Origin: Amycolatopsis aidingensis
Lineage (GTDB): Bacteria > Actinomycetota > Actinomycetes > Mycobacteriales > Pseudonocardiaceae
Reading direction: 5' to 3'
Length of the DNA stretch: 64,000 bases
Assembly: GCF_018885265.1 (NCBI RefSeq)
Contig: NZ_CP076538.1
Location: 2,578,001-2,642,000, forward strand
Part shown: in pieces, positions 1-64,000 of the stretch
How positions within the stretch are numbered: position 1 is the stretch's first letter
How the letters are laid out: every line of letters starts with the position of its first letter
The notes under the pieces: generated by a model
Database searches by the model: none
What the model saw: the letters and a program-made list of their open reading frames with translations, nothing else
What the model was told of the DNA's origin: nothing
Program-made: the position numbers and the translations under genes

Positions 1-50
1 CCGAAGGGACGACGCACGGATCGGCTGATCCGTGCGGAAAGAGGTCCACT

Positions 51-953
51 ATGGCCAAGCTGTCCCTCGCTCGTCGTAGCGCCGTCCTGGCGGGCACCCT
101 CGGGCTCGCCGCGAGTGCCGTGGCCGCGACCCCGGCATACGCCGAGCCTCCTGAGGTGCAGCTCGCGCTGTCCGCGGAGTCCGTGGCCGCGGGCGACACG
201 GTCACGGTGACCGAGACCGTGACCAATGTGCATGACTTCTCCGTGCTGCATCCGACGGCGCGGCTGTTCAGCGAACCGACGACCCTCACCGAGTACACCG
301 AGCTGATCGACTGCACCGGCGCGGTCAGCTGTTCCACAGTAGACGGTGAGAACGGTCCGATCGGGTACCAGGCGGTGCTGCCGGAGGCGCTGTCCGCGCA
401 GGAGTCGGCCACCGTCACCTTCACCCTGCGGACCGCGCCGGACAGCCCCGACCTCCAGGAGACGATCCGGGGCCAGCTGTCCGGGCAGAACTACGGCTCC
501 GAGCTGGTGGACGGCCCGGTGCTGCGGGTCAACGGCAGCGCGGACGTGGGCGTGCGGCTGGACGTGCGGCCCCGGTACGGCCTGTTCCACGGACGGCTGG
601 AGTTCACCGTGCGGTTGACCGGTCACGGCCCGGCTGTGGCCGGCAACGTCGCGGTGACCACCACGCTGCCCGGCGGCCTCTCGGCCACCTCCGGCAGCGG
701 GAACTGCGTGCCGTCCGCAGGCGAGATCACCTGCACCGCCGGGCAGATCGCGGCGGGCGAGGATGTGGCCATGGACTTCTCGGTACGGCTGGGACTGGCC
801 AGCATCGGCCTGCCGTACCGGTTCACGGCCACCCGTACCGAGTCCTCGCCGCAGGACCCCGAGGCCGGGAACGACACCGCGGGCGTGGAGTGCACGGTGC
901 TCACCCATCTGCTGGTGAGCTGCTCCGACGTGCCGGCGGGGTCCGCCGCCTGA
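51..953 (+). CDS. Secreted DUF11-type repeat protein
   Basis: 300-residue exported protein of unknown role. A classical Sec signal peptide is visible (residues 1-31, twin Arg near the N-terminus, hydrophobic stretch, AYA cleavage motif before EPP). The mature part contains two beta-sandwich segments of the DUF11/CARDB kind, roughly residues 32-160 and 165-285, rich in Thr and Val with the pattern VTETVTN and VTTTLPGGL typical of DUF11, plus paired cysteines (IDCTGAVSC, GNCVPSAGEITC) that may form disulfides. A purine-rich GAAAGAGG lies just ahead of the ATG. No sortase motif or C-terminal membrane anchor is seen, so it is probably released or loosely wall-associated. It converges on the glycosyltransferase gene across a hairpin. 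No link to the downstream biosynthetic cluster is evident. Confidence 0.8.
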   Translation: MAKLSLARRSAVLAGTLGLAASAVAATPAYAEPPEVQLALSAESVAAGDTVTVTETVTNVHDFSVLHPTARLFSEPTTLTEYTELIDCTGAVSCSTVDGENGPIGYQAVLPEALSAQESATVTFTLRTAPDSPDLQETIRGQLSGQNYGSELVDGPVLRVNGSADVGVRLDVRPRYGLFHGRLEFTVRLTGHGPAVAGNVAVTTTLPGGLSATSGSGNCVPSAGEITCTAGQIAAGEDVAMDFSVRLGLASIGLPYRFTATRTESSPQDPEAGNDTAGVECTVLTHLLVSCSDVPAGSAA

Positions 954-1028
954 CGCCTTCCGCGCACGTACTTCCATTCGCCTCGGCCTGCTGGTGCCGC
1001 CGCCACGGGGCCACCCAGCCGGGAATGC

Positions 1029-1107
1029 CCTGAACGTGGCCTTCCGGACGCTCACCGCCGCGAACGGCACTTTTGGGTCGTCTGACGTCTCGAACGCCAC
1101 GTTCAGG
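1029..1107. terminator. Inverted repeat between convergent genes
   Basis: Perfect 12-bp arms (CCTGAACGTGGC at 1029-1040 and its complement at 1096-1107) separated by 55 nt that contain further short dyads. It lies between the convergent DUF11 gene and the glycosyltransferase gene, overlapping the last bases of the latter by a few nucleotides. It could be a bidirectional terminator or a REP-type dispersed palindrome. No T-run follows. Confidence 0.45.
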
Positions 1108-1852
1108 TACCTGCTCGGCCGGGAGGGTATGCCAGCAACGCCTCGGCCCGCGCCCGGATGACGCTGGTGCGGGCAGCGCGCTCGATCGGGTCGTGGTGGG
1201 CGGCATGCTGGGTCACCTGACCAGGCCACTTCCGGTAGTACATGCCAGGGGTGGCGAGGAAGTAGCCGTCGGCCACGGCGTTCGCGGCGAGGACGAGCCC
1301 GGTGTCCTCCGATGCGGGAAGGGCCATCCAACCGCCGAGCGCCAGTAACAGGGCCCGCCGGATGCACAGGGTTCCCGGAACGACCGGCAGCCCGAACTCG
1401 TGCTCGATCCAGTACCGCAGCACAGATCCTCGCTCCAGGACGCCCTCCGGCGGATCGTCCGCGAACCGTGCCGTTGACCCGTCCGGGAACAGGTCCAGCA
1501 CGCTGCAGGTGGTCCAGCCGAACCGGGGGTCCGCGAGCGCCGTGATGTCCCTGGCGAGCGCGTCGGGGAGCAGCAGGTCGTCCGCGTCCAGCGCCTTGAC
1601 CAGCTCACCGCGGGCCCGGGAAAGCGCCAGCGTACGGGTGGGGCCGGGGCCGCCCCTGCGGCCGGAGCCCTGGCTGATCCGGTCGTCCGCGGGCAGGGTG
1701 CCCCCGATGACGCCGTCCTGCCCGTCTTCCTGGACGATCCACTGCCACTCCCACCCCGCCGGTAGCTGCTGCGCCGCCAATGACGCGTAGGTCTCGTGCA
1801 GGTACGGCACGCTCGCGGCGTGCACCGGAGTGACCACACTGATAACGGGCAC
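1103..1852 (-). CDS. Family 2 glycosyltransferase
   Basis: 249-residue GT-A fold glycosyltransferase. The N-terminus has the family 2 nucleotide-binding strand (MPVISVVTPVHAASVPYLHE), and the metal/nucleotide motif is ALDADDLLLPDAL near residues 88-100, matching the DxD of GT2 enzymes. It has no signal peptide or membrane helices, so it is a soluble cytoplasmic enzyme. The acceptor and sugar cannot be told from sequence. It is divergent from the FAD-dependent oxidase gene with about 200 bp between the starts, so the two may share a regulatory region. It could be an accessory gene of the cluster or unrelated. Confidence 0.75.
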   Translation of the reverse strand: MPVISVVTPVHAASVPYLHETYASLAAQQLPAGWEWQWIVQEDGQDGVIGGTLPADDRISQGSGRRGGPGPTRTLALSRARGELVKALDADDLLLPDALARDITALADPRFGWTTCSVLDLFPDGSTARFADDPPEGVLERGSVLRYWIEHEFGLPVVPGTLCIRRALLLALGGWMALPASEDTGLVLAANAVADGYFLATPGMYYRKWPGQVTQHAAHHDPIERAARTSVIRARAEALLAYPPGRAGT

Positions 1853-1899
1853 TATCCGTCCTTTGTGTATTGTCTATTTGCGATTCTTCTAATGTGGAC

Positions 1900-2005
1900 C
1901 TTTCTCCGCGCAGGATAGCAGGTTCCTGCCCGGTGCTGGTGGGCCGCTCGGGAGCGAGGTCCGCGGAGAAAGAAGCGTGTCAAATCCGATGTTCGCTGTT
2001 AGCAT
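1900..2005. promoter_or_regulatory. Divergent promoter region with long-loop dyad
   Basis: Between the glycosyltransferase and the FAD oxidase. CTTTCTCCGCG (1900-1910) is complemented by CGCGGAGAAAG (1962-1972), an 11-bp dyad with a 51-nt loop. Downstream, TAGCAT at 2000-2005 resembles a -10 element, with GTGTCA 17 nt upstream as a weak -35, reading toward the oxidase. Promoter assignment is tentative. Confidence 0.35.
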
Positions 2006-2052
2006 CGCCGTGTTCGAGGTGCACGCTGAAATCTAAGGGGAAGGTTCAAGCG

Positions 2053-3660
2053 ATGCCAGAGCACAACCGCAGAAGCATTCTGCGAAACACGGCTTTCACG
2101 GCCGCCGGATTGGCGGCAGGCAATACGTTCGGCTCCGGGGTGGCCGCGGCGGGAGAATCGGTAACGGAATGTGATCCCCCGCTCGGCCCGGTCACGGTCA
2201 AACCGGCGGATCTACAGTACCAGGACCTGGTGCGCCGTGGTAACAACAAACGGTATATCGGCACCCCCGACTACGTGCGCGTCGTCGGTTCGACCGAGCA
2301 GGTCGTCCGGGCCGTCCAGGATGCCGTCGACTCGGGCAAGCGCATCGCCGTGCGCGGCGGAGGGCACTGTCTGGAGAACTTCGTCGACGACCCGGCGATC
2401 GAGGTGGTCATCGATCTTTCCGGGATGACCGATGTCTACTTCGATCGTTCGTGTCACGCCTTCGTCGCCGAGGGCGGTGCCATCCTCGGCGAGGTGTACC
2501 GGCGGCTGTTCCTCGGCTGGGGCGTGACCCTGCCGTCGGGCTGGTGTCCTGGCGTCGGCGTGGGCGGCCACGTGTCCGTAGGCGGCTACGGCGTCCTGTC
2601 CAGGACCTACGGCCTTTCGGTGGATCACCTGTACGCCGTCGAGGTGGTCGTGGTGGATCGGGCAGGCCGCGCCAGAGCCGTGGTCGCGACCCGGGATCCG
2701 GCGGATCCGCATCATGACCTGTGGTGGGCACACACCGGCGGCGGAGGCGGCAACTTCGGGGTGGTCACCAGGTACTGGCTGCGCACACCCGGGGTCAGCA
2801 GCAACGAGCCGGAGAAGTTGCTGCCGAGGCCACCCGCCGCCGTGCTGGACTTCAGTGGCGAGTGGTCCTGGGAGGGCATGGACGAACAGAAGTTCACTCG
2901 CCTGATGGAGAACCATGGCAGGTGGTGCGAGCGCAACACCGCGCCCGGCACGCCCACCGCGCCGCTGTACGCGGAGCTCATCTTCCATCGCCGCGCCGAG
3001 GGCAGGCACACCCTGGTGGGGCAGGTCTACGGGCCCGACGCGGAGCGGTTGCTCGACGACTACATCGCGACCGTGAGCGAGGGCGTAGCCCCGCCGAGCA
3101 AGCTGGTCCGCACCTGGGCACCGTGGCTGGAGACCGCGCTGGGCGGACCGGACGACACCGAGCTGTTCCGATTCAAGATCAAGTCGGCGTACCTGCGCAA
3201 CCGGTTCACCGACCGGCAGGCCGCGACCATCTACCGGAAGCTGATCGCCGACCAGCCCGGTGATCTGCTACTCGGCACCGTCGGCCTGTCCACCTACGGT
3301 GGCCGGATCAACGCGGTGGCCCCGGCGGCCACCGCCAGCGCCACCAGGGACGCGATCATCAAGCTGACCTACGTGGCGGCATGGGCGGACCCGGCGCAGG
3401 ACGCGCAGCACGACGCCTGGATTCGCGATCTGTACCGTGCCGTCTACGCCGACACCGGGGGTGTCCCGGACCCGCGTGACGGCGCCTACATGGGGTATCC
3501 CGACCGCGACCTCGCCGATCCGGAGCAGAACACCTCCGGCGTGCACTGGACCACTCTGTACTACAAGGACAATTACCCGCGACTCCAGCGAGTGAAAGCG
3601 CGCTGGGATCCGCGAAACGAATTCCGTCACGCGCTGTCGATTTCTACCGACGCCCCGTAA
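2053..3660 (+). CDS. Tat-exported bicovalent FAD-dependent oxidase (BBE family)
   Basis: 535-residue berberine-bridge/glucooligosaccharide-oxidase-type flavoenzyme. The reading frame is open further upstream, but ATG 2053 is preferred: it follows an AAGGGGAAGG Shine-Dalgarno and opens a twin-arginine signal (NRRSILRNTAF, then an Ala/Gly-rich stretch to about residue 40). The PCMH-type FAD domain shows both covalent attachment sites: His105 in RGGGHC and Cys165 in GWCPGVGVGGH. Enzymes with this pair (GOOX, TamL, Dbv29 types) carry 6-S-cysteinyl, 8-alpha-N1-histidyl FAD and oxidise alcohols or sugars with O2. The C-terminal BBE motif is NYPRLQRVKARWDP. The substrate is unknown. Export signals in secondary-metabolite oxidases of this family are common and suggest late oxidation outside the cytoplasm. 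It is 186 bp upstream of the warhead gene in the same direction, so it may belong to the cluster. Confidence 0.85.
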   Translation: MPEHNRRSILRNTAFTAAGLAAGNTFGSGVAAAGESVTECDPPLGPVTVKPADLQYQDLVRRGNNKRYIGTPDYVRVVGSTEQVVRAVQDAVDSGKRIAVRGGGHCLENFVDDPAIEVVIDLSGMTDVYFDRSCHAFVAEGGAILGEVYRRLFLGWGVTLPSGWCPGVGVGGHVSVGGYGVLSRTYGLSVDHLYAVEVVVVDRAGRARAVVATRDPADPHHDLWWAHTGGGGGNFGVVTRYWLRTPGVSSNEPEKLLPRPPAAVLDFSGEWSWEGMDEQKFTRLMENHGRWCERNTAPGTPTAPLYAELIFHRRAEGRHTLVGQVYGPDAERLLDDYIATVSEGVAPPSKLVRTWAPWLETALGGPDDTELFRFKIKSAYLRNRFTDRQAATIYRKLIADQPGDLLLGTVGLSTYGGRINAVAPAATASATRDAIIKLTYVAAWADPAQDAQHDAWIRDLYRAVYADTGGVPDPRDGAYMGYPDRDLADPEQNTSGVHWTTLYYKDNYPRLQRVKARWDPRNEFRHALSISTDAP

Positions 3661-3846
3661 TTGCCCGGTCGAGCGGGGGTGGCGTACTCGTTTGAGCGCC
3701 AGTGGGTTCACGTCACCTCCGCCGCTGGTGCCGGTTAGCCCATTTGGCATATCGACGTCGTCCTGGCCCCGTTGGTACGCTGCCGAATAGTAATGGGGGA
3801 GCGCGCTGTCGGGTTCTCAACCTTCCAACGCCAACGAATCAGAGAC

Positions 3847-5634
3847 ATGGGTGCTGTGGGGTCTCAGTCGAAGAGCGCACTAAATATTTCTGGAATTCGA
3901 AGTTTTGTTGAAGAGCTGGCCGTGGGGCGGCTGGCCTGGGATTTGATCTGCCCGTTTCCGGTGCAGGACGATGCGGACCGCCGGGCAGGTGACCGCGCCA
4001 TTTCCGAACTGTCCGACCTGCTCACCGGGCAGGTCGACGCGGAACGGATCGACCGCGAGCGGCGGCTGCCGGACGGGCTGCTCGAACGGCTCGGCGAGGG
4101 TGGCTGGCTTGCGCTGGCCACACCGCCGGAATCGGGCGGGCGCGGCCTGTCCCCGCACAACGTGTTCCGCGTGGTGCACGCCGCCGCGGGGTGGTCGGTT
4201 CCGGTCGCCCAGGTCATGGCGGTGCAGGCGGCGATCGGGGTCGGCGCGCTGCTGCCCGCGGTGGACGCGGGCCCGTTGCGGTCGTACCTGCTGGAACTGG
4301 TGACCGACGGGGTGCTCTCCGGCTCGGCGGACACCGAGCCCAGCGGTGCGGCCAACCAGGGCAGGGACACGGTTGCGACGCCGGTTGACGATGGTTCCGC
4401 CTACCTGCTGAGCGGCGAGAAGATACACATCGGCAACGGGCCGGTTGCGCACACGTTGATCGTCTCGGCGACCGTGCCGGACGGTGACACCGGTACCCGC
4501 CGGTTGTTCCTCGTGGACACCACCAGTCCCGGGTTCCGGGTCCGGTCCACGCACGAGTTCATGGGCCTGCGCGGTTTCCCGATCGCCGCGCTGGACTTCG
4601 CCGAGGTGCGGGTACCCGCCGAGCACATGCTCCTGGAAGCTCCGGACACCGGCAACAGGCTGACGCCCACCCTGATGCAGTTGGTCATCACCGGCCGGAT
4701 GTACCTGATCGCCGCTCCTTCCCTCGCCCTCGCCCGCCGGTGTGTGCACTGGGCGCGCGAGTTCGCCGAGCCGAGGGTCATCGACGGGCGCCCGCTGGCC
4801 GAGTACGAACTGACCAGGCGACTGATCGCGGACAACGTCGCGGACACCTTCGTCATGGACACCCTGGTGCGCTGGTGCCTCGCCGATACACCGGAAGCGG
4901 TCAACCGGTTGCCCGAGCAGATGGCTGCCAAGAACATCACCTCGGTCACCTGCTGGCGGGTGCTGGACCGGACGATGTCCCTGCTGGCGGGCGAGGGGTT
5001 CGAGACCGCGGACAGCAAGGCGGCCCGGGGCGCGCCCCCGCTGCCACTGGAGCGTGCCTACCGGGACGCTCGCGGCTTCCGGATCTCCGGCGGGGTGGAC
5101 TTCCTGCTCGACTACTGGGCTTCCCAGGTGTCCACCTTCGCCCACTACTACCCGGAGCCGGACAACCTGGCCGAGATCGAGTCGGGCGAGCCGGATGTGT
5201 CCTGGTGCGCCGACACCGCCCTGCACCCGCGGAACCAGGAACACCTCGCCGAGGTGGCTCGCCAGTCCATGCGGTTCGCGCGTACGGCGCTGGCGTTGAG
5301 CCGCAAGCATTCCCGGCAGGAACTGGCAGACAGGCAGCAGCGGCTGGTGGTGCTGAACCGGATTCTGGACGAGCTGGCCACCTCGGCGCTGGTGCTGGCC
5401 AGGGCGGCGTCCACAGGGGGCGCGGAGGCCGAGGACACCCAGCGGCTGGCCGATGTCGCCTGCAGTGCGGCGCGGGTCCGGCTGGACGGGTACTGGACCG
5501 AACTCGCCGAGGGCGAGGTACCGGGGCAGGACACGGCCGACCACGCCGCGGTGGCCGCCACCTGGATGAGCCGCGGGGGCTTCGGCGTGCTCGGCGATGA
5601 CCTGATCGATCCGGACGGGGAGGTGCGGAGTTGA
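3847..5634 (+). CDS. Acyl-CoA dehydrogenase-like epoxyketone warhead enzyme (EpnF/TmcF type)
   Basis: About 595 residues; the frame is open from 3772, with ATGs at 3793 and 3847 and no decisive Shine-Dalgarno, so the start is uncertain. The ACAD fold is clear: N-terminal helical part, flavin-binding middle (DTEPSGAANQGRD, SGEKIHIGNGPV, MGLRGFPIAALDF), and C-terminal ERAYRDARGF. The segment that normally reads IYEGTSE, with the catalytic Glu, reads RISGGVDF here (Gly codon at 5089-5091), so the usual alpha-proton base is absent. A further ~180 residues follow, making it much longer than the usual 380-400. In epoxomicin, eponemycin and TMC-86 pathways a homologous ACAD-like enzyme decarboxylates, desaturates and epoxidises an alpha-dimethyl-beta-keto acid to make the warhead. 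The NRPS start overlaps its stop, so the two are translationally coupled. The assignment rests on family plus context. Confidence 0.85.
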   Translation: MGAVGSQSKSALNISGIRSFVEELAVGRLAWDLICPFPVQDDADRRAGDRAISELSDLLTGQVDAERIDRERRLPDGLLERLGEGGWLALATPPESGGRGLSPHNVFRVVHAAAGWSVPVAQVMAVQAAIGVGALLPAVDAGPLRSYLLELVTDGVLSGSADTEPSGAANQGRDTVATPVDDGSAYLLSGEKIHIGNGPVAHTLIVSATVPDGDTGTRRLFLVDTTSPGFRVRSTHEFMGLRGFPIAALDFAEVRVPAEHMLLEAPDTGNRLTPTLMQLVITGRMYLIAAPSLALARRCVHWAREFAEPRVIDGRPLAEYELTRRLIADNVADTFVMDTLVRWCLADTPEAVNRLPEQMAAKNITSVTCWRVLDRTMSLLAGEGFETADSKAARGAPPLPLERAYRDARGFRISGGVDFLLDYWASQVSTFAHYYPEPDNLAEIESGEPDVSWCADTALHPRNQEHLAEVARQSMRFARTALALSRKHSRQELADRQQRLVVLNRILDELATSALVLARAASTGGAEAEDTQRLADVACSAARVRLDGYWTELAEGEVPGQDTADHAAVAATWMSRGGFGVLGDDLIDPDGEVRS

Positions 5635-8600
5635 CGGAGATCATCCAGATCCCGCTCTCGGTCACCCAGCAGGCCCTGTGGGTGTCCTGGCAGCTCGATC
5701 GCGCGGCGTACCAGAACATGATCGTCACGCCGTTCGCGGTCCGGGGCACCGTCGACCCGGCCCGGTTGGACCGCGCGGTCGCGGCACTCGGCGAACGGTT
5801 CCCGTTGCTACGCGGGGTTGTGCGGCCCGCTCCCGAGGGGCCGGTGTTGTCCTGGGCGGGGCAGCCGCGGTTGCGGCTGCGGGAGCGCGTGTTCGACGAA
5901 CCCATGGAGCAGGCCGTGCGCACCGCCGCCAGGGTGCCCTTCGACCTGGAGCAGGGCCCGCCGAGCCGGTTCGAGTTGCTGCACGCGGGCGGCGAGACCG
6001 TGCTGCTGATCAGCGTGGCACACCTGGTGTACGACGGAATGTCCCTGCTGAACCTGCTGCCCGTCCTCGCCGAGGCCTACCGGGGTGTTCCGCTGCCGCC
6101 GCCTGCGGACCTCGACGACATCCGCGAGTTCAACCTGCGGCAGCACGAGCTGGCCGAGGGCGATGCGGGCGCGGGGCACCGTGAGTTCTGGCGGGAGCAC
6201 CTCGGCACGGATCTCGCCGAACTGCCCGAGCTGACCCTGCCGGCCGGACCCGATCCGGCCGGGGAGTTCCAGATGCGTACCGTCGAGCTCGACCGGGAGC
6301 TCGTGCAGCGGGTGCGGACAGTGGCCAAACAACTGGCGTTGACCTCGACCGTCGTGCTGTACGCGGCTTACCTCGTGTTGCTGCGCCGGCATACCGGGCG
6401 GGACGACCTCGTCGTTTCCATGCCCACGCACGGTCGGCGCGGCCGTCCCGGGCTGCGGGAGGCGGTCGGCTTCTTCTCCAACGCGGTACCGATCCGGCAG
6501 CGCCTCGACGACTCCGACACCTATGCCTCGGCCGCGCAGCGCATCGGCGCGGACATCCGCCGTTGCCTCCGTTTCGCGGATCTGCCCCAGCCGGCGATCC
6601 TGCGCTCCACCGGTGCGCACGGTCCGGCCGAAGCGGTGGTGGGTACCACCATCTTCCAGTACTGGAACTCCAGTGCCCGCGGCGACGTCGACGTCTTCGA
6701 CCACGCGCTGGACGAGGACTGCTCGCTTTCCCTGCTGCCGCCGCACGACGTCGCCGGGTACCGGTTGCAGACCATGGTGCGGGAGGACCGCGACGGGTTC
6801 ACCATGCAGTGGAAGGACACGGCAGGCGAGCTCGGCCTGAGCGCGCTGGACCTGCTGGCCGAGGACTACCTCGCCGTCCTGGACGAACTGGTGACCGATC
6901 CCGATCGCGGGATCGGCCCTGCGGTGCCGGCCGGGCGGGCGGCCGCCCGGGGGTTCGTGCTCACCGGTCGCGCGATGCTGGACCGCCTGCACCCGGTGCA
7001 ACCCGCGGGGGAGCACCCACCGGCCACCCCGCACCAGGAGCGGATGGGTTTCGTCGATCGGTTCGAGAACGGCGTGGTCTACCCAGGCGCGCCGGTGTAT
7101 CACAACCTTCCGCTGGTGCGGTTGCTGTCGTCGGTGCCTGCCGCGGACCGGCTCGCCGAGGAGTTCACCGCGGCGCTGGCCGACCACCCCGTGCTGCGTA
7201 CCAACCTGGTGTTCACCGAACGGGGATTCGAGCAGCAGGTGCACGCCCCGCGGCGGGGTGAGGTGACCTGGTTCGCCGAGCCTGCCGAAGGCGCCGAGCT
7301 GCCGGAGCGGCTGCGCCGCTGGCTCGATCTGCCCTTCGATCTCGGCAAGGACCTGCTGGTCAGGGTGGCCGTACAAACACGAGTGGACGGTTCGGCCTGG
7401 TTGGTGCTTGTCGGGCACCAGGCCGTCGTGGACCGGGCCTCGTTGCGGCTGCTCGCGGCGCGACTCATCGGGGAGACCGTGCCTGCACCGCCCGTGGTGG
7501 AGGTGGACCGGGACCGCGTCGCGCACGACCTCGCGGCGGTGGCGCACCGGCTGAGCGGGGAGATCGAACCGCTACGGCTGCCGGAGAGCAGGCGCCGGGA
7601 CGCCGTGCACGTCTACCGTGAGGACGCGGTCGACCTCACCTCCCCGCCGCCGACCGAGCTCGAGACGCTGGCGGCGGCCGCGGGTGTGAGCACGGCCGCC
7701 GTGCTGCTCTCCACCTTCGGCGCGCTGCTGTCCTGGTACTCCGGCCAGGACGAGCTGGTCATCGGCACCACCCAGCCTGCGCGGAACGAGAGCAACGCCG
7801 GTGCCGTCGGACCACTGTCCACATTGGTTCCGATCAGGCTGCGCACCGGGACGGCCACGCCCTTCCTCGACCTGCTTCGGCAGGCCGAGGCCGAGCTGGA
7901 CTTCGCCCGGCGGCACGACGCCGTACCCTTCGACGACCTCGTCCGGGTGCTGGATCCCGGCAAGGACATGAGCCGGACGGCCCTGTTCGACGTGCTGTTC
8001 AGCTACCTCGATGCCGAGCAGGACGGCGGGCTGAGCGCGGGGCAGGCCCTGCTCGGTTCCGGTGCAGGCAAGTACGACCTGCACCTCGCCCTGCGGCCAC
8101 GGGACGGACGCCAGGAAGGCCGCCTGGTGTTCAACGCGGAGTACTTCGACCGCTCCCGATTCGTCGAGTTCGATGTCCATTTCGGACGTTTGCTGGCTCA
8201 GGCCACGGCCGATCCGGAGGTGACGCTCGGTGCGCTGGACCCGGCAACCGAGGACGAGCGGCGGCGGCAACTGCGGGAATGGAATGACACCGCGAGTGGC
8301 TATCCGGAGATCACGCTGACCGAACTGCTGCTCCGGCAGGCCCGCCGTGCACCGGACGCGACCGCGGTGACCGACGGCGACACCCGGCTGAGCTATCGCG
8401 AACTGATCAGCTCAGCCGAGGAGCTGGCACACGGCCTGGTGGCCGCCGGGGTACGGCCGGGCGACCTGGTCGGCCTGCACCTTGGCCGGGGAACCGGGCA
8501 GGTGACGGCGATCCTCGCGGTGCTGCTGGCCGGCGCGGGCTACCTGCCCGTGGACGTGGACCTGCCGCTGGAGCGCAAGCAGTTCGTGCTCGCCGACGCC

Positions 8601-11600
8601 AGGGTGGACGTGCTGGTCGGCGGCGCGCGGGGAGCGGCGGACGAACTGGAACTGGACAGCGTGCACACGCTGCCCCTCGACGAGTTGACCGGATATCCAC
8701 CCCAGCCGCTGCCGGAGGTCAACCCGGACTCCGCGGCGTACTGCATCTACACCTCGGGTACCACGGGCCGACCCAAGGGTGTGGTGATCAGCCACCGCAA
8801 CGTGGTCCGGTTGCTGGCTCCGGAGGACGTCGGGTTCGACTTCGGCCCTGCCGACGTGTGGACCCTGTTCCACTCCTACCACTTCGACTTCTCGGTATGG
8901 GAGCTGTTCGGCTGCCTTTCCACCGGGGGACGGCTGGTGGTGGTGCACGCCGAGCAGGCGCGGGATGCCGAGCGGTTCGCCGAGCTGCTGGTGCGCGAGC
9001 GGGTCACTGTGCTGAACCAGACCCCCGGCGCCTTCGCCCAGCTGGTGGGTCTCCCGGCCGTGGCGGGCGAGCTCGACCTGCGGTACGTGATCTTCGGTGG
9101 GGACCGGCTCGACCCCGCGCGGATCGCGGACTGGGCCGCCGCGCATCCACAGGTCGCGCTGGTCAACATGTACGGCATCACCGAGGTGACCGTGCATGCC
9201 ACCGCGCACCGGATCACCGCGGCGGAGCTGGCAGGCGGGACCAGCCTCGTCGGTGGCCCGATCCCGACGACCCGGATCTACGTGCTGGACCGGCGCACCG
9301 GGCGCAGGCTGCTGCCGACCGGCGCCGTCGGCGAGGTCTACGTCGGCGGTCCCGGGGTCGCTGACGGCTACCTGCGCAGGCCCGCGCTCACCGCCGAGCG
9401 GTTCGTGCCGAACCCCTTCGCCGCTCCCGGCGAGGCCGACCTGCTGTTCCGCAGCGGGGACCTGGGCCGGTGGTGGCCGGACGGCAGCCTCGAGATCTGC
9501 GGCAGGGCCGATTCCCAGGTCAAGATCCGTGGCTACCGGGTTGAGCTCGGGGAGATCGAGTCCTGCCTCACCCAGCATTCCGCCGTCGGGCAGGCCGTGG
9601 TGTCGCTGCTCGGCGGCTCCGCGGGCGTGCTGGTCGCGTTCGTCGAGACGGCAGCCCAGGTCACCGAGGGCGAGCTCAGAGCACACCTCGTGGCAAGGCT
9701 GCCCGGGTACCTTGTGCCGGCCCGGTATCACCTGCTCAGCAGGATCCCGTTGACCAGCAACGGGAAGCCCGACCGGAAGGCACTCGCCCGGCTGGCGGAG
9801 CGGGCCGCCCCGCAGCAGGCCGAGGCCGACCGGGACGAGCCATCCGGTCCCACCGCGCTCGCCGTGGCCGAGGCATGGGCCGAGCTGCTCGGCGTGACCG
9901 GGTTGACCGCGCGGTCCTCGTTCTTCGAGCTCGGCGGGCACTCGCTGCTCGCGGCCAAGCTGCTGGCCACCCTTTCCGAGCGGGTGGGGGTCGCGCTACC
10001 GATCCGGCTGCTGTTCGAGCATCCGCGCCTGCAGGATCTCGCCGATGCCATCGACGCACTCGCCGCAACCGCGGAGACCCCGGCGGATGCCGGGACGCGG
10101 GACGGCGAACCAGGCACGGCCGAACCCGTCGAGCTGCCAGCATCCAGCTTCCAGGAACGGATCTTCCTCGCCCAGCGGGTCGAGCCGGAAGCGCACCGGT
10201 ATGTCGTACCGTTGCTGTGGCGGGTGTCCGGCACGCTGGACACCGACCGGCTCGCCGGAGCGCTGGCCGCGGTGGTGCGCAGGCACGAGATCCTGCGGAC
10301 CAGGTTCGAGGTGGTCGACGGCACCCTGCGTCAGCGGGTCGGCGAACCGTGGCAACCGGCGCTGGTCGAGGAGGCCGTTCCCGATCTGGACGGCTGGCTG
10401 CGCGATCAGCTGGCCACGCCGATCGATCCGGCCTCCGGGCGACCGTTGCGGTGCGGCCTGGTCTCCGCAGGCGGGCAGCGGGTGTTCGCGATCCTGGTCC
10501 ACCACCTGGCCTGGGACCTCGGCTCCGCGCCGGTGCTGCTCGAGGAACTGCGCGCACAATACGAGTCCGAAAAGGACATTCCGGCACCCGCTCAGTACCG
10601 GCAGTTCGTGGCCGCGCAACAGGCCGCGAGGCAGCGAACGGAGTTCCCGGCCGAGCTGGACTACTGGGCACGCACCCTGCACGGGGCAGCGGCATACCTG
10701 CCACTCCCCGCGCCCGCCGAGGCCGGCCCCTCGGGGGCCGTGCGCGTTCCGTTGCCCGCGGGCCTTTCCCGCAGGCTGGCCGAGTTGCAGACCGGGGCGG
10801 GCGTCTCCTGGTTCATGGCCGCGGCCACCGCGCTCACCGGGGTACTGCACCGGTTCACCGGCGCCGACGATGTGACCATCGGTGTCCCGGTGGACAACCG
10901 GGAGGCCACCGGGCGGGAACGCCTGATCGGGCCCTGTCTGAACACCGTGGTGCTGCGTTCCGAGCAGCCGGCCGGTGGCACGGTCGGCGACCTGCTCAGC
11001 ACCGTGCGGGAGCGGGTCCTCGGCGCGCTGGAGCACCGGCTGACTCCCTTCGAGTCGGTGGTCGAGCACCTCAACCCCGCCCGCAGGCCCGGCTGGACCC
11101 CGTACGCGGACGTGATGCTGAACGTGAACACCGGGTCGGGAACCAAGGGCAGGCTCGGTACCGCGGAGCTGGACCCGTTCACCGTGGACGCGCAGTGGGA
11201 GTACGACACCAAGTTCGGGCTCACCCTCACGGTCACCGAGTCCGATGGCGAAATCGGCGCGATGCTGTCCTACCGGGGCGACCGGATCGGTGCGGCCGAT
11301 GCCCGGCAGCTCGCCACCCTGTTCGGCCGGTTGCTTGCCGCCCTGCCCGAGGTGCTCGACGTGCCACTGGCCACGGTGGACCTGATGGCGCCAGATGAGC
11401 TCGACCGGCTGCTGTTGCTGGAGTCCGGTCCGGCCGCCGCCGAACCCGACTCGGTGCCCGCGATGATCGGGCGGCGCCTGCTGCAGGGCCCGGACCGGCC
11501 CGCGATCAGCTCGTCGACCGGGGAGCTCAGCTATGCCGAGCTCGACCGGCGGGTGACGGCCATGGCACACCGGTTGCGCGCCGCCGCAAGGACAGGCGGC

Positions 11601-13250
11601 GCGGGTACCCCGGTCGTGGCCATGCTGCTGGACCGCGGGGAGTCCCTGGTGGTGAGCCAGCTCGCCGCCTGGCGGGCCGGATTCGCCTTCTGCCCGATCG
11701 ACCCGGGTTACCCGGCGGATCGGATCAGGTTCATGCTCGACGATCTGGTCGCCGTGGCCGCGGTGACCGACCACCCGGAGCTGGCCGAGCTGGCGGCCGG
11801 TGGCGAGGTCCCCGTCGTCGACCCAGGGGAGCGGGCGGCGGCCGGGGACGCCGCGGCGGAGCTGCCCGGGCTGCCGGAGCCGGACGACCATGCCTGCGTG
11901 ATCTACACCTCGGGCACCACCGGGCAGCCGAAGGGGTCGGTCTGGCGGCATCGCGGGATCGCGCAACTCGCCCGCTGGCACGTGGACACCCTGGGAGTGA
12001 CCGAGCACGACCGGGCCAGCCTGCTCGCCAGCGTGGGTTTCGACGGCGCCCAATGGGAACTGTGGCCGTACCTGGTTGCCGGTGCCTGCGTGCTGCCCTA
12101 CGAACGGCCGATCGTGGTGCCGGAGGTCGTCGACTGGCTGGACCACAACCGGATCACCATGTGCTTCATGCCGACCCCGCTGGCCGAGGTGCTGGTGGCG
12201 GGGGAGCGGCAGCCACGTACCCTGCGCTGGCTGACGATCGGCGGCACCACGTTCACCACCCGGCTGCCCGCGGACGCCTGCTACCGGGTCTGCAACGCGT
12301 ACGGGCCGAGCGAGAACACCGTGGTCGGATCGGTGCTGCTGATCGGAACCGACAACACCTTGCCGGTGAACGACGTCGGCAGGCCGATCCAGGGAACCTC
12401 GGTATCCATTGTGGATAGCGAGGGCAAGCGGGTCCCGGTCGGCCTGCCCGGCGAGATCCTGCTCGGCGGGGTGGCCGTCGCGGACGGTTACTGGCGCAGG
12501 CCGGAGGCGACCGAGGAGCGGTTCCTGCCGGGCCCGTGGTACCGGACCGGGGATCTCGGCCGGTGGAACCCCGATGGCCGGCTGGAGTTCCTCGGCAGGG
12601 TGGATCGCCAGTTCAAGATCCGCGGGTACCGGATCGAGCCGCACGAGATCGAGGTGGCATTGCAGCGGGATCCGCTGGTGCGGCAGGCACTCGTCGCCGG
12701 TTTTCCGGATTCGGTACCTGCGCTGGTCGGCTACCTGGTCCCGGCCGCGGGCGCCGAACGGGACACCGGATCGGTGATCACTCGCCTCGCGGAATGGCTG
12801 CCACCGTTCATGGTCCCGGACGCGATCGTCTGGCTGGACGAGATCCCCACCTCGGTGCACGGCAAGCTGGAGACCTCGGCTCTGCCCAAGGCGGGCCGTG
12901 CCGACCTCGTCCGGCAACGAGGCGACCTGCGCGGCCCGGAGACCGAAACCGAGCACACCATCGCCGGGGTCTGGGCCGAGGTCCTGCGGCTGGACGAGAT
13001 CGGTGTTGAGGACAACTTCTTCGATCTCGGCGGGAACTCGTTGCTGCTGTCCACATTGCACTCCAGGCTGGAGGCGAGGCTGGCGAACCCCGTTCCGATC
13101 CACCGGCTGTTCGAGTTCCCCACCATTCGCGGGCTCGCCCGCTGGGTCGACTCCGTCGACGAGCCTGCCAACGGGACCGGGACCGGGGCCGGTGAGCCGG
13201 ACCCGATCCTGGCCCGCGCCCGGCGATCGAGGGCGGCGCGCGGGCGATGA
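5631..13250 (+). CDS. Nonribosomal peptide synthetase C-C-A(Thr)-T-C-A(Leu-like)-T
   Basis: 2,539 residues, TTG start 10 nt after GGGGAGG, overlapping the previous stop. Domain order: C1 (about 1-440, active motif AHLVYDG near 130), C2 (about 470-880, motif degraded to GHQAVVDR near 597), A1 (about 895-1395), T1 (Ser1438 in GGHSLL), C3 (from about 1503, HHLAWDL near 1622), A2 (from about 1944), T2 (Ser2470 in GGNSLL). There is no epimerase, methyltransferase or thioesterase domain. Specificity residues read by alignment to GrsA are DFWNIGMVH plus Lys for A1, the canonical L-threonine code, and DGWFTGAVV plus Lys for A2, closest to the leucine code DAWFLGNVVK. Thr-Leu is the C-terminal pair of epoxomicin. 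C1 is placed to accept an acyl group or an upstream residue. The chain passes to the PKS encoded next, whose start overlaps this stop (ATGA). Confidence 0.93.
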   Translation: MTEIIQIPLSVTQQALWVSWQLDRAAYQNMIVTPFAVRGTVDPARLDRAVAALGERFPLLRGVVRPAPEGPVLSWAGQPRLRLRERVFDEPMEQAVRTAARVPFDLEQGPPSRFELLHAGGETVLLISVAHLVYDGMSLLNLLPVLAEAYRGVPLPPPADLDDIREFNLRQHELAEGDAGAGHREFWREHLGTDLAELPELTLPAGPDPAGEFQMRTVELDRELVQRVRTVAKQLALTSTVVLYAAYLVLLRRHTGRDDLVVSMPTHGRRGRPGLREAVGFFSNAVPIRQRLDDSDTYASAAQRIGADIRRCLRFADLPQPAILRSTGAHGPAEAVVGTTIFQYWNSSARGDVDVFDHALDEDCSLSLLPPHDVAGYRLQTMVREDRDGFTMQWKDTAGELGLSALDLLAEDYLAVLDELVTDPDRGIGPAVPAGRAAARGFVLTGRAMLDRLHPVQPAGEHPPATPHQERMGFVDRFENGVVYPGAPVYHNLPLVRLLSSVPAADRLAEEFTAALADHPVLRTNLVFTERGFEQQVHAPRRGEVTWFAEPAEGAELPERLRRWLDLPFDLGKDLLVRVAVQTRVDGSAWLVLVGHQAVVDRASLRLLAARLIGETVPAPPVVEVDRDRVAHDLAAVAHRLSGEIEPLRLPESRRRDAVHVYREDAVDLTSPPPTELETLAAAAGVSTAAVLLSTFGALLSWYSGQDELVIGTTQPARNESNAGAVGPLSTLVPIRLRTGTATPFLDLLRQAEAELDFARRHDAVPFDDLVRVLDPGKDMSRTALFDVLFSYLDAEQDGGLSAGQALLGSGAGKYDLHLALRPRDGRQEGRLVFNAEYFDRSRFVEFDVHFGRLLAQATADPEVTLGALDPATEDERRRQLREWNDTASGYPEITLTELLLRQARRAPDATAVTDGDTRLSYRELISSAEELAHGLVAAGVRPGDLVGLHLGRGTGQVTAILAVLLAGAGYLPVDVDLPLERKQFVLADARVDVLVGGARGAADELELDSVHTLPLDELTGYPPQPLPEVNPDSAAYCIYTSGTTGRPKGVVISHRNVVRLLAPEDVGFDFGPADVWTLFHSYHFDFSVWELFGCLSTGGRLVVVHAEQARDAERFAELLVRERVTVLNQTPGAFAQLVGLPAVAGELDLRYVIFGGDRLDPARIADWAAAHPQVALVNMYGITEVTVHATAHRITAAELAGGTSLVGGPIPTTRIYVLDRRTGRRLLPTGAVGEVYVGGPGVADGYLRRPALTAERFVPNPFAAPGEADLLFRSGDLGRWWPDGSLEICGRADSQVKIRGYRVELGEIESCLTQHSAVGQAVVSLLGGSAGVLVAFVETAAQVTEGELRAHLVARLPGYLVPARYHLLSRIPLTSNGKPDRKALARLAERAAPQQAEADRDEPSGPTALAVAEAWAELLGVTGLTARSSFFELGGHSLLAAKLLATLSERVGVALPIRLLFEHPRLQDLADAIDALAATAETPADAGTRDGEPGTAEPVELPASSFQERIFLAQRVEPEAHRYVVPLLWRVSGTLDTDRLAGALAAVVRRHEILRTRFEVVDGTLRQRVGEPWQPALVEEAVPDLDGWLRDQLATPIDPASGRPLRCGLVSAGGQRVFAILVHHLAWDLGSAPVLLEELRAQYESEKDIPAPAQYRQFVAAQQAARQRTEFPAELDYWARTLHGAAAYLPLPAPAEAGPSGAVRVPLPAGLSRRLAELQTGAGVSWFMAAATALTGVLHRFTGADDVTIGVPVDNREATGRERLIGPCLNTVVLRSEQPAGGTVGDLLSTVRERVLGALEHRLTPFESVVEHLNPARRPGWTPYADVMLNVNTGSGTKGRLGTAELDPFTVDAQWEYDTKFGLTLTVTESDGEIGAMLSYRGDRIGAADARQLATLFGRLLAALPEVLDVPLATVDLMAPDELDRLLLLESGPAAAEPDSVPAMIGRRLLQGPDRPAISSSTGELSYAELDRRVTAMAHRLRAAARTGGAGTPVVAMLLDRGESLVVSQLAAWRAGFAFCPIDPGYPADRIRFMLDDLVAVAAVTDHPELAELAAGGEVPVVDPGERAAAGDAAAELPGLPEPDDHACVIYTSGTTGQPKGSVWRHRGIAQLARWHVDTLGVTEHDRASLLASVGFDGAQWELWPYLVAGACVLPYERPIVVPEVVDWLDHNRITMCFMPTPLAEVLVAGERQPRTLRWLTIGGTTFTTRLPADACYRVCNAYGPSENTVVGSVLLIGTDNTLPVNDVGRPIQGTSVSIVDSEGKRVPVGLPGEILLGGVAVADGYWRRPEATEERFLPGPWYRTGDLGRWNPDGRLEFLGRVDRQFKIRGYRIEPHEIEVALQRDPLVRQALVAGFPDSVPALVGYLVPAAGAERDTGSVITRLAEWLPPFMVPDAIVWLDEIPTSVHGKLETSALPKAGRADLVRQRGDLRGPETETEHTIAGVWAEVLRLDEIGVEDNFFDLGGNSLLLSTLHSRLEARLANPVPIHRLFEFPTIRGLARWVDSVDEPANGTGTGAGEPDPILARARRSRAARGR

Positions 13251-16200
13251 GTACCGAAGCGATTGCCATCGTCGGTGCCGGAGCACGGATGCCCGGTGCC
13301 TCGAACGTGGCGGAGTTCTGGCGCAACCTGCAGGCCGGAGCCGACACCATCAGCCGGTTCGACCCGGACAGGCTGCGCGCGGCGGGCGTACCGGCTGCGG
13401 AGATCGAGCACCCCGGCTACGTGCCTGCCCGCGGGGTACTGGCCGCCGCGGAGCACTTCGACTGGCGGTTCTTCGGTTACAGCCTTGCCGAGGCGCGGCT
13501 GATCGACCCGCAGCAGCGGGTGTTCCTCGAGGTCTGCTGGGCTGCGTTCACCGAGGCCGGGCTGGATCCCGAGCGGTTCCCCGGCTGGATCGGCGTGTTC
13601 GCCGGATGCGACCTTTCCACCACGGGATCCCGGTCGGCGCCGGAGACGATGGAAGGGCTGATCGGTGCGGAGAAGGACTTCCTCGCCACCAGGGTGGCGT
13701 ACAAGCTGAAGTTGCGCGGCCCGGCGATCAGCGTGCAGACGGCGTGCTCCACCTCGCTGGTCGCCGTGCACCAGGCCTGCCAGAGCCTGCTGAACCACGA
13801 GTGCGACGCCGCGCTGGCCGGCGGGGTGACCCTGTGGCTTCCGCAGGAAACCGGATACCGCTACCAGGAGGACCACATCCTGTCCGTGGACGGCCGGTGC
13901 CGGACCTTCGACGCGGACTCCACCGGCACGGTGTCCAGCAACGGGGCTGGTGTGGTGCTGCTGCGCAGGCTCGAGGACGCGCTCGCCGACGGCGACCGGA
14001 TCATGGCGGTGCTGCGGGGTTCCGCGCTGAACAACGATGGCGGCGAGAAGATCGGCTACACCGCACCCTCGCTGACCGGTCAGCGGGACGTGATCAGGCT
14101 GGCGCTGGCGCAGGCGGACGTTGACCCGGCTGACCTGTCCTATGTGGAGGCACATGGGACCGCGACGCAGCTCGGCGATCCGGTGGAGGTGGCCGCGCTG
14201 ACCTCGGCGTTCCGGTACGCGACCGACCGGGTCGGTTACTGCGGGCTTGGCTCGGTGAAGAGCAACATCGGCCACACCGGGGCGGCCGCAGGGATCGCCG
14301 GGCTGCTCAAGGCCGCGCTCAGCCTCGAGCACCGGGAACTGGTTCCCAGCCTGCACTTCCGGCGACCCAACCCGAAACTGGAACTGGAGTCCTCTCCGTT
14401 CCGGGTGGTCACCGAGAACGAGCCGCTGCCGGAGGACATGCCGGCGCTGGCGGCGGTGAGCTCCTTCGGTATCGGTGGCACCAACGCGCACGCCGTCCTG
14501 GAGGGGCCACCACGGCGAGCGGCGGGGTCCCCGCGCGGCCCGAAGCTGTTCTGCCTTTCCGCGCCGTCCGCCGGCGCGCTGCGCAAGGCGCGTACCGAAC
14601 TGGCCGACCGGCTCACCGAGCGGCCTGCGCCGGATCCGGTCGCGGTTGCGTGGACCCTCGCCGCGGGCAGGCCCGCGTTGCCCTTCCGAACCGCGGTGCC
14701 TGCCGAGGACCTCGATCGGGCCGTGGCGTCGTTGCGGGAACCGGCCGATGCCGTGCCAGCGGCCAGGACCCGCGTCGGGTTCCTGTTCCCCGGCCAGGGC
14801 GCGCTCTACCCGGGGGCGATCGAGGCCTGCTACGAGTCCCTGCCGGTGTTTCGTGAGCTGTTCGACCAGGCGGCCAGGGTGGTGGCCGGGAAGTGGGGGC
14901 TGGACCTGCACGCCGCGCTGGCCGCTCGCGCCCCGGCCGAGCAGCTGGCGGACAGCTTCACCCAGCAGGTCGGCCTGTTCTCGGTCGGCTACGCCCTCGG
15001 GCGGCAACTGCTCGCCTGGGGCATCCGCCCGGCGGCGATGCTGGGGCACAGCGCGGGCGAGTACGTGGCCGCGGCGCTGGCCGGGGTCTGGGATCTGGCC
15101 GCGGGGCTCGAGGTGGTCGGCGAACGCGCCCTGGCCATGCGAGCCGGGCCACCTGGCGGGATGCTCGCCGTCTACGCCGCACCGGAGGACCTGCCGCCGC
15201 GGCACGGGCTGGAGGTGGCCACCGAGGGGCCGGGGCAGGTGGTGCTGGCCGGCAGCACCGAGCGGGTGCACCGCCTGCACGCCGAGCTGGCCGATGCCGG
15301 GATCGAGGCCAGGGTGATCGACGCCGACCGGCCGTTCCACACCGAGCGGATGCGACCGGCGACCGATGGTCTGCGCGCGGTGCTGGCCCGGCTCCCGGCC
15401 GGGCGCGCCGAACTTCCGGTGGTGTCCAACCTGACCGGCCGTCTTGCCGAACCGGACCGTCTTGCCGACCCCGGCTACTGGTCCGAGCACCTGTGCTCGC
15501 CGGTACGCCTCACCGAGGGCATGGCCACCGTACTCGGCCAGGGGTGTGAGGTGCTGATCGAACTCGGACCGGGGCAGACGATGACCGGCGGGCTGCGGCG
15601 GCACGAGCGGTGGAGCGAGTCCGGCCTCGCCGTCCCGTTCATCGGCAGGCAGGCAGAACCCCGGCGGGACGCCCTGCTGGGCGCGCTGGGCAGGCTGTGG
15701 GAGGCAGGACTCCCACTCGACTGGGCCGCGTTGTTCGAGGAACCGCCGGTGCGCTGCTGGCTCCCACCGGTTCCGCTGGACTCCGAGCCGATCCCGGAGC
15801 GGCAGGCGCAGGCGGGTGGGCAACGCCCCGCGGCGCAGGCCGGCATGGTGGTGGTCGGGGACCAGCCGGCCAGGGTGGCCGCCCTCGCCGAGGAACTGGT
15901 GGACGGCGGCGCCACCGTGGTCGGTTCGCACGCGCCCAGCACGGCAAAACCACTGGCGGACCCGGTGATCTGGCCGGAGCGGGCCGAGCGCACGGTGGCC
16001 GACCGGCCGGACCTGACCGACGCGCTGCGCGAGTTCTCCGCAGGCCTGGCAGGCCAGGTGGTGCTGGACTCGGGCGTGGCCGCGCTGACCGCGGACGGTC
16101 GCCTGCCGAGGCTGGCCGGGTTCCTGCTGGACCTCCTGCGCGCGCGTGGCTGGCTGACCGGCGAGGATCGCCCGGTTGCCGACCTCGGCGCGCGGGTGGC

Positions 16201-18139
16201 GGCGGCACTGGCCAGGGCAGGGGAACTCGACGAGGTGGCCGGCCTGCGGGAACTGCTGCGGCACTGCGCGGCCCATTACCCCGACGTGTTCGCAGGCCGG
16301 GTCGAGCCGGTTTCGGTGCTCTACCCGGACGGTTCGGACGACCTGCTCAGCCGCTGTCTGCGGGACAACGCCGTGCCGCTCGGCGGCAGCGGACACTGCC
16401 TGGAGGCGGTGCGGCGGTCGATTCCGGCCTGGTACGAACGCCGGGGCGGTGAGCCGTTGCGCGTGCTGGAGATCGGCGCAGGCCGGGGCGGGCTCACCTG
16501 GCCCCTGCTGGACGCCTGGGCCGGCCGGGACCAGGTGACCTACGACGTCACCGAGGTCAGCCCGATGCTGGTGGCCCAGCTGCGGCGCCGGGCGGCCGAG
16601 CGGGGTGAACGCGGGGTGCGTGCCAGGACCTTCGACATCACGGCGGATCCGGTCCAGCAGGGCCTGATCCCCGGCAGCTATGACCTGATCCTCGGCTACA
16701 ACGTGGTGCATGTGGCTCCTTCGGTACCGGCCGCGCTGGGCAACCTGCGCCGGTTGCTGCGGGAGAACGGAACGCTCTGCCTGATCGAGCTGACCAGGGC
16801 CGAGTCCTGGACCCACCTGGTGTGGGGCCTGGCGCCCGGCTGGTGGAACGCCGAAGACCACCTGCGCGGGTCCTCCCCGGAACTGGCTCTCACCGGCTGG
16901 CACCGGGCGTTGACCGAGGCCGGCTTCGCGCCGCAACCCGATACCGGCCCGGCGGGGGCGGAGCACGCCGTGCTGGTGGCCACCCTCGCCGACCGGGACG
17001 GCCTTGGCGACCCGGCCGCCGACGTCGCCAGGCAGGCCACGGGGGCCGAACCGGTCATCGTGCACCGGGAGCCCACCGCGCCCCCCGCGCCGCGGAACTC
17101 CGGCCCACCGGAGACCACCCCTGCCGGGCAGCCGGACGCACTGGTGGACACGCTGACCGAACTGTGGTGCGACGCCCTCGGCGTGACCTCGGCCGCGGCG
17201 GAGGACGACTTCTACCGGCTGGGTGGCGAGTCCCTCGGCCTGGTACACCTGCTCGGGCAGGTGCGGGAGCGCACCGGGGTACGGGTGCAGCTGACCGATT
17301 TCGCCACCCGGCCCACCTTCGGCGTGCTGCTGCGATGGGTACGCGAGCAGCAGGAAACGCGCTCCCCGAGCACCCCGCCCAACCTGGTGCGGCTGGCCGA
17401 GCACGGGGATGGCGTGCCGCTGGTGTTCACCGCACCCGGTGCCGGAAGCACGCTGTGCTACCGGCATCTGGTGCCGCAGCTGGGTGCGCGGGAACCGGTG
17501 TACGGCCTGGAGACGCCCGGATTGCACGACGGAGTCGTGCCACTGACCCGGATCGAGGACCTGGCAGCCGCGAACCTGGAGCTGCTGCGCGAGATCCGGC
17601 CGAACGGACCGTACCGGCTCGCCGGGTGGTCGGTAGGCGCCATGGTCGCGCACGAGATGGCCGCCCGGTTGCTGGCCGACGGGGAGCGGGTGGACTCGCT
17701 GCTGTGCATCGACGGGTTCGTGCCCCGCACCTGGGGTGCGCCGGTCGGGGCGCTACCCGGTTACCTCGGCCGCGGCCTGTGGTATCAGCTCGAGACGGCC
17801 CTGCCTGCCGGGTTGCTCGGCCGGGACGGCAATCTCGGCGACGCGCTCGGCCTCGCCGGGCAGCGGCAGGGCGCGGAGTTCGTCCGGGTCTACCGGGCGA
17901 ACGTGCGCGCATTGCTGCGGTACGTCCCCCGGCCGATCGACTGTGCCGCGGTGATCTTCAAAACCGGGTTGACGGCAAGGGTGCGGCGCCGGGTCGAGCG
18001 TTCCCTGCGGGGCACCTACCGGCGCGGCGCCAGGGTGGTCGGCGTTCCCGGTGACCACCACTCCGTGCTGGCCGCGGAACACGTGGACGTGCTGGCCGAG
18101 CGAATGCGCGAAGTACTCGATCACAGGGGGTCGATATGA
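13247..18139 (+). CDS. Type I polyketide synthase module KS-AT-MT-ACP-TE
   Basis: 1,630 residues, one extension module plus release. KS: Cys167 in QTACSTS, then EAHGTATQLGDP and KSNIGHTGAAAG. AT: Ser602 in GHSAGEY; the specificity segment DRPFHTERM resembles the HAFH motif of malonyl rather than YASH of methylmalonyl domains. C-methyltransferase: VLEIGAGRGGLT at about residues 1072-1083. ACP: Ser1329 in GGESLG. TE: Ser1462 in GWSVG with a late GDHHSVL histidine. No ketoreductase or dehydratase is present, so the beta-ketone survives. Epoxyketone pathways use this layout: the MT dimethylates the malonyl-derived alpha-carbon and the TE releases an alpha-dimethyl-beta-keto acid for the ACAD-like enzyme. 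It overlaps both neighbours by 4 bp, so it is part of one operon with the NRPS. Confidence 0.93.
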   Translation: MSTEAIAIVGAGARMPGASNVAEFWRNLQAGADTISRFDPDRLRAAGVPAAEIEHPGYVPARGVLAAAEHFDWRFFGYSLAEARLIDPQQRVFLEVCWAAFTEAGLDPERFPGWIGVFAGCDLSTTGSRSAPETMEGLIGAEKDFLATRVAYKLKLRGPAISVQTACSTSLVAVHQACQSLLNHECDAALAGGVTLWLPQETGYRYQEDHILSVDGRCRTFDADSTGTVSSNGAGVVLLRRLEDALADGDRIMAVLRGSALNNDGGEKIGYTAPSLTGQRDVIRLALAQADVDPADLSYVEAHGTATQLGDPVEVAALTSAFRYATDRVGYCGLGSVKSNIGHTGAAAGIAGLLKAALSLEHRELVPSLHFRRPNPKLELESSPFRVVTENEPLPEDMPALAAVSSFGIGGTNAHAVLEGPPRRAAGSPRGPKLFCLSAPSAGALRKARTELADRLTERPAPDPVAVAWTLAAGRPALPFRTAVPAEDLDRAVASLREPADAVPAARTRVGFLFPGQGALYPGAIEACYESLPVFRELFDQAARVVAGKWGLDLHAALAARAPAEQLADSFTQQVGLFSVGYALGRQLLAWGIRPAAMLGHSAGEYVAAALAGVWDLAAGLEVVGERALAMRAGPPGGMLAVYAAPEDLPPRHGLEVATEGPGQVVLAGSTERVHRLHAELADAGIEARVIDADRPFHTERMRPATDGLRAVLARLPAGRAELPVVSNLTGRLAEPDRLADPGYWSEHLCSPVRLTEGMATVLGQGCEVLIELGPGQTMTGGLRRHERWSESGLAVPFIGRQAEPRRDALLGALGRLWEAGLPLDWAALFEEPPVRCWLPPVPLDSEPIPERQAQAGGQRPAAQAGMVVVGDQPARVAALAEELVDGGATVVGSHAPSTAKPLADPVIWPERAERTVADRPDLTDALREFSAGLAGQVVLDSGVAALTADGRLPRLAGFLLDLLRARGWLTGEDRPVADLGARVAAALARAGELDEVAGLRELLRHCAAHYPDVFAGRVEPVSVLYPDGSDDLLSRCLRDNAVPLGGSGHCLEAVRRSIPAWYERRGGEPLRVLEIGAGRGGLTWPLLDAWAGRDQVTYDVTEVSPMLVAQLRRRAAERGERGVRARTFDITADPVQQGLIPGSYDLILGYNVVHVAPSVPAALGNLRRLLRENGTLCLIELTRAESWTHLVWGLAPGWWNAEDHLRGSSPELALTGWHRALTEAGFAPQPDTGPAGAEHAVLVATLADRDGLGDPAADVARQATGAEPVIVHREPTAPPAPRNSGPPETTPAGQPDALVDTLTELWCDALGVTSAAAEDDFYRLGGESLGLVHLLGQVRERTGVRVQLTDFATRPTFGVLLRWVREQQETRSPSTPPNLVRLAEHGDGVPLVFTAPGAGSTLCYRHLVPQLGAREPVYGLETPGLHDGVVPLTRIEDLAAANLELLREIRPNGPYRLAGWSVGAMVAHEMAARLLADGERVDSLLCIDGFVPRTWGAPVGALPGYLGRGLWYQLETALPAGLLGRDGNLGDALGLAGQRQGAEFVRVYRANVRALLRYVPRPIDCAAVIFKTGLTARVRRRVERSLRGTYRRGARVVGVPGDHHSVLAAEHVDVLAERMREVLDHRGSI

Positions 18140-20085
18140 CATCCGATCCGGACCAGTTCTCGATCGTCGCCAACGCGGCGGGTTCGGTCAGCGTGTGGCC
18201 CGCGGGCGAACCGCTGCCGGACGGGTGGCGGGCCGCCGGTCCCAGCGGTTCCCTTGCGGAGTGCCGGGAGTGGATCGATCAGCACGCGACCCTGGCCCCG
18301 GCCCCGGTCCCCGGAGTGGGGTCGGCGACGTTGGTCAGCATGTTCGCCGCCACCGTGGCGCGCCACCCGCAGCGCCCGGCGGTGAATGACGGGACGCGCC
18401 GGTACAGCTACGCGGAACTGGACGCCAGGGCCGAGGAGCTGGCCCGGCGGCTGCGCGACCGCGGTATCGGACGGGAGGACCGCGTGGTGTGTTACCTCGA
18501 CCGTGGCGCACCGATGTTCGTGGCGATGCTGGGCATCCTGAAGGCCGGTGCGGCCTACGTACCGACCGACACCCGCTACCCGGACGGGCGGCGGGATCAG
18601 CTCATCACGCAGAGCAGGCCGGCCGCGCTGATCACCAGCCCCGAGCGGGCGGGGCAGCTTGCCTCGCTCGAGGTCGAACGCATCGAGCTGGACGGGGACG
18701 GGCAGCAGCCCGCGCGGGTGGAGGTCGCAGTCGAAGCCGGTCCCCGGCCGGAGGACGCCGCCGCGGTGCTGTTCACCTCCGGCTCCTCCGGCGAGCCCAA
18801 AGCGGTCGTCCTGCAGCACGGGAACCTGGTGAGTTTCGCGGGGGACGCGGCACTGCCGGAGCTGGAGCCCGGTGACCGGGTCGCCCAGGTGTCCAGCGTG
18901 TCCTTCGATGCCTTCCACTTCGAGACCTGGTGCACCCTGGCGGCCGGCGCCGAGATCGTGGTGTTGCCCGCCATGCCGGATCTGATCGGCGGGGACATCC
19001 GGCGGGAGCTCAAACGACGCCAGATCACCGCGATGCTGGCGCCGACCATGGCCGTCAACCACGTGCTGCGGGAAGATCGGGACACCTTCGGCATGCTGCG
19101 CATCCTGCACACCGGGGGTGACGTACTCGCCCCGGCCGCCTGCCGGGAACTGCTGGACAGCGGATACCAGGGCGAGTTCTACAACCTCTATGGCCCGACC
19201 GAGGGCACCACCGCCTGCACGGCGCACCCGGTCACCAAGGCGGACCTTGCCGCGGACACCGTTCCGATCGGCACGGAGCTGGCCGGGTCCGCGATCTACC
19301 TCCTCGACGCCGCGCTGCGCGAGGTGCCTGCCGGAACGGTTGGCGAGCTGCACATCGGCGGATCCGGGGTCACGAGGGGCTACCTGGACCAGCCCGGCCT
19401 GACCGCCGAGCGGTTCCGGCCCGATCCGTTTGCCGGCGCGGGTTCCCGGATGTACGCCACCGGTGACCTTGCGATGCGCCGGGAGGACGGGGTGCTCGAG
19501 TACCACGGCCGGATCGACGACCAGGTCAAGATCCGTGGCCATCGGGTGGAACCGGGCGAGGTGGAACGGATCCTCGGCAGGCACCCTGAGGTCCGTGAGG
19601 TCGCCGTGCTGGTGACCGGCGAGGGACAGGACAAGCACCTGGTGGCGCTGGTGGGGCACTACGGCCGGGTCACCCCGCGGGAACTGCGGGACCACGCCGT
19701 CGAGCGGATGCCGGAGTTCATGGTGCCGAGCTCGTTCGTGCTGGTGGACGGGATTCCCGCGAACGACCACGGCAAGCGTGACGTCGCGCGGCTGCGGGAG
19801 CTCGCCGACGAGCACCTGCGCAGGCGGGACAGCCTGGTCGCCCCCGGCGACGAGATCGAGCGCTACCTGGTCGAGCTCTGGGAGGACCTGCTCGCGGTCG
19901 AGCGGATCGGCACCACCGACGACTTCTTCTCCCTCGGCGGCAACTCGCTGCAGGCCTTCCGGGTGCAGCGCCGGATCAGTCGCGAGCTGGATGTGCAACT
20001 CGAGCCCAAGGACGTGCTGGCCAACAGCGAACTCCGCGCGCTGGCCACCCTGATCCGGGGCAGGAAGGGTTCGGTGACACCGTGA
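18136..20085 (+). CDS. MbtH-A-T stand-alone NRPS protein (NikP1-like)
   Basis: 649 residues. An N-terminal MbtH-like domain of about 60 residues (FSIVANAAGSVSVWPAGEPL, then GWRAAGPSGS and ECREWIDQHA) is fused to an adenylation domain (FTSGSSGEPKAVV, NLYGPTEGTT, YATGDLAMR) and a thiolation domain (Ser604 in GGNSLQ). There is no C domain. Specificity residues read approximately DAFLHGLTA plus Lys, which I cannot assign with confidence. MbtH-like proteins activate A domains, and a fused copy means this A domain carries its own partner. Immediately downstream and overlapping are a P450 and a thioesterase, the arrangement of NikP1-NikQ-NikP2 and NovH-NovI, in which a carrier-bound amino acid is beta-hydroxylated and then released. 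Alternatively it loads the first residue of the peptide. It starts within the stop of the PKS gene (ATGA). Confidence 0.9.
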   Translation: MTSDPDQFSIVANAAGSVSVWPAGEPLPDGWRAAGPSGSLAECREWIDQHATLAPAPVPGVGSATLVSMFAATVARHPQRPAVNDGTRRYSYAELDARAEELARRLRDRGIGREDRVVCYLDRGAPMFVAMLGILKAGAAYVPTDTRYPDGRRDQLITQSRPAALITSPERAGQLASLEVERIELDGDGQQPARVEVAVEAGPRPEDAAAVLFTSGSSGEPKAVVLQHGNLVSFAGDAALPELEPGDRVAQVSSVSFDAFHFETWCTLAAGAEIVVLPAMPDLIGGDIRRELKRRQITAMLAPTMAVNHVLREDRDTFGMLRILHTGGDVLAPAACRELLDSGYQGEFYNLYGPTEGTTACTAHPVTKADLAADTVPIGTELAGSAIYLLDAALREVPAGTVGELHIGGSGVTRGYLDQPGLTAERFRPDPFAGAGSRMYATGDLAMRREDGVLEYHGRIDDQVKIRGHRVEPGEVERILGRHPEVREVAVLVTGEGQDKHLVALVGHYGRVTPRELRDHAVERMPEFMVPSSFVLVDGIPANDHGKRDVARLRELADEHLRRRDSLVAPGDEIERYLVELWEDLLAVERIGTTDDFFSLGGNSLQAFRVQRRISRELDVQLEPKDVLANSELRALATLIRGRKGSVTP

Positions 20086-21302
20086 GTGCCCCGGCCATCG
20101 ACCTCACCGATCCGGACGCCTTCGTGCACGGCCGCCACCACGAGATGCTGGCCTGGCTGCGGCGGCACGATCCGGTGTACTGGCACCCGACCGGCGCGGG
20201 CGGCGGTTTCTGGGCATTGACCACCTATCGGGACATATTCGACGCCTATAACGATCACTCCGGTCTGAGCTCGAGCGGCGGGCCGATGCTGGGTGGTTCC
20301 TTCTCCAGCGGCGAGGTGGACACGGCCGCGAACCGGATGCTGGTGGCCTCCGACCCGCCCCGGCACCGGATGTTGCGGCATGCCATGCACACGGTCTTCG
20401 GCCCTGAGTTCGTGGACCGCGTCGCGCGGGAGGTCACCGCCGGGGTGAATGCCGTGGTCGATCGTGCGCTGGCCGACGGTGGCTGCGACTTCGCCACCGA
20501 TATCGCGCCGGAACTGCCTGCCCGTGCGCTGGTCGCGATGGTCGGCATCGGTGAGCAGGACGCGCACACCCTGATCAACATGACCCGCCGGATGATCGGG
20601 TTCCGGGATCCCAACTGGGTGGACACCGCGGAGGACGAGCGGCTCCGGCTGGCGATGATCCAGGCCGAGATCTTCGAGTTCTTCGCGGATATCCTGCGCG
20701 AGCGGCGCCGCAAACCGGGGTCGGACCTGGTCAGCGTGCTGGCCGAGGCGGAGGTCAACGGGCACCGTCTGCCCGAGGAGGACATCCTCTACAACTGCAT
20801 GAACGTGGCGGTCGGCGGGAACGAGACCTCGTCCTACACGGCCGTGGCCGGGGTGCTCGCGCTGATCGAGAACCCGGACCAGCACCGGCTGCTGCTGGAC
20901 CGGCCCGACCTGCTCGACTCCGCGGTGAACGAGATCCTGCGCTGGGCCACCAGCAACGCCTACGTGCTGCGCCGCGCGACCAGGGACGTGTCCATCGGGG
21001 ACAAGGTCATCACCGCAGGCCAGCCGGTGACGTTGTGGAACGTCTCGGCGAACATGGACGAGCGGCAGTTCGACCGGCCGGAGGAGTTCCGCCTGGACCG
21101 CTCGCCGAACCGGCATCTCGCCTATGGCGTCGGCATTCACCGCTGCATCGGCTCGGTGGTCGCGCAGGTCGAGCTGCCCATCCTGTTCCGGAGGCTGGCG
21201 CAGAGCAGGGTCCGGTTCGCCCTCGACGGGGAGATCACCCGGCTGCGGTCCAACTTCATCCAGGGCATCACCGCGCTGCCGGTCACCATGGAGGCCTCGT
21301 GA
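20082..21302 (+). CDS. Cytochrome P450
   Basis: 406-residue soluble bacterial P450. Visible motifs: I-helix AVGGNETSSY (oxygen-activating acid-Thr pair), ExxR in EILR, and the haem-binding loop AYGVGIHRCIG with Cys355. The GTG start overlaps the previous stop (GTGA) and its own stop overlaps the next GTG, so it is locked between the MbtH-A-T protein and the thioesterase. By analogy with NikQ/NovI it probably hydroxylates the beta-carbon of the amino acid tethered to the preceding carrier domain. An alternative is side-chain oxidation of the mature epoxyketone, as in eponemycin, where a leucine-derived residue is hydroxylated. It needs ferredoxin and reductase partners that are not in the window. 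Confidence 0.92.
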   Translation: MSAPAIDLTDPDAFVHGRHHEMLAWLRRHDPVYWHPTGAGGGFWALTTYRDIFDAYNDHSGLSSSGGPMLGGSFSSGEVDTAANRMLVASDPPRHRMLRHAMHTVFGPEFVDRVAREVTAGVNAVVDRALADGGCDFATDIAPELPARALVAMVGIGEQDAHTLINMTRRMIGFRDPNWVDTAEDERLRLAMIQAEIFEFFADILRERRRKPGSDLVSVLAEAEVNGHRLPEEDILYNCMNVAVGGNETSSYTAVAGVLALIENPDQHRLLLDRPDLLDSAVNEILRWATSNAYVLRRATRDVSIGDKVITAGQPVTLWNVSANMDERQFDRPEEFRLDRSPNRHLAYGVGIHRCIGSVVAQVELPILFRRLAQSRVRFALDGEITRLRSNFIQGITALPVTMEAS

Positions 21303-22057
21303 AACTCGGTGCCGGCCAGCTGGTGCTGGAGAACCCCGGTGCGCGGCTGCGGGTGTTGCTGCTGCATCACGCGGGCGGCTCGGCGATGTCCCTGCTGCCG
21401 CTGGCGAAACGGCTGCAGGCCGACTGCGAGCCCGTGCTGCTGGAGCTGCCGGGGCGTGGGCTGCGCTCGGCCGAGCCACCGGCGCCGGACTTCGCCGCCG
21501 CACTGGAGGTCCTGCTCCCCGAGGTCACCGCGGCGGTCGACCGGCCGACCCTGATCCTCGGGCACAGCCTCGGTGCGCTGATCGCGCACAGCCTGGCGGT
21601 CGGCCTGCCGGAGCGGGAACGCGAGCGGGTGCGGGCGGTGGTCGTGTCGGCCTTCCCGGCACCCGCGGTGGCCGCCAGGGTGGCTACCCACCCCGCGGAG
21701 CCGTTCCGGGTGCGGACCCGCGAGCAGTTGCTCGTCGAGCTACAGGACCGGGGTGGCTGCCCACCCGAGGTGTTCGAGGACCAGGACACCCTGGAGCATG
21801 CCGTCACGCTGATGGGACAAGACCTGCATCTCGCCGACACCTACCGCCCGCCGCCTGCCGGGGCAGGCAACGCGGCCGCCTACCATGTCTGGTTCGGCCG
21901 GGACGATCCGCACCTGGCGCCGGAGGAACTCCAGGAGTGGGCGGCCGCCACCGGCCTGCCGCCCATCATCCGGGAGTTCCCCGGTGAGCACTTCTACCTG
22001 CTGCGGAGCGAGCAGGCGGGGCAGGCGTTACGGGCCCTGGTGACCGATCTCTCCTGA
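21299..22057 (+). CDS. Type II thioesterase (alpha/beta hydrolase)
   Basis: 252 residues from GTG 21299; the frame is open further upstream inside the P450, but the GTGA overlap with the P450 stop fixes the start. Nucleophile Ser90 in GHSLGAL, oxyanion region LLLHHAGGSA, and C-terminal catalytic His231 in GEHFYL are present, with the acidic residue likely in GRDDPHL. This is the family of stand-alone NRPS/PKS-associated thioesterases. Two roles are possible: editing of misprimed carrier domains, or, as for NikP2, release of a beta-hydroxylated amino acid from the MbtH-A-T carrier. It is the last gene of the overlapping operon. The proteasome gene starts 124 bp later. Confidence 0.88.
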   Translation: MKLGAGQLVLENPGARLRVLLLHHAGGSAMSLLPLAKRLQADCEPVLLELPGRGLRSAEPPAPDFAAALEVLLPEVTAAVDRPTLILGHSLGALIAHSLAVGLPERERERVRAVVVSAFPAPAVAARVATHPAEPFRVRTREQLLVELQDRGGCPPEVFEDQDTLEHAVTLMGQDLHLADTYRPPPAGAGNAAAYHVWFGRDDPHLAPEELQEWAAATGLPPIIREFPGEHFYLLRSEQAGQALRALVTDLS

Positions 22058-22102
22058 CCGGGCGGGCCTGCGGCATACTGGTGTGCGGGCGCGTGCCGAC
22101 GA

Positions 22103-22185
22103 TAGGATGATCCAGAGTCTCGGCGCGAGGCGACACCGTGAGTGATGGACGACGAAGACAGATGAACGACAAGGACGCATTGTGA
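22103..22185 (+). promoter_or_regulatory. Leader of the proteasome resistance gene, with possible short uORF
   Basis: TAGGAT at 22103-22108 fits a -10 element, though no convincing -35 is seen. A 15-codon frame runs from GTG 22139 (or ATG 22163 within it) to a TGA at 22183-22185 and overlaps the GTG start of the proteasome gene. AAGGA at 22171-22175 serves as Shine-Dalgarno. The overlap would couple translation if the short frame is used; this is unproven. Confidence 0.3.
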
Positions 22186-22979
22186 ACTCACCGGCACAGC
22201 AGCCGCCCTCGTACTCATTCCCCGCTCTGATGTCGGTCGGTGACTCGTCGTTCTTCCGGTTGGTGCAGGAACACGCGCCGCAGACCCTGCGCCGCTCGGA
22301 CGAGGCTCCCGTCGACCTGCCGTATGCGCACGGGACCACCATTTTCGCACTGCGCTACCGGGACGGTGTCGTTGTTGCCGGTGACCGGCGCGCGACGACC
22401 GGAAATCTCATCGCCCAACGCGACCTGCGTAAGGTCCAGGCCGCGGACAGCCATTCGTGTATTGCTTTCGCCGGCTCGGTCGCCATGGGGAAGGAAATGG
22501 TGTCGCTCTTTCAGCTGGAGCTCGAGCACTACGAGAAGCTGGAAGGCGTCGAACTGAGTTTTCCGGCCAAGGTCAACCGGGTTTCGGTGATGCTGCGCGG
22601 TAATCTGCAGCAGGCCATGCAGGGGCTCGCCGCGGTGCCGGTGTTCGCGGGCTGGGACAAGCTGGAGCACGTCGGTCGTATCTTCACCTTCGACGTGGCG
22701 GGTTCGCCGTCGGAGGAACACGAGTACGGCGGCTCGGGCTCCGGCTGGCACTTCGCCAAGGGGACCCTGAAGAAGCGCTGGCGGGCCGGGCTCGACCGGA
22801 GCGAGGCCGTGCGCATCGCGGTGGAGGCGTTGTTCGACGCGGCCGAAGAGGACACCGCCACCGGCGGCCCGGATGCCCCGCGCAGGCTGTACCCCACGGT
22901 GGCCGTCGTCACCGAGGACGGGTACGCCGAAGTCGGCGAGGAGGAGGTGGCCGGCTACGCGGCCGACCTGCCGGCCTAG
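22182..22979 (+). CDS. prcB: Self-resistance 20S proteasome beta subunit (PrcB paralogue)
   Basis: 265 residues, GTG start 6 nt after AAGGA. An N-terminal propeptide of 51 residues ends in HG, so autocleavage exposes Thr52 (mature Thr1) in HGTTIFALRY. Asp17 (GDRRATTG) and Lys33 (RDLRKV) of the mature protein, both needed for catalysis, are conserved, so the subunit should be active. The S1-pocket segment reads IAFAGSVAMG, giving Phe45 and Val49 where most beta subunits have Met/Ile45 and Ala49. The salinosporamide self-resistance subunit SalI carries the same two changes, M45F and A49V. No prcA, pup or other proteasome gene is adjacent, unlike the housekeeping locus, so it must assemble with PrcA encoded elsewhere. 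Its place directly after the epoxyketone operon makes target modification the natural reading. The stop codon abuts an IS630 element. Confidence 0.95.
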   Translation: MNSPAQQPPSYSFPALMSVGDSSFFRLVQEHAPQTLRRSDEAPVDLPYAHGTTIFALRYRDGVVVAGDRRATTGNLIAQRDLRKVQAADSHSCIAFAGSVAMGKEMVSLFQLELEHYEKLEGVELSFPAKVNRVSVMLRGNLQQAMQGLAAVPVFAGWDKLEHVGRIFTFDVAGSPSEEHEYGGSGSGWHFAKGTLKKRWRAGLDRSEAVRIAVEALFDAAEEDTATGGPDAPRRLYPTVAVVTEDGYAEVGEEEVAGYAADLPA

Positions 22980-24088
22980 TGTCCTGCGCCTGAAATGCGT
23001 TGTAGATATCGGGCGAGGGAGTCGAGGATCTCTTCGGCGGTCTTGCGCCAGACGAAGGGTTTGGGGTCGGCGTTCCACCGCTGGATCCAGTCGCGGACGT
23101 CCTTCTCCAATCCCGCCACACTGGTGTGGGCTCCGCGGCGGGTGAGCTGGTCGGTGAGGTAGCCGAACCAGCGCTCCACTTGGTTGATCCACGACGACCC
23201 GGTCGGGGTGAAATGCACATGGAAGCGCGGATGCCGTGCCAGCCACTCGTTGACGATCGGTGTTTTGTGGGTGGCCAGGTTGTCGCAGACCAGGTGCACG
23301 TCGAGGTCGGCGGGCACCGCCTTGTCGATGCTGGTGAGGAACTTCTTGAACTCGGTGGCGCGGTGGCGGCGATGCAACTCGGTGATGACCGTGCCATCGG
23401 CGATGTTGAACGCCGCGAACAGGCTGGTCGTGCCATGGCGAGCGTAGTCGTGGGTGCGTCGCTCCGGCATGCCCGGCATCATCGGCAGGACCGGCTGGGA
23501 CCGATCCAACGCCTGCATCTGGGACTTCTCGTCGACACACAGCACCACCGCCCGCTCGGGCGGATTGTGATACAGCCCGACAACATCCACGACTTTGCGC
23601 ACGAACAGCGGATCCGTCGAGAGTGTGAACCCGTCCACCACATGGGGCTTGAGGTCGAAACGCCGCCAGATCCTGCCCACAGTCGAGCGCGACAGCCCGG
23701 TGCGCTCGGCCATCGAAGCCCGCGACCAATGCGTGGCGTTGCGCGGCGTCTGTTCCAGAGTCAAGGCAACCACTTCCTCGACCTGGTCCAGCAGGATCGA
23801 CGGCGGACGCCCCGGCCGCGGCTCGTCAGCCAACCCGGCCAAGCCATGCTCGATGAACCGACCCCGCCACTTGGCCACCGTCGGCACCGACACCCCCACA
23901 GCGGCAGCCACATCCTTATTGAACGCACCCGGCTCCGCACACGCCAGCACAATCCGACACCGCAACGCATACGCCTGCGTCGACGTCGCCGCCCGCGCCC
24001 CACGCACCAACTCCCGACGATCAGCCTCGCTCACCGTCAACTCAGCCTTCTTCGGCCGACCGATCCGCGCCATCCCCGAACCATACAT
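22976..24088 (-). CDS. IS630-family transposase
   Basis: 370 residues in one frame. An N-terminal helix-turn-helix (DVAAAVGVSVPTVAKWRGRF) and a second winged HTH (SRASMAERTGLSRSTVGRIW) are followed by a DDE catalytic core: VLCVDEKSQMQAL, HLVCDNLATHK and FTPTGSSWINQVERWF supply Asp, Asp and Glu. It acts in the cytoplasm on its own 16-bp ends with TA duplication. The stop codon (complement of 22976-22978) is made from the CTAG target, so the transposase and the convergent proteasome gene terminate on the same four bases. It appears full length and intact. Confidence 0.93.
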   Translation of the reverse strand: MYGSGMARIGRPKKAELTVSEADRRELVRGARAATSTQAYALRCRIVLACAEPGAFNKDVAAAVGVSVPTVAKWRGRFIEHGLAGLADEPRPGRPPSILLDQVEEVVALTLEQTPRNATHWSRASMAERTGLSRSTVGRIWRRFDLKPHVVDGFTLSTDPLFVRKVVDVVGLYHNPPERAVVLCVDEKSQMQALDRSQPVLPMMPGMPERRTHDYARHGTTSLFAAFNIADGTVITELHRRHRATEFKKFLTSIDKAVPADLDVHLVCDNLATHKTPIVNEWLARHPRFHVHFTPTGSSWINQVERWFGYLTDQLTRRGAHTSVAGLEKDVRDWIQRWNADPKPFVWRKTAEEILDSLARYLQRISGAGH

Positions 24089-24119
24089 TTACACAAGCCA
24101 ATTCAGGCGCAGGACACTA
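22977..24119. mobile_element. IS630-family insertion sequence
   Basis: Element with perfect 16-bp terminal inverted repeats (22979-22994, GTGTCCTGCGCCTGAA, and its complement at 24102-24117), flanked on both sides by TA inside CTAG, the preferred target of IS630-type transposons. Joining the flanks restores an uninterrupted CTAG, so the stop codon of the proteasome gene (TAG 22977-22979) is unchanged by the insertion. Perfect ends and an intact transposase suggest a recent, possibly active element. Confidence 0.92.
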
Positions 24120-24137
24120 GACGCTGGTTAGGCCCGA

Positions 24138-25358
24138 TCAGCCGGTGCCCTGTTCTCTGGTGGCCACATAGGGCTCCGGGTCGTCGAGAATGGCCTGCAC
24201 GGCAGCAGCCGCCGCGCCCCGCACCGCGGCCTCGGAGCCGAGCCGGGAACGGAGCACCGTGATCGGGGACCAGGCCGCGCTGATCACGCGGCGGTCGAGC
24301 TCGGCCCGCAGCGGCGGCTCGAGCCAGGGTTGCAGGGTCGCGTAGGTGCCGCCGAGCACGATCGCGGGTACGTCCACGGCATTGATCACGCTGGCGAGCC
24401 CGGTGCCGAGCCAGCGGCCGGCTGTTTCCACCGCGGCCACGGCCCTGCGGTCGGCGGCCTCGAGCCTGCGCAGCAGGAGCCGCATCGCCTGCTCGGCCGC
24501 GCCGCCGTCGATCCCCGCATCCTGCAATATCTGTTCCTGACCGGCGAGCCGTTCCAGGCAGCCGGGCGCGCCGCACCGGCACGGTGGCCCGGCGGGATCG
24601 ACGCACAGATGGCCGATCTCCCCGGCATGGCCGTGCACCCCACGGAAAACCGTGCCGTCGATGATGATGCCTGCGCCGATACCCACCTCGCCGGACACGT
24701 GGAGGAAATCGCGCGGCCCCTCCGCGCCGCCGCTGAGGAACTCGGCCGCGGCCGCGAAGTCGGCCTCGTTGCCGGTCGCGATCGGCAGCGTGCCCAGCTC
24801 GGTGCGCTCGCGCAGGGAGCGTACGAGGTCGATCTCCTGCCAGCCCAGGTTCGGGGCGGTCCGCAGCAGCCCGGTGCCGGAGTCGACGAGCCCGGGTACC
24901 GCGACCGCGACACCGCCGACCGGAACGCCCCGTTCCCCGGCGTCGCGCAGCGCCGTGCGCACGGCGCGGGCGGCCAGCGCCAGCACCTGGCGTGCGGAGC
25001 GGGGCCGGTTGTCACCGTGCCGTACCCGGTGCGCGTGCAGCTCGCCCTGCGGGTCGGCGAGGCCGGCGGCGATGTAGTCCACGCCGATCTCGAGGCCGAG
25101 CCCATGCGGCCCGTTCGGGGACAGGGTCAGCCCCGTGCCCCTGCGGCCGCGGCCCGCCCTGGACTGCGGTCCGGTCGGGGCGACGAGGCCCGCCGTGGTC
25201 AGCCGTTCGGTGAGGCTGGAAACCGTGGCCTTGGCCAGGCCGGTGCGCGCCGCCACGCCCGCCCTGGAGATGCCGGGGGAGGCGGCGATGGCGCGCAGCA
25301 CGAGCGCGCAGTTGTGCCTGCGCACGGTGTGCTGGCCGGCGGGCGGTGAAGTGTGCAC
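24138..25358 (-). CDS. ROK-family transcriptional repressor (XylR type)
   Basis: About 406 residues from GTG 25358; the frame stays open to 25430, and a TTG at 25378 is another candidate. The N-terminal winged HTH ([23 protein letters not shown]) is joined to a ROK sugar-kinase-like domain. The ROK zinc motif is seen as [21 protein letters not shown], with [15 protein letters not shown] upstream of it. Lying divergent from xylose isomerase with about 107 bp between them, it is most likely a xylose-responsive repressor of xylA and of itself. Two 15-bp dyads of the form GTTCA-N5-YGAAC in the intergenic space are candidate operators. Confidence 0.88.
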
Positions 25359-25373
25359 CGGGGGATTGTATTG

Positions 25374-25388
25374 GTTCAACGCCCGAAC
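25374..25388. promoter_or_regulatory. Candidate ROK operator 1
   Basis: GTTCAACGCCCGAAC: GTTCA-N5-CGAAC, 4 of 5 arm positions paired. It has the same layout as the perfect dyad at 25421-25435 and lies at the start of the repressor gene, suggesting autoregulation. Inferred from symmetry and position only. Confidence 0.45.
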
Positions 25389-25394
25389 GAAGCC

Positions 25395-25435
25395 TTGACG
25401 TCGCCGGGACACGACTCTACGTTCAATCACTGAAC
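25395..25435 (+). promoter_or_regulatory. xylA promoter with overlapping operator dyad
   Basis: TTGACG (25395-25400) and TACGTT (25418-25423) are spaced 17 nt and read toward xylA. The perfect dyad GTTCAATCACTGAAC (25421-25435) overlaps the -10 element, so a bound ROK repressor would block transcription start. GGGAGGGA at 25456-25463 is the xylA Shine-Dalgarno. Confidence 0.55.
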
Positions 25436-25465
25436 AAATTCGCGAATCGGTGTCCGGGAGGGACG

Positions 25466-26638
25466 ATGACTGCGCAGCCCACTCGTCAGGACAAGTTCAG
25501 CTTCGGCTTGTGGACCGTGGGCTGGCGGGCGAGCGATCCGTTCGGCGAGCCGACCAGGGATCCGCTCGACGCGGTGGAGGCGGTGCACCGGCTGGCCGAG
25601 CTGGGTGCCTGGGGTGTGACCTTCCACGATGACGACCTGATCCCGTTCGGCAGCGCGGACACCGAGCGGGACCGCAGGATCGCGCGGTTCCGCTCGGCGC
25701 TGGAGGAGACCGGGCTGGTGGTGCCGATGGTGACCACCAACCTTTTCGGTCATCCCGTCTTCAAGGACGGTGGGCTGACCAGCAACGATCGCTCGGTGCG
25801 CCGGTTCGCGCTGCGCAAGGTGATGCGCAATATGGATCTCGCCGCCGAGCTGGGTGCGCGCACCTATGTGCTGTGGGGCGGCAGGGAAGGCTCCGAGACG
25901 GATGCGGCGAAGGACGTGCCCGCGGCGCTCGACCGCTACGCGGAGGGCATCGACACCCTCGCCCAGTACGTCCTCGACCAGGGCTATGACCTGCGCCTGG
26001 CGCTGGAGCCGAAGCCGAACGAGCCGCGCGGCGACATCCTGCTGCCCACGATCGGGCACGCGCTGGCCTTCATCGCGCGGCTGGAGCACGGCGAGCTGGT
26101 CGGGGTGAACCCCGAGGTCGGCCATGAGCAGATGGCCGGCCTGAACTTCGTGCACGGCGTCGGGCAGGCCCTGTGGGCTGGCAAGCTGTTCCACCTCGAC
26201 CTCAACGGCCAGCGCGGGCCGCGTTACGACCAGGACATGATCTTCGGGCACGGCGACCTGCTTTCCGCGTTCTTCCTGGTGGACCTGCTGGAGAGCGGTG
26301 GTTACGAGGGGCCGCGGCATTTCGACTACAAGCCGCTGCGCACCGAGGGGATCGACGGGGTGTGGCAGTCGGCGGCCGCGAACATGCGCAGCTACCTGCT
26401 GCTGCGGGAGCGCGCCGCGGCCTTCCGCGCCGATCCCGAGGTGCGGCAGGCCAGGCGGGACTCCGGCCTGGACGAGCTGAGCCTGCCCACCCTCGCGGAC
26501 GGCGAGAGCGTCGCCGACCTGCGCGCCGACCGCACCGCCTACGAGGAGTTCGACCCCGAGGCCGCCGCGCGGCGCGGTTACGGTTTCGTCACCCTTTCCC
26601 AGCTCGCGCTGGAGCATCTGCTCGGCGCGCGTGGCTGA
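25466..26638 (+). CDS. xylA: Xylose isomerase
   Basis: 390 residues, ATG 25466 after a strong GGGAGGGA. It converts D-xylose to D-xylulose (and D-glucose to D-fructose) in the cytoplasm, using two divalent metals in a TIM barrel. Family motifs are visible in order: FGLWTVGW, the catalytic-His segment [30 protein letters not shown] and [10 protein letters not shown] with metal-binding Glu and His, LFHLDLNGQ, and HFDYKPLR. Length is typical of actinobacterial class I enzymes. No xylulokinase lies next to it, so the operon is split. Expression is probably controlled by the divergent ROK repressor. Confidence 0.97.
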
Positions 26639-27088
26639 GAGCGTGTTCCCGAACTGGACTTTCGCTGCTCAGGGCGAGTGGAAGAACTCGCGCGGCGGAG
26701 CCCGCGGGCGATGAGGCCGGGCGCATGACCTGCGAAGATGACGATAATTCCGGAGTCCGAGCCCGGCCGAGTCGACCGCGTCCGCGAGTTTGGGAACAGG
26801 CGCTGAGGCGTCCCGGTGCGCGGTCCGCGCGGGCCCGCCGGGGATGGTCCGTGTGGAGGTACCAGGGATCAGCGTGCCGTGGTTATGATTTCACCCCGGT
26901 CGCGCGGGAGCGGCCGGCTACTGGGGTGATCTGGGGGTCGTCAGGTAACTGCCCGCCAGGGCTCCGTCGACGTGCGCCGTCGACACAGTTGACACAACCG
27001 TATACGGCTCGGCGCGCGGGCAGCGCCGTCATTCGGGCTGTCCTGGTTTCCGCGCGGCCGCACTGAGCAGAGAGGTCTGCGAGCCTGC
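26639..27088. other. Intergenic region with dispersed repeat
   Basis: 450 bp without a convincing gene. It holds the dispersed repeat at 26673-26808, an outer imperfect dyad (TGTTCCCGAACT at 26644-26655 against AGTTTGGGAACA at 26787-26798), and a second imperfect dyad around 26887-26931. The last ~100 bp should contain the promoter of the DUF1906 gene, but I see no clear -35/-10 pair. Confidence 0.6.
26673..26808 (+). repeat. Dispersed intergenic repeat, copy A
   Basis: About 135 bp aligning by eye at roughly 75% identity with 54266-54398. Shared blocks include GGCGAGTGGA, GGCGGAGCCC, GGGCGCATGACCTG, CCGGAGTCCG and GCTGAGG. Both copies begin about 30 bp after the stop codon of an upstream gene. 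This copy contains small stems (GCGAGT...ACTCGC, GCCCGCGGGC). Confidence 0.65.
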
Positions 27089-29458
27089 ATGGACGAAAAG
27101 GTTCTCGAAGCCCAGGAGTGGGTGAACGCCACCTACGGCGGTGTGGCCGGGTACCAGTCGTGCCCCGAGGACGGCCGTACCGGCTGGAACACCATGTGGT
27201 CACTCACCATGGGGCTCCAGCACGAACTGGGCATCTCACCGGTGGTGGCGAACTTCGGCCCCGGCACCCTTGCCGGGGTGCAGGCACTGGGTGACATCGG
27301 CTTCGGCTGGGACCAGAACTCGAACATCGTGCGGATCATTCAGCACGCCCTGTTCTGCAAGGGTTACTGGGGTGCCAACGGTTACGGCGGGTACGGGGCC
27401 GTGACGACCGAGGCGGTCAAGGAGATGCGGCGCAACATGGGACTGCCGGACGGCGGGTCCGGCACCTCCGGCGGCCAGGTCACCCCGAAGATCTTCAAGG
27501 CGCTGCTGACGATGGACGCCTACATCCTCCTCGGCGGCGGCCGGGAGGAGGTCCTGGAGATCCAGCGGTGGCTGAACGGCCGGTACTGGACGAAACCGAA
27601 CTACTTCATCGGCCCCTGTGACGGCCATTTCTCGCGGGATGTGCAGCAGGCACTGATGAAGGCGCTGCAGTACGAGATGGGCGTTCCCGGCCCGAACGGG
27701 AACTTCGGCCCCGGTACGAAGGCCGCGCTCCGGCAGCATCCGCAGTACGTGGGGTCCTCCGGGCCGGTCACCCAGCTGTTCCACGCCGCATGCATCTTCA
27801 ACGAGCCCGTGCCGGACACCTCCGGGGTGGGGTTCCGGGACGAGTACACCTCCGCCACCGCGGACTTCATCCGGGCATTCCAGACATTCTCCGCCCTTCC
27901 CGCCAACGGCAACGGTGATTTCGCGACCTGGGCGCAGCTGCTGGTCTCTACCGGTGACCCCGACCGGCCTGCCGACGCGTGTGACACCCGGTTCACCATT
28001 ACCGCTTCCCGCGCGCAGGCGTTGTATCAGGCCGGATATCGCGCGGTCGGCCGTTACCTGGACGAGCACCCCAGCGGCACCCTGGACAAGGAGATCAAAC
28101 CCGGGGAGCTGCAGGCCATCTTCGACGCCGGCCTGCGGTGTTTCCCGATCTGGCAGTACAACGCCCGCCAGCTGGAGGACTTCACCTACTCCACCGGCTA
28201 CCAGCACGGGCTGAAGGCGCATGCGCGCGGCGAGCACTACGGGTTCAACCGGGGCACGGTGATCTACTTCGCGGTCGACTACGACGCCACGGACCCGGAG
28301 ATCTCCTCCAACATCGTGCCGTATTTCCACGGCGTGCGGGGTGCCCTCAACAGTCAGGGAAGCAAGTACATCCCCGGCGTCTACGGATCGCGGAACGTCT
28401 GCGCCAGGGCGAGTGCCGAGGCATATGTCGCCCACTCGTTCGTCTCCGGTATGTCCTGGGGTTTCTCCGGGAACCTCGGCTTTCCGCTGCCGTTGAACTG
28501 GTCGTTCAACCAGATCAAGGAGTTCGAGTTCCACAACGGCGATGACGTGTTCGATCTGGACCGGGTGGTGCACCGGCCGGGGGCGGACTTCGGGGTCAAC
28601 TCGATCAATCGTGGCACCAGCCCCGTGGACGAGTTCCTGCTGTATCTGGAACAGGTCTACGACCTGGCGGTCGGCTACGACTCCTCCCGCGCCTCGAAGC
28701 TCACCCTGGAGTGGCTGCGCTATCCGAAGTACAACGACTTCGAGTGGCGCAACATCTTCGAAGGCGTGGACGATGGGTTCATCACCACCTGCCGGAACGC
28801 GGGGCTGGAGTACGCGCCGAACTACGATTACCAGGACCCTTCGTTCGGGGTGGCGGTCTCCGTGGACCACCTGTGCGCCACGGCGAACGCTTACCTGCTG
28901 AAGGGCTCCGGCGACCGAGCCGGGATCAGCCTCGGCGACCTCGGTGGCTGGTGCGGGGACCTGATCACCTTCTACGGTGAGTGGGTACGCGACGAGGACG
29001 AAAACAAGGACGGCTACAAGTACGCGATGGACCGGCTGGCGAAGCCGAACGTGGCGACGACGTTCATGCTGAACGACCTGATCGAGGATATGGACGGCCA
29101 CCAGATCGGCATGGCGGTCCGGGGTGGCGCGAACGTGGTCACCGAGTTCCGCAACCTGCTGACCGGGGGCGGGCACCTTTCCCGGGTCAACCGGTTCTTC
29201 TCCAGCCGGTACGGCACGATGACGGACGCCAACAATGCCGCCGTGGCCTGCTTGACCGGCGCCCCGGCCAACCCCGTGGACGCCGCGAAGTACGCAGGGG
29301 CCCGCGAGCTGCTGGTCGAACGGCAGAGCGGGGAGTGGATCGACCCCATCTCGATCACCCCCTCCGACCTGCAGGCGTTCTGCAAGGGATACGCCGACAC
29401 CCTGAACATCCTCCGCGGCCAGGAAGACCGGCGCCTGCGTGCGCTGAACGAGGACTGA
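27089..29458 (+). CDS. Peptidoglycan-binding/DUF1906 (Rv2525c-like) protein
   Basis: 789 residues. The first ~295 residues hold three peptidoglycan-binding-like repeats (VVANFGPGTLAGVQAL; GNFGPGTKAALRQ; FIRAFQTFSALPANGNGDF). Residues about 298-510 match the DUF1906 glycoside-hydrolase-like TIM barrel (AVGRYLDE, GLRCFPIWQYNARQLEDF, VIYFAVDYDATDPEI, YIPGVYGSRNVC). A further ~275-residue C-terminal part is unrecognised. No Sec or Tat signal is visible, although relatives (Rv2525c) act at the envelope, so export, if any, is by another route. It is 7 bp ahead of a small membrane protein and an exported M15-like protein, suggesting a cell-wall-related operon. Confidence 0.85.
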   Translation: MDEKVLEAQEWVNATYGGVAGYQSCPEDGRTGWNTMWSLTMGLQHELGISPVVANFGPGTLAGVQALGDIGFGWDQNSNIVRIIQHALFCKGYWGANGYGGYGAVTTEAVKEMRRNMGLPDGGSGTSGGQVTPKIFKALLTMDAYILLGGGREEVLEIQRWLNGRYWTKPNYFIGPCDGHFSRDVQQALMKALQYEMGVPGPNGNFGPGTKAALRQHPQYVGSSGPVTQLFHAACIFNEPVPDTSGVGFRDEYTSATADFIRAFQTFSALPANGNGDFATWAQLLVSTGDPDRPADACDTRFTITASRAQALYQAGYRAVGRYLDEHPSGTLDKEIKPGELQAIFDAGLRCFPIWQYNARQLEDFTYSTGYQHGLKAHARGEHYGFNRGTVIYFAVDYDATDPEISSNIVPYFHGVRGALNSQGSKYIPGVYGSRNVCARASAEAYVAHSFVSGMSWGFSGNLGFPLPLNWSFNQIKEFEFHNGDDVFDLDRVVHRPGADFGVNSINRGTSPVDEFLLYLEQVYDLAVGYDSSRASKLTLEWLRYPKYNDFEWRNIFEGVDDGFITTCRNAGLEYAPNYDYQDPSFGVAVSVDHLCATANAYLLKGSGDRAGISLGDLGGWCGDLITFYGEWVRDEDENKDGYKYAMDRLAKPNVATTFMLNDLIEDMDGHQIGMAVRGGANVVTEFRNLLTGGGHLSRVNRFFSSRYGTMTDANNAAVACLTGAPANPVDAAKYAGARELLVERQSGEWIDPISITPSDLQAFCKGYADTLNILRGQEDRRLRALNED

Positions 29459-29465
29459 CCGGACC

Positions 29466-29927
29466 GTGGAACAGTTCGCGAGCGAAACCGCCACGCTGTT
29501 GTTGTTCACGAGCCCGTTGCTGATCTTTGCCAAGATCGTGCACGGGCTCGCCACCCGGCGGGTATCGCTCGCACCGCGCGGCTCGCGTGGAGTGAAGGCC
29601 GAACTGACCGGGTGGCTGCTGCTCGCCGCCCTCGACGCCCACACGCTCGCGTTGTGGTCGGCCTTCAGCTACGAGCCCGAGTCGCTGTGTGCGCGGTACC
29701 GGCCCGGATCCGCTTCCGGCGCGTACCTCACCGACGGACGCTTTTTCGAGTACCCGGTACAGCTGCGCTGCGTGTGGCCGGACGGCGGCAGCGTGAACGT
29801 CGTGCCCTGGCCGCTCAACGTGGCCACGGCGTTGTTCGCCGCCGCGGCCCTCGCCGTCGTCGCGCACGCCGCTGTCCGCGCCTATCGCCTCCGTACCAGA
29901 CACACACTGGGAGACACGCAACGATGA
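29466..29927 (+). CDS. Small membrane protein of unknown function
   Basis: 153 residues from GTG 29466. Three probable transmembrane helices: about residues 8-28 (ATLLLFTSPLLIFAKIV), 47-66 (LTGWLLLAALDAHTLALW) and 113-137 (LNVATALFAAAALAVVAHAA), with a roughly 40-residue loop containing two Cys between the second and third. I recognise no family. It is sandwiched by short spacing between the DUF1906 gene and the M15-like gene, whose ATG overlaps this stop (ATGA), so the three are probably co-transcribed. Confidence 0.7.
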   Translation: MEQFASETATLLLFTSPLLIFAKIVHGLATRRVSLAPRGSRGVKAELTGWLLLAALDAHTLALWSAFSYEPESLCARYRPGSASGAYLTDGRFFEYPVQLRCVWPDGGSVNVVPWPLNVATALFAAAALAVVAHAAVRAYRLRTRHTLGDTQR

Positions 29928-30571
29928 CATCGATCAACCGGCGCCGCTTCCTCACCCTGAGCGGCGCGACCCTCGGCGGCGCCGCCGTCTGGACCGCCGC
30001 GCCCGCGACCGCGCAGGCCGCCCCCGCGACCGCGGCCTGGCAGGGGAGGACCAGCATCAACGGCTGGCCCGTTCTGGACCGGGAGGAGGCACAGCGGTAC
30101 CGGATCGAGGGAAGCACCCTGTCGGTGTGGCTTGCTCCCGCCGCGGCCCCGGTACTGCTCTACGTCGCCCGCCGGTTCCTCTACGAGATCGAGTCGCAGG
30201 TGCAGCCCGGCGAGATTTCCGGGCACACCACCGACCGGCGCCTCGGTGCCCGGTACGAGACGACCTATCTTTCGGGCAGCGGCATCGCGATCCGGCCCTT
30301 GCTGTACCCGCTCGGGGCGAAGGACGGGTTCTTCGAAGACCAGAAGATCGTGATCCGGGACATCCTCGCCGACTGCGAAGGGGTCGTGGCCTGGGGCGGT
30401 GAGCTGAACCCGGTCAAGGAGTCCCACTTCCACATCACCGCACCACCCGGCAGCGCGCGCTACCGGAGGCTGGTGGCCAAACTCCACGGCTGGGACACCG
30501 ATCCTGGCAAGGGTGCGGGCACCATCGACGCCTTCACCCCCGAGCGCCTCAGCCGGGCCCGCCCGAACTGA
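29924..30571 (+). CDS. Tat-exported M15 peptidase-like protein, metal site degenerate
   Basis: 215 residues. The twin-arginine signal NRRRFLTLSG and hydrophobic stretch end around residue 34 (AQAAPA). The mature part resembles M15-type D-Ala-D-Ala carboxypeptidases in its second half: PLGAKDGFFEDQKIVIRDIL, GVVAWGGELNPVKESHFHI. The first zinc motif, normally SxHxxGxAxD, reads YLSGSGIAIRPL, so the expected His and Asp are missing. It may therefore bind peptidoglycan peptides without cleaving them. It overlaps the membrane protein gene by 4 bp and is followed by a strong terminator. Confidence 0.7.
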   Translation: MTSINRRRFLTLSGATLGGAAVWTAAPATAQAAPATAAWQGRTSINGWPVLDREEAQRYRIEGSTLSVWLAPAAAPVLLYVARRFLYEIESQVQPGEISGHTTDRRLGARYETTYLSGSGIAIRPLLYPLGAKDGFFEDQKIVIRDILADCEGVVAWGGELNPVKESHFHITAPPGSARYRRLVAKLHGWDTDPGKGAGTIDAFTPERLSRARPN

Positions 30572-30923
30572 CGGAGCGATACCACCAGCGAAGCCCGATC
30601 ACCCGGTGCGGCGCCTGCCGCACCGGGTGATGTGCGTTTCCGCCCTTTCCTTTCCGGGGCTTGCATGACGAAAGTCAGTAAACTAGCGTGAAGCAAGTTC
30701 GGGCTGCTTCCGGGGGTGACCGTCTATTCAGGACTCGAATCGGGACCGTGCCGCGGCCGCGGATGGCGTCCCGGAGACGGCAACGTCGAAGAAGAGCTGT
30801 CGCGGCGTGCTCGATACGCTGTGGCGGAATCACCGTCCGCGAGACGAGAACGCTGCCGATCCGGGTGGCGCGGCAGATGCACCGTGACATTCCGAAAGTC
30901 GACCTGAAGCGCGGAGGACCCTG
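30572..30923 (+). promoter_or_regulatory. Island left-edge intergenic region with promoter
   Basis: 352 bp without a gene. After the terminator, TTGCAT (30661-30666) and TAGCGT (30684-30689) with a 17-nt spacer form a candidate promoter toward the GMC gene, which would give a leader of about 230 nt. The dyad TGAC-GAAA-GTCA (30666-30677) sits in the spacer and could be an operator. The remaining leader shows no recognised riboswitch. GGAGG lies 8 nt before ATG 30924. Confidence 0.4.
30598..30631. terminator. Strong hairpin terminator
   Basis: Perfect 15-bp stem (ATCACCCGGTGCGGC at 30598-30612, complement at 30617-30631) with a 4-nt loop GCCT, 27 bp after the stop of the M15-like gene. No long T-run follows, as is common in high-GC actinobacteria. 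It separates the cell-wall genes from the accessory island. Confidence 0.85.
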
Positions 30924-32474
30924 ATGAATGCCCTGAATACCTACGACGACATCATTGTCGGCGCGGGCAGCGCGGGGGCGCCGCTGGCCGCGCGGCTGAG
31001 CACCGACCCGGCCAGGCGAGTCCTGCTGATCGAGGCCGGTCCGGACTACCCGACACAGGCCGAGACGCCGAACGATCTGCTGGATGGCAACGAGATGTCG
31101 CTGGTCGACCACGACTGGCAGTTCACCGCTGGCCTGCTGCCGGAGCGGCCGACCAGGTACTTCCAGGGCAAGGTGGCAGGCGGTGCCTCCGCGGTCGGGA
31201 ACACCATCGCGCTCCGCAGTATACCGGAGGATTTCGAGGAATGGGCCGCCGTGGGCAACCCGGAATGGGCCTGGTCGAAGGTACTGCCGCATTTTCGGGC
31301 GCTGGAGGACGATCTGGACTTCAACGGGGAGTTCCACGGCCAGGACGGTCCGATCCCGATCCGGCGCTGGCGGCAGGAGGAGCTGACCGTCGCGCAGCGG
31401 GCTTTCTACGACGGGTGCCTGGAAGCCGGCTACCCGGACGTCAAGGACCATAACCACCCGGCTTCGACCGGTGTTGGTCCCGCCCCGTCCAACCGCAAGG
31501 ACAGCCGGATCCGGGTGTCGACCGCGTCGTCCTATCTCGCGGCGGCACGCGGCAGGGACAATCTCACGATCATGGCCGACACCATGGTGAACCGGGTCCT
31601 CCTGGACGGGGAGAAGGTGCGGGGCGTCGAGGTGGTGACCGGCTCGACGACCCAGGAACTGCGGGCGAACCGGGTGATCCTCGCGGCGGGCGCCGTGTGC
31701 TCGCCCGCGATCCTGCTGCGCTCTGGCATCGGCCCTGAGGACGAGCTGGGCCGGGTCGGGATCGACCAGCGACTGGACCTGCCCGGGGTCGGGGCCGGCC
31801 TGCACGACCAGGCACGTACCGGCGTGTTCATGGTTCCCAAGGCGGGTGCGGAGAACTTCGGCAAGTCGGTGGGGCAGATCGTGATGCGTACCGCGGCCGC
31901 CAGCACCGGCCGAGAGAACGACATGTACTACGCGATGGTCAACCATTTCGACCTTTCCGTGCAGTTCCCGCATCTGCGGGAGGCCGCACAGACGGGGCGG
32001 GTGTTCTGCGTGCTGGTGGTGGCCAGGGAGCCGAGCTCGCGCGGCCGGGTCACCCTGGCCTCGGCGGACCCGGCGGACGCGCCCCGGATCGACCTCAACT
32101 TCCTCTCGACGGAGCAGGATCATCGGTTGCTCGCCGACGGGCTGCGCGTCGGCTGGGAGCTGTCGCAGACACCGGCGATCCGCGAGCTGGCCGAGCGGGT
32201 CGTGCTCCTTGACGATTCGGTCATCGACTCCGAGGACGCGGTCCGCGACTACGTCCGGACAACGGTGGAGCCCGCGTACAACCCGGTCGGCACGGCACGG
32301 ATGGGCCCGGCCGACGATCCGATGTCGGTGGTCGACCAGGGTTGCGCGGTACACGGGATGGACGGCCTGTACGTTGCGGACGCCTCGGTGATGCCCAGCA
32401 TGGTGCGCGCGAACATCAACCTGACCACGATCATGATCGGTGAGCGGGTCGCCGAGCTGCTGCGCGCCGGTTGA
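30924..32474 (+). CDS. GMC-family flavin oxidoreductase lacking the catalytic histidine
   Basis: 516 residues. Rossmann FAD motif IIVGAGSAGAPLAARL at residues 10-25, LLIEAGPD, the GMC signature segment FQGKVAGGASAVGNT, and the C-terminal VADASVMPSMVRANINLTT. The conserved YHPVGT motif, whose His is the general base in GMC alcohol oxidases and dehydrogenases, reads YNPVGT here (Asn453). The second GMC gene of the island has the standard YHPAGT. The protein should still bind FAD; whether it oxidises alcohols or has another role (lyase-like or structural) is open. It is followed at 40 bp by the O-methyltransferase, likely in one operon. Confidence 0.88.
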   Translation: MNALNTYDDIIVGAGSAGAPLAARLSTDPARRVLLIEAGPDYPTQAETPNDLLDGNEMSLVDHDWQFTAGLLPERPTRYFQGKVAGGASAVGNTIALRSIPEDFEEWAAVGNPEWAWSKVLPHFRALEDDLDFNGEFHGQDGPIPIRRWRQEELTVAQRAFYDGCLEAGYPDVKDHNHPASTGVGPAPSNRKDSRIRVSTASSYLAAARGRDNLTIMADTMVNRVLLDGEKVRGVEVVTGSTTQELRANRVILAAGAVCSPAILLRSGIGPEDELGRVGIDQRLDLPGVGAGLHDQARTGVFMVPKAGAENFGKSVGQIVMRTAAASTGRENDMYYAMVNHFDLSVQFPHLREAAQTGRVFCVLVVAREPSSRGRVTLASADPADAPRIDLNFLSTEQDHRLLADGLRVGWELSQTPAIRELAERVVLLDDSVIDSEDAVRDYVRTTVEPAYNPVGTARMGPADDPMSVVDQGCAVHGMDGLYVADASVMPSMVRANINLTTIMIGERVAELLRAG

Positions 32475-32514
32475 GGCCGGGCGCACGGCCGTACCTCAGA
32501 GAGGCGGAAGCGCG

Positions 32515-33534
32515 ATGGCGTCAGTGGAGAAGCAGCAGGAAGAGACAGCCGCCGATGCGGTGTCTCCCGCCCCGATCATCGAGCTGGCCAACGGATTCCG
32601 GGCGGCCAGGTTCCTGATGGCGGCCACCGAACTCGGTGTGTTCGAAGCCCTCGCCGGTGCTCCCGCGGACATCGAGGTCCTTGCCGCGCGCATCGGCCTC
32701 TCCCGCCGGGCGGCACGGATCTGCGCGGACGCGATGGTCGCCCTCGGGTTGCTCGAACGGGACGGCGAGGCCTACCGCAACAGCGCGCCCGCGGCCGCCT
32801 ACCTGACCGGTGCGACCGACACGGACCTGCGTCCGTTCATCCGGTTCTCGGACCGGATCAGCTACCCCGCGTGGGGTGAGCTCGCGGAGGCGCTCCGACA
32901 CGGGCCGAAGGCGCAGATCCTCGATTTCGATCCGGAGCGGCAGCGGATCTTCTCCGAGGGCGTCGAGGCGCTGAACGCCGCTCCGGCCGCCGCCCTGGCC
33001 GCGAACACCGACCTCGGCGGCCGGCGGCGGCTGCTCGACATCGGTGGTGGTACCGGCTCGTGGTCGCTCGCGGTCGTGCGGGAGCACCCGCAGATCACGG
33101 CGACGGTGTTCGAACTGCCGCAGGTGGCAGGCATCGCCCGGCAGCGGATCGCCGAGCAGGGCATGTCCGGCCGGATCGAGGTCGTGCCAGGGGACGTCCT
33201 GACCGGCGATCTGCCCACCGGCCATGACTGCTGCCTGCTGGCCAACGTCGTGCACTGTTTCTCGCCGGAGGACAACCGGCGCCTGCTGGCCAGGGTGCGA
33301 GGCGCGGTGAGCCAGGGCGCGCGGCTGCTGATACCCGACCACTGGACCGATCCGACGCACACCGAGCCGGTCACCGCCGCGCTGATGGCAGGCGAGTACG
33401 CGGTGAACATCGAGGACGGCGACGTGTACAGCGTGGCCGAGGCCCGGGAATGGCTTGCCGGTACCGGGTGGCGGTTCATCGCGCAGGAGCAGCTGGCTGG
33501 CGCGAAGTCGATGGTGGTCGCCGAGGCGGTCTGA
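32515..33534 (+). CDS. SAM-dependent O-methyltransferase (plant OMT-like)
   Basis: 339 residues from ATG 32515, which follows GAGGCGGA; the longer open frame upstream lacks a better start. An N-terminal winged dimerisation domain (AARFLMAATELGVFEALAG, RIGLSRRAARICADAM) precedes a class I methyltransferase domain with LLDIGGGTGSWSLAVV (about residues 174-189), VFELPQVAGIAR, and LLANVVHCFSPEDN. Bacterial members O-methylate phenols or hydroxyls of small metabolites. The substrate is unknown. It converges on the first acadB copy. Confidence 0.88.
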   Translation: MASVEKQQEETAADAVSPAPIIELANGFRAARFLMAATELGVFEALAGAPADIEVLAARIGLSRRAARICADAMVALGLLERDGEAYRNSAPAAAYLTGATDTDLRPFIRFSDRISYPAWGELAEALRHGPKAQILDFDPERQRIFSEGVEALNAAPAAALAANTDLGGRRRLLDIGGGTGSWSLAVVREHPQITATVFELPQVAGIARQRIAEQGMSGRIEVVPGDVLTGDLPTGHDCCLLANVVHCFSPEDNRRLLARVRGAVSQGARLLIPDHWTDPTHTEPVTAALMAGEYAVNIEDGDVYSVAEAREWLAGTGWRFIAQEQLAGAKSMVVAEAV

Positions 33535-33590
33535 CCCGGTCCGCCTTCGCCCGAGCGCGAACGCGCCGGTCACATCGGGATGCGCCAGGA

Positions 33591-33650
33591 CGGGTCTTTC
33601 CGCGGCGGATGGGGTACTTGACAGCTCTGATCCGGCCGTCGAAAGACCCG
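33591..33650. terminator. Weak dyad between convergent genes
   Basis: CGGGTCTTTC (33591-33600) and its complement GAAAGACCCG (33641-33650), a 10-bp stem with a 40-nt loop, between the O-methyltransferase and the inverted acadB copy. Possible bidirectional terminator; the long loop makes this uncertain. Confidence 0.3.
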
Positions 33651-33689
33651 GCCCGGCCCCCGCCGCCGACAAGCATCAAGCGGAGTTGT

Positions 33690-34859
33690 TTAGAGGAATT
33701 GGGTGTTGGGTTCGAGGCCGCAGGTGACGCGGCCGTAGAGTTCGAGGTTGGTGTCGGGGTGGGCGTATGCGTGCATGCTGGAGGTTTGGATGTCGCGTGC
33801 GATGCGCTGGATGGGGACGGTGTTGAGTACGGAGGAGGCGCCGCTGGCGTTGTTGAGGATGTCGACGGCCTCCTTGGAGCGTTGGATGGTGAGTCCGAGG
33901 TCGAGGCGGGCGCTGACGCGGTCCTGGACCGACCATGGCTGGCCGGTTTTGGTGTCGACTCGCCCTGCCACCCGGTGGGCGTGGAAGTCCGCTTCCTCGA
34001 TCCGGACCGCGGCGTCGGCGACCTGGAGGTGGGTGAGTGGCGCGTCGGCCTGGTGCTCGTAGTCGGTGTAGGTGATCGCGCGGGTGGGTAGCCGTTCCAT
34101 GAATGCGGCGTATGCCGCGCGGGCCAGGCCGTAGGCCGTTGAGGTGGTCACGGCGCTCGCCCACGGCAGGAACGGGACCTGCCAGAGCCGGGACTGCGCG
34201 TTCAGCGTCGAGCGGTGCTTGCCGTCCTGCATGACCGGGATCATCGGCAGGATGCGCGAGTCCGGAACGAACACGTCCTTGGCGACGGTGGTGACGCTGC
34301 CGGATCCGCGCTGGCCCGCGGAGTGCCAGTCGTCGATGATCTCGAGGTCTGTCATGGGCAGCAGGATCACCACTGGCTGGGGCTGCTCTCCTTCGGCGGT
34401 GAGCACCGCGGCATGCGCGTTCCAGCTGCTCTGCAGGGCGCCGCTGTTGAAGCTCCACTTGCCCTGGAACACGGCACCGCCGGGTGCGGGCACCCCGACC
34501 CCGTTCGGGGCGAAGGTGCCACAGATCCGGACGTCGCCCGGCCCGAGGACCTCATCCTGGACCTCATCCGGGAACAGTCCGGCCAGCCAGGTACTGAGAC
34601 TCCACACGGTGGCGACCCAGCTGGTCGCACCGTCACCCAGCGCGAGCTCGGACAGCACATCGACCAGCGTGGTCGTGTCGCACTCATAACCGCCGTACCG
34701 TGCCGGAAGGGTCAGCCGCAGCATGCCCGCCTCGGTCAGAGCCTCGATCGTGTCCTCGTGCAGGACACGGTTCTCCTCCTGCCAGATCGCGTTCTTGCTA
34801 AGCCTGGGAGCCAACTCCGCCGCCCGGCCGACCAGCTCTTTCCGCGAAGATGCGTTCAT
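33690..34859 (-). CDS. Acyl-CoA dehydrogenase-like flavin monooxygenase, acadB copy 1
   Basis: 389 residues, identical to the protein encoded at 37675-38844. ATG 34859 with GGAG 8-11 nt upstream is preferred over the longer frame to 34904. The fold is ACAD/HsaA-like (group D flavin monooxygenase): ENRVLHEDTIEALTEAGMLR, LPARYGGYE, WHSAGQRGSGSVTT, and C-terminal HAYAHPDTNLELYGR. Such enzymes use reduced flavin and O2 for hydroxylation, N-oxidation or related steps, usually with a separate flavin reductase, none of which is in the window. Unlike the other copy it lacks a complete acadA upstream; only the acadA tail precedes it. It could be transcribed from the region divergent to the SDR gene. 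Confidence 0.88.
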   Translation of the reverse strand: MNASSRKELVGRAAELAPRLSKNAIWQEENRVLHEDTIEALTEAGMLRLTLPARYGGYECDTTTLVDVLSELALGDGATSWVATVWSLSTWLAGLFPDEVQDEVLGPGDVRICGTFAPNGVGVPAPGGAVFQGKWSFNSGALQSSWNAHAAVLTAEGEQPQPVVILLPMTDLEIIDDWHSAGQRGSGSVTTVAKDVFVPDSRILPMIPVMQDGKHRSTLNAQSRLWQVPFLPWASAVTTSTAYGLARAAYAAFMERLPTRAITYTDYEHQADAPLTHLQVADAAVRIEEADFHAHRVAGRVDTKTGQPWSVQDRVSARLDLGLTIQRSKEAVDILNNASGASSVLNTVPIQRIARDIQTSSMHAYAHPDTNLELYGRVTCGLEPNTQFL

Positions 34860-34870
34860 CGAACAAACTC

Positions 34871-34959
34871 CTAGATGAGATGGGTGTTGGGCTCCAGACC
34901 GCACAGCACGCGCCCATAGAGCTCGAGGTTCGTGTTCGGATGCAAAAGCCCATGCAGGC
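34871..34959 (-). pseudogene. Truncated 3' end of acadA carried by the inverted repeat
   Basis: The last 28 codons and stop of acadA (LHGLLHPNTNLELYGRVLCG and the tail EPNTHLI), identical to 37575-37663 inverted. Upstream of 34959 the similarity ends at once, so no complete acadA exists here. It marks the breakpoint of the inverted duplication. Confidence 0.9.
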
Positions 34960-35196
34960 CGATTGTGGCATCGGCTCGTCCGGCGCCGAGTCTCCCGACG
35001 TGCCTTACCAATACCGGACCGCTGGCGTCGAACCTGCGCTCAATACGGCACACAGGAAGAATATTCAGTCGCGGGCCCGGACGTACCATTCGTGCTACGA
35101 AGGGCCACGATCCGCTCCGCGCGTTTCTCAGCGCCGATTCTCAGTAACGGGTGGAGTGGCAGGCCGCAGCGCCGAGAACGAAGAGAGAGTGCAGCC
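34960..35196. other. Divergent intergenic region, repeat breakpoint to SDR
   Basis: 237 bp between the acadA remnant and the SDR gene. It must supply the promoter for the SDR and, on the other strand, any promoter for acadB copy 1. No clear -35/-10 pair stands out. AGAGAGAG precedes the SDR ATG. Confidence 0.4.
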
Positions 35197-36081
35197 ATGA
35201 AGGTGTTTATCACAGGGGCGAGCGGCTACGTCGGAGGCGTGGTGGCTGGACACCTGCTCGCGGCGGGGCACGAGGTTGCCGCGCTGGCCCGCTCGGACCA
35301 GGCGGCAGAGCGTGTCCAGGGTCTGGGCGCTCATGCGGTCCGCGGCGACCTTGCCGATCTCGGAGTGCTACGCGATGCGGCGGCCGGGGCGGACGCGGTC
35401 GTGCATGCGGCTATCGACTTCGCCGAGCCGGACATGCGCACGATCGAGGAGCCGGCGCTGGACACCATGCTCGGCGCGCTCGACGGTGGCCGCAGCTTCG
35501 TCTACGCGAGCACGGCCCTGGTCTATCCGGACACCGCAGGCGGGCCGCCGCGCGAGGACGGGGCCCTCGATCCGGCCTCTCCTCAGCTGTTCAAGCAACT
35601 CGGTGAGCAACAGGTTCTTGGGGCGCACGGCGTGACGGCGACGGTCCTGCGTGCCTCGCTGGTGTACGGCCACGCGGGCTCGGCCCTCCTCATGGCCATG
35701 ATCGGTGCTGCCAAGGAACACCACGCTGCCCCCTACACCGGCGAGGGGACGAACCAGTGGTCGACTATCCACGTCGACGACCTCGCCCGGCTGTACGTGA
35801 TGGCGATCGAAAAGCAGGTCGGTGGCGTTTTCAACGCCTCATCGCGTGTCCAGGTCGGGGTGCGGGAGCTGTCCGAGGCGATCGCACAGCTCGTCGACGT
35901 CAGCGGCGATCCGCTGACGCCGGAAGTCGCGACCCAGGCGTTCGGCCCGTTTCTGCCGATTCTCGGCCGCGAGATCACGCTCGATCCGAAGCGCGCCGAG
36001 GAGACCTTCGGCTGGAAGCCGCAGGAGGTCGGCCTGCTGGAGGACCTCACGGCCGGCTCCTACCGAGCTTTCGCGTCCTGA
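35197..36081 (+). CDS. Atypical extended SDR (NAD-dependent epimerase/dehydratase family)
   Basis: 294 residues, ATG 35197. The Rossmann motif VFITGASGYVGG (residues 3-14) and the downstream VRGDLADLG are typical of extended SDRs that bind NAD(P). FVYASTALVYPD provides the Ser/Thr strand. The usual YxxxK is not evident: the corresponding segment reads LFKQLGEQQVLG, so it belongs to the atypical SDR groups in which the catalytic Tyr is lost or displaced. IHVDDLARLYVMAI and the C-terminal FGWKP helix match the family. The substrate is unknown. It lies inside the segment bracketed by the inverted repeats. Confidence 0.8.
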   Translation: MKVFITGASGYVGGVVAGHLLAAGHEVAALARSDQAAERVQGLGAHAVRGDLADLGVLRDAAAGADAVVHAAIDFAEPDMRTIEEPALDTMLGALDGGRSFVYASTALVYPDTAGGPPREDGALDPASPQLFKQLGEQQVLGAHGVTATVLRASLVYGHAGSALLMAMIGAAKEHHAAPYTGEGTNQWSTIHVDDLARLYVMAIEKQVGGVFNASSRVQVGVRELSEAIAQLVDVSGDPLTPEVATQAFGPFLPILGREITLDPKRAEETFGWKPQEVGLLEDLTAGSYRAFAS

Positions 36082-36478
36082 CGCAGTACGTCCGGAACAT
36101 CAACCCGAGCGACGCTCCACAGCTGAATCCCGGTTCCGGCCACTGACCGCTTGGCGGCAGTGGGCGGAACCTCGCTGTGGACTCGCCATGGCTTACCGGA
36201 CCGGGTCCGTTGAGCGTCCGCCTCCGGGCCCGCGTACCGGCAGATCCAGCTCATCGGCGGGCCCAGCCACGCGTGCCCGGACCGCTGTCGCATCCCGCAG
36301 CTGGTGACAGACCAATCGCCTGCCATCGTCTGTCCACAATAGAACTATTTCCGGCCTGCCGATGCGGTCCAGCACGGCAATCAGGAATACGTGCGCGAGT
36401 GCGGCGCCGTGCCAGAGTTGGGCCAGAGCGGAAGAACATTACCTCTACCGTCCCGCCATCGTGTTGAGGAGCACAAAA
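36082..36478. other. Intergenic region, no gene recognised
   Basis: 397 bp between the SDR and acadA. A 61-codon minus-strand frame (36193-36375) has a protein-like composition (GRPEIVLLWTDDGRRL) but no homologue I recognise; it may be a gene remnant. GAGGAG 8 nt before ATG 36479 is the acadA Shine-Dalgarno. Confidence 0.4.
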
Positions 36479-37663
36479 ATGACGACAACTGAGGCGCCGT
36501 CGGGGACCGAGCTCGTCGGCAGGGCCGGGGATCTAGTCGAGCTGGCCCGCAAGCACGCCACATGGCAAGACGAGAACCGACTGCTGCACGATGAGGTCCT
36601 AAGGGGGATCGTCGACGCCGGTCTGCATAAGATGCGGATTCCCGTGCGGTATGGCGGTTACGAGTCGAACACGGCCACCGTGGCCGACGTGATCGCCGAG
36701 CTGGCCCGTGGCGATGGTTCGGTCGGGTGGACCATGAACACATGGGCCATCGGTTGCTGGCTGGCGGGCCTGTTCCCGGACGAGACCCAGGACGAGATCT
36801 TCGCCGACCCGGAGGTCTGGATCGGCAACAGCGTCAGTCCGAACGGGGTTGCCACGCCGACTGACGGCGGTGCGATCCTCAATGGCAAGTGGCCGTTCAG
36901 CACGGGCATCCTGCATAGCCAGTGGTTTGTGCACTCGGCCGTGCAGGCCGTGGGTGAGGGCGACTACGTGCCGATCGTGGTCGCCGTGCCGGCGGCGGAC
37001 CTGACGATTGTGGATGACTGGCATACTGCCGGGCTGCGGGGTACGGGCAGCGTGACGACCATCGCTCAGGACCTCTTCGTTCCCGCATCGCGTATTGTCC
37101 CGATGCTGCCGGTGATCATGGAGAACAAGCACCTTTCGGAGGCCAACGCGGACTCTGTGGTGTGGCAGGCCCCCTTCTCGCCGTCCGCGGCCGCGCTGGC
37201 CGGTGCGGTGCCGCTCGGTATGGCCAGGGCCGCTCGTGAGGTGTTCTTCGAGCGACTGCCCAATCGGAAGATCACGTACACCAACTACGAGCGCCAGTCC
37301 GAGGCGCCGCTGACCCACTTACAGGTGGCGGAGGCCGAGGCGAAGATCGACGAAGCCGCCTTCCACGTGCGCGGTGCGGCCGAGCGGGTGGATAGTAAGG
37401 CGGCTTCCGGCGCGGCATGGACCATGACGGAGCGGGCGTCGGCACGTATGAAGATGGGTGCGGCGACGTTGCGTGCCAGGGAAGCGGTGGACGTATTCAA
37501 GACCGCCAGTGGTGGCTCCTCCATTTACACCGAGGTGCCGATCCAGCGGATCGAGCGGGACGTCCAGACGGTGAGCCTGCATGGGCTTTTGCATCCGAAC
37601 ACGAACCTCGAGCTCTATGGGCGCGTGCTGTGCGGTCTGGAGCCCAACACCCATCTCATCTAG
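36479..37663 (+). CDS. Acyl-CoA dehydrogenase-like flavin monooxygenase, acadA
   Basis: 394 residues from ATG 36479 after GAGGAG. Paralogue of acadB, aligning along its full length (ENRLLHDEVLRGIVDAGLHK, VRYGGYESNTATVADVIAEL, WHTAGLRGTGSVTTIAQDLF, and the shared tail HPNTNLELYGRVLCGLEPNT). HsaA/group D flavin monooxygenase-like fold. The stop is 11 bp before the acadB start, so the pair is co-transcribed and may act as a two-subunit enzyme or on successive steps. Its last 89 bp lie inside the right inverted repeat, the rest outside, so inversion of the middle segment would fuse it in frame to the left copy. Confidence 0.88.
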   Translation: MTTTEAPSGTELVGRAGDLVELARKHATWQDENRLLHDEVLRGIVDAGLHKMRIPVRYGGYESNTATVADVIAELARGDGSVGWTMNTWAIGCWLAGLFPDETQDEIFADPEVWIGNSVSPNGVATPTDGGAILNGKWPFSTGILHSQWFVHSAVQAVGEGDYVPIVVAVPAADLTIVDDWHTAGLRGTGSVTTIAQDLFVPASRIVPMLPVIMENKHLSEANADSVVWQAPFSPSAAALAGAVPLGMARAAREVFFERLPNRKITYTNYERQSEAPLTHLQVAEAEAKIDEAAFHVRGAAERVDSKAASGAAWTMTERASARMKMGAATLRAREAVDVFKTASGGSSIYTEVPIQRIERDVQTVSLHGLLHPNTNLELYGRVLCGLEPNTHLI

Positions 37664-38854
37664 GAGTTTGTTCGATGAACGCATCTTCGCGGAAAGAGCT
37701 GGTCGGCCGGGCGGCGGAGTTGGCTCCCAGGCTTAGCAAGAACGCGATCTGGCAGGAGGAGAACCGTGTCCTGCACGAGGACACGATCGAGGCTCTGACC
37801 GAGGCGGGCATGCTGCGGCTGACCCTTCCGGCACGGTACGGCGGTTATGAGTGCGACACGACCACGCTGGTCGATGTGCTGTCCGAGCTCGCGCTGGGTG
37901 ACGGTGCGACCAGCTGGGTCGCCACCGTGTGGAGTCTCAGTACCTGGCTGGCCGGACTGTTCCCGGATGAGGTCCAGGATGAGGTCCTCGGGCCGGGCGA
38001 CGTCCGGATCTGTGGCACCTTCGCCCCGAACGGGGTCGGGGTGCCCGCACCCGGCGGTGCCGTGTTCCAGGGCAAGTGGAGCTTCAACAGCGGCGCCCTG
38101 CAGAGCAGCTGGAACGCGCATGCCGCGGTGCTCACCGCCGAAGGAGAGCAGCCCCAGCCAGTGGTGATCCTGCTGCCCATGACAGACCTCGAGATCATCG
38201 ACGACTGGCACTCCGCGGGCCAGCGCGGATCCGGCAGCGTCACCACCGTCGCCAAGGACGTGTTCGTTCCGGACTCGCGCATCCTGCCGATGATCCCGGT
38301 CATGCAGGACGGCAAGCACCGCTCGACGCTGAACGCGCAGTCCCGGCTCTGGCAGGTCCCGTTCCTGCCGTGGGCGAGCGCCGTGACCACCTCAACGGCC
38401 TACGGCCTGGCCCGCGCGGCATACGCCGCATTCATGGAACGGCTACCCACCCGCGCGATCACCTACACCGACTACGAGCACCAGGCCGACGCGCCACTCA
38501 CCCACCTCCAGGTCGCCGACGCCGCGGTCCGGATCGAGGAAGCGGACTTCCACGCCCACCGGGTGGCAGGGCGAGTCGACACCAAAACCGGCCAGCCATG
38601 GTCGGTCCAGGACCGCGTCAGCGCCCGCCTCGACCTCGGACTCACCATCCAACGCTCCAAGGAGGCCGTCGACATCCTCAACAACGCCAGCGGCGCCTCC
38701 TCCGTACTCAACACCGTCCCCATCCAGCGCATCGCACGCGACATCCAAACCTCCAGCATGCACGCATACGCCCACCCCGACACCAACCTCGAACTCTACG
38801 GCCGCGTCACCTGCGGCCTCGAACCCAACACCCAATTCCTCTAAACAACTCCGC
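37575..38854 (+). repeat. 1,280-bp inverted repeat, right copy
   Basis: Right-hand partner of 33680-34959. It starts inside acadA at codon 366 and ends 10 bp after the acadB stop, one base before a terminator stem. The intervening segment, 34960-37574 (2,615 bp), carries the SDR gene and most of acadA. Confidence 0.95.
37675..38844 (+). CDS. Acyl-CoA dehydrogenase-like flavin monooxygenase, acadB copy 2
   Basis: 389 residues, ATG 37675 with GGAG upstream (taggagtttgttcg spacing). Identical in sequence to copy 1. This copy is in the complete acadA-acadB arrangement, with 11 bp between genes, and is followed by a hairpin terminator. ACAD-fold monooxygenase features as for copy 1: N-terminal helical domain, beta domain around GGAVFQGKWSFNSG, C-terminal helical bundle. 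The substrate is unknown. The extra copy gives the island two expressed doses or an alternative orientation of the operon. Confidence 0.9.
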   Translation: MNASSRKELVGRAAELAPRLSKNAIWQEENRVLHEDTIEALTEAGMLRLTLPARYGGYECDTTTLVDVLSELALGDGATSWVATVWSLSTWLAGLFPDEVQDEVLGPGDVRICGTFAPNGVGVPAPGGAVFQGKWSFNSGALQSSWNAHAAVLTAEGEQPQPVVILLPMTDLEIIDDWHSAGQRGSGSVTTVAKDVFVPDSRILPMIPVMQDGKHRSTLNAQSRLWQVPFLPWASAVTTSTAYGLARAAYAAFMERLPTRAITYTDYEHQADAPLTHLQVADAAVRIEEADFHAHRVAGRVDTKTGQPWSVQDRVSARLDLGLTIQRSKEAVDILNNASGASSVLNTVPIQRIARDIQTSSMHAYAHPDTNLELYGRVTCGLEPNTQFL

Positions 38855-38904
38855 CTAGGGCAGGAGCTCATCCGCGACCTCGGCGAGATGAGCTCCTGCC
38901 CTAG
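38855..38904. terminator. Hairpin terminator after acadB copy 2
   Basis: Perfect 17-bp stem (CTAGGGCAGGAGCTCAT at 38855-38871, complement at 38888-38904) with a 16-nt loop. It begins at the first base outside the inverted repeat, so copy 1 of acadB lacks it. Confidence 0.75.
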
Positions 38905-39018
38905 CTGTGTTGAAGCAGGCGCGTGGTTGCCGAGGTCTCTTGAACAGCCCCAGTCGTTGCCGGCCCGGTCCGGCTTTCTCCTCCCTCAGCTGAGGTCCCT
39001 CCGAAAGGCAGCATCCGG

Positions 39019-40188
39019 ATGAAACCCTTCCGTATCGAAATCCCGCAGGCAAAGCTGGACGACCTGCACCGCAGACTGGAGAACACGCGGTGGCCCGACG
39101 AGGTGCCCGGAGCGGGCTGGGCTCGGGGTGTTCCGGTCGGCTATCTCAAGGAACTGGCGGAGTACTGGCGCGGCACCTTCGACTGGCGGGCCATGGAAGC
39201 CCGGCTGAACGAGTTGCCACAGTTCACCACCGAGATCGACGGTGCGAACATCCACTTCGTACACGTCACCTCGCCCGAGCCGGACGCTACGCCCTTGCTG
39301 ATCACCCATGGCTGGCCCAGCTCGTTCGTCGAGTTCCTGGACGTGATCGGCCCGTTGACCGACCCGCGCGCACACGGCGGCGACCCTGCGGACGCCTTCC
39401 ACCTGGTCATCCCGACCATCCCCGGCTTCGGGTTCTCCGGGTCCCCTGCCGCGGCCGGCTGGGACCACTACCGGGTCGCGCGGGCGTGGAAGGAGCTGAT
39501 GTCCCGGCTCGGCTACCGACGGTACGTGGCGCAGGGCGGAGACTGGGGCATGATGGTGTCGGCGGAGCTGGGCCTTGCCGACCCCGAGCATGTGGCAGGC
39601 GTGCACGTGAACACGCTGCTGACGTTCCCGCCGCAGGACCCGGCTGAGCTGGCGGACCTGAGCGAGGTGGAGGCGCAGCGGCTGAACAAGCTGATGTACT
39701 TCGACCGGGAACTGTCGCCGTACTTCAACCTGCTGGCCACTCGCCCGCAGACCGTGGCCTACGGCCTCACCGACTCGCCAGCCGGGCAGCTCGCATGGAT
39801 CGTGGAGAAGTACTGGGAGTGGGCGGGTTCCCAGTCCGCGCCCGAGGACTCCGTTGACCGCGATCTCATGCTCGCCAACGTCAGTATCTTCTGGCTGACC
39901 GCCACAGCGAGCTCGTCGGCCCAGCTCTACTACGAGTCGGTGGACCGTACCAGCCAGAACATCGCCGCCCGGCTGGGTGGTCCGTGGAACCTGACCATGC
40001 CGGCTGGAGTCGCGGTGTTCCCACACGATGTCGTCCTCCCGCTCCGGCGGCTCGCCAACGGGGTACTGCCGACTATCACGCACTGGTCGGAGTTCGAGCA
40101 CGGCGGGCATTGGCCCGCGCTCGAGGTGCCGGATCTGTACGTGCAGGATGTTCGAGCGTTCACGCGGTCCCTGAAGCAGGACGACTGA
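39019..40188 (+). CDS. Epoxide hydrolase (microsomal/juvenile-hormone type)
   Basis: 389 residues. An N-terminal EHN lid domain ([29 protein letters not shown]) precedes an alpha/beta-hydrolase core. Visible catalytic parts: oxyanion HGWPSS, nucleophile Asp175 in GGDWG, and His364 in GGHWPALE. These enzymes open epoxides to diols through an ester intermediate. In bacteria they occur in both detoxification and natural-product pathways. A role acting on an epoxide formed by the ACAD-like monooxygenases, or protecting the cell from epoxides, is possible but unproven. No membrane anchor is seen. It converges on the MFS gene across a strong terminator. Confidence 0.92.
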
Positions 40189-40220
40189 GATCCCCGGGAA
40201 CCTGCTGTCAGCACGGTTAG

Positions 40221-40275
40221 ACACCGACGCGGGGGCGGGACACGCTGTATGCGTGTCCCGCCCCCGCGTCGGTGT
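40221..40275. terminator. Bidirectional hairpin terminator
   Basis: Perfect 24-bp stem (40221-40244 with 40252-40275) and a 7-nt loop CTGTATG, between the convergent epoxide hydrolase and MFS genes. One of the longest perfect stems in the window. Confidence 0.92.
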
Positions 40276-40312
40276 CGTGCGGACGTATTCGGCACCATCG
40301 CCCCAGTACGGG

Positions 40313-41545
40313 TCAGGTGGCCTTGGCGGTCTCCTCGGGCACCGTGGCGGCCGGTTCCGTTTCCTCGGGGACCACCGGTGGTTTGAGGCGGCTGGTGGCC
40401 ACGGCGATCACGACGCCGGCCAGCGCGATGAACATGCCGACGAGCATCGGGGCCGAGGTGCTGCTGCTGAGCGCCACACCACCGGCGACCGGACCCAGAG
40501 CGACGCCCACGTTGACAGCGGAGGCCGGCAGCGAGTGCGCCAGCTCGCCGCCAGGGCCGGCCAGGTTCACCACGCGGAGCTGGAGCGAGGGCACCATGAT
40601 GAACGCGAACAGGCCCCAGACCAACATCGTCACCGCCACCAGGATCGGGTTCGTGCCGACGAAGTAGAGCACCAGCAGGGCCGCCGCCGACCCGGCGGTT
40701 CCGACGATCAGGGTGCCTGCGGCGTTCTTGTCGGCAAACCGCCCGCCTGAGAAGGAACCCACCGCGTTGGCCAGGCCGTAGGCGAACAGGAACACGCTGA
40801 TCATCACACCGGCGATGCCGGTGACTTCCTGCAAGAACGGCACGATGTAGGTCAGTGCGGTGTACAGCGAGGTGAACACCACGAGGTTGAGGCCCAGTAC
40901 GGCGAGTACCCGTGGGGCGAAGGCGTACTTTGCCTGGCCGGCGGCGCCACCGCCGCCGGTGCTGGGCACGAAGGGAACCAGCACCAGTGTGGCGACCAGC
41001 ACCATCAGGCTGATCACGACGATCGCGATGAACGAGCCGCGCCAGCCGAGCGTCTGGCCGACCGCCGTGCCCAGCGGCACGCCCAGTGCGGCCGAGACCG
41101 CGACACCCGAGATGATCACCGAGATCGCCCTGCCCGCGCGCTCGGACGGGACGATCGATGTGCCCACGCCGAAGGCGACCGCGACGAACAGCCCTTGCGC
41201 CGCACCGTCGATACCGCGCGCCACGACGAACAGGGCGTAGTCGGTGAACAGTACGGGGGCGAGATTGGCCAGTGCGAACACGATAAGTGCGCCGGCCAGG
41301 ACGGCACGTCTGGCCAGTTTGATCGTCAGCGCGGTCAGGAGCGGGCCGCCGATCGCCATACCCAGTGCGTAGGACGTCACCAGTGTGCCGGTTGTGGGGA
41401 TCGAGACCTCGAGATCATCGGCGAGCAAATCGAGCATGCCGACGACGAGCAGTTCCGCGCAGCCGAGAACAAAAACTCCGAAGAACAGCGTGGTCAGGAT
41501 AAGATTCGTCCTGACCCGACTCAGCGTCACTTGCGGGGTACTCAT
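40313..41545 (-). CDS. MFS drug-type exporter (DHA1)
   Basis: 410 residues from ATG 41545, five bases after GGAAGG (a GTG two codons upstream is possible). Twelve transmembrane helices can be traced, starting NLILTTLFFGVFVLGCAELL, with the motif A region GGPLLTALTIKLARR between helices 2 and 3 and motif C-like GVAVSAALGVPLGTAVG in helix 5, typical of proton-driven drug/H+ antiporters of the AraJ/CmlA group. The C-terminus is a charged tail. It may export the island's product or a toxic intermediate. Confidence 0.88.
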   Translation of the reverse strand: MSTPQVTLSRVRTNLILTTLFFGVFVLGCAELLVVGMLDLLADDLEVSIPTTGTLVTSYALGMAIGGPLLTALTIKLARRAVLAGALIVFALANLAPVLFTDYALFVVARGIDGAAQGLFVAVAFGVGTSIVPSERAGRAISVIISGVAVSAALGVPLGTAVGQTLGWRGSFIAIVVISLMVLVATLVLVPFVPSTGGGGAAGQAKYAFAPRVLAVLGLNLVVFTSLYTALTYIVPFLQEVTGIAGVMISVFLFAYGLANAVGSFSGGRFADKNAAGTLIVGTAGSAAALLVLYFVGTNPILVAVTMLVWGLFAFIMVPSLQLRVVNLAGPGGELAHSLPASAVNVGVALGPVAGGVALSSSTSAPMLVGMFIALAGVVIAVATSRLKPPVVPEETEPAATVPEETAKAT

Positions 41546-41679
41546 ATGCACCTTCCTTGACGGGGGTTGCGCGGGTGTAGTGTTAGATGACGTTTTCTCA
41601 ACCAGCTGTGCTCCTGCGCCCGCTTCCAGTGAGCGTGCTTCCCGTCAGGACGTAGCAGAGCGTATGTTTGTCGGACACG

Positions 41680-42441
41680 TTACGAGCCGCCGATGACGCT
41701 GGGTTCATACTCGTCGTGACGGTGTAGCCAGCTCATGGCGGGGTCATCGCCGCGACCCGGTGGCTGTTCCCAGTCCTCCTGGCGGCCCCTGGCGGTGAGA
41801 TCAAGGTAGTTATAGGTGCCGTTCAGCAGGTCGATGCCGCGCCCGTAAGTGGAATAGGTGTGGAAGATGCGATCGCCACGGCGAAGGAACGCGCTCACGC
41901 CCTGCTCCTCGCCGGTGTACCCCTCCCAGTCCGGGTTCTCTCGCACCAGCTCGGTGTAATCCTTGTAGTTCCATTCGACCGGCGTGATCGATGCGTCGAA
42001 GCTGACGTGGAAGTCGTAGTTGAAGTCGCTGCCGAACGATGAGTACCACGGGACTTCCCAGCCCATTCGCTGCTTGAAGCGCTCGAGCGTGTCCAACGGA
42101 GCGCGCGAGACGGCGGCCAATGAGGTGTCCCTGGCGTGCAGGTGGCTGAGGTGGCCCACGTTGTCGATCCAGAATGAGCAGGCCGGGCAGCCTTCTTCCT
42201 GATCGGGGCCGAGCATGAAGTGGTAGATCAGCAACTGGCTCCGACCGTCGAACAAGTCCAGCAGTCCGGCCTTGCCTTCCGGACCGTCCAAGGAGTACTC
42301 CTTGGTGATTTCGACCATCGGCAGCCGACGGCGGGCGGCATTGACCTGGTCACGATGCCTGGTCAGTTCCTTCTCCCGGTCGAGAAGCTCGCGCCGAGCG
42401 ACGAGCCACTGGTCCCGTGTCACTACCTCCGGGTCGGACAT
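41680..42441 (-). CDS. DUF899 thioredoxin-like protein
   Basis: 253 residues from ATG 42441 after GGAGGAGG; the upstream frame to 42477 lacks a site. DUF899 hallmark features: VTRDQWLVARRELLDREKEL, the thioredoxin-like CPAC motif in GCPACSFWIDNVGHL, WYSSFGSDFNYDF, and a HTYSTYGRGIDLLNGTYNYL tail. Its function is unknown; the fold suggests redox activity. It is divergent from a broken HxlR gene, and a remnant of a second DUF899 start lies beside the intact HxlR gene at 46.0 kb, showing that the pair was duplicated. Confidence 0.88.
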   Translation of the reverse strand: MSDPEVVTRDQWLVARRELLDREKELTRHRDQVNAARRRLPMVEITKEYSLDGPEGKAGLLDLFDGRSQLLIYHFMLGPDQEEGCPACSFWIDNVGHLSHLHARDTSLAAVSRAPLDTLERFKQRMGWEVPWYSSFGSDFNYDFHVSFDASITPVEWNYKDYTELVRENPDWEGYTGEEQGVSAFLRRGDRIFHTYSTYGRGIDLLNGTYNYLDLTARGRQEDWEQPPGRGDDPAMSWLHRHDEYEPSVIGGS

Positions 42442-42832
42442 AGCGCCTCCTCCATAGTGCTTGCGATGTGCAATCACCTACTGTAGTGGGAGTGGTGGTA
42501 TCTTGCAACTGGTCGGAGATGACCCGGTTGAGCGAGCCGGAATCGGGCTGTCCGGTCAGCGCCGGTGGAGCCTGATCGTGTTGCGCGACATCACGTTTAT
42601 CAGCCGCTGCCAGCTCGGAGCGCTGCTGCGCGGATCCGAGGAAGCCGTCGCGTAGCACATCCTCGTCGGCAGACTACGCGGTCTTCTCCCCTCCGGGTCA
42701 TTCATCCGGCGGCAGCGAACAGATCGAAGATCAGCCCGTCGATGTTGGAGCACGCTGGAAGATGAAGGCGTGCGCCCCCGTCGGCGAAGCTGTCATCAAT
42801 AGATACTACTGCCGCGGGAGATCTGATCACGA
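42442..42832. other. Divergent region holding the HxlR remnant and aminotransferase leader
   Basis: 391 bp between the DUF899 start and the aminotransferase. Apart from the decayed HxlR gene it holds the old divergent promoter, where GGAGTGGTGGTATCTTGCAA matches 46094-46112 almost exactly, and about 130 bp leading to ATG 42833 with GGGAGA upstream. Confidence 0.6.
42508..42700 (+). pseudogene. Decayed HxlR-family regulator
   Basis: Homologous to the start of the intact HxlR gene at 46130. RWSLIVLRDITFISRCQLGALL matches RWSLIVLRDIMFTNRRHFRT of the intact gene, and GSEEAVA matches ESEEAIA. About 27 bp preceding RWSLIV are deleted, and the codon after EEAVA is TAG (TCG in the intact gene), ending the frame. 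Similarity continues past the stop (HILVGRLRGLL against NILASRLRDLL) and then fades. Confidence 0.85.
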
Positions 42833-44218
42833 ATGGATGGACAAATGGCAGCCTCCGCTGAACTGCCTATCCAGGTGCCTGCGAGGGAACTCGAAGACCT
42901 GGACAGGAAATATCTGGTCCACCCACATCAGCGGGCTGACCGCAATGAACGTCACATCATTGTCCGGGGGAAGGGAAGCACCGTCTGGGACGCACAGGGG
43001 AACGAGTATCTGGACGCGATGGGGTCGGCCAACTGGATGGCTCAGGTGGGGCATGCTCGTCCGGAGCTTGCCGAGGCGGCCACCGCACAGATGATGGAGC
43101 TGCAGTACTTCACCGGCTTCGACGTCTACACCAATGACTCGTCGATCCGGCTGGCCGAGCGGCTGGCCGGGCTCGCGCCCACGGGCATCGACCGGGTGTT
43201 CTTCACCAACGGTGGGTCGGAGGGGAACGACACAGCTATCAAGGCCGCACGGCTGTTCCACTTCCGTCGTGGCGAACCGGATCGCACCTGGGTGATCTCT
43301 CGGCGGCTGGCCTATCACGGCTGTACCTATGGTAGCGGGGCCGCGAGTGGCTTCGACCTGGTGCAGCACGGCTTCGGCCCCCATATGCCGGATGTCGAGA
43401 AGGTGACGCCGCCGCTTCCGTACCACTCCGAGTTCTACGACGGCCAGGACCCCACTGACTTCCTGGTGAACGAGCTTGAACAGACGATCGAACGTATTGG
43501 TGCCAGCAACATCGCCGCGATGATCGGTGAGCCGGTCATGGGCGGTGCCGGGGTGGTTCCCCCGCCGGCCGACTACTGGCCCCGGGTTCGCGAGGTGCTG
43601 AGCGCTCACGGCATTCTGCTCATCGCCGACGAGGTGGTCACCTCCTACGGCCGGACCGGGTCCTGGTTCGAGTCGGACCGTCGCGGTATGAACGCCGACA
43701 TCATCGTGACCTCGAAGGGATTGACCAGCGGGTACATGCCGTTGGGTGCCGTGCTCATGCGGAACGAGATTGCTGATGCGATCACCGCGGAGGAAGGCTT
43801 CTTCACCGGCCACACCTACTTCGGTCACTCGGTCGCCTGCGCCGTCGCGATGGCCAACCTCGACGTGCTCGAGCGGGAGGGACTGCTGGAGCGGGCAAAG
43901 CAGATCGGTGAATGGTTCCGCTCGGACCTGGCGCCGGCACTCGACCTCCCAACGGTGGGTGAGGTTCGGATCGCGGGAGCGACGGCCGGCATCGAACTGG
44001 TGGCCGACCGGCAGACCAGGGAGCCGCTCCTCTTCGGCGCATCGGCCGTTTCGGCGGAACTCCGGCAGGCGCATCACGTGATCGTGCGTGACTACAACGC
44101 GACCGTCGTGCTGGCGCCGCCACTGGTTATCGAGCGGTCCCAGGTACGGCAGATCGCGGACGCGATCGTCGAGGTGGTCTCACGGCTAGGCGGAGACGGG
44201 ACCCTGAGTCCTCGCTGA
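42833..44218 (+). CDS. Class III PLP-dependent aminotransferase
   Basis: 461 residues from ATG 42833 (ATG 42845 is an alternative). Fold type I, omega-aminotransferase group: VWDAQGNEYLDAMGSANW, FFTNGGSEGNDTAIKAAR, RRLAYHGCTYGS, the PLP Asp in LLIADEVVTSYGRTG, and the Schiff-base Lys in VTSKGLTSGYMPLGAV, followed by HTYFGHSVACAVA. It transfers an amino group between a primary amine or amino acid and a keto or aldehyde substrate. In this island it could aminate a carbonyl made by the GMC enzymes, or remove an amine. A terminator follows. Confidence 0.93.
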   Translation: MDGQMAASAELPIQVPARELEDLDRKYLVHPHQRADRNERHIIVRGKGSTVWDAQGNEYLDAMGSANWMAQVGHARPELAEAATAQMMELQYFTGFDVYTNDSSIRLAERLAGLAPTGIDRVFFTNGGSEGNDTAIKAARLFHFRRGEPDRTWVISRRLAYHGCTYGSGAASGFDLVQHGFGPHMPDVEKVTPPLPYHSEFYDGQDPTDFLVNELEQTIERIGASNIAAMIGEPVMGGAGVVPPPADYWPRVREVLSAHGILLIADEVVTSYGRTGSWFESDRRGMNADIIVTSKGLTSGYMPLGAVLMRNEIADAITAEEGFFTGHTYFGHSVACAVAMANLDVLEREGLLERAKQIGEWFRSDLAPALDLPTVGEVRIAGATAGIELVADRQTREPLLFGASAVSAELRQAHHVIVRDYNATVVLAPPLVIERSQVRQIADAIVEVVSRLGGDGTLSPR

Positions 44219-44227
44219 CCGGCACAC

Positions 44228-44260
44228 AGAGGGTGGCGGGTGAAGTCACCGCCGCCCTCT
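44228..44260 (+). terminator. Hairpin terminator after the aminotransferase
   Basis: 12-bp stem with one G-T wobble (AGAGGGTGGCGG at 44228-44239 against CCGCCGCCCTCT at 44249-44260), 9-nt loop, followed by TTGCTGCT. Confidence 0.75.
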
Positions 44261-44354
44261 TTGCTGCTCGGGGCACAGTCCTGTTTAGCGCAATTGAGAG
44301 AATGTCGGATTCGTCGGTCCGTCCTACCGTATGAGTATCACGAAAGGGAATAAG

Positions 44355-45905
44355 ATGTATGACTATGTGATCATCGGTGCCGGTTCCGCGGGCTGTGTTC
44401 TCGCTGCGCGTCTCAGTGAGGATCCCGCGGTTACGGTCTGTCTCATCGAGGCGGGACCGAGCGACGACGCGGACGTCATCCATGTTCCCTCGGCTTTTGG
44501 TCAGATGTTCCGAACGCGACTCGACTGGGATTACGACTCGCAGGAGGAGTCGGCCTTGGATGGTCGTCGCGTATATCTACCGCGAGGCCGGATGCTTGGC
44601 GGGACAAGCTCTATGAACGGAATGGTTTACATTCGAGGTAACCGGGCGGACTACGATGAATGGAACCAGCCGGGGTGGAGCTACCAGGAGATGCTCCCGT
44701 ACTTCAAGCGCTCCGAGGACAACGAACGCGGCGAGTCGGAGTACCATGGAGTGGGCGGGCCCCTCGCGGTTTCCGAAGGTCGCTCCAATAATGAGATGAA
44801 CTCTGCCTTTGTCGAAGCCGCGGTAGCGGCGGGTTACCCAGAGAATGCAGATTTCAATGGGGTCGAGCAGAGCGGATTCGGCTTCTTTCAGGTTACCCAG
44901 AGAAATGGACGTAGGGAGAGCGCGGCCAGCGCTTTTCTCCATCCAGTGCTCGATCGCCCGAATCTGACTGTCAAGACGCATTTCCAGGTTCATCGGGTCA
45001 CGTTCGAATCGAGTCGAGCCACCGGGATCGTCGGCACTCATCTGGATGAGGAGATCGCGATCAGGGCGGAACGCGAGGTCATCGTGTCCGCCGGTGTCTA
45101 CAACTCGCCGCAGTTGCTCATGCTCTCCGGGATCGGTCCCGCGGGGACGCTGGGTCCACTGGGGATACCTGTCCTGGTCGACCATCCGCAGGTAGGGAGC
45201 AATCTTCAGGATCACCCGCAGGCTCTGCTCGTCTACCCCCACGACCACCCGATCAGTCTGCTGGTATCCAGTGATCCGAAGTACCGGCGCCAGTTCGATG
45301 AGGACGGCAGCGGCCCGCTGACCTCGAACGTCGTGGAGTCCGGAGGCTTTGCCAGCGTACATTCGGGAGGCACGGCGCCCGATGTCCAGTTGCATGCTGG
45401 GGCGGTTATGTTCCGGGAGGGAGGGCTCGCGGCGCCGACATCACATGCGATCTCCTACGGTGCCTGCGTGCTCCGCCCGCAAAGCCGCGGTAGCGTGACG
45501 ATCGCCTCCGCCGATCCCACCGCGAAACCAGTGATCTCCCACAACTTCTATGCGGAGAAATCGGATCTGGACGTCGCTGTGGAAGGGCTCCGCCTCGGTT
45601 TGGAGCTGGCGCGCCAGAAGCCGCTCAAGCCGTTCACGGAAACTCCGCTCGCGCCACCCGCGAGCGACCGTACGGCCGACCTCAAATCCTACATTCGGCG
45701 GAATACTCAGACCGCCTATCACCCTGCGGGCACCTGTGCGATGGGCACGGTCCTCGACGCTGAGCTTCGCGTCCGAGGAGTCGACGCACTCCGCGTGGTC
45801 GACGCGTCGGTCATGCCCGGCCTAGTGCGGGGAAACACGAACGCCCCCGTCATCGCGATTGCGGAGAAGGCCGCGGACATGATCCGCGGTCTCGCCCCAG
45901 CGTAG
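44355..45905 (+). CDS. GMC-family oxidoreductase (choline-dehydrogenase-like)
   Basis: 516 residues from ATG 44355 after AAAGGGA; an upstream in-frame ATG at 44331 is less likely. FAD Rossmann motif YVIIGAGSAGCVLAARLSED, the GMC signature LPRGRMLGGTSSMNGMVYIR, and C-terminal AYHPAGTCAMG with catalytic His456 followed by VMPGLVRGNTNAPVIAIAE. A complete active site distinguishes it from the first GMC gene. It oxidises primary or secondary alcohols with FAD. It looks less GC-biased at third positions than most neighbours, suggesting a different recent origin. Confidence 0.92.
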   Translation: MYDYVIIGAGSAGCVLAARLSEDPAVTVCLIEAGPSDDADVIHVPSAFGQMFRTRLDWDYDSQEESALDGRRVYLPRGRMLGGTSSMNGMVYIRGNRADYDEWNQPGWSYQEMLPYFKRSEDNERGESEYHGVGGPLAVSEGRSNNEMNSAFVEAAVAAGYPENADFNGVEQSGFGFFQVTQRNGRRESAASAFLHPVLDRPNLTVKTHFQVHRVTFESSRATGIVGTHLDEEIAIRAEREVIVSAGVYNSPQLLMLSGIGPAGTLGPLGIPVLVDHPQVGSNLQDHPQALLVYPHDHPISLLVSSDPKYRRQFDEDGSGPLTSNVVESGGFASVHSGGTAPDVQLHAGAVMFREGGLAAPTSHAISYGACVLRPQSRGSVTIASADPTAKPVISHNFYAEKSDLDVAVEGLRLGLELARQKPLKPFTETPLAPPASDRTADLKSYIRRNTQTAYHPAGTCAMGTVLDAELRVRGVDALRVVDASVMPGLVRGNTNAPVIAIAEKAADMIRGLAPA

Positions 45906-46004
45906 CGTCCTCCTGGTCGTTCGACGTGATCCATCGAGCCGGAAACGAGCGGGCCGGGAAGCCTTCGCGTTAACCCGGCCGGTGAGCGGCGGCTGGTGTC
46001 GGGT

Positions 46005-46046
46005 GACGAGTGGCCGCTCACGTGTCATCACCTCCGGGTCGGGCGT
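46005..46046 (-). pseudogene. Remnant of a DUF899 gene start
   Basis: The complement translates DPEVMTRERPLV, matching DPEVVTRDQWLV of the intact DUF899 protein. The start codon position reads ACG instead of ATG, and similarity is lost after about 15 codons. It sits divergent from the intact HxlR gene exactly as DUF899 sits divergent from the broken one. Confidence 0.8.
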
Positions 46047-46129
46047 ATCGCACCCCCTGATGATTGCTTCGTGCAACCACTCGTTCCACGCCAGGAGTGG
46101 TGGTATTATGCAACTGGTTAGGGGTGATT

Positions 46130-46627
46130 ATGTTGGACGAACCGAGGTCGGGCTGCCCGGTCAACGCCGCGGTCGAGGTGCTGGGCGACCGGTGGAGCCT
46201 CATCGTGTTGCGCGACATCATGTTCACCAACCGCCGCCACTTCCGGACGCTGCTGCGCGAGTCCGAGGAAGCCATCGCGTCGAACATCCTTGCCAGCAGG
46301 CTACGTGATCTTCTCGCCGCTGGCCTGCTCACCCGTGACGACCCGGGGCCCGGTCGCCGTGTTACGTACAGCCTTACCGAACCAGCCATCGAGCTGGTGC
46401 CGGTGATGGCGGAGCTCGCCTGGTGGGGTGTGCGGCACCGCCCCACATACCCCCCAATGCGCGCCAAGGCCGAACTGCTGTACGACGGCGGCCCCCGGAT
46501 GTGGCAGCAGTTCATGGAGGAGTTGCGTGAGCAGCACCTCGGTATTCCGTTGCCCACGGCCAGGCCGTCCACGGTCAGTGAGCAACTCGACGCCGCGGGG
46601 GCCAGAGCGCTCGCAGCGATCAGCTAG
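46130..46627 (+). CDS. HxlR-family transcriptional regulator
   Basis: 165 residues from ATG 46130. Winged helix of the HxlR/MarR-like superfamily: CPVNAAVEVLGDRWSLIVLR, RHFRTLLRESEEAIASNILA, SRLRDLLAAGLLTRDDPGPG, RRVTYSLTEPAIELVPVM. Such proteins are dimeric repressors or activators responding to oxidants, aldehydes or small aromatics. It probably once controlled a divergent DUF899 gene, now reduced to a stub, and may act on the homologous promoter at 42.45 kb. Its stop codon lies in the target duplication of the IS4-family element, which left the reading frame intact. Confidence 0.92.
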   Translation: MLDEPRSGCPVNAAVEVLGDRWSLIVLRDIMFTNRRHFRTLLRESEEAIASNILASRLRDLLAAGLLTRDDPGPGRRVTYSLTEPAIELVPVMAELAWWGVRHRPTYPPMRAKAELLYDGGPRMWQQFMEELREQHLGIPLPTARPSTVSEQLDAAGARALAAIS

Positions 46628-48108
46628 ACCCAATACCGCTTATTTAGGTGATTTCATGGGGTTCGGTGGGGTTTGGTGGCGGCGACGATGGTGATCTCAG
46701 GGTCGGCCGGTGGTGGCGGGTTCCGGTGGTGGATGTGTTTGAGGCGCCAGTTGGACATTTTGCGTTTGATCACGCGGGGATTCGATCGTCGGCGGCGCGG
46801 TGGGATGAGGTAGCGCAGGATCTCGTCACGGGCCGCTTGTAGTGATCGTTTCAGATGTGTCGGGGGAAAAACCCGCCTGGTCGGTGACCTGGCGGCGGGC
46901 GATGCGCAGTGTGCGGAGGAAGGAGAGCCGGTCAGGGTCGATCTCGGCGGCGTGGGCGGTGTCGTGCATCAGTGACCGCAGGGCGTGGTGGGTGAGCAGG
47001 AACCCGTAGATCTCTTGCTCGACCCCGCCTGGGTGTTGGGAGCGCAGAACGAAGTTCGAGCCGCCTTGGTGGGTTTTGACCTCATCCAGGGCGGTCTCGA
47101 TCTCCCAGCGTTGGGCATACAGCGCGGCCAGTTCCGCTGCCGGAGCGGACTGGGGGTCCAGGATGGTGGTCGCCAGCCGATAGACGGTCTCGTCGGTGCC
47201 GAGGGTGTATTCCACGACCCGGACCGTGATCGGATCAGCACGCCGATATTGGTCGCGGGCGGCGACGATCTCCGACAGATACGAACCGTCATCGAACTGC
47301 TCGACCACGGGCAGGACCGCGTTGGCACGCACACGCCACAGCAGGTCGGCTCCGGTGCCGGCGGCGGCTCGCCACAGGTCGAAGCCCAGAAACGCCCGGT
47401 CGGCCACCAGCAACATCCCGGAGGCCAGCTCGCCGAACAACTCCCGGACCAGGGCGGTCTCGTGGGTGGCCAGCGGCCCGGCCGTGGCGGCAAAGATGGC
47501 ATGCGTGCCGCACTCGGCCAACACCGCCACCCGCGCCTGAGGATAGGCACTTTGTCCTTCGCCGCGGGAGTTACCGGGACGACCAAAGTGATCCACATTG
47601 GACGGCGTGTCGGGCAGGTCGAACGTGGTGCCATCCACGGCGACCAGCCGCCAGCCGCGATACCACGCCCCGACCGTGCTCGCGGTCGCCACCGGAGCGG
47701 CCACCCGGGCGAACAACGCCTTCAACGGCTCCGGCCCCAGCCGGGCCCGTGCTTGCGACAACGCCCCCGTCGTGGGCACCTGCCACTGGCCCCGCCACCG
47801 CCGCGCCCACGCCAGCCCCTGCGTCAACAGCCGGGTGACCTCCTCATAGCCCTCCCGGCTAAACAGGCACATCGCCAGCACGAAATACACCACCACCCGG
47901 GCAGGCAACAATCGTTTCCGCTGCTCACCCCGCCCCGTCACAGCCAGCACCTCGTCAACCAACTCCGGAGGAAACGCCTTCGTCAGCACCCCGATCGCGA
48001 TCCGATCCGGCAGCCGCTCATCCGACGACGACCTGCTCTGTCCTGGCCTGGGCACCCCACCACCCTACAACCCAAACCAACCAAACTAAGCGGTATTGCA
48101 GCTAGACC
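46621..48108. mobile_element. IS4-family insertion sequence with 10-bp target duplication
   Basis: The element spans 46631-48098. Its ends share 12 perfect bases (CAATACCGCTTA, and the complement at 48087-48098) followed by imperfect matches. It is flanked by direct repeats CAGCTAGACC at 46621-46630 and 48099-48108, a 10-bp target duplication as expected for IS4-type elements. Perfect duplication suggests a recent insertion. Confidence 0.95.
46826..48055 (-). CDS. IS4-family transposase
   Basis: 409 residues. An N-terminal IS4-associated helical domain (GVLTKAFPPELVDEVLAVTG, ARVVVYFVLAMCLFSREGYE) precedes the DDE domain: LVAVDGTTFDLPDT (first Asp), LLVADRAFLGFDLW (second Asp), and YAQRWEIETALDEVKTH with the Y-(2)-R-(3)-E-(6)-K signature of the family. 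The frame appears complete and undamaged. It acts on the element's terminal repeats. Confidence 0.94.
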   Translation of the reverse strand: MPRPGQSRSSSDERLPDRIAIGVLTKAFPPELVDEVLAVTGRGEQRKRLLPARVVVYFVLAMCLFSREGYEEVTRLLTQGLAWARRWRGQWQVPTTGALSQARARLGPEPLKALFARVAAPVATASTVGAWYRGWRLVAVDGTTFDLPDTPSNVDHFGRPGNSRGEGQSAYPQARVAVLAECGTHAIFAATAGPLATHETALVRELFGELASGMLLVADRAFLGFDLWRAAAGTGADLLWRVRANAVLPVVEQFDDGSYLSEIVAARDQYRRADPITVRVVEYTLGTDETVYRLATTILDPQSAPAAELAALYAQRWEIETALDEVKTHQGGSNFVLRSQHPGGVEQEIYGFLLTHHALRSLMHDTAHAAEIDPDRLSFLRTLRIARRQVTDQAGFSPDTSETITTSGP

Positions 48109-48325
48109 GTGTTAAGAAGAACGCGTGCCCACGCATCACCCTGGGTGCCCTTCTCAAGCAGCTCCTGGTTCCAGGCACCGGCACACCGTCCGGACGCCGA
48201 CCAGGCGCCCAGGATGACGCCGTGAGGAATCTCGGCACACTATCGCAGGGCCTAGCTCGCGATGGTGACATACCCCCGCTGTAGGCGAACGGCCACGAGC
48301 TGCAGCGTTGAGATCGACGTGAAGA

Positions 48326-48356
48326 CGGGGACGAGGCGTCCAATGCCTCGTCCCCG
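48326..48356 (-). terminator. Terminator of tRNA-Arg
   Basis: Perfect 12-bp stem (CGGGGACGAGGC at 48326-48337, complement at 48345-48356) with loop GTCCAAT, starting 20 bp beyond the 3' end of the minus-strand tRNA. The rest of 48109-48325 shows no gene. Confidence 0.8.
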
Positions 48357-48375
48357 CCCACTTCCAGCTGTTGCG

Positions 48376-48449
48376 TGCCCCCGGCAGGACTCGAACCTGC
48401 GACCTAGAGATTAGAAGGCTCTTGCTCTATCCAGCTGAGCTACGAGGGC
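48376..48449 (-). tRNA. tRNA-Arg (anticodon TCT)
   Basis: 74 nt. Acceptor stem GCCCTCG paired with CGGGGGC, D arm GCTCAGCTGGATAGAGC, anticodon loop CTTCTAA with anticodon TCT, and T arm GCAGGTTCGAGTCCTGC. The anticodon stem AGAGC/TCTCT has a C-T mismatch at the closing pair (31-39). CCA is not encoded. Confidence 0.93.
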
Positions 48450-48821
48450 CGGTGTGCCGACGGCTGAAGGCCAGATGTGCCACGCCAGCTTAGTCGCCAC
48501 TACCCACTCGATCGTCTGACACCTGTGAAGCGTTTCAGGCTGGTACCCAGCTCCGGCGGCAGCGCATGCCGCGGCGGGAGGCGAGGAACGCGGCATACGA
48601 CCCTCAGTGGCCGCCGGAGCTGGGGAGACCCGCGGGCGCGACCGCCGTGTCATGCGGCGCGCCCGCGGCGGGCTGTGCTCGGGGTCACAGCCCGGATCGG
48701 ATTCGCGGCAGCCCGTTGCGGGTTCCCCAGGATGTGGGCTGGGGCGAATCCGGCTGGGGGAGTGGCAGCGACCGGCCAGGGTGCCACTCGAAACGGTGAG
48801 CCGGAGGCTCGGGATTCACGC
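48450..48821. other. Intergenic region, no gene recognised
   Basis: 372 bp between the tRNA and the I36-type gene. The first part should hold the tRNA promoter (reading leftward). No coding frame with plausible start, RBS and composition is seen. Confidence 0.5.
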
Positions 48822-49235
48822 TCAGTTCCAGATCTGGATGGCGCGGCCCAGATACTGAGCCCGCGGAACGAACGTGCCGCCACCAGGATACGTGCTGAAG
48901 TCGCCCTCGGTGGAACAATGGCGGTCCTGGTATACGGTGACGTGCCGATCGATTCGGTTGACGAAGGACCGGGCGACAATATTGTCGGGGAGCGGGACGC
49001 ATTCCTCCGGATTGGTGTTTCGCAGGTCGAACTTGGTCGGTGCGCCGTCGTAGAACTCCTCCGGCCAGACACAGAACTCGCCTTGTTCGCAGGTCGGGTC
49101 CTCGGCAGGCGCCCGCTCTTGGCGCTGCTCGCCGGTCGCGTTGGCGACGCCACTGCCGGCGAGCAGCCCGACGGCGGCGAGGACGAGGATGCGCGGTAGA
49201 TACGAACGCAAGCGCGGAAGATGGTGATGTGCCAT
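48822..49235 (-). CDS. Secreted peptidase-inhibitor I36-family protein
   Basis: 137 residues. A Sec signal peptide (ILVLAAVGLLAGSGVANA, cleavage about residue 33) precedes a mature domain of about 100 residues with the I36/beta-gamma-crystallin-like pattern: CEQGEFCVWPEEFYDG, NRIDRHVTVYQDRHC, YPGGGTFVPR. Four Cys are available for disulfides. Relatives include the Streptomyces metalloprotease inhibitor SMPI, but many members have no known target. It stands alone between the tRNA and the LacI regulator. Confidence 0.85.
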   Translation of the reverse strand: MAHHHLPRLRSYLPRILVLAAVGLLAGSGVANATGEQRQERAPAEDPTCEQGEFCVWPEEFYDGAPTKFDLRNTNPEECVPLPDNIVARSFVNRIDRHVTVYQDRHCSTEGDFSTYPGGGTFVPRAQYLGRAIQIWN

Positions 49236-49331
49236 GTGACTGTTACCCCAAATCGAAATCGGCGTGTGCTGCGTGGTGGAACCTGATGCTCTTACTGTGC
49301 CGAGAATTCGTAGGATTGTCAGCCCGCAGAT

Positions 49332-49386
49332 CTACTTCTGTGGATAAGTAGGTTTGAGTCGCTCGATCGGGTGGGAGATATCCACA
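49332..49386. promoter_or_regulatory. DnaA-box-like sites and dyad
   Basis: The complement of 49339-49347 is TTATCCACA, a perfect DnaA box; ATATCCACA (49378-49386) is a one-mismatch site. CTACTT (49332-49337) and AAGTAG (49346-49351) form a 6-bp dyad around the first box. Located between the I36 gene start and the LacI gene end. Significance is uncertain. Confidence 0.3.
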
Positions 49387-49423
49387 TTTTGGCGAATCCC
49401 GTTGTGGCGGGCGGTTTCGGCTG

Positions 49424-50503
49424 CTAGATGGGGGCTGGGCCGGTGGAGCCGCGGACCACCAGCTCGACCCCGAGGGTCACCGGTTCCGGTACCGGTCCAC
49501 CCGCCAGCAGGGCGAGCCCGAGCTCGCCGGCCAGGCTGCCCTTGCGCACCAGGTCCTGCCGCACCGTGGTCAACGGGGGATCGGACCACCGCGCAGGCGG
49601 CGCGTCGTCGAACCCGGCCACCGACAGGTCCTCGGGCACGCGCAACCCTCGCTCCCGCCCGGCGGCGATCGCGGCCAGCGCCAGCTCGTCCGACATGCAC
49701 AGCAGGGCCGTCGGCCGGGGCGCGCTGTCGAGCAGCCCGCGCGCGCCGAACATGGCTTGCTCCCTGGACAACCCCGAGGTCTCCCAGATCGGCACGGACT
49801 CCGGGTCGATGTCGGCGGCGACCAGTGCCTCCCGGTACCCGGCAAGCCGCTCCCGGTTGTCCCGGAACCGGCCGTGTGCCGCCTCCGCCATGGTCAACGG
49901 ACCCTCCCGTGGCTGGGACAGGCACTGCGCGGACAGCACACCGAACCGCCGGTGCCCTTGGTCGAGCAGGTGCCGCGCCGCGGCGGCCGCGCCGCCACGG
50001 TCGTCGATACCCACCCTGGCTCCCCAGGGCAGCACCGGGTGGTCGATCACGACCAGCGGCATCCCGCGCTCATGCACGGCATCCAGGGCCGGTGCGTCAT
50101 CGGCCAGCGAGTAGGCGACCGCCAGGTCGGCCTGGGCCGCCAGCACCCGCTCGACCCGCGGCCCGCCGTTCTCCCCGCCCGGCAGCAGTAGTAAGGCATG
50201 CCCTTCCGGATCGACCCGCGAGGACAGCGCGTCCAGAGTGATCGACAGCGCGGGGTCGGAGAACGCCGCGGACAACCCGGTGTCCAGCATGAACGCGATC
50301 GCGCCTGCTCGTTGCCTGGCCAGACTTCTCGCGGTGGGGTTCGGGCCGGCATATCCGAGCGTCCGCGCCGTATGCAGGATCCGCTCTCGCAACTGGGCGG
50401 AGAGCTGGTCCGGCCGGTTGTAGGCGTTCGACACCGTAGCCCGGGAAACGCCGACCGCACGTGCGAGGTCGTCCAAGGTCGGCTGCCGCCGCGATCCGGT
50501 CAC
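49424..50503 (-). CDS. LacI-family transcriptional regulator
   Basis: 359 residues from GTG 50503; the frame is open to 50560, but that start would place the operator inside the gene. N-terminal HTH TLDDLARAVGVSRATVSNAY with hinge helix PTARSLARQRAGAIAF, then a periplasmic-binding-protein-like effector domain (VAYSLADDAPALDAVHERGM, VGIDDRGGAAAAARHLLDQG, LCMSDELALAAIAAGRERG, DLSVAGFDDAPPA). It is divergent from an MFS transporter, with a LacI-type palindrome between them, so it probably represses both. The effector is unknown. Confidence 0.93.
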   Translation of the reverse strand: MTGSRRQPTLDDLARAVGVSRATVSNAYNRPDQLSAQLRERILHTARTLGYAGPNPTARSLARQRAGAIAFMLDTGLSAAFSDPALSITLDALSSRVDPEGHALLLLPGGENGGPRVERVLAAQADLAVAYSLADDAPALDAVHERGMPLVVIDHPVLPWGARVGIDDRGGAAAAARHLLDQGHRRFGVLSAQCLSQPREGPLTMAEAAHGRFRDNRERLAGYREALVAADIDPESVPIWETSGLSREQAMFGARGLLDSAPRPTALLCMSDELALAAIAAGRERGLRVPEDLSVAGFDDAPPARWSDPPLTTVRQDLVRKGSLAGELGLALLAGGPVPEPVTLGVELVVRGSTGPAPI

Positions 50504-50542
50504 CCCGGGCAGTCTAGGCCCGGGTCGAATCCACTGGATTTT

Positions 50543-50556
50543 CTGAAGCGCTTCAG
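50543..50556. promoter_or_regulatory. LacI-type operator palindrome
   Basis: CTGAAGCGCTTCAG, a perfect 14-bp palindrome with the central CG typical of LacI-family operators, located between the divergent LacI and MFS starts (40 bp and 42 bp away). Confidence 0.8.
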
Positions 50557-50597
50557 TCACGCTGGTGCTCGGTTCGGACGAGCAGTGAGGGGATCAG

Positions 50598-51809
50598 GTG
50601 GGTTCTCGTTCATGGCGTTCCCGGCGTTCGTGGCCTTCCCGTCGGGGCGCGGTCATCGTGGTGTTCGCGCTGAACGGTGCCGCGTTCGGCTCGTGGGCAC
50701 CGCGCGTGCCCGCGCTCACCGAACAGGTCGGTGCCGCGCCTGGCTCACTCGGGCTCGCCCTGCTGGGCGCGAGTGCCGGCATGCTCATCGCGGCCGCGGT
50801 GACCGGCAGGCTGGTGGAAACGTTCGGCCCCAGGGTCGTGATCGCCGTGTCCACGCTGGCCGCCTCCGCCGCCTTGCCGGCGATCGGCGTCGCGGGGTCG
50901 GTACCGGCGCTGGCGACCGCGCTGTTCGGGCTCGGCGTGTCGGTCGGCGCACTCGATGTCGCGATGAACGTGGCCGGGGTCGTGGTCGAAAGGGAGACCG
51001 GCCGCAAGTCCATGCCGATCTTCCACGCCGGGTTCAGCTTCGGCGCACTGGCCGGTTCGGCGGGCGCTGCGCTGGCGGCGGCGCACGCGTGGTCGCCCGC
51101 CCGGCAGCTCGTCCTCGCCGCGCTGGCGACAGCTCTGGTGCTGGCGCTGGTCGGGGGCGCCCTGCCCGGTGCGGCACCGCGTACGACCAGCACGAGCAGG
51201 AACCGGCCGACCGGCCTCGCGCCGGTCCGCAGGGTCGCCATGTGGCTGCTGGCGGCCATCGCCCTGTGCTCGGCGGTCGCCGAAGGGGCCAGCTCGGACT
51301 GGTCGGCCCTGCTCCTGGTCACCGTGCAGCAGGTCGGCGAGGGTGCGGCGGCGCTGGCCTACTCGGCCTTCTCCCTGGCCATGGCCCTGACCCGGCTGGC
51401 TGGCGGCATGGCGCAGGCGAGATTCGGCCCCGTGCGGGTGCTCGCGGGCGGGGCGTTGTGCGCGGGCGCCGGTCTGTGTGCCGCCGCTGTGGTGCCGGTG
51501 GCCGCGGTCGCGTACCTCGGGTTCGCGCTGGCCGGCGCTGGCCTGGCCGCTTCGTTCCCGATCGCGCTGAGCCTGGCGGGAGCGGCCGGGCAGCGGGCCG
51601 ACGGCAGCGGTGGGGAACGGGAGATCGCGTTCGTCACCGCCATCGCCTACAGCGGTTTCCTCGCCGGGCCACCTGCCATCGGCGGGATCGCCGAGCTCAC
51701 CTCGCTGTCCACCTCGTTCGTCATGGTCGGCCTGGTCGCCACGGCGATCGGGCCGGCCGCCGTCATCGCCGCGCGAGCCCTGTCCAGGGAACGCGCCCCG
51801 GTGTGCTGA
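50598..51809 (+). CDS. MFS transporter
   Basis: 403 residues, GTG start after GAGGGG. About twelve hydrophobic helices, beginning VIVVFALNGAAFGSWAPRVPAL. FGSWAPRVPALTEQVGAAPG and the loop FHAGFSFGALAGSAGAALAA resemble the YbjJ/fucose-permease-like branch of the MFS. Control by the divergent LacI regulator suggests a sugar or related substrate, but drug efflux cannot be excluded from sequence. A very short N-terminal extension is rich in Arg/Ser. Confidence 0.85.
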   Translation: MGSRSWRSRRSWPSRRGAVIVVFALNGAAFGSWAPRVPALTEQVGAAPGSLGLALLGASAGMLIAAAVTGRLVETFGPRVVIAVSTLAASAALPAIGVAGSVPALATALFGLGVSVGALDVAMNVAGVVVERETGRKSMPIFHAGFSFGALAGSAGAALAAAHAWSPARQLVLAALATALVLALVGGALPGAAPRTTSTSRNRPTGLAPVRRVAMWLLAAIALCSAVAEGASSDWSALLLVTVQQVGEGAAALAYSAFSLAMALTRLAGGMAQARFGPVRVLAGGALCAGAGLCAAAVVPVAAVAYLGFALAGAGLAASFPIALSLAGAAGQRADGSGGEREIAFVTAIAYSGFLAGPPAIGGIAELTSLSTSFVMVGLVATAIGPAAVIAARALSRERAPVC

Positions 51810-51875
51810 TCGAGGCGTCGGCCATACCAGCTGCGTCCGACATTCTCGGCCGCCCGCCCTGGTGGACGGCTCGGG

Positions 51876-51902
51876 CTGTCCACAACACCCCGGTTGTCCA
51901 CA
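51876..51902 (+). promoter_or_regulatory. DnaA-box-like pair upstream of ssb-like gene
   Basis: TTGTCCACA (51894-51902), the actinobacterial DnaA-box consensus, and CTGTCCACA (51876-51884), spaced 9 bp, about 100 bp before the ssb-like start. Could allow DnaA control of the gene. Confidence 0.35.
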
Positions 51903-51999
51903 GCCCGGTGGTCCGAGTGCCCCGCCGGCCCGGGGACCTGGTGCACGCTGAACACAGGCCGCACATCGGGTCCGGCCGGGACGGAAAGGGTGAGTGACG

Positions 52000-52485
52000 A
52001 TGGCTGTTGGCGAGACCTTGGTGACGGTGGTCGGCAACGTGTGCGGTGAGGTGTCCCACCGCGTCGTCGGCAATGGCAGCGAGCTGGCCAGTTTCTGGCT
52101 GCGCAGCAACGAGCGGCGCATGGACAAGGAGAGCGGTACCTGGGTGGACGGGAGGCACTTCGCGGTGAAGGTGCTGTGCTGGCGCAAGCTGGCGGCTTCG
52201 GTGTCCGCCTCACTGTCGAAGGGCGATCCGGTGATCGTCAATGGGCGGTTGCATACCAGTCAGTGGCAGGACGCGGACGGCCAGACACGTTCGATACCCC
52301 AGCTGGAGGCGCTGGCGCTGGGGCCCAACCTACTGTGGTGTACGGCGGAGCCGAAACGCCTGCCCAGGACGGGTGCTCGCGGCGACCCGGAGATCGACAC
52401 CTGGCTGGAGACCGAGCCGGGCGGGGCGGCGGCGCTGGAGTCGGAGCCCGCACCGCCCACCGCCGGTGCCCTGCCGGTGACCTGA
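52000..52485 (+). CDS. Single-stranded DNA-binding protein (SSB-like, short paralogue)
   Basis: 161 residues from ATG 52000 (an in-frame ATG at 51994 is less likely). One OB-fold of about 110 residues: LVTVVGNVCGEVSHRVVG, SELASFWLRSNERRMDKE, WVDGRHFAVKVLCWRKLA, GDPVIVNGRLHTSQW. The C-terminal tail is acidic and Pro/Ala-rich but lacks the DDEPPF tip of the main replicative SSB, so it is probably the secondary actinobacterial type. It is followed by ettA, as in the M. tuberculosis Rv2478c-Rv2477c order. Confidence 0.9.
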   Translation: MAVGETLVTVVGNVCGEVSHRVVGNGSELASFWLRSNERRMDKESGTWVDGRHFAVKVLCWRKLAASVSASLSKGDPVIVNGRLHTSQWQDADGQTRSIPQLEALALGPNLLWCTAEPKRLPRTGARGDPEIDTWLETEPGGAAALESEPAPPTAGALPVT

Positions 52486-52560
52486 CACGAGGTACCGGTC
52501 AGCGCTGGAAAACGGTGACCGCCGTCAGACCGCGGAGCGGTCGGCTCTACGATCGCTACT

Positions 52561-54237
52561 ATGGCCGAGTTCATCTACACCATGAAAAAGGTGCGTAAGA
52601 CCATCGGGGACAAGGTCATCCTCGATGACGTCAGCACCGCCTTCTTCCCGGGCGCCAAGATCGGCGTCGTCGGGCCGAACGGTGCAGGTAAGTCCACCGT
52701 TCTCAAGATCATGGCAGGGCTCGACCAGCCGAGCAACGGAGAGGCGTTCATCCAGCCGGAGGCGACCGTCGGCATCCTGCTGCAGGAGCCGCCGCTCAAC
52801 GAGGAGAAGACGGTCCGGGGCAACGTCGAGGAGGGCCTCGGCGAGACCAAGGTGAAGCTCGATCGGTTCAACCAGATCGCCGAGCAGCTCGCCACCGACT
52901 ACAGCGACGCGCTGATGGAGGAGATGGGCAAGCTCCAGGAGGAGCTGGACCACGCCGATGCCTGGGAGCTGGACTCGCAGCTCGAACAGGCGATGGACGC
53001 TCTGCGCTGCCCGCCTGGTGACGAGCAGGTCACTCACCTTTCCGGAGGTGAGCGACGCCGGGTCGCGCTGTGCAAGCTGCTGCTGTCGAAGCCCGATCTG
53101 CTGCTGCTGGACGAGCCGACCAACCACCTGGACGCGGAGAGCGTGCTGTGGCTGGAGCAGTTCCTGGCGGACTACCCCGGTGCCGTCCTCGCCGTGACCC
53201 ACGACCGGTACTTCCTGGACAACGTGGCCCAGTGGATCATGGAGCTGGACCGTGGCCGGGTGGTCGGCTACGAGGGCAACTACTCGACCTACCTCGAGAA
53301 GAAGCGGGAGCGTCTCGAGGTGCAGGGCAAGAAGGACGCCAAGCTCGCCAAGCGGCTGAAGTCCGAGCTCGAGTGGGTGCGCTCGAACGCAAAGGCCCGG
53401 CAGACCAAGTCCCGTTCCCGGCTCGACCGGTACGAGGAGATGGCTGCCGAGGCGGAGAAGACCAAGAAGCTGGACTTCGAGGAGATCCAGATCCCGCCGG
53501 GGCCGCGGCTGGGCAACGTGGTGGTGGAGGTCGAGCACCTGCGCAAGGGGTTCGACGACAGGTTGCTCATCGACGACCTCTCCTTCAACCTGCCGCGTAA
53601 CGGCATCGTCGGGGTGATCGGCCCGAACGGCGTGGGAAAGACCACGCTGTTCAAGACGATCGTCGGGCTGGAGGAGCCGGACTCCGGAACGGTCAAGATC
53701 GGTGACACGGTCAAGCTGTCCTATGTGGACCAGAACCGGGCGGGAATCGACCCGGACAAGACCGTGTGGGAGGTCGTGTCGGACAAGCTGGACTACATCC
53801 ACGTCGGGCAGGCCGAGATGCCGTCGAGGGCCTACGTGAGCGCGTTCGGGTTCAAGGGTCCTGACCAGCAGAAGCCGGCCGGGGTGCTGTCCGGTGGGGA
53901 GCGTAACCGCCTCAATCTGGCGATGACCCTGAAGCAGGGCGGCAACCTGATCCTGCTGGACGAGCCGACCAACGACCTGGACGTGGAAACGCTCGGGTCC
54001 CTGGAGAACGCGCTGGAGCAGTTCCCCGGCTGCGCCGTGGTCATCTCGCACGACCGGTGGTTCCTTGACCGCGTCGCCACGCACATCCTCGCGTGGGAGG
54101 GCGACGACGACAATCCCGCCAAGTGGTTCTGGTTCGAGGGTAACTTCGAGGGCTACGAGCGGAATAAGATCGAGCGGCTCGGGGCCGAGGCGGCGCGTCC
54201 GCATCGGGTGACCCGTCGCAAGCTCACCCGCGACTGA
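52561..54237 (+). CDS. ettA: Energy-dependent translational throttle protein EttA (ABC-F)
   Basis: 558 residues, two ABC ATPase domains in one chain and no membrane part. Walker A GPNGAGKST and GPNGVGKTT, ABC signatures LSGGERRR and LSGGERNR, Walker B LLLLDEPTNHLD and LILLDEPTNDLD. Between them is the ABC-F linker (VQGKKDAKLAKRLKSELEWV, KARQTKSRSRLDRYEEMAAE), which contacts the ribosomal P-site tRNA in EttA. Length and linker match EttA rather than antibiotic-resistance ABC-F proteins. It acts on the ribosome in response to ADP/ATP ratio. The position between the ssb-like gene and gdh is conserved in actinobacteria. Confidence 0.96.
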   Translation: MAEFIYTMKKVRKTIGDKVILDDVSTAFFPGAKIGVVGPNGAGKSTVLKIMAGLDQPSNGEAFIQPEATVGILLQEPPLNEEKTVRGNVEEGLGETKVKLDRFNQIAEQLATDYSDALMEEMGKLQEELDHADAWELDSQLEQAMDALRCPPGDEQVTHLSGGERRRVALCKLLLSKPDLLLLDEPTNHLDAESVLWLEQFLADYPGAVLAVTHDRYFLDNVAQWIMELDRGRVVGYEGNYSTYLEKKRERLEVQGKKDAKLAKRLKSELEWVRSNAKARQTKSRSRLDRYEEMAAEAEKTKKLDFEEIQIPPGPRLGNVVVEVEHLRKGFDDRLLIDDLSFNLPRNGIVGVIGPNGVGKTTLFKTIVGLEEPDSGTVKIGDTVKLSYVDQNRAGIDPDKTVWEVVSDKLDYIHVGQAEMPSRAYVSAFGFKGPDQQKPAGVLSGGERNRLNLAMTLKQGGNLILLDEPTNDLDVETLGSLENALEQFPGCAVVISHDRWFLDRVATHILAWEGDDDNPAKWFWFEGNFEGYERNKIERLGAEAARPHRVTRRKLTRD

Positions 54238-54609
54238 CCGGGTGTCCGGGACCCGGACCCGCGGTGGCGAGTGGAGGAACGCGCGCTCGGCGGAGCCCAC
54301 GAGCGGGACGGGCGCATGACCTGTGGAGGTGACCGTCGTGACCGGAGTCCGGACCTGGTCGAGGCGAGCGCGTCGCGTGCTTCCGGAAAGTGCTGAGGGG
54401 GGTGTTCGCACCGTGCGGAGGCTGCCGACCGGTGGGACGTCCGGCGTCCCACCGGGGGCGTGCCGCGAACCGGCACCGCCCAGTCGCACGACGAGCTGAG
54501 ACGGTGTCATGACCATCAGAACGAGTGCCGAACGCGACAACCGCGCGTTTCCGACAAGATACTGAGGTACCGGTACTCCTCGTCACTGCTGAGCACGCGA
54601 GAGCCAACA
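54238..54609. other. Intergenic region with dispersed repeat
   Basis: 372 bp: dispersed repeat copy B (54266-54398), then about 210 bp that should contain the promoter of the next gene. The following frame is open from 54460, so the exact gene start is uncertain. Confidence 0.5.
54266..54398 (+). repeat. Dispersed intergenic repeat, copy B
   Basis: Partner of 26673-26808, same orientation relative to the upstream gene, about 75% identical by eye. It begins 29 bp after the ettA stop. The most conserved part is GGGCGCATGACCTG followed 18 bp later by CCGGAGTCCG. Confidence 0.65.
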
Positions 54610-56874
54610 TTGAGCGGAGTCCCCGTGGTAGCCAGCAAGTACACCAGGCCAGGCGCCGTCGCCGGTCAGCGAGCCGACGCTCGCAGCACCGCCTCCGCCA
54701 CTCGCGGGCCGGGCGCAGTGGAGCAGCTTCTCGAGCGCGCGGCGGAGCTGACCCTGCGCGCACCGGAGCTGGCGCTGATCCTTGGTGAGCGGGCAGCCGC
54801 GCTGGCGGAGGCCTCGGGGTCGAACGAGCTCTGGGTGCGAGCGGAGTGCCTGGTGGTCTCGGCCAGGGTGCGGCTCGGCGTGCGCGCTTCCACCGTGGGC
54901 CGCGCCGTGGCGGCGTTGCGCGCCGCCGAGGACAGCGGCCAGGTGACGATGGCCGCGCAACTGCGTACCGACCTCACCGTCTGTGCGCGCAGCGTCGGGG
55001 CACCGCTGATCGGGCTCGCCGCGTTGCGGCCCGCGCTGACCGCGGGCGGGTTGCACCACGCACGCAAGGCGGCGGCGCTGTGCCACCTGGTCGGCTGCCT
55101 CGGCCAACTCGGCCGCAAGCCGGAACTGGACCGGGCGTTCACCGAGGCCGACCGCCTGTGCCAGGCCGATGAGACCCTGGACGAGGACGGGAGGCTGTTG
55201 TCCAGGGCGCTGCTGCGGGTCGGTGTCTCCGCGCACCGCAGGCGACACGGTGATCTGATGGGGGCCGCCGATGCCGCCCGCACCGGTCTGGGGCTGCTGG
55301 ACGATGTCCAGGACACCGCGGCCGACGGCGGGGTGGTGCGGCCGCGCCTGGTACTCGAACTGGTCTGCGCCCTGCTTGACCGCGGTGACAGCGAACTGGC
55401 GCTGGAACTCGCTCAGCCCGTGCTGGAGACCCCGCCGCGGGCGGCGGCGGTCGGCCCGCTCGGCTGGCTCGGCCTCGCCGTGGCCACCCGGATCCACCTG
55501 CCCGAAGGTGCGGGTGGCGCGGCGACTCGCTTACTACGTGAAGCCGTGCACAGCACCGAGCAGCACGGACTGCATGCGCTGAGCGCACGGTTGTGGTTCG
55601 AACTCGCCCACGTCGAGGAGCAACTCGGCCGGGCATCGGATGCCATTCAGTGCCTGCATCGTTCCCGGGCAGCCGAACACGTGCACGGACGTGCGCGCAG
55701 GCAGGCATATGCGCTGCTCACCGGGGAGTTCGGGGCCGGAGAGCAGGCGCCCATCGATCTCGACGACCTGCTGTCCACGGCGCCCGCGCGGTGGACAGCG
55801 GTGCAGCCGCAGGTGACGCTGCCACCGGTGCAGCGGGAGCCACAGGCGCCGTCCTTGCACGTGGCCTCGCGGCCGCAGGAGACCTCGGAGCCGGTTCCGG
55901 CAGTGGTCTCGCAACCGCCGCCTGCCCGGGAGCGGGAACAGCCCGCGCGATCCTCCCGGCAACAGCCGGACACCCCGGCGGCAACCACCGGGCGCAGCAC
56001 CCGGCACGACTCGGAACACGGTTCCGTGGCGGCCCGTTCGGTGCTGGACCGGCTGGGTATCACCGCAGGAGGCGGCGCAGGCGGGCGGCGAAGGGCCGCG
56101 GACAGTTCCGAGCACTCCGCCTCGTCCACGGGCCGCGACGGTGGGGGCGGCCGCGAGGAGTTCCGCGCCGGTGCGGAGCCTGCCGCCAGGTACTCCGATC
56201 TCGGGCCGGAACGGGAGAGCCCGCGTACCCCCGTGGAGCGCACGGGCCCGAGCGGGCCGCCGGAATGGGAGGCGGTCGAGTCCGAGCGGGCCGCTGCCGA
56301 GCCTGCCGTGGCCGCCGCCGAGCCGGACACGAACGACTGGTTGCCCCGGCTGCGCCTGCCCCCCTCCCTGGCCCCGATGGACGATCTGGACTTCGGTGAC
56401 TCGGCGGCGTCCGCGGGCTCGGCGGGTCCAGCGGATTCAGCGGGCTCGGCGTACTCCTCGGCCAGCGGGGCCGGCTTCGGCAGCACGAACTTCGGTGGAT
56501 CGGACTTCGGTGACTCCGGGTTCGATGACTCGGGGTTCGGCAGTGGCGAGAGCTCGTTCGAGCGTTCCCGCGGCTCCGCCGAGTCCTTTGACTCCTACGA
56601 CTCCTACGGCAGCTCCAGCGCATACGGCGGCTACGGCTCCGACAGCTCGTATGACTCCTACGACAGGGACGCCCGCGAGACCTCCTACGACCCGGTGGTG
56701 CCCGCCGAGGAACCACCCCCGGGAGCAGGGCTGGCCGAGTTGCTCACCCGGGCACTGGCGGAACACCAGGCTGGCACGTCCAGCGCGGCAGCCCTGGTGA
56801 AACGCCTCGGGACCGGCCAGGGCGAACCCGACACCCCCCGCAGGGTCAACGGCAGGCACCGCGAGGACGGTTAG
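54610..56874 (+). CDS. Large TPR-like protein with disordered C-terminus
   Basis: About 754 residues if started at TTG 54610 (GTG 54625 is possible; the frame is open from 54460). The first ~390 residues are Ala/Leu/Arg-rich antiparallel helices of TPR character (LALILGERAAALAEASGSNE, ALLDRGDSELALELAQPVLE, WFELAHVEEQLGRASDAIQC). The rest is low complexity and probably disordered: Pro/Gln/Arg-rich, then a Ser/Gly/Asp/Phe/Tyr segment with repeats such as FGDSGFDDSGFGS and SYDSYD, ending in a short helix (LAELLTRALAEHQAG). No catalytic motif is seen. Possibly a scaffold or condensate-forming protein. It is inserted between ettA and gdh, which are adjacent in mycobacteria. Confidence 0.75.
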   Translation: MSGVPVVASKYTRPGAVAGQRADARSTASATRGPGAVEQLLERAAELTLRAPELALILGERAAALAEASGSNELWVRAECLVVSARVRLGVRASTVGRAVAALRAAEDSGQVTMAAQLRTDLTVCARSVGAPLIGLAALRPALTAGGLHHARKAAALCHLVGCLGQLGRKPELDRAFTEADRLCQADETLDEDGRLLSRALLRVGVSAHRRRHGDLMGAADAARTGLGLLDDVQDTAADGGVVRPRLVLELVCALLDRGDSELALELAQPVLETPPRAAAVGPLGWLGLAVATRIHLPEGAGGAATRLLREAVHSTEQHGLHALSARLWFELAHVEEQLGRASDAIQCLHRSRAAEHVHGRARRQAYALLTGEFGAGEQAPIDLDDLLSTAPARWTAVQPQVTLPPVQREPQAPSLHVASRPQETSEPVPAVVSQPPPAREREQPARSSRQQPDTPAATTGRSTRHDSEHGSVAARSVLDRLGITAGGGAGGRRRAADSSEHSASSTGRDGGGGREEFRAGAEPAARYSDLGPERESPRTPVERTGPSGPPEWEAVESERAAAEPAVAAAEPDTNDWLPRLRLPPSLAPMDDLDFGDSAASAGSAGPADSAGSAYSSASGAGFGSTNFGGSDFGDSGFDDSGFGSGESSFERSRGSAESFDSYDSYGSSSAYGGYGSDSSYDSYDRDARETSYDPVVPAEEPPPGAGLAELLTRALAEHQAGTSSAAALVKRLGTGQGEPDTPRRVNGRHREDG

Positions 56875-57102
56875 CGATCCAGGGCCGGAGGTAACCGCGG
56901 CCCGGCAAGCGGGCGCACCCTGGACCACACCGGGCGCGATCCAGCCACCATGTCCTGTCCGGCCCCGCTCCCGTCGGCACCAAGGTGTGTATTCGCTTGC
57001 CGTGCAAGACCATTAGGGTGATGTCGGCCCGGCCAGAAGCACGGGCCAACCGAGGTACGAACCGGCACAACGGTGTGTCATGGGAGTGGAGTGTTGCCTG
57101 AG

Positions 57103-60100
57103 ATGAGCTCGACGGGAGTGTCGACGTCACGGTCCGGAGCGGGCGTGGGGGAAGGGGGCCGGCAGCGGCCGCGTAGTCCGGAGCAGGTCCGGGACGAGCT
57201 CGTCGAGGCGGCGGCTGCCTACGCTCCGGAGATCGGTAACCTCATCCGCCTGTACTACCGGCACATTCCGGCCGAGGAGATCCTCGGCGACGAGCCGACC
57301 AACCTGGTCGGTGCCGTGCGCTCCCACCAGGAGCTGGCGCAGGACCGGGTGCAGGGACGGCCTGCCGTGCGGCTGTTCAACCCGACCGCCGCGGAGGACG
57401 GCTGGAGCCGGGAAGCGACCGTGATCCAGGTCGTCACCGACGACATGCCCTACCTGGTGGACTCCCTGGCGGCTCAGCTTTCCCGTGCTGGCCTGCACGT
57501 GCAGCGTATCGTTCACCCGATCATCGTGGTCACTCGCGAGCTCACCGGGGAGCTGCGCGCCATTCACCCGACCGCGGATGTGGCCGACCCTCCGGCCGGG
57601 TCCTCGATCGAGTCCTGGATGTACTTCGAGATCGACCTGATCACCGACTCGACCAGGGCACGGGAGCTGACCGACCGGCTGACCTCCGTGCTCGGCGACG
57701 TGCGGGAGGTCGTCGAGGACACCGAGAAGATGATCGAGGCGGCGCGCGGCATCGCAGGCACCCTGGAGAGCGAACCGCCCCCGTTGGATGAGCAGGAGGT
57801 GGACGACGGCATCCGGCTGCTGCGCTGGCTCGCCGCCGGCCACTTCACCTTCCTCGGCTACCGGTGTTACGAGCTGGTGCGCAGCGAGGAGGACGGGGAG
57901 GAACCCGCCCTGCGCGCCGTGCTGGCCTCCGGGCTCGGGGTGCTGCGCCAGGACAGCCTCGCCGCCCGCAGCCTGACCGCGGGCCCGGACACCGCGGCGG
58001 CAGCGCTGGCACCGACCCTGCTGGTGCTGACCCAGGCCAGTGCGCCGTCCACGGTGCACCGGCCGATCTACCCCTACTACGTGGGCGTCAAGACCTTCGA
58101 CGGCGAGGGCAACGTCACGGGGGAACACCGCTTCCTCGGCATGTTCACCACCACCGCCCTGCACGAGGACGTGCTGGACATCCCCGTGCTGGACCACCGC
58201 GTGCGCGAGGTCATCCACCGGGCTGGGTTCCCGATGGAGTCCTACTCGGGGCAGCGCATGCTGGAGGTGCTGCAGAACTGGCCGCGTGCGGATCTGTTCT
58301 CCGCCGATGTCGACTCGCTCTACGCCACCGCGACCGGGGCCATCACCCTCGCCGACCGGCGCAGGCTGCGGCTGTTCCTGCGCCCGGACCCCTACCGGCG
58401 GTTCTACTCCTGCCTGGTGTTCCTGCCGCGGGACCGGTACACCACCCGATCCCGCCTCGCCATGCAGGAGGTGCTGCTCGAGGAGCTGGAGGGCACCCAC
58501 CTGGAGTACGGCACCCGGGTCGGCGAGACCATGCTGGCCCAGGTGCACTTCACCGTGCACACCGATCCGGCCCGGCTGGTCGAGCCGGACACGCTGCGCA
58601 TCCAGGAACGGCTGAACGAGGCCGTGCGCAGCTGGGACGACCGGATGGTCGAGGCCATCCTCGCCGAGCGCAGGGAGCGGACCGGCGGGGCGATCGGCGT
58701 TTCCGGTGAGGAATCGGCCACCGAGCTCGGGCAGCGGTACGCCGGGCTGTTCCCGGAGGCCTATAAAGAGGACTTCAGCGCCGAGGAGGCGCTGGCCGAC
58801 CTCGGCAAGCTGGACTCCCTGACCGAGGACGCCGACCTGGCGATGTCCTTCTACGTCCCGGCCGGCGCCAAACCGGGGGAGCGCCGGTTCAAGCTGTACC
58901 TGCTCGGGGCCGGGGTGACGCTGTCGGAGCTGTTGCCGGTGCTGCAGCGGATGGGGGTAGAGGTCGTCGACCAGCGCCCCTACGAACTGGGCAGGGAGGA
59001 CGGCACCCGGTCCTGGATCTACGACTTCGGCCTGCGCATCGAGCAGCGCGTGCTGGACGAGATGACCCCGGCCGCCCAACGTGACCTGCAGCAGCGGTTC
59101 CAGGAGGCCTTCGACGCGGCCTGGCACGGCCGGTGCGAGGTGGACGGATTCAACGCGCTCGTGCTGCGCGCCGGGCTGACCTGGCGGCAGGCCGCGGTGC
59201 TGCGGGCCTACTCCCGCTACCTGCGCCAGGCAGGCACACCCTACTCGCAGGAGTACATCGAGAACGCCGTGCTCGCGCACACCGATATCGCCACCGCGCT
59301 GGTGCGGCTGTTCGAGGACCGGTTCAGCCTCGACTCCGGCGAACAGCAGCGCGAGGAACACAACGACAGCCAGGTCACCGAGATCAACGCGCTGATCGAT
59401 GCGGTCACCAGCCTCGACGAGGACCGCATCCTGCGCAGGCTGATGGCCGTGATCGAGGCGACCCTGCGCACCAACTACCGGGTCACCGACGACACGGGCA
59501 ATCCGCGGCCGTACCTGGCGCTGAAACTGGACCCGCAACGGGTGCCGGACCTGCCCGAACCCCGTCCGCAGTTCGAGATCTTCGTGTACTCGCCCCGAGT
59601 GGAGGGGGTGCACCTGCGGTTCGGTTCGGTCGCGCGGGGCGGGCTGCGCTGGTCGGACCGCAGGGAGGACTTCCGCACCGAGATCCTCGGCCTGGTCAAG
59701 GCCCAGGCGGTGAAGAACGCCGTGATCGTGCCGGTGGGCGCGAAGGGCGGCTTCGTCGTCAAACGTCCGCCGCTGCCCTCCGGCGACCCCGGACTGGACC
59801 GGGAAGCCCAGCAGCGGGAGGGCATCGCCTGCTACCGCATGTTCATCTCCGGGCTGCTGGACCTCACCGACAACCTGGTGGACGGCCGGACCGAGCCTGC
59901 GAAGGACGTGGTGCGCTACGACGGGGACGACAACTACCTCGTCGTCGCCGCGGACAAGGGCACGGCCACCTTCTCCGATATCGCCAACGAGGTTTCGGCC
60001 GGTTACGACTTCTGGCTTGGCGACGCCTTCGCCTCCGGCGGCTCGGTGGGGTATGACCACAAGGAGATGGGTATCACCGCCCGCGGTGCGTGGGAGAGCG

Positions 60101-62073
60101 TCAAACGGCACTTCCGGGAACTCGGGGTGGATACCCAGGCCGAGGACTTCACCGTGGTCGGCATCGGCGATATGGGCGGCGACGTGTTCGGCAACGGCAT
60201 GCTGCTGTCCGAGCACATCCGGCTGGTGGCCGCCTTCAACCACCTGCACATCTTCCTCGACCCGAACCCGGACGCGGCCAGTTCCTTCCGCGAGCGCAAA
60301 CGGCTGTTCGAACTGCCCCGCTCGACCTGGGACGACTACGACCGCTCGCTGATCAGCGAGGGCGGGGGCGTGTATTCGCGCAGCGCCAAGACCATCCCGA
60401 TCACCCCGCAGGTGCGGGCGGCATTGGGCCTTGCGGAGGACGTGCACAAGCTCGCCCCCGCCGAGCTGCTGCACGCCATCCTGCTGGCCCCGGTCGATCT
60501 GCTGTGGAACGGTGGCATCGGCACCTACGTCAAGGCGGCGACGGAGACCCACGCCGATGCCGGCGACAAGGCCAACGACGCGCTGCGGGTCAACGGCGGC
60601 GAACTGCGGGTCAAGGTGGTCGGCGAGGGCGGCAACCTCGGTCTCACCCAGCGTGGCCGGATCGAGTTCGCCAGGAACGGCGGCAAGATCAACACTGACG
60701 CGCTGGACAACTCCGCTGGCGTGGACTGCTCGGACCACGAGGTCAACATCAAGATCCTGCTGGACCAGCTGGTCACCGGGGGCAGGTTGAACCGCGAACA
60801 GCGCAACGAGCTGCTGGAGCAGATGACCGGGGAGGTCGCCGAGCTCGTACTCACCGACAACTACCGGCAGAACGCGGTGCTGGGCATCAGCCGGGCGCAC
60901 GCCGGGCCGATGCTGTCGGTGCACCAGCGGCAGGTGGCGGCACTGGAGGCCAAGGGAGCGCTGGATCGCGAACTGGAGGCATTGCCCAGCCCTGGCGAGT
61001 TCAAGGAGCTGGACAAGGCGGGGCAGGGCCTGACCTCGCCGGAACTGGCGACCCTGCTCGCCCACGTGAAGCTGGACCTCAAGGACGAGCTGCTGGCCAG
61101 CGAGCTGCCGGACGTCGAGGTGTTCGCCGGGCGGCTACCGGAGTACTTCCCGCGGCCGCTGCGGGAGCGCTTCGGCGACGCGATTCCCGGTCACCCGCTG
61201 CACCGGCAGATCATCACCACCCTGGTGGTGAACGAGGTCGTGGACGGGGCCGGGGTGTCCTTCGCCTACCGGCTGAGCGAGGAGATGAACGCCACCGCCA
61301 CCGACGCCGTGCGCGCGTACGCGGTGGTGACCAGCGTGTACGACCTTTCCTCGCTGTGGGCCGAGATCGCCGCGCTGGACAACGCGGTCTCCACCGAGGT
61401 GGCCGACCGGATGGTGCTGGAGACCCGCAGAGTGCTCGACCGTGCCGCCAGGTGGTTCCTGACCAACCGGCCGCAGCCGCTGGCGGTGGGGGCGGAGATC
61501 ACCCGGTTCGGCGGCACCGTCGCCGAGCTCGTGCCGAAGCTGCCCGACCTGCTGCGCGGCCGGGAGGCCGATGCCGTGCGGTCGAACGCGGCGGAGCTGG
61601 TCGAGCAGGGCGTCCCCGCCGGGTTCGCCAACCGGATCGCCTGCCTGCTGCATGCCTACGGCCTGCTCGACGTCACCGAGGTCGCCGAGCTGGCCGAGCA
61701 GGAGGTCGGGCTGAACATCGAACGCAGCCCGATCGAGACCGCGGAGCTGTACTACGCGCTGTCCGACCATCTCGGCATCGACAAGATGCTCACCTCGATC
61801 AGCGCGCTGGAGCGTGGCAACCGCTGGCATGCACTGGCACGGCTGGCGCTGCGGGACGACCTGTACGCCTCGCTGCGGGCGATCACACTGGATGCGCTGC
61901 GGCACAGCGATCCGGAGGACAGTGCGGACGAGAAGATCGCCCAGTGGGAGCAGACCAACGCCAGCAGGCTGGCGCGGGCCAGGGTCTCGCTGGAGGAGAT
62001 CGAGCGTTCCGGCAGGCACGACCTCGCCACTCTTTCGGTGGCGACCCGGCAGATCCGCAGTACGGTCCGATGA
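57103..62073 (+). CDS. gdh: NAD-specific glutamate dehydrogenase, large (about 180 kDa) class
   Basis: 1,656 residues from ATG 57103 (TTG 57094 is an alternative). The ~180-kDa class oxidatively deaminates glutamate to 2-oxoglutarate and ammonia with NAD+. N-terminal ~700 residues hold ACT-like regulatory modules (VIQVVTDDMPYLVDSLAAQL; FKLYLLGAGVTLSELLPVLQ). The catalytic part follows: GSVARGGLRWSDRREDFRTE, VPVGAKGGFVVK (active-site Lys), then the Rossmann NAD domain with VGIGDMGGDVFGNGML and VVGEGGNLGLTQRGRIEFA. C-terminal ~500 residues are helical. Full length and intact. The hotdog thioesterase gene overlaps the stop (ATGA). Confidence 0.97.
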   Translation: MSSTGVSTSRSGAGVGEGGRQRPRSPEQVRDELVEAAAAYAPEIGNLIRLYYRHIPAEEILGDEPTNLVGAVRSHQELAQDRVQGRPAVRLFNPTAAEDGWSREATVIQVVTDDMPYLVDSLAAQLSRAGLHVQRIVHPIIVVTRELTGELRAIHPTADVADPPAGSSIESWMYFEIDLITDSTRARELTDRLTSVLGDVREVVEDTEKMIEAARGIAGTLESEPPPLDEQEVDDGIRLLRWLAAGHFTFLGYRCYELVRSEEDGEEPALRAVLASGLGVLRQDSLAARSLTAGPDTAAAALAPTLLVLTQASAPSTVHRPIYPYYVGVKTFDGEGNVTGEHRFLGMFTTTALHEDVLDIPVLDHRVREVIHRAGFPMESYSGQRMLEVLQNWPRADLFSADVDSLYATATGAITLADRRRLRLFLRPDPYRRFYSCLVFLPRDRYTTRSRLAMQEVLLEELEGTHLEYGTRVGETMLAQVHFTVHTDPARLVEPDTLRIQERLNEAVRSWDDRMVEAILAERRERTGGAIGVSGEESATELGQRYAGLFPEAYKEDFSAEEALADLGKLDSLTEDADLAMSFYVPAGAKPGERRFKLYLLGAGVTLSELLPVLQRMGVEVVDQRPYELGREDGTRSWIYDFGLRIEQRVLDEMTPAAQRDLQQRFQEAFDAAWHGRCEVDGFNALVLRAGLTWRQAAVLRAYSRYLRQAGTPYSQEYIENAVLAHTDIATALVRLFEDRFSLDSGEQQREEHNDSQVTEINALIDAVTSLDEDRILRRLMAVIEATLRTNYRVTDDTGNPRPYLALKLDPQRVPDLPEPRPQFEIFVYSPRVEGVHLRFGSVARGGLRWSDRREDFRTEILGLVKAQAVKNAVIVPVGAKGGFVVKRPPLPSGDPGLDREAQQREGIACYRMFISGLLDLTDNLVDGRTEPAKDVVRYDGDDNYLVVAADKGTATFSDIANEVSAGYDFWLGDAFASGGSVGYDHKEMGITARGAWESVKRHFRELGVDTQAEDFTVVGIGDMGGDVFGNGMLLSEHIRLVAAFNHLHIFLDPNPDAASSFRERKRLFELPRSTWDDYDRSLISEGGGVYSRSAKTIPITPQVRAALGLAEDVHKLAPAELLHAILLAPVDLLWNGGIGTYVKAATETHADAGDKANDALRVNGGELRVKVVGEGGNLGLTQRGRIEFARNGGKINTDALDNSAGVDCSDHEVNIKILLDQLVTGGRLNREQRNELLEQMTGEVAELVLTDNYRQNAVLGISRAHAGPMLSVHQRQVAALEAKGALDRELEALPSPGEFKELDKAGQGLTSPELATLLAHVKLDLKDELLASELPDVEVFAGRLPEYFPRPLRERFGDAIPGHPLHRQIITTLVVNEVVDGAGVSFAYRLSEEMNATATDAVRAYAVVTSVYDLSSLWAEIAALDNAVSTEVADRMVLETRRVLDRAARWFLTNRPQPLAVGAEITRFGGTVAELVPKLPDLLRGREADAVRSNAAELVEQGVPAGFANRIACLLHAYGLLDVTEVAELAEQEVGLNIERSPIETAELYYALSDHLGIDKMLTSISALERGNRWHALARLALRDDLYASLRAITLDALRHSDPEDSADEKIAQWEQTNASRLARARVSLEEIERSGRHDLATLSVATRQIRSTVR

Positions 62074-62501
62074 CCTACACCACGACGGTCCAGCCCCGCT
62101 GGTCCGATATGGACGTTTTCGGGCACGTGAACCATGCCAGGATCGTCACCTTGCTGGAGGAGGCGCGGGTCGAGCTGCTGTTCGGCCGCGCCGGTGCGGA
62201 AGGGCTGCCCGAGCTGGCCAAGGGGGTGGTGGTTGTCCGGCTCGCGGTCGACTACCGCGCACCCCTGGTGGTGGACGGCGGTGCGATACGTGTGGAGATC
62301 TCCTTGGCAGAGCTGAAAACCGCTTCGTTCACACTCGACTACAAGGTCTATGGTGGACAGTCCGATCCGGACCGGATTGCGGTGGTCGCGCGCACCGTGC
62401 TCGCGCCGTACGACGTCGGCGGCTCGCGGCCCCGCCGGCTGGCCGATGCGGAACGGCACTTCCTCACCCGCTGGCTGGGCCAGGAGGAGCCCGGTGCCTG
62501 A
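62070..62501 (+). CDS. Hotdog-fold acyl-CoA thioesterase (4-HBT/YbgC type)
   Basis: 143 residues, ATG overlapping the gdh stop by 4 bp. The hallmark WSDMDVFGHVNHARIVTLLE contains the catalytic Asp of 4-hydroxybenzoyl-CoA thioesterase-like enzymes and the conserved HVNH. VVVVRLAVDYRAPLVVDGG continues the hotdog fold. It hydrolyses acyl-CoA thioesters; the physiological substrate is unknown. Position after gdh corresponds to M. tuberculosis Rv2475c. Confidence 0.92.
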   Translation: MTYTTTVQPRWSDMDVFGHVNHARIVTLLEEARVELLFGRAGAEGLPELAKGVVVVRLAVDYRAPLVVDGGAIRVEISLAELKTASFTLDYKVYGGQSDPDRIAVVARTVLAPYDVGGSRPRRLADAERHFLTRWLGQEEPGA

Positions 62502-63135
62502 ACTGCATATCCCCGATGCCGGTGACCGCGACACGCTGGCCGCGTTCGTCGCCCGTGCCGTGCGGCTGGACGGCCAGACCATGGTCCGGCTGCGGGAACG
62601 CGAGCGGGGCGGTGGGGTGCTCGAAGCCTGGGTCGCCACCCCCTTCGACGTGCTGGTCACCAGGGCGGTGGCCGGCACGGTCTCGCCGCCGGACGTCACG
62701 GTGTCCGGCAACGAACTGCTGGCCGCGCTCACCGTGGCCGGTGGCGAGCGGATGGATCCCGGGCCGCCACGGGACCTCTACTGGCAGTCCGAGTTGCCGA
62801 TGGCGGGCACCTGGCAGCCGGTCGACGAGGTACCGGCTGAGGTGGTCGCCAAGCTCGCCGAGCGCGGGGCGACCGTGGCCAGGGACAACGTCGGTCCGCA
62901 GGGCACGCCGCCCGCCTCGCTGATGGACCAGACGGTGGTCACGGTGAGCAGCGAGGCCGTCCAGATCAAGGTGCCGATGCGCTGCTTGTTCGCCCTGTCC
63001 GGGATGGGTTTCCTGGACAGCTCCCGCCCCGACGACGTGGTCCGGGTGACCGCCACCGACTCCTGGATGCGCCTGGACGCCCGCTACGGCGCCGCGCTGC
63101 GGCGCAGGCATGCCCTGCTCCCGCTGCTGTTCTGA
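62494..63135 (+). CDS. Conserved actinobacterial hypothetical protein (Rv2474c-like)
   Basis: 213 residues from GTG 62494, which follows CAGGAGGAG and overlaps the thioesterase stop. I recognise no catalytic motif. It is a soluble protein of mixed alpha/beta composition (FVARAVRLDGQTMVRLRERE, GNELLAALTVAGGER, SWMRLDARYGAALRRRHALL). Gene order places it as the equivalent of M. tuberculosis Rv2474c. Co-translation with gdh and the thioesterase is likely; function unknown. Confidence 0.8.
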   Translation: MPELHIPDAGDRDTLAAFVARAVRLDGQTMVRLRERERGGGVLEAWVATPFDVLVTRAVAGTVSPPDVTVSGNELLAALTVAGGERMDPGPPRDLYWQSELPMAGTWQPVDEVPAEVVAKLAERGATVARDNVGPQGTPPASLMDQTVVTVSSEAVQIKVPMRCLFALSGMGFLDSSRPDDVVRVTATDSWMRLDARYGAALRRRHALLPLLF

Positions 63136-63180
63136 ACCGTTGTGGTGGAAATGCGCTGGCCGGCCTGTCATCGTGGGCGG

Positions 63181-63513
63181 ATGACCGGACACGATCATCC
63201 CGGGGCCCAGCGGCCCGATGCGGGTGCCGACCCCACCGCCGAGTGGCTGGCGCAGGTCCGGCCGCCGGACACGCCGTGGCGGGTGGACCGGCCACCGGAG
63301 GCCGCCGCCGAGCGGCCGCCTGCCGGGGAGCAGGGCGCGGATCCGGTGAAGTGGCGGCGTGCCCGCGCGGCGGCGCGGGCGGTGGGCCAGGCGGCGCCCT
63401 ACGTCCAGGCCGGGGCCCTGGTGGGCTGGGCAGCGAGCGCCGCCTTCGCCGAGGACGGCGCCGACGGCACGGCGGCCGGGCAACCGGGGTTCGATCTGGG
63501 AGCCGAGGGCTGA
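63181..63513 (+). CDS. Small hypothetical protein
   Basis: 110 residues from ATG 63181, 45 bp after the previous gene. Pro/Ala/Asp-rich N-terminal half followed by an Ala-rich helix (ARAAARAVGQAAPYVQAGAL) and an acidic Gly-rich tail. No signal peptide or known domain. The Shine-Dalgarno is weak. Coding is supported by composition and position only. Confidence 0.5.
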   Translation: MTGHDHPGAQRPDAGADPTAEWLAQVRPPDTPWRVDRPPEAAAERPPAGEQGADPVKWRRARAAARAVGQAAPYVQAGALVGWAASAAFAEDGADGTAAGQPGFDLGAEG

Positions 63514-63520
63514 CCCGGAG

Positions 63521-64000
63521 TCAGTCCGCGCGGATGTTCCGCATGTGCTCGATCTCGGCCGCCTGCCCGGCGATGACCTCCTGCGCCATCTCCAGCGCCC
63601 TGAGCTCCAGCCCGTCAGCCAGTTCGTCCTGGGCCATCACCAGCGCGCCCTCGTGGTGAGTGATCATCAGGTCGAGAAAGAGCCGGTCGAACTCGGCGCC
63701 GTTCGCCGCGCGCAGCGCGTCCATCTGCTCCGGGGTCGCCATCCCCGGCATCAACGGGCCGTGCTCGTGCCCGCCGGGAGCGGAATGCGCCGTATGTCCC
63801 GTGCGCAACCCGCGATCCCCGTGCCGGCCGGCTTCCGGCGGCACCGGCTTGCCGTACCGGATCAGCCAGGCGGCCATCAACGCGATCTCCGCGTCCTGCG
63901 CGGCGGCGATCCGGCCGCCGATAGTGCGCACCCGCTCGTCCTCGGCGCGCTCGTCGATCAGATCGGTCATGGTGATCGCCTGCTGATGGTGCGGGATCAT
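63521..64000 (-). CDS. DUF305 family protein, partial (start beyond window)
   Basis: At least 159 residues; the N-terminal part lies beyond the right edge. Two DUF305 four-helix units with His pairs: MIPHHQQAITMTDLI and MITHHEGALVMAQDE, each followed by a helix with EIxxM-type Met/Glu residues. DUF305 proteins are usually exported and linked to copper or other metal handling (CopM-like). A signal peptide would be in the missing part. It converges on the small hypothetical gene with 7 bp between stops. Confidence 0.88.
   Translation of the reverse strand: MIPHHQQAITMTDLIDERAEDERVRTIGGRIAAAQDAEIALMAAWLIRYGKPVPPEAGRHGDRGLRTGHTAHSAPGGHEHGPLMPGMATPEQMDALRAANGAEFDRLFLDLMITHHEGALVMAQDELADGLELRALEMAQEVIAGQAAEIEHMRNIRAD

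Follow-up and report, generated by a model that had tools for sequence, protein, structure and literature searches.

Epoxyketone proteasome inhibitors provided the template of carfilzomib. For epoxomicin, the acyl-CoA dehydrogenase-like enzyme (ACAD) EpxF depends on two essential residues, Arg273 for decarboxylation and Ser406 for oxygenation, and its S406A variant halts at the enone, a compound that does not inhibit the proteasome (PMC12624316). In eponemycin biosynthesis, formation of 4,5-dehydroleucine requires EpnJ (MLP-A-PCP) together with the cytochrome P450 EpnK, and the type II thioesterase EpnB likely acts in release (PMC9943649). The landepoxcins are made by S. albus AR412 (PMC8009326). 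A published account of 17 related clusters, nine of them with a proteasome beta subunit, names an orphan cluster of Actinocrispum and, in the sections consulted, presents only the epoxomicin cluster as devoid of a beta subunit, which implies one for the landepoxcin cluster (PMC8988807). In addition, the genome paper of A. aidingensis YIM 96748T lists a cluster with 30-70% gene similarity to landepoxcin (PMC8685341), which we take to be the cluster described here. The class is known, and the present cluster has already been noted at the annotation level (PMC8685341).

The window analyzed in this study is a stretch of 64,000 nucleotides from the A. aidingensis chromosome (NZ_CP076538.1, one contig of 7,657,695 bp). 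All genes between positions 3847 and 22057 are encoded on the + strand and are linked by five consecutive 4-bp start/stop overlaps: an EpxF-type ACAD and predicted warhead enzyme (3847..5634; Pfam Acyl-CoA_dh N/M/1), an NRPS (5631..13250), a PKS (13247..18139), an MbtH-A-T protein (18136..20085), a cytochrome P450 (20082..21302) and a type II thioesterase (21299..22057). The gene of an extra proteasome beta subunit (22182..22979, + strand; Pfam Proteasome, 6.6e-36) starts 124 bp downstream of the thioesterase stop codon. Reading of each junction reproduced the gene chain, its coordinates and the position of the beta gene as given in a preliminary description of this DNA. A transposase gene on the opposite strand (22976..24088, - strand; DDE_3, HTH_32, HTH_29) converges on the beta-subunit stop codon and was used to set the right-hand boundary of the cluster. 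In the 20 kb located 5' of the window, no obvious cluster gene was found among the seven ORFs scanned out of 13 called by script, these seven encoding an acyltransferase, a kinase, a PEP mutase, a methyltransferase, a sigma factor, and NADH-dehydrogenase-like and molybdopterin enzymes. An NRPS and a terminal C-methylating PKS with thioesterase and without ketoreductase, combined with an ACAD, constitute the core of epoxyketone clusters, and this core is present in the window. The gene set is beyond chance, because the same set recurs in Actinocrispum wychmicini with 53-78% protein identity per gene.

Comparison of the window ACAD to PDB chains identified EpxF as best match (9gn5_A, E=1.4e-171), the second-best match reaching 1.3e-24. 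EpxF (9GN5) is the nearest characterized ACAD among those compared, with 49-50% identity, and its essential residues Arg273 and Ser406 are both kept in the alignment; overall, 9 of 11 checked EpxF residues are identical in the window enzyme, the exceptions being Gln412 (Leu) and Glu490 (Gln). In a tree of 41 rows, from which eight rows had been omitted either for near identity to others or to reduce the outgroup, the window enzyme and EpxF share a nine-row clade (support 100/98), which also holds Actinocrispum, Spongiactinospora and five rows of one genus (g87, probably Streptomyces). The phylogenetic check proposed earlier for the ACAD, run here against EpxF, thereby places the enzyme inside the EpxF clade. 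Ser406 is found in all nine rows of this clade, and the corresponding residue in the 16-row sister clade is Ala in 12, Ser in three and Leu in one; ten loci (L118-L120, L122-L127 and L129) are absent from these residue counts, and of them only L119, the same gene as L073, is in the tree. The possibility of an ordinary ACAD was rejected, since seven such rows, devoid of both Arg273 and Ser406, separate at 100/100.

To describe how widely this ACAD is distributed, genome samples of different depth were searched. A match below 1e-100 was obtained in three of 397 genomes of an order-wide sample, own genome included, and in none of the same-genus genomes of this sample besides its own. In a phylum sample, three of 396 genomes, again including its own, had a match at 1e-120, and in the genus of G520 a match at 1e-100 was present in 22 of 392 genomes. 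We also considered whether Ser406, as opposed to Ala406, could serve to predict that a beta subunit is encoded nearby. The distance between ACAD and beta subunit is about 20 kb or less in the window, in Actinocrispum (L056) and in two Spongiactinospora loci (L034 and L035), as well as at the sister-clade Ser406 loci L044/G781 and G1132. No beta subunit was detected in the 20-40 kb read around the Ser406 loci G753, G1017, G964, G1133 and G805 of the EpxF clade. G792 (Actinomadura, Ala406) counts neither way, its extra beta copy being on a different contig from its ACAD. The evidence being mixed, this idea was not used.

The beta-subunit gene at 22182-22979 is an additional copy that is not linked to prcA, and its interpretation as the main proteasome gene was rejected, as prcBA is found at 3.96 Mb. 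The encoded protein has kept Thr1, Asp17 and Lys33, which we take to be the catalytic residues, and because of their presence the extra subunit should be active; at positions 45 and 49 it carries Phe and Val, respectively. To place these two residues in context, we compared 29 distinct subunits (36 rows minus seven duplicates) from the window genome and 18 genomes with ACADs of this family, a search in which, out of 20 genomes chosen, L041 was left out and G779 (Corallococcus), one of the 19 searched, gave no match. All 17 copies with prcA inside their 1.5-kb flanks have Ile45 and Ala49. Among the 12 copies without prcA in these flanks, eight have Phe45/Val49, including the window copy and the Actinocrispum cluster copy, two have Tyr45/Val49, and Ala45/Gly49 is found in the remaining two, which belong to the clusters of both Spongiactinospora. 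Met45Phe and Ala49Val have been reported for a beta subunit of the salinosporamide producer S. tropica, and bortezomib-resistant leukaemia cells carry changes at these same two positions (PMC5721123). Based on these residues, the beta subunit of the window is probably a self-resistance copy of the target.

According to Pfam, the NRPS comprises three stretches that match the condensation domain, along with two A and two T domains, in the order C1-C2-A1-T-C3-A2-T. From the signature positions, we extracted the codes DFWNIGMVH for A1, DGWFTGAVV for A2 and DAFLHGLTA for the stand-alone A domain of the MbtH-A-T protein. The first we take to be a Thr code and the second to be Leu-like, so that the Thr-Leu order proposed in the preliminary description holds as a first reading. 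The A1 code is identical in all four NRPSs coded in this way, namely those of the window, Actinocrispum (L056), Spongiactinospora rosea (L034) and G753. By pattern reading, G964 has the same A1 code, G1017 is one position off and the first A domain of G1133 differs; this procedure did not capture every domain or every residue at position 278, and extraction was preferred for the main codes. Judged from these codes, Thr at A1 is not universal within the EpxF-type ACAD clade. The catalytic His is kept in C1 and C3 and is lost in C2 (about 7017-8264), where HHxxxDG reads HQAVVDR. The altered C2 motif was likewise seen in G753 and G1017 (pattern scan, 16 regions) and, as HQAVVDH, in the alignment of the Actinocrispum protein; no instance was observed for Spongiactinospora rosea, G964, G1133 or G805. 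As the change is common to four clusters, it does not reflect decay in A. aidingensis alone.

For the PKS, Pfam domains and motifs agree with the KS-AT-MT-ACP-TE order without ketoreductase proposed previously: the motifs of all five domains are present, and no ketoreductase match was obtained in 13247-18139 by Pfam or motif inspection. The C-methyltransferase domain has kept its SAM motif (VLEIGAGRGG), the residues on which a further suggested check was to be made. A KASIII/ACP starter pair (EpnD/E) was not found among the cluster genes.

Upstream of the ACAD, a gene encoding a TamL-type/BBE FAD oxidase (2053..3660, + strand; frame open from 1870, with 2053 as the likely start) was recognized by its FAD_binding_4 and BBE Pfam domains. 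Among proteins of solved structure, it matches TamL (2.4e-166), the hexose oxidase 2wdw (2e-165), which we take to be Dbv29, AknOx (2.5e-165) and CrmK (4.3e-146). The His (GGH) and Cys (GWCP) that presumably serve as bicovalent FAD attachment sites are aligned to those of TamL. The N-terminus appears twin-arginine-like by eye (MPEHNRRSILRNTAF), and the same holds true for the oxidases of L056, L034 and L035, whose genes are 60-70% identical to that of the window and adjoin both the ACAD and the beta subunit in Actinocrispum and the two Spongiactinospora. Around the ACAD of five loci of genus g87 (G753, G1017, G964 and G1133 at 40 kb each, G805 at 20 kb), searches at E 1e-3 returned neither an oxidase relative nor a beta subunit. 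In the stretches read for Spongiactinospora rosea, no counterpart of the cassette P450 or thioesterase was found, and the oxidase therefore need not depend on them. In the preliminary description, a bicovalent oxidase had been mentioned as lying nearby; the enzyme itself is borne out, but it had been left outside the cluster coordinates, and its recurrence in three other genomes indicates that it probably belongs to the cluster.

With regard to function, TamL converts an alcohol to a ketone, and NapU, a secreted relative with a Tat signal, first activates and subsequently inactivates its antibiotic by oxidation (PMC11375781); the main text of that paper contains neither the word epoxyketone nor the word proteasome. 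By analogy, a last step might take place outside the cell, in which the oxidase would oxidize an alcohol such as that of the Thr side chain or of a prodrug form of the warhead, an epoxy-alcohol, or would destroy excess product, a proposal that we regard as speculative and rather doubtful. If true, the producer would not only possess a resistant proteasome but would also activate or inactivate its inhibitor outside the cell, in the manner of NapU and naphthyridinomycin, and the products would represent an epoxyketone subclass with an oxidized Thr residue or a prodrug stage.

Taken together, we are confident that this locus is a biosynthetic cluster for an epoxyketone proteasome inhibitor and belongs with the epoxomicin, eponemycin and landepoxcin clusters. 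The earlier proposal of an epoxyketone-type pathway accompanied by its own self-resistance target gene is well sustained by the position of the ACAD in the EpxF clade, by its Arg273/Ser406 pair and by the extra Phe45/Val49 subunit. We infer the following model. The MbtH-A-T protein would load an aliphatic amino acid, most likely Leu, which the P450 would oxidize on the carrier, either by 4,5-desaturation as for EpnK or by hydroxylation, before release of the residue by the type II thioesterase. The NRPS would then join an acyl starter, probably derived from fatty-acid synthesis, with Thr and the Leu-derived residue, and the PKS would add malonate and methylate C2 twice, its thioesterase domain freeing a dimethyl-beta-keto acid. 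Decarboxylation, desaturation and epoxidation by the EpxF-like ACAD would give rise to the epoxyketone. The Phe45/Val49 beta subunit would replace the sensitive subunit in part of the producer's proteasomes, and the TamL-like oxidase, probably exported, may carry out a late, probably extracellular oxidation.

Within this model, the product of the cassette formed by the MbtH-A-T protein, the P450 and the thioesterase deserves separate consideration. The architecture of the cassette (Pfam MbtH, A and T; p450; Thioesterase) matches the description of EpnJ, EpnK and EpnB, and it can thus not be regarded as a departure from known clusters, as had been suggested, since eponemycin uses the same set (PMC9943649). 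By analogy, 4,5-dehydroleucine would be its product, with EpnK-like and EpnB-like roles predicted for the P450, acting on a carrier-bound amino acid, and for the thioesterase. The thioesterase gene (21299-22057) contains a single TTA codon close to its 3' end. An A-T gene adjoining a relative of the P450 (36% and 30% identity) is also present at the EpxF-clade loci G1133 and G1017. A beta-hydroxylated amino acid as cassette product is nevertheless a possibility that we hold tentatively. Among solved structures, the P450 matched, after two CYP125MRCA chains, 4l0e (2.4e-76) and 3mgx (8.8e-62), which we take to be P450sky and OxyD, beta-hydroxylases of carrier-bound amino acids, and DAFLHGLTA is not a Leu code familiar to us; against this stands the use of the MLP-A-PCP/CYP/TEII set for 4,5-dehydroleucine in eponemycin (PMC9943649). 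Neither the window nor the 20 kb upstream of it yielded another relative of the window P450 at E 1e-3, and a hydroxymethyl warhead of the EpnI type is therefore not expected.

At the level of the whole cluster, the product might target the proteasome without being an epoxyketone, either because the ACAD reaction ends with the enone (vinyl ketone) or because the oxidase converts the warhead to something else. Such an outcome would be compatible with the additional oxidase in the cluster and with the frequent Ala at the Ser406 position in the wider ACAD family (12 of 16 rows of the sister clade), considering that EpxF S406A yields the enone (PMC12624316). However, both Ser406 and Arg273 are present in the window enzyme, which falls in the clade of EpxF, and a non-inhibitory enone (PMC12624316) would offer no reason for an altered beta subunit; this reading is very unlikely. 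It also appears improbable that the cluster is silent or damaged, yields no product and has kept its beta subunit by chance beside a transposase. The transposase does abut the beta gene, and the strain metabolites named in the consulted parts of the genome paper are other compounds, with no epoxyketone among them (PMC8685341). Yet every frame is open with 4-bp overlaps, the essential pair of the ACAD and the PKS motifs are intact, and the catalytic His is present in two of three C domains; laboratory silence, moreover, is common and distinct from damage. We accordingly retain an epoxyketone as the most probable product, and a new congener is possible, although a landepoxcin-like cluster has already been listed for this strain (PMC8685341).

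The cluster is complete and resides in a fully sequenced, cultivated type strain together with its own predicted resistant target. In the portions of the epoxyketone-cluster literature consulted, no mention was found of the recurring oxidase or of the altered C domain, and the former offers a direct way to ask whether some producers finish or disarm their inhibitor extracellularly.

Comparison to landepoxcin is based on published descriptions. The eponemycin and TMC-86A clusters (epn/tmc) share with the window the ACAD-NRPS-PKS core, the cassette and a beta subunit (EpnC/TmcC), whereas they are described with Ser and two C domains as compared to the predicted Thr and three C domains of the window; in turn, neither an EpnD/E pair nor an EpnI-type second P450 was found in the window, and its oxidase is unmentioned for epn/tmc in the accounts consulted (PMC9943649, PMC8988807). 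The epoxomicin cluster differs by its tetrapeptide product and by being described without a beta subunit (PMC8988807), which is present in the window. A close resemblance in gene content was observed for the orphan cluster of Actinocrispum wychmicini DSM 45934 (NZ_SLWS01000004.1; L056+L101; PMC8988807), in which all eight genes, including the oxidase, are shared. Identities amount to 53% for the beta subunit, 70% for the oxidase, 69% for the ACAD, 68% for the NRPS, 65-71% for the PKS, 72% for the A-T protein, 78% for the P450 and 58% for the thioesterase. As in the window, this cluster has a tandem C start, the main-NRPS codes DFWNIGMVH/DGWFTGAVV and an in-cluster Phe45/Val49 beta subunit. In contrast to the window, where the beta gene follows the thioesterase, that of Actinocrispum is placed upstream of the oxidase, and a search of the Actinocrispum stretches at E 1e-3 revealed no MbtH part, whereas MbtH is fused to the A-T protein in the window. 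The salinosporamide cluster, serving the beta-lactone class, differs from the window cluster in both inhibitor class and biosynthesis. Even so, it contains an extra in-cluster beta subunit, SalI (PMC6804068), which carries Phe45 and Val49 (PMC5721123), as does the beta subunit of the window.

The second condensation domain of the cluster NRPS (window 7017-8264) carries HQAVVDR in place of HHxxxDG, an alteration (HQAVVD[RH]) found in four clusters, namely those of the window, Actinocrispum wychmicini (L056) and two further compared genomes (G753 and G1017), and in each of them the altered domain is located upstream of a Thr-type A domain. Within the PKS gene, ARAGORN predicted a tRNA-Gly at window 17030-17109, which is probably a false positive. 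Downstream, window 30924-44218 encodes a GMC oxidoreductase, an O-methyltransferase, two Acyl-CoA_dh_2 flavoproteins, an epoxide hydrolase, an MFS transporter, a DUF899 protein and a class III aminotransferase, a gene group possibly representing a separate pathway.

Proteasome beta subunits with Phe45/Val49 were also observed in other genomes (loci L074, L080, L093, L095 and L099), with prcA absent from their fetched flanks, and these genes may mark other proteasome-inhibitor clusters. Spongiactinospora rosea encodes two unusual beta subunits less than 25 kb apart (L102:8069-8833, Tyr45/Val49; L034:8678-9430, Ala45/Gly49), and a beta-subunit search of this genome returned no Ile45/Ala49 copy.

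Residue comparison further revealed natural EpxF-family ACADs in which Ala replaces Ser406 (L006, L036-L043, L046, L047, L049-L051, L053-L055, L060, L061, L073, L116 and L121), their clusters being hosted by Corallococcus, Actinomadura, Nonomuraea and Catenulispora, among others. The corresponding clusters may yield vinyl ketones or rely on another epoxidase for epoxidation. Because the EpxF S406A variant halts at the enone (PMC12624316), the reaction of these natural Ala406 enzymes could, by analogy, likewise end at this stage.
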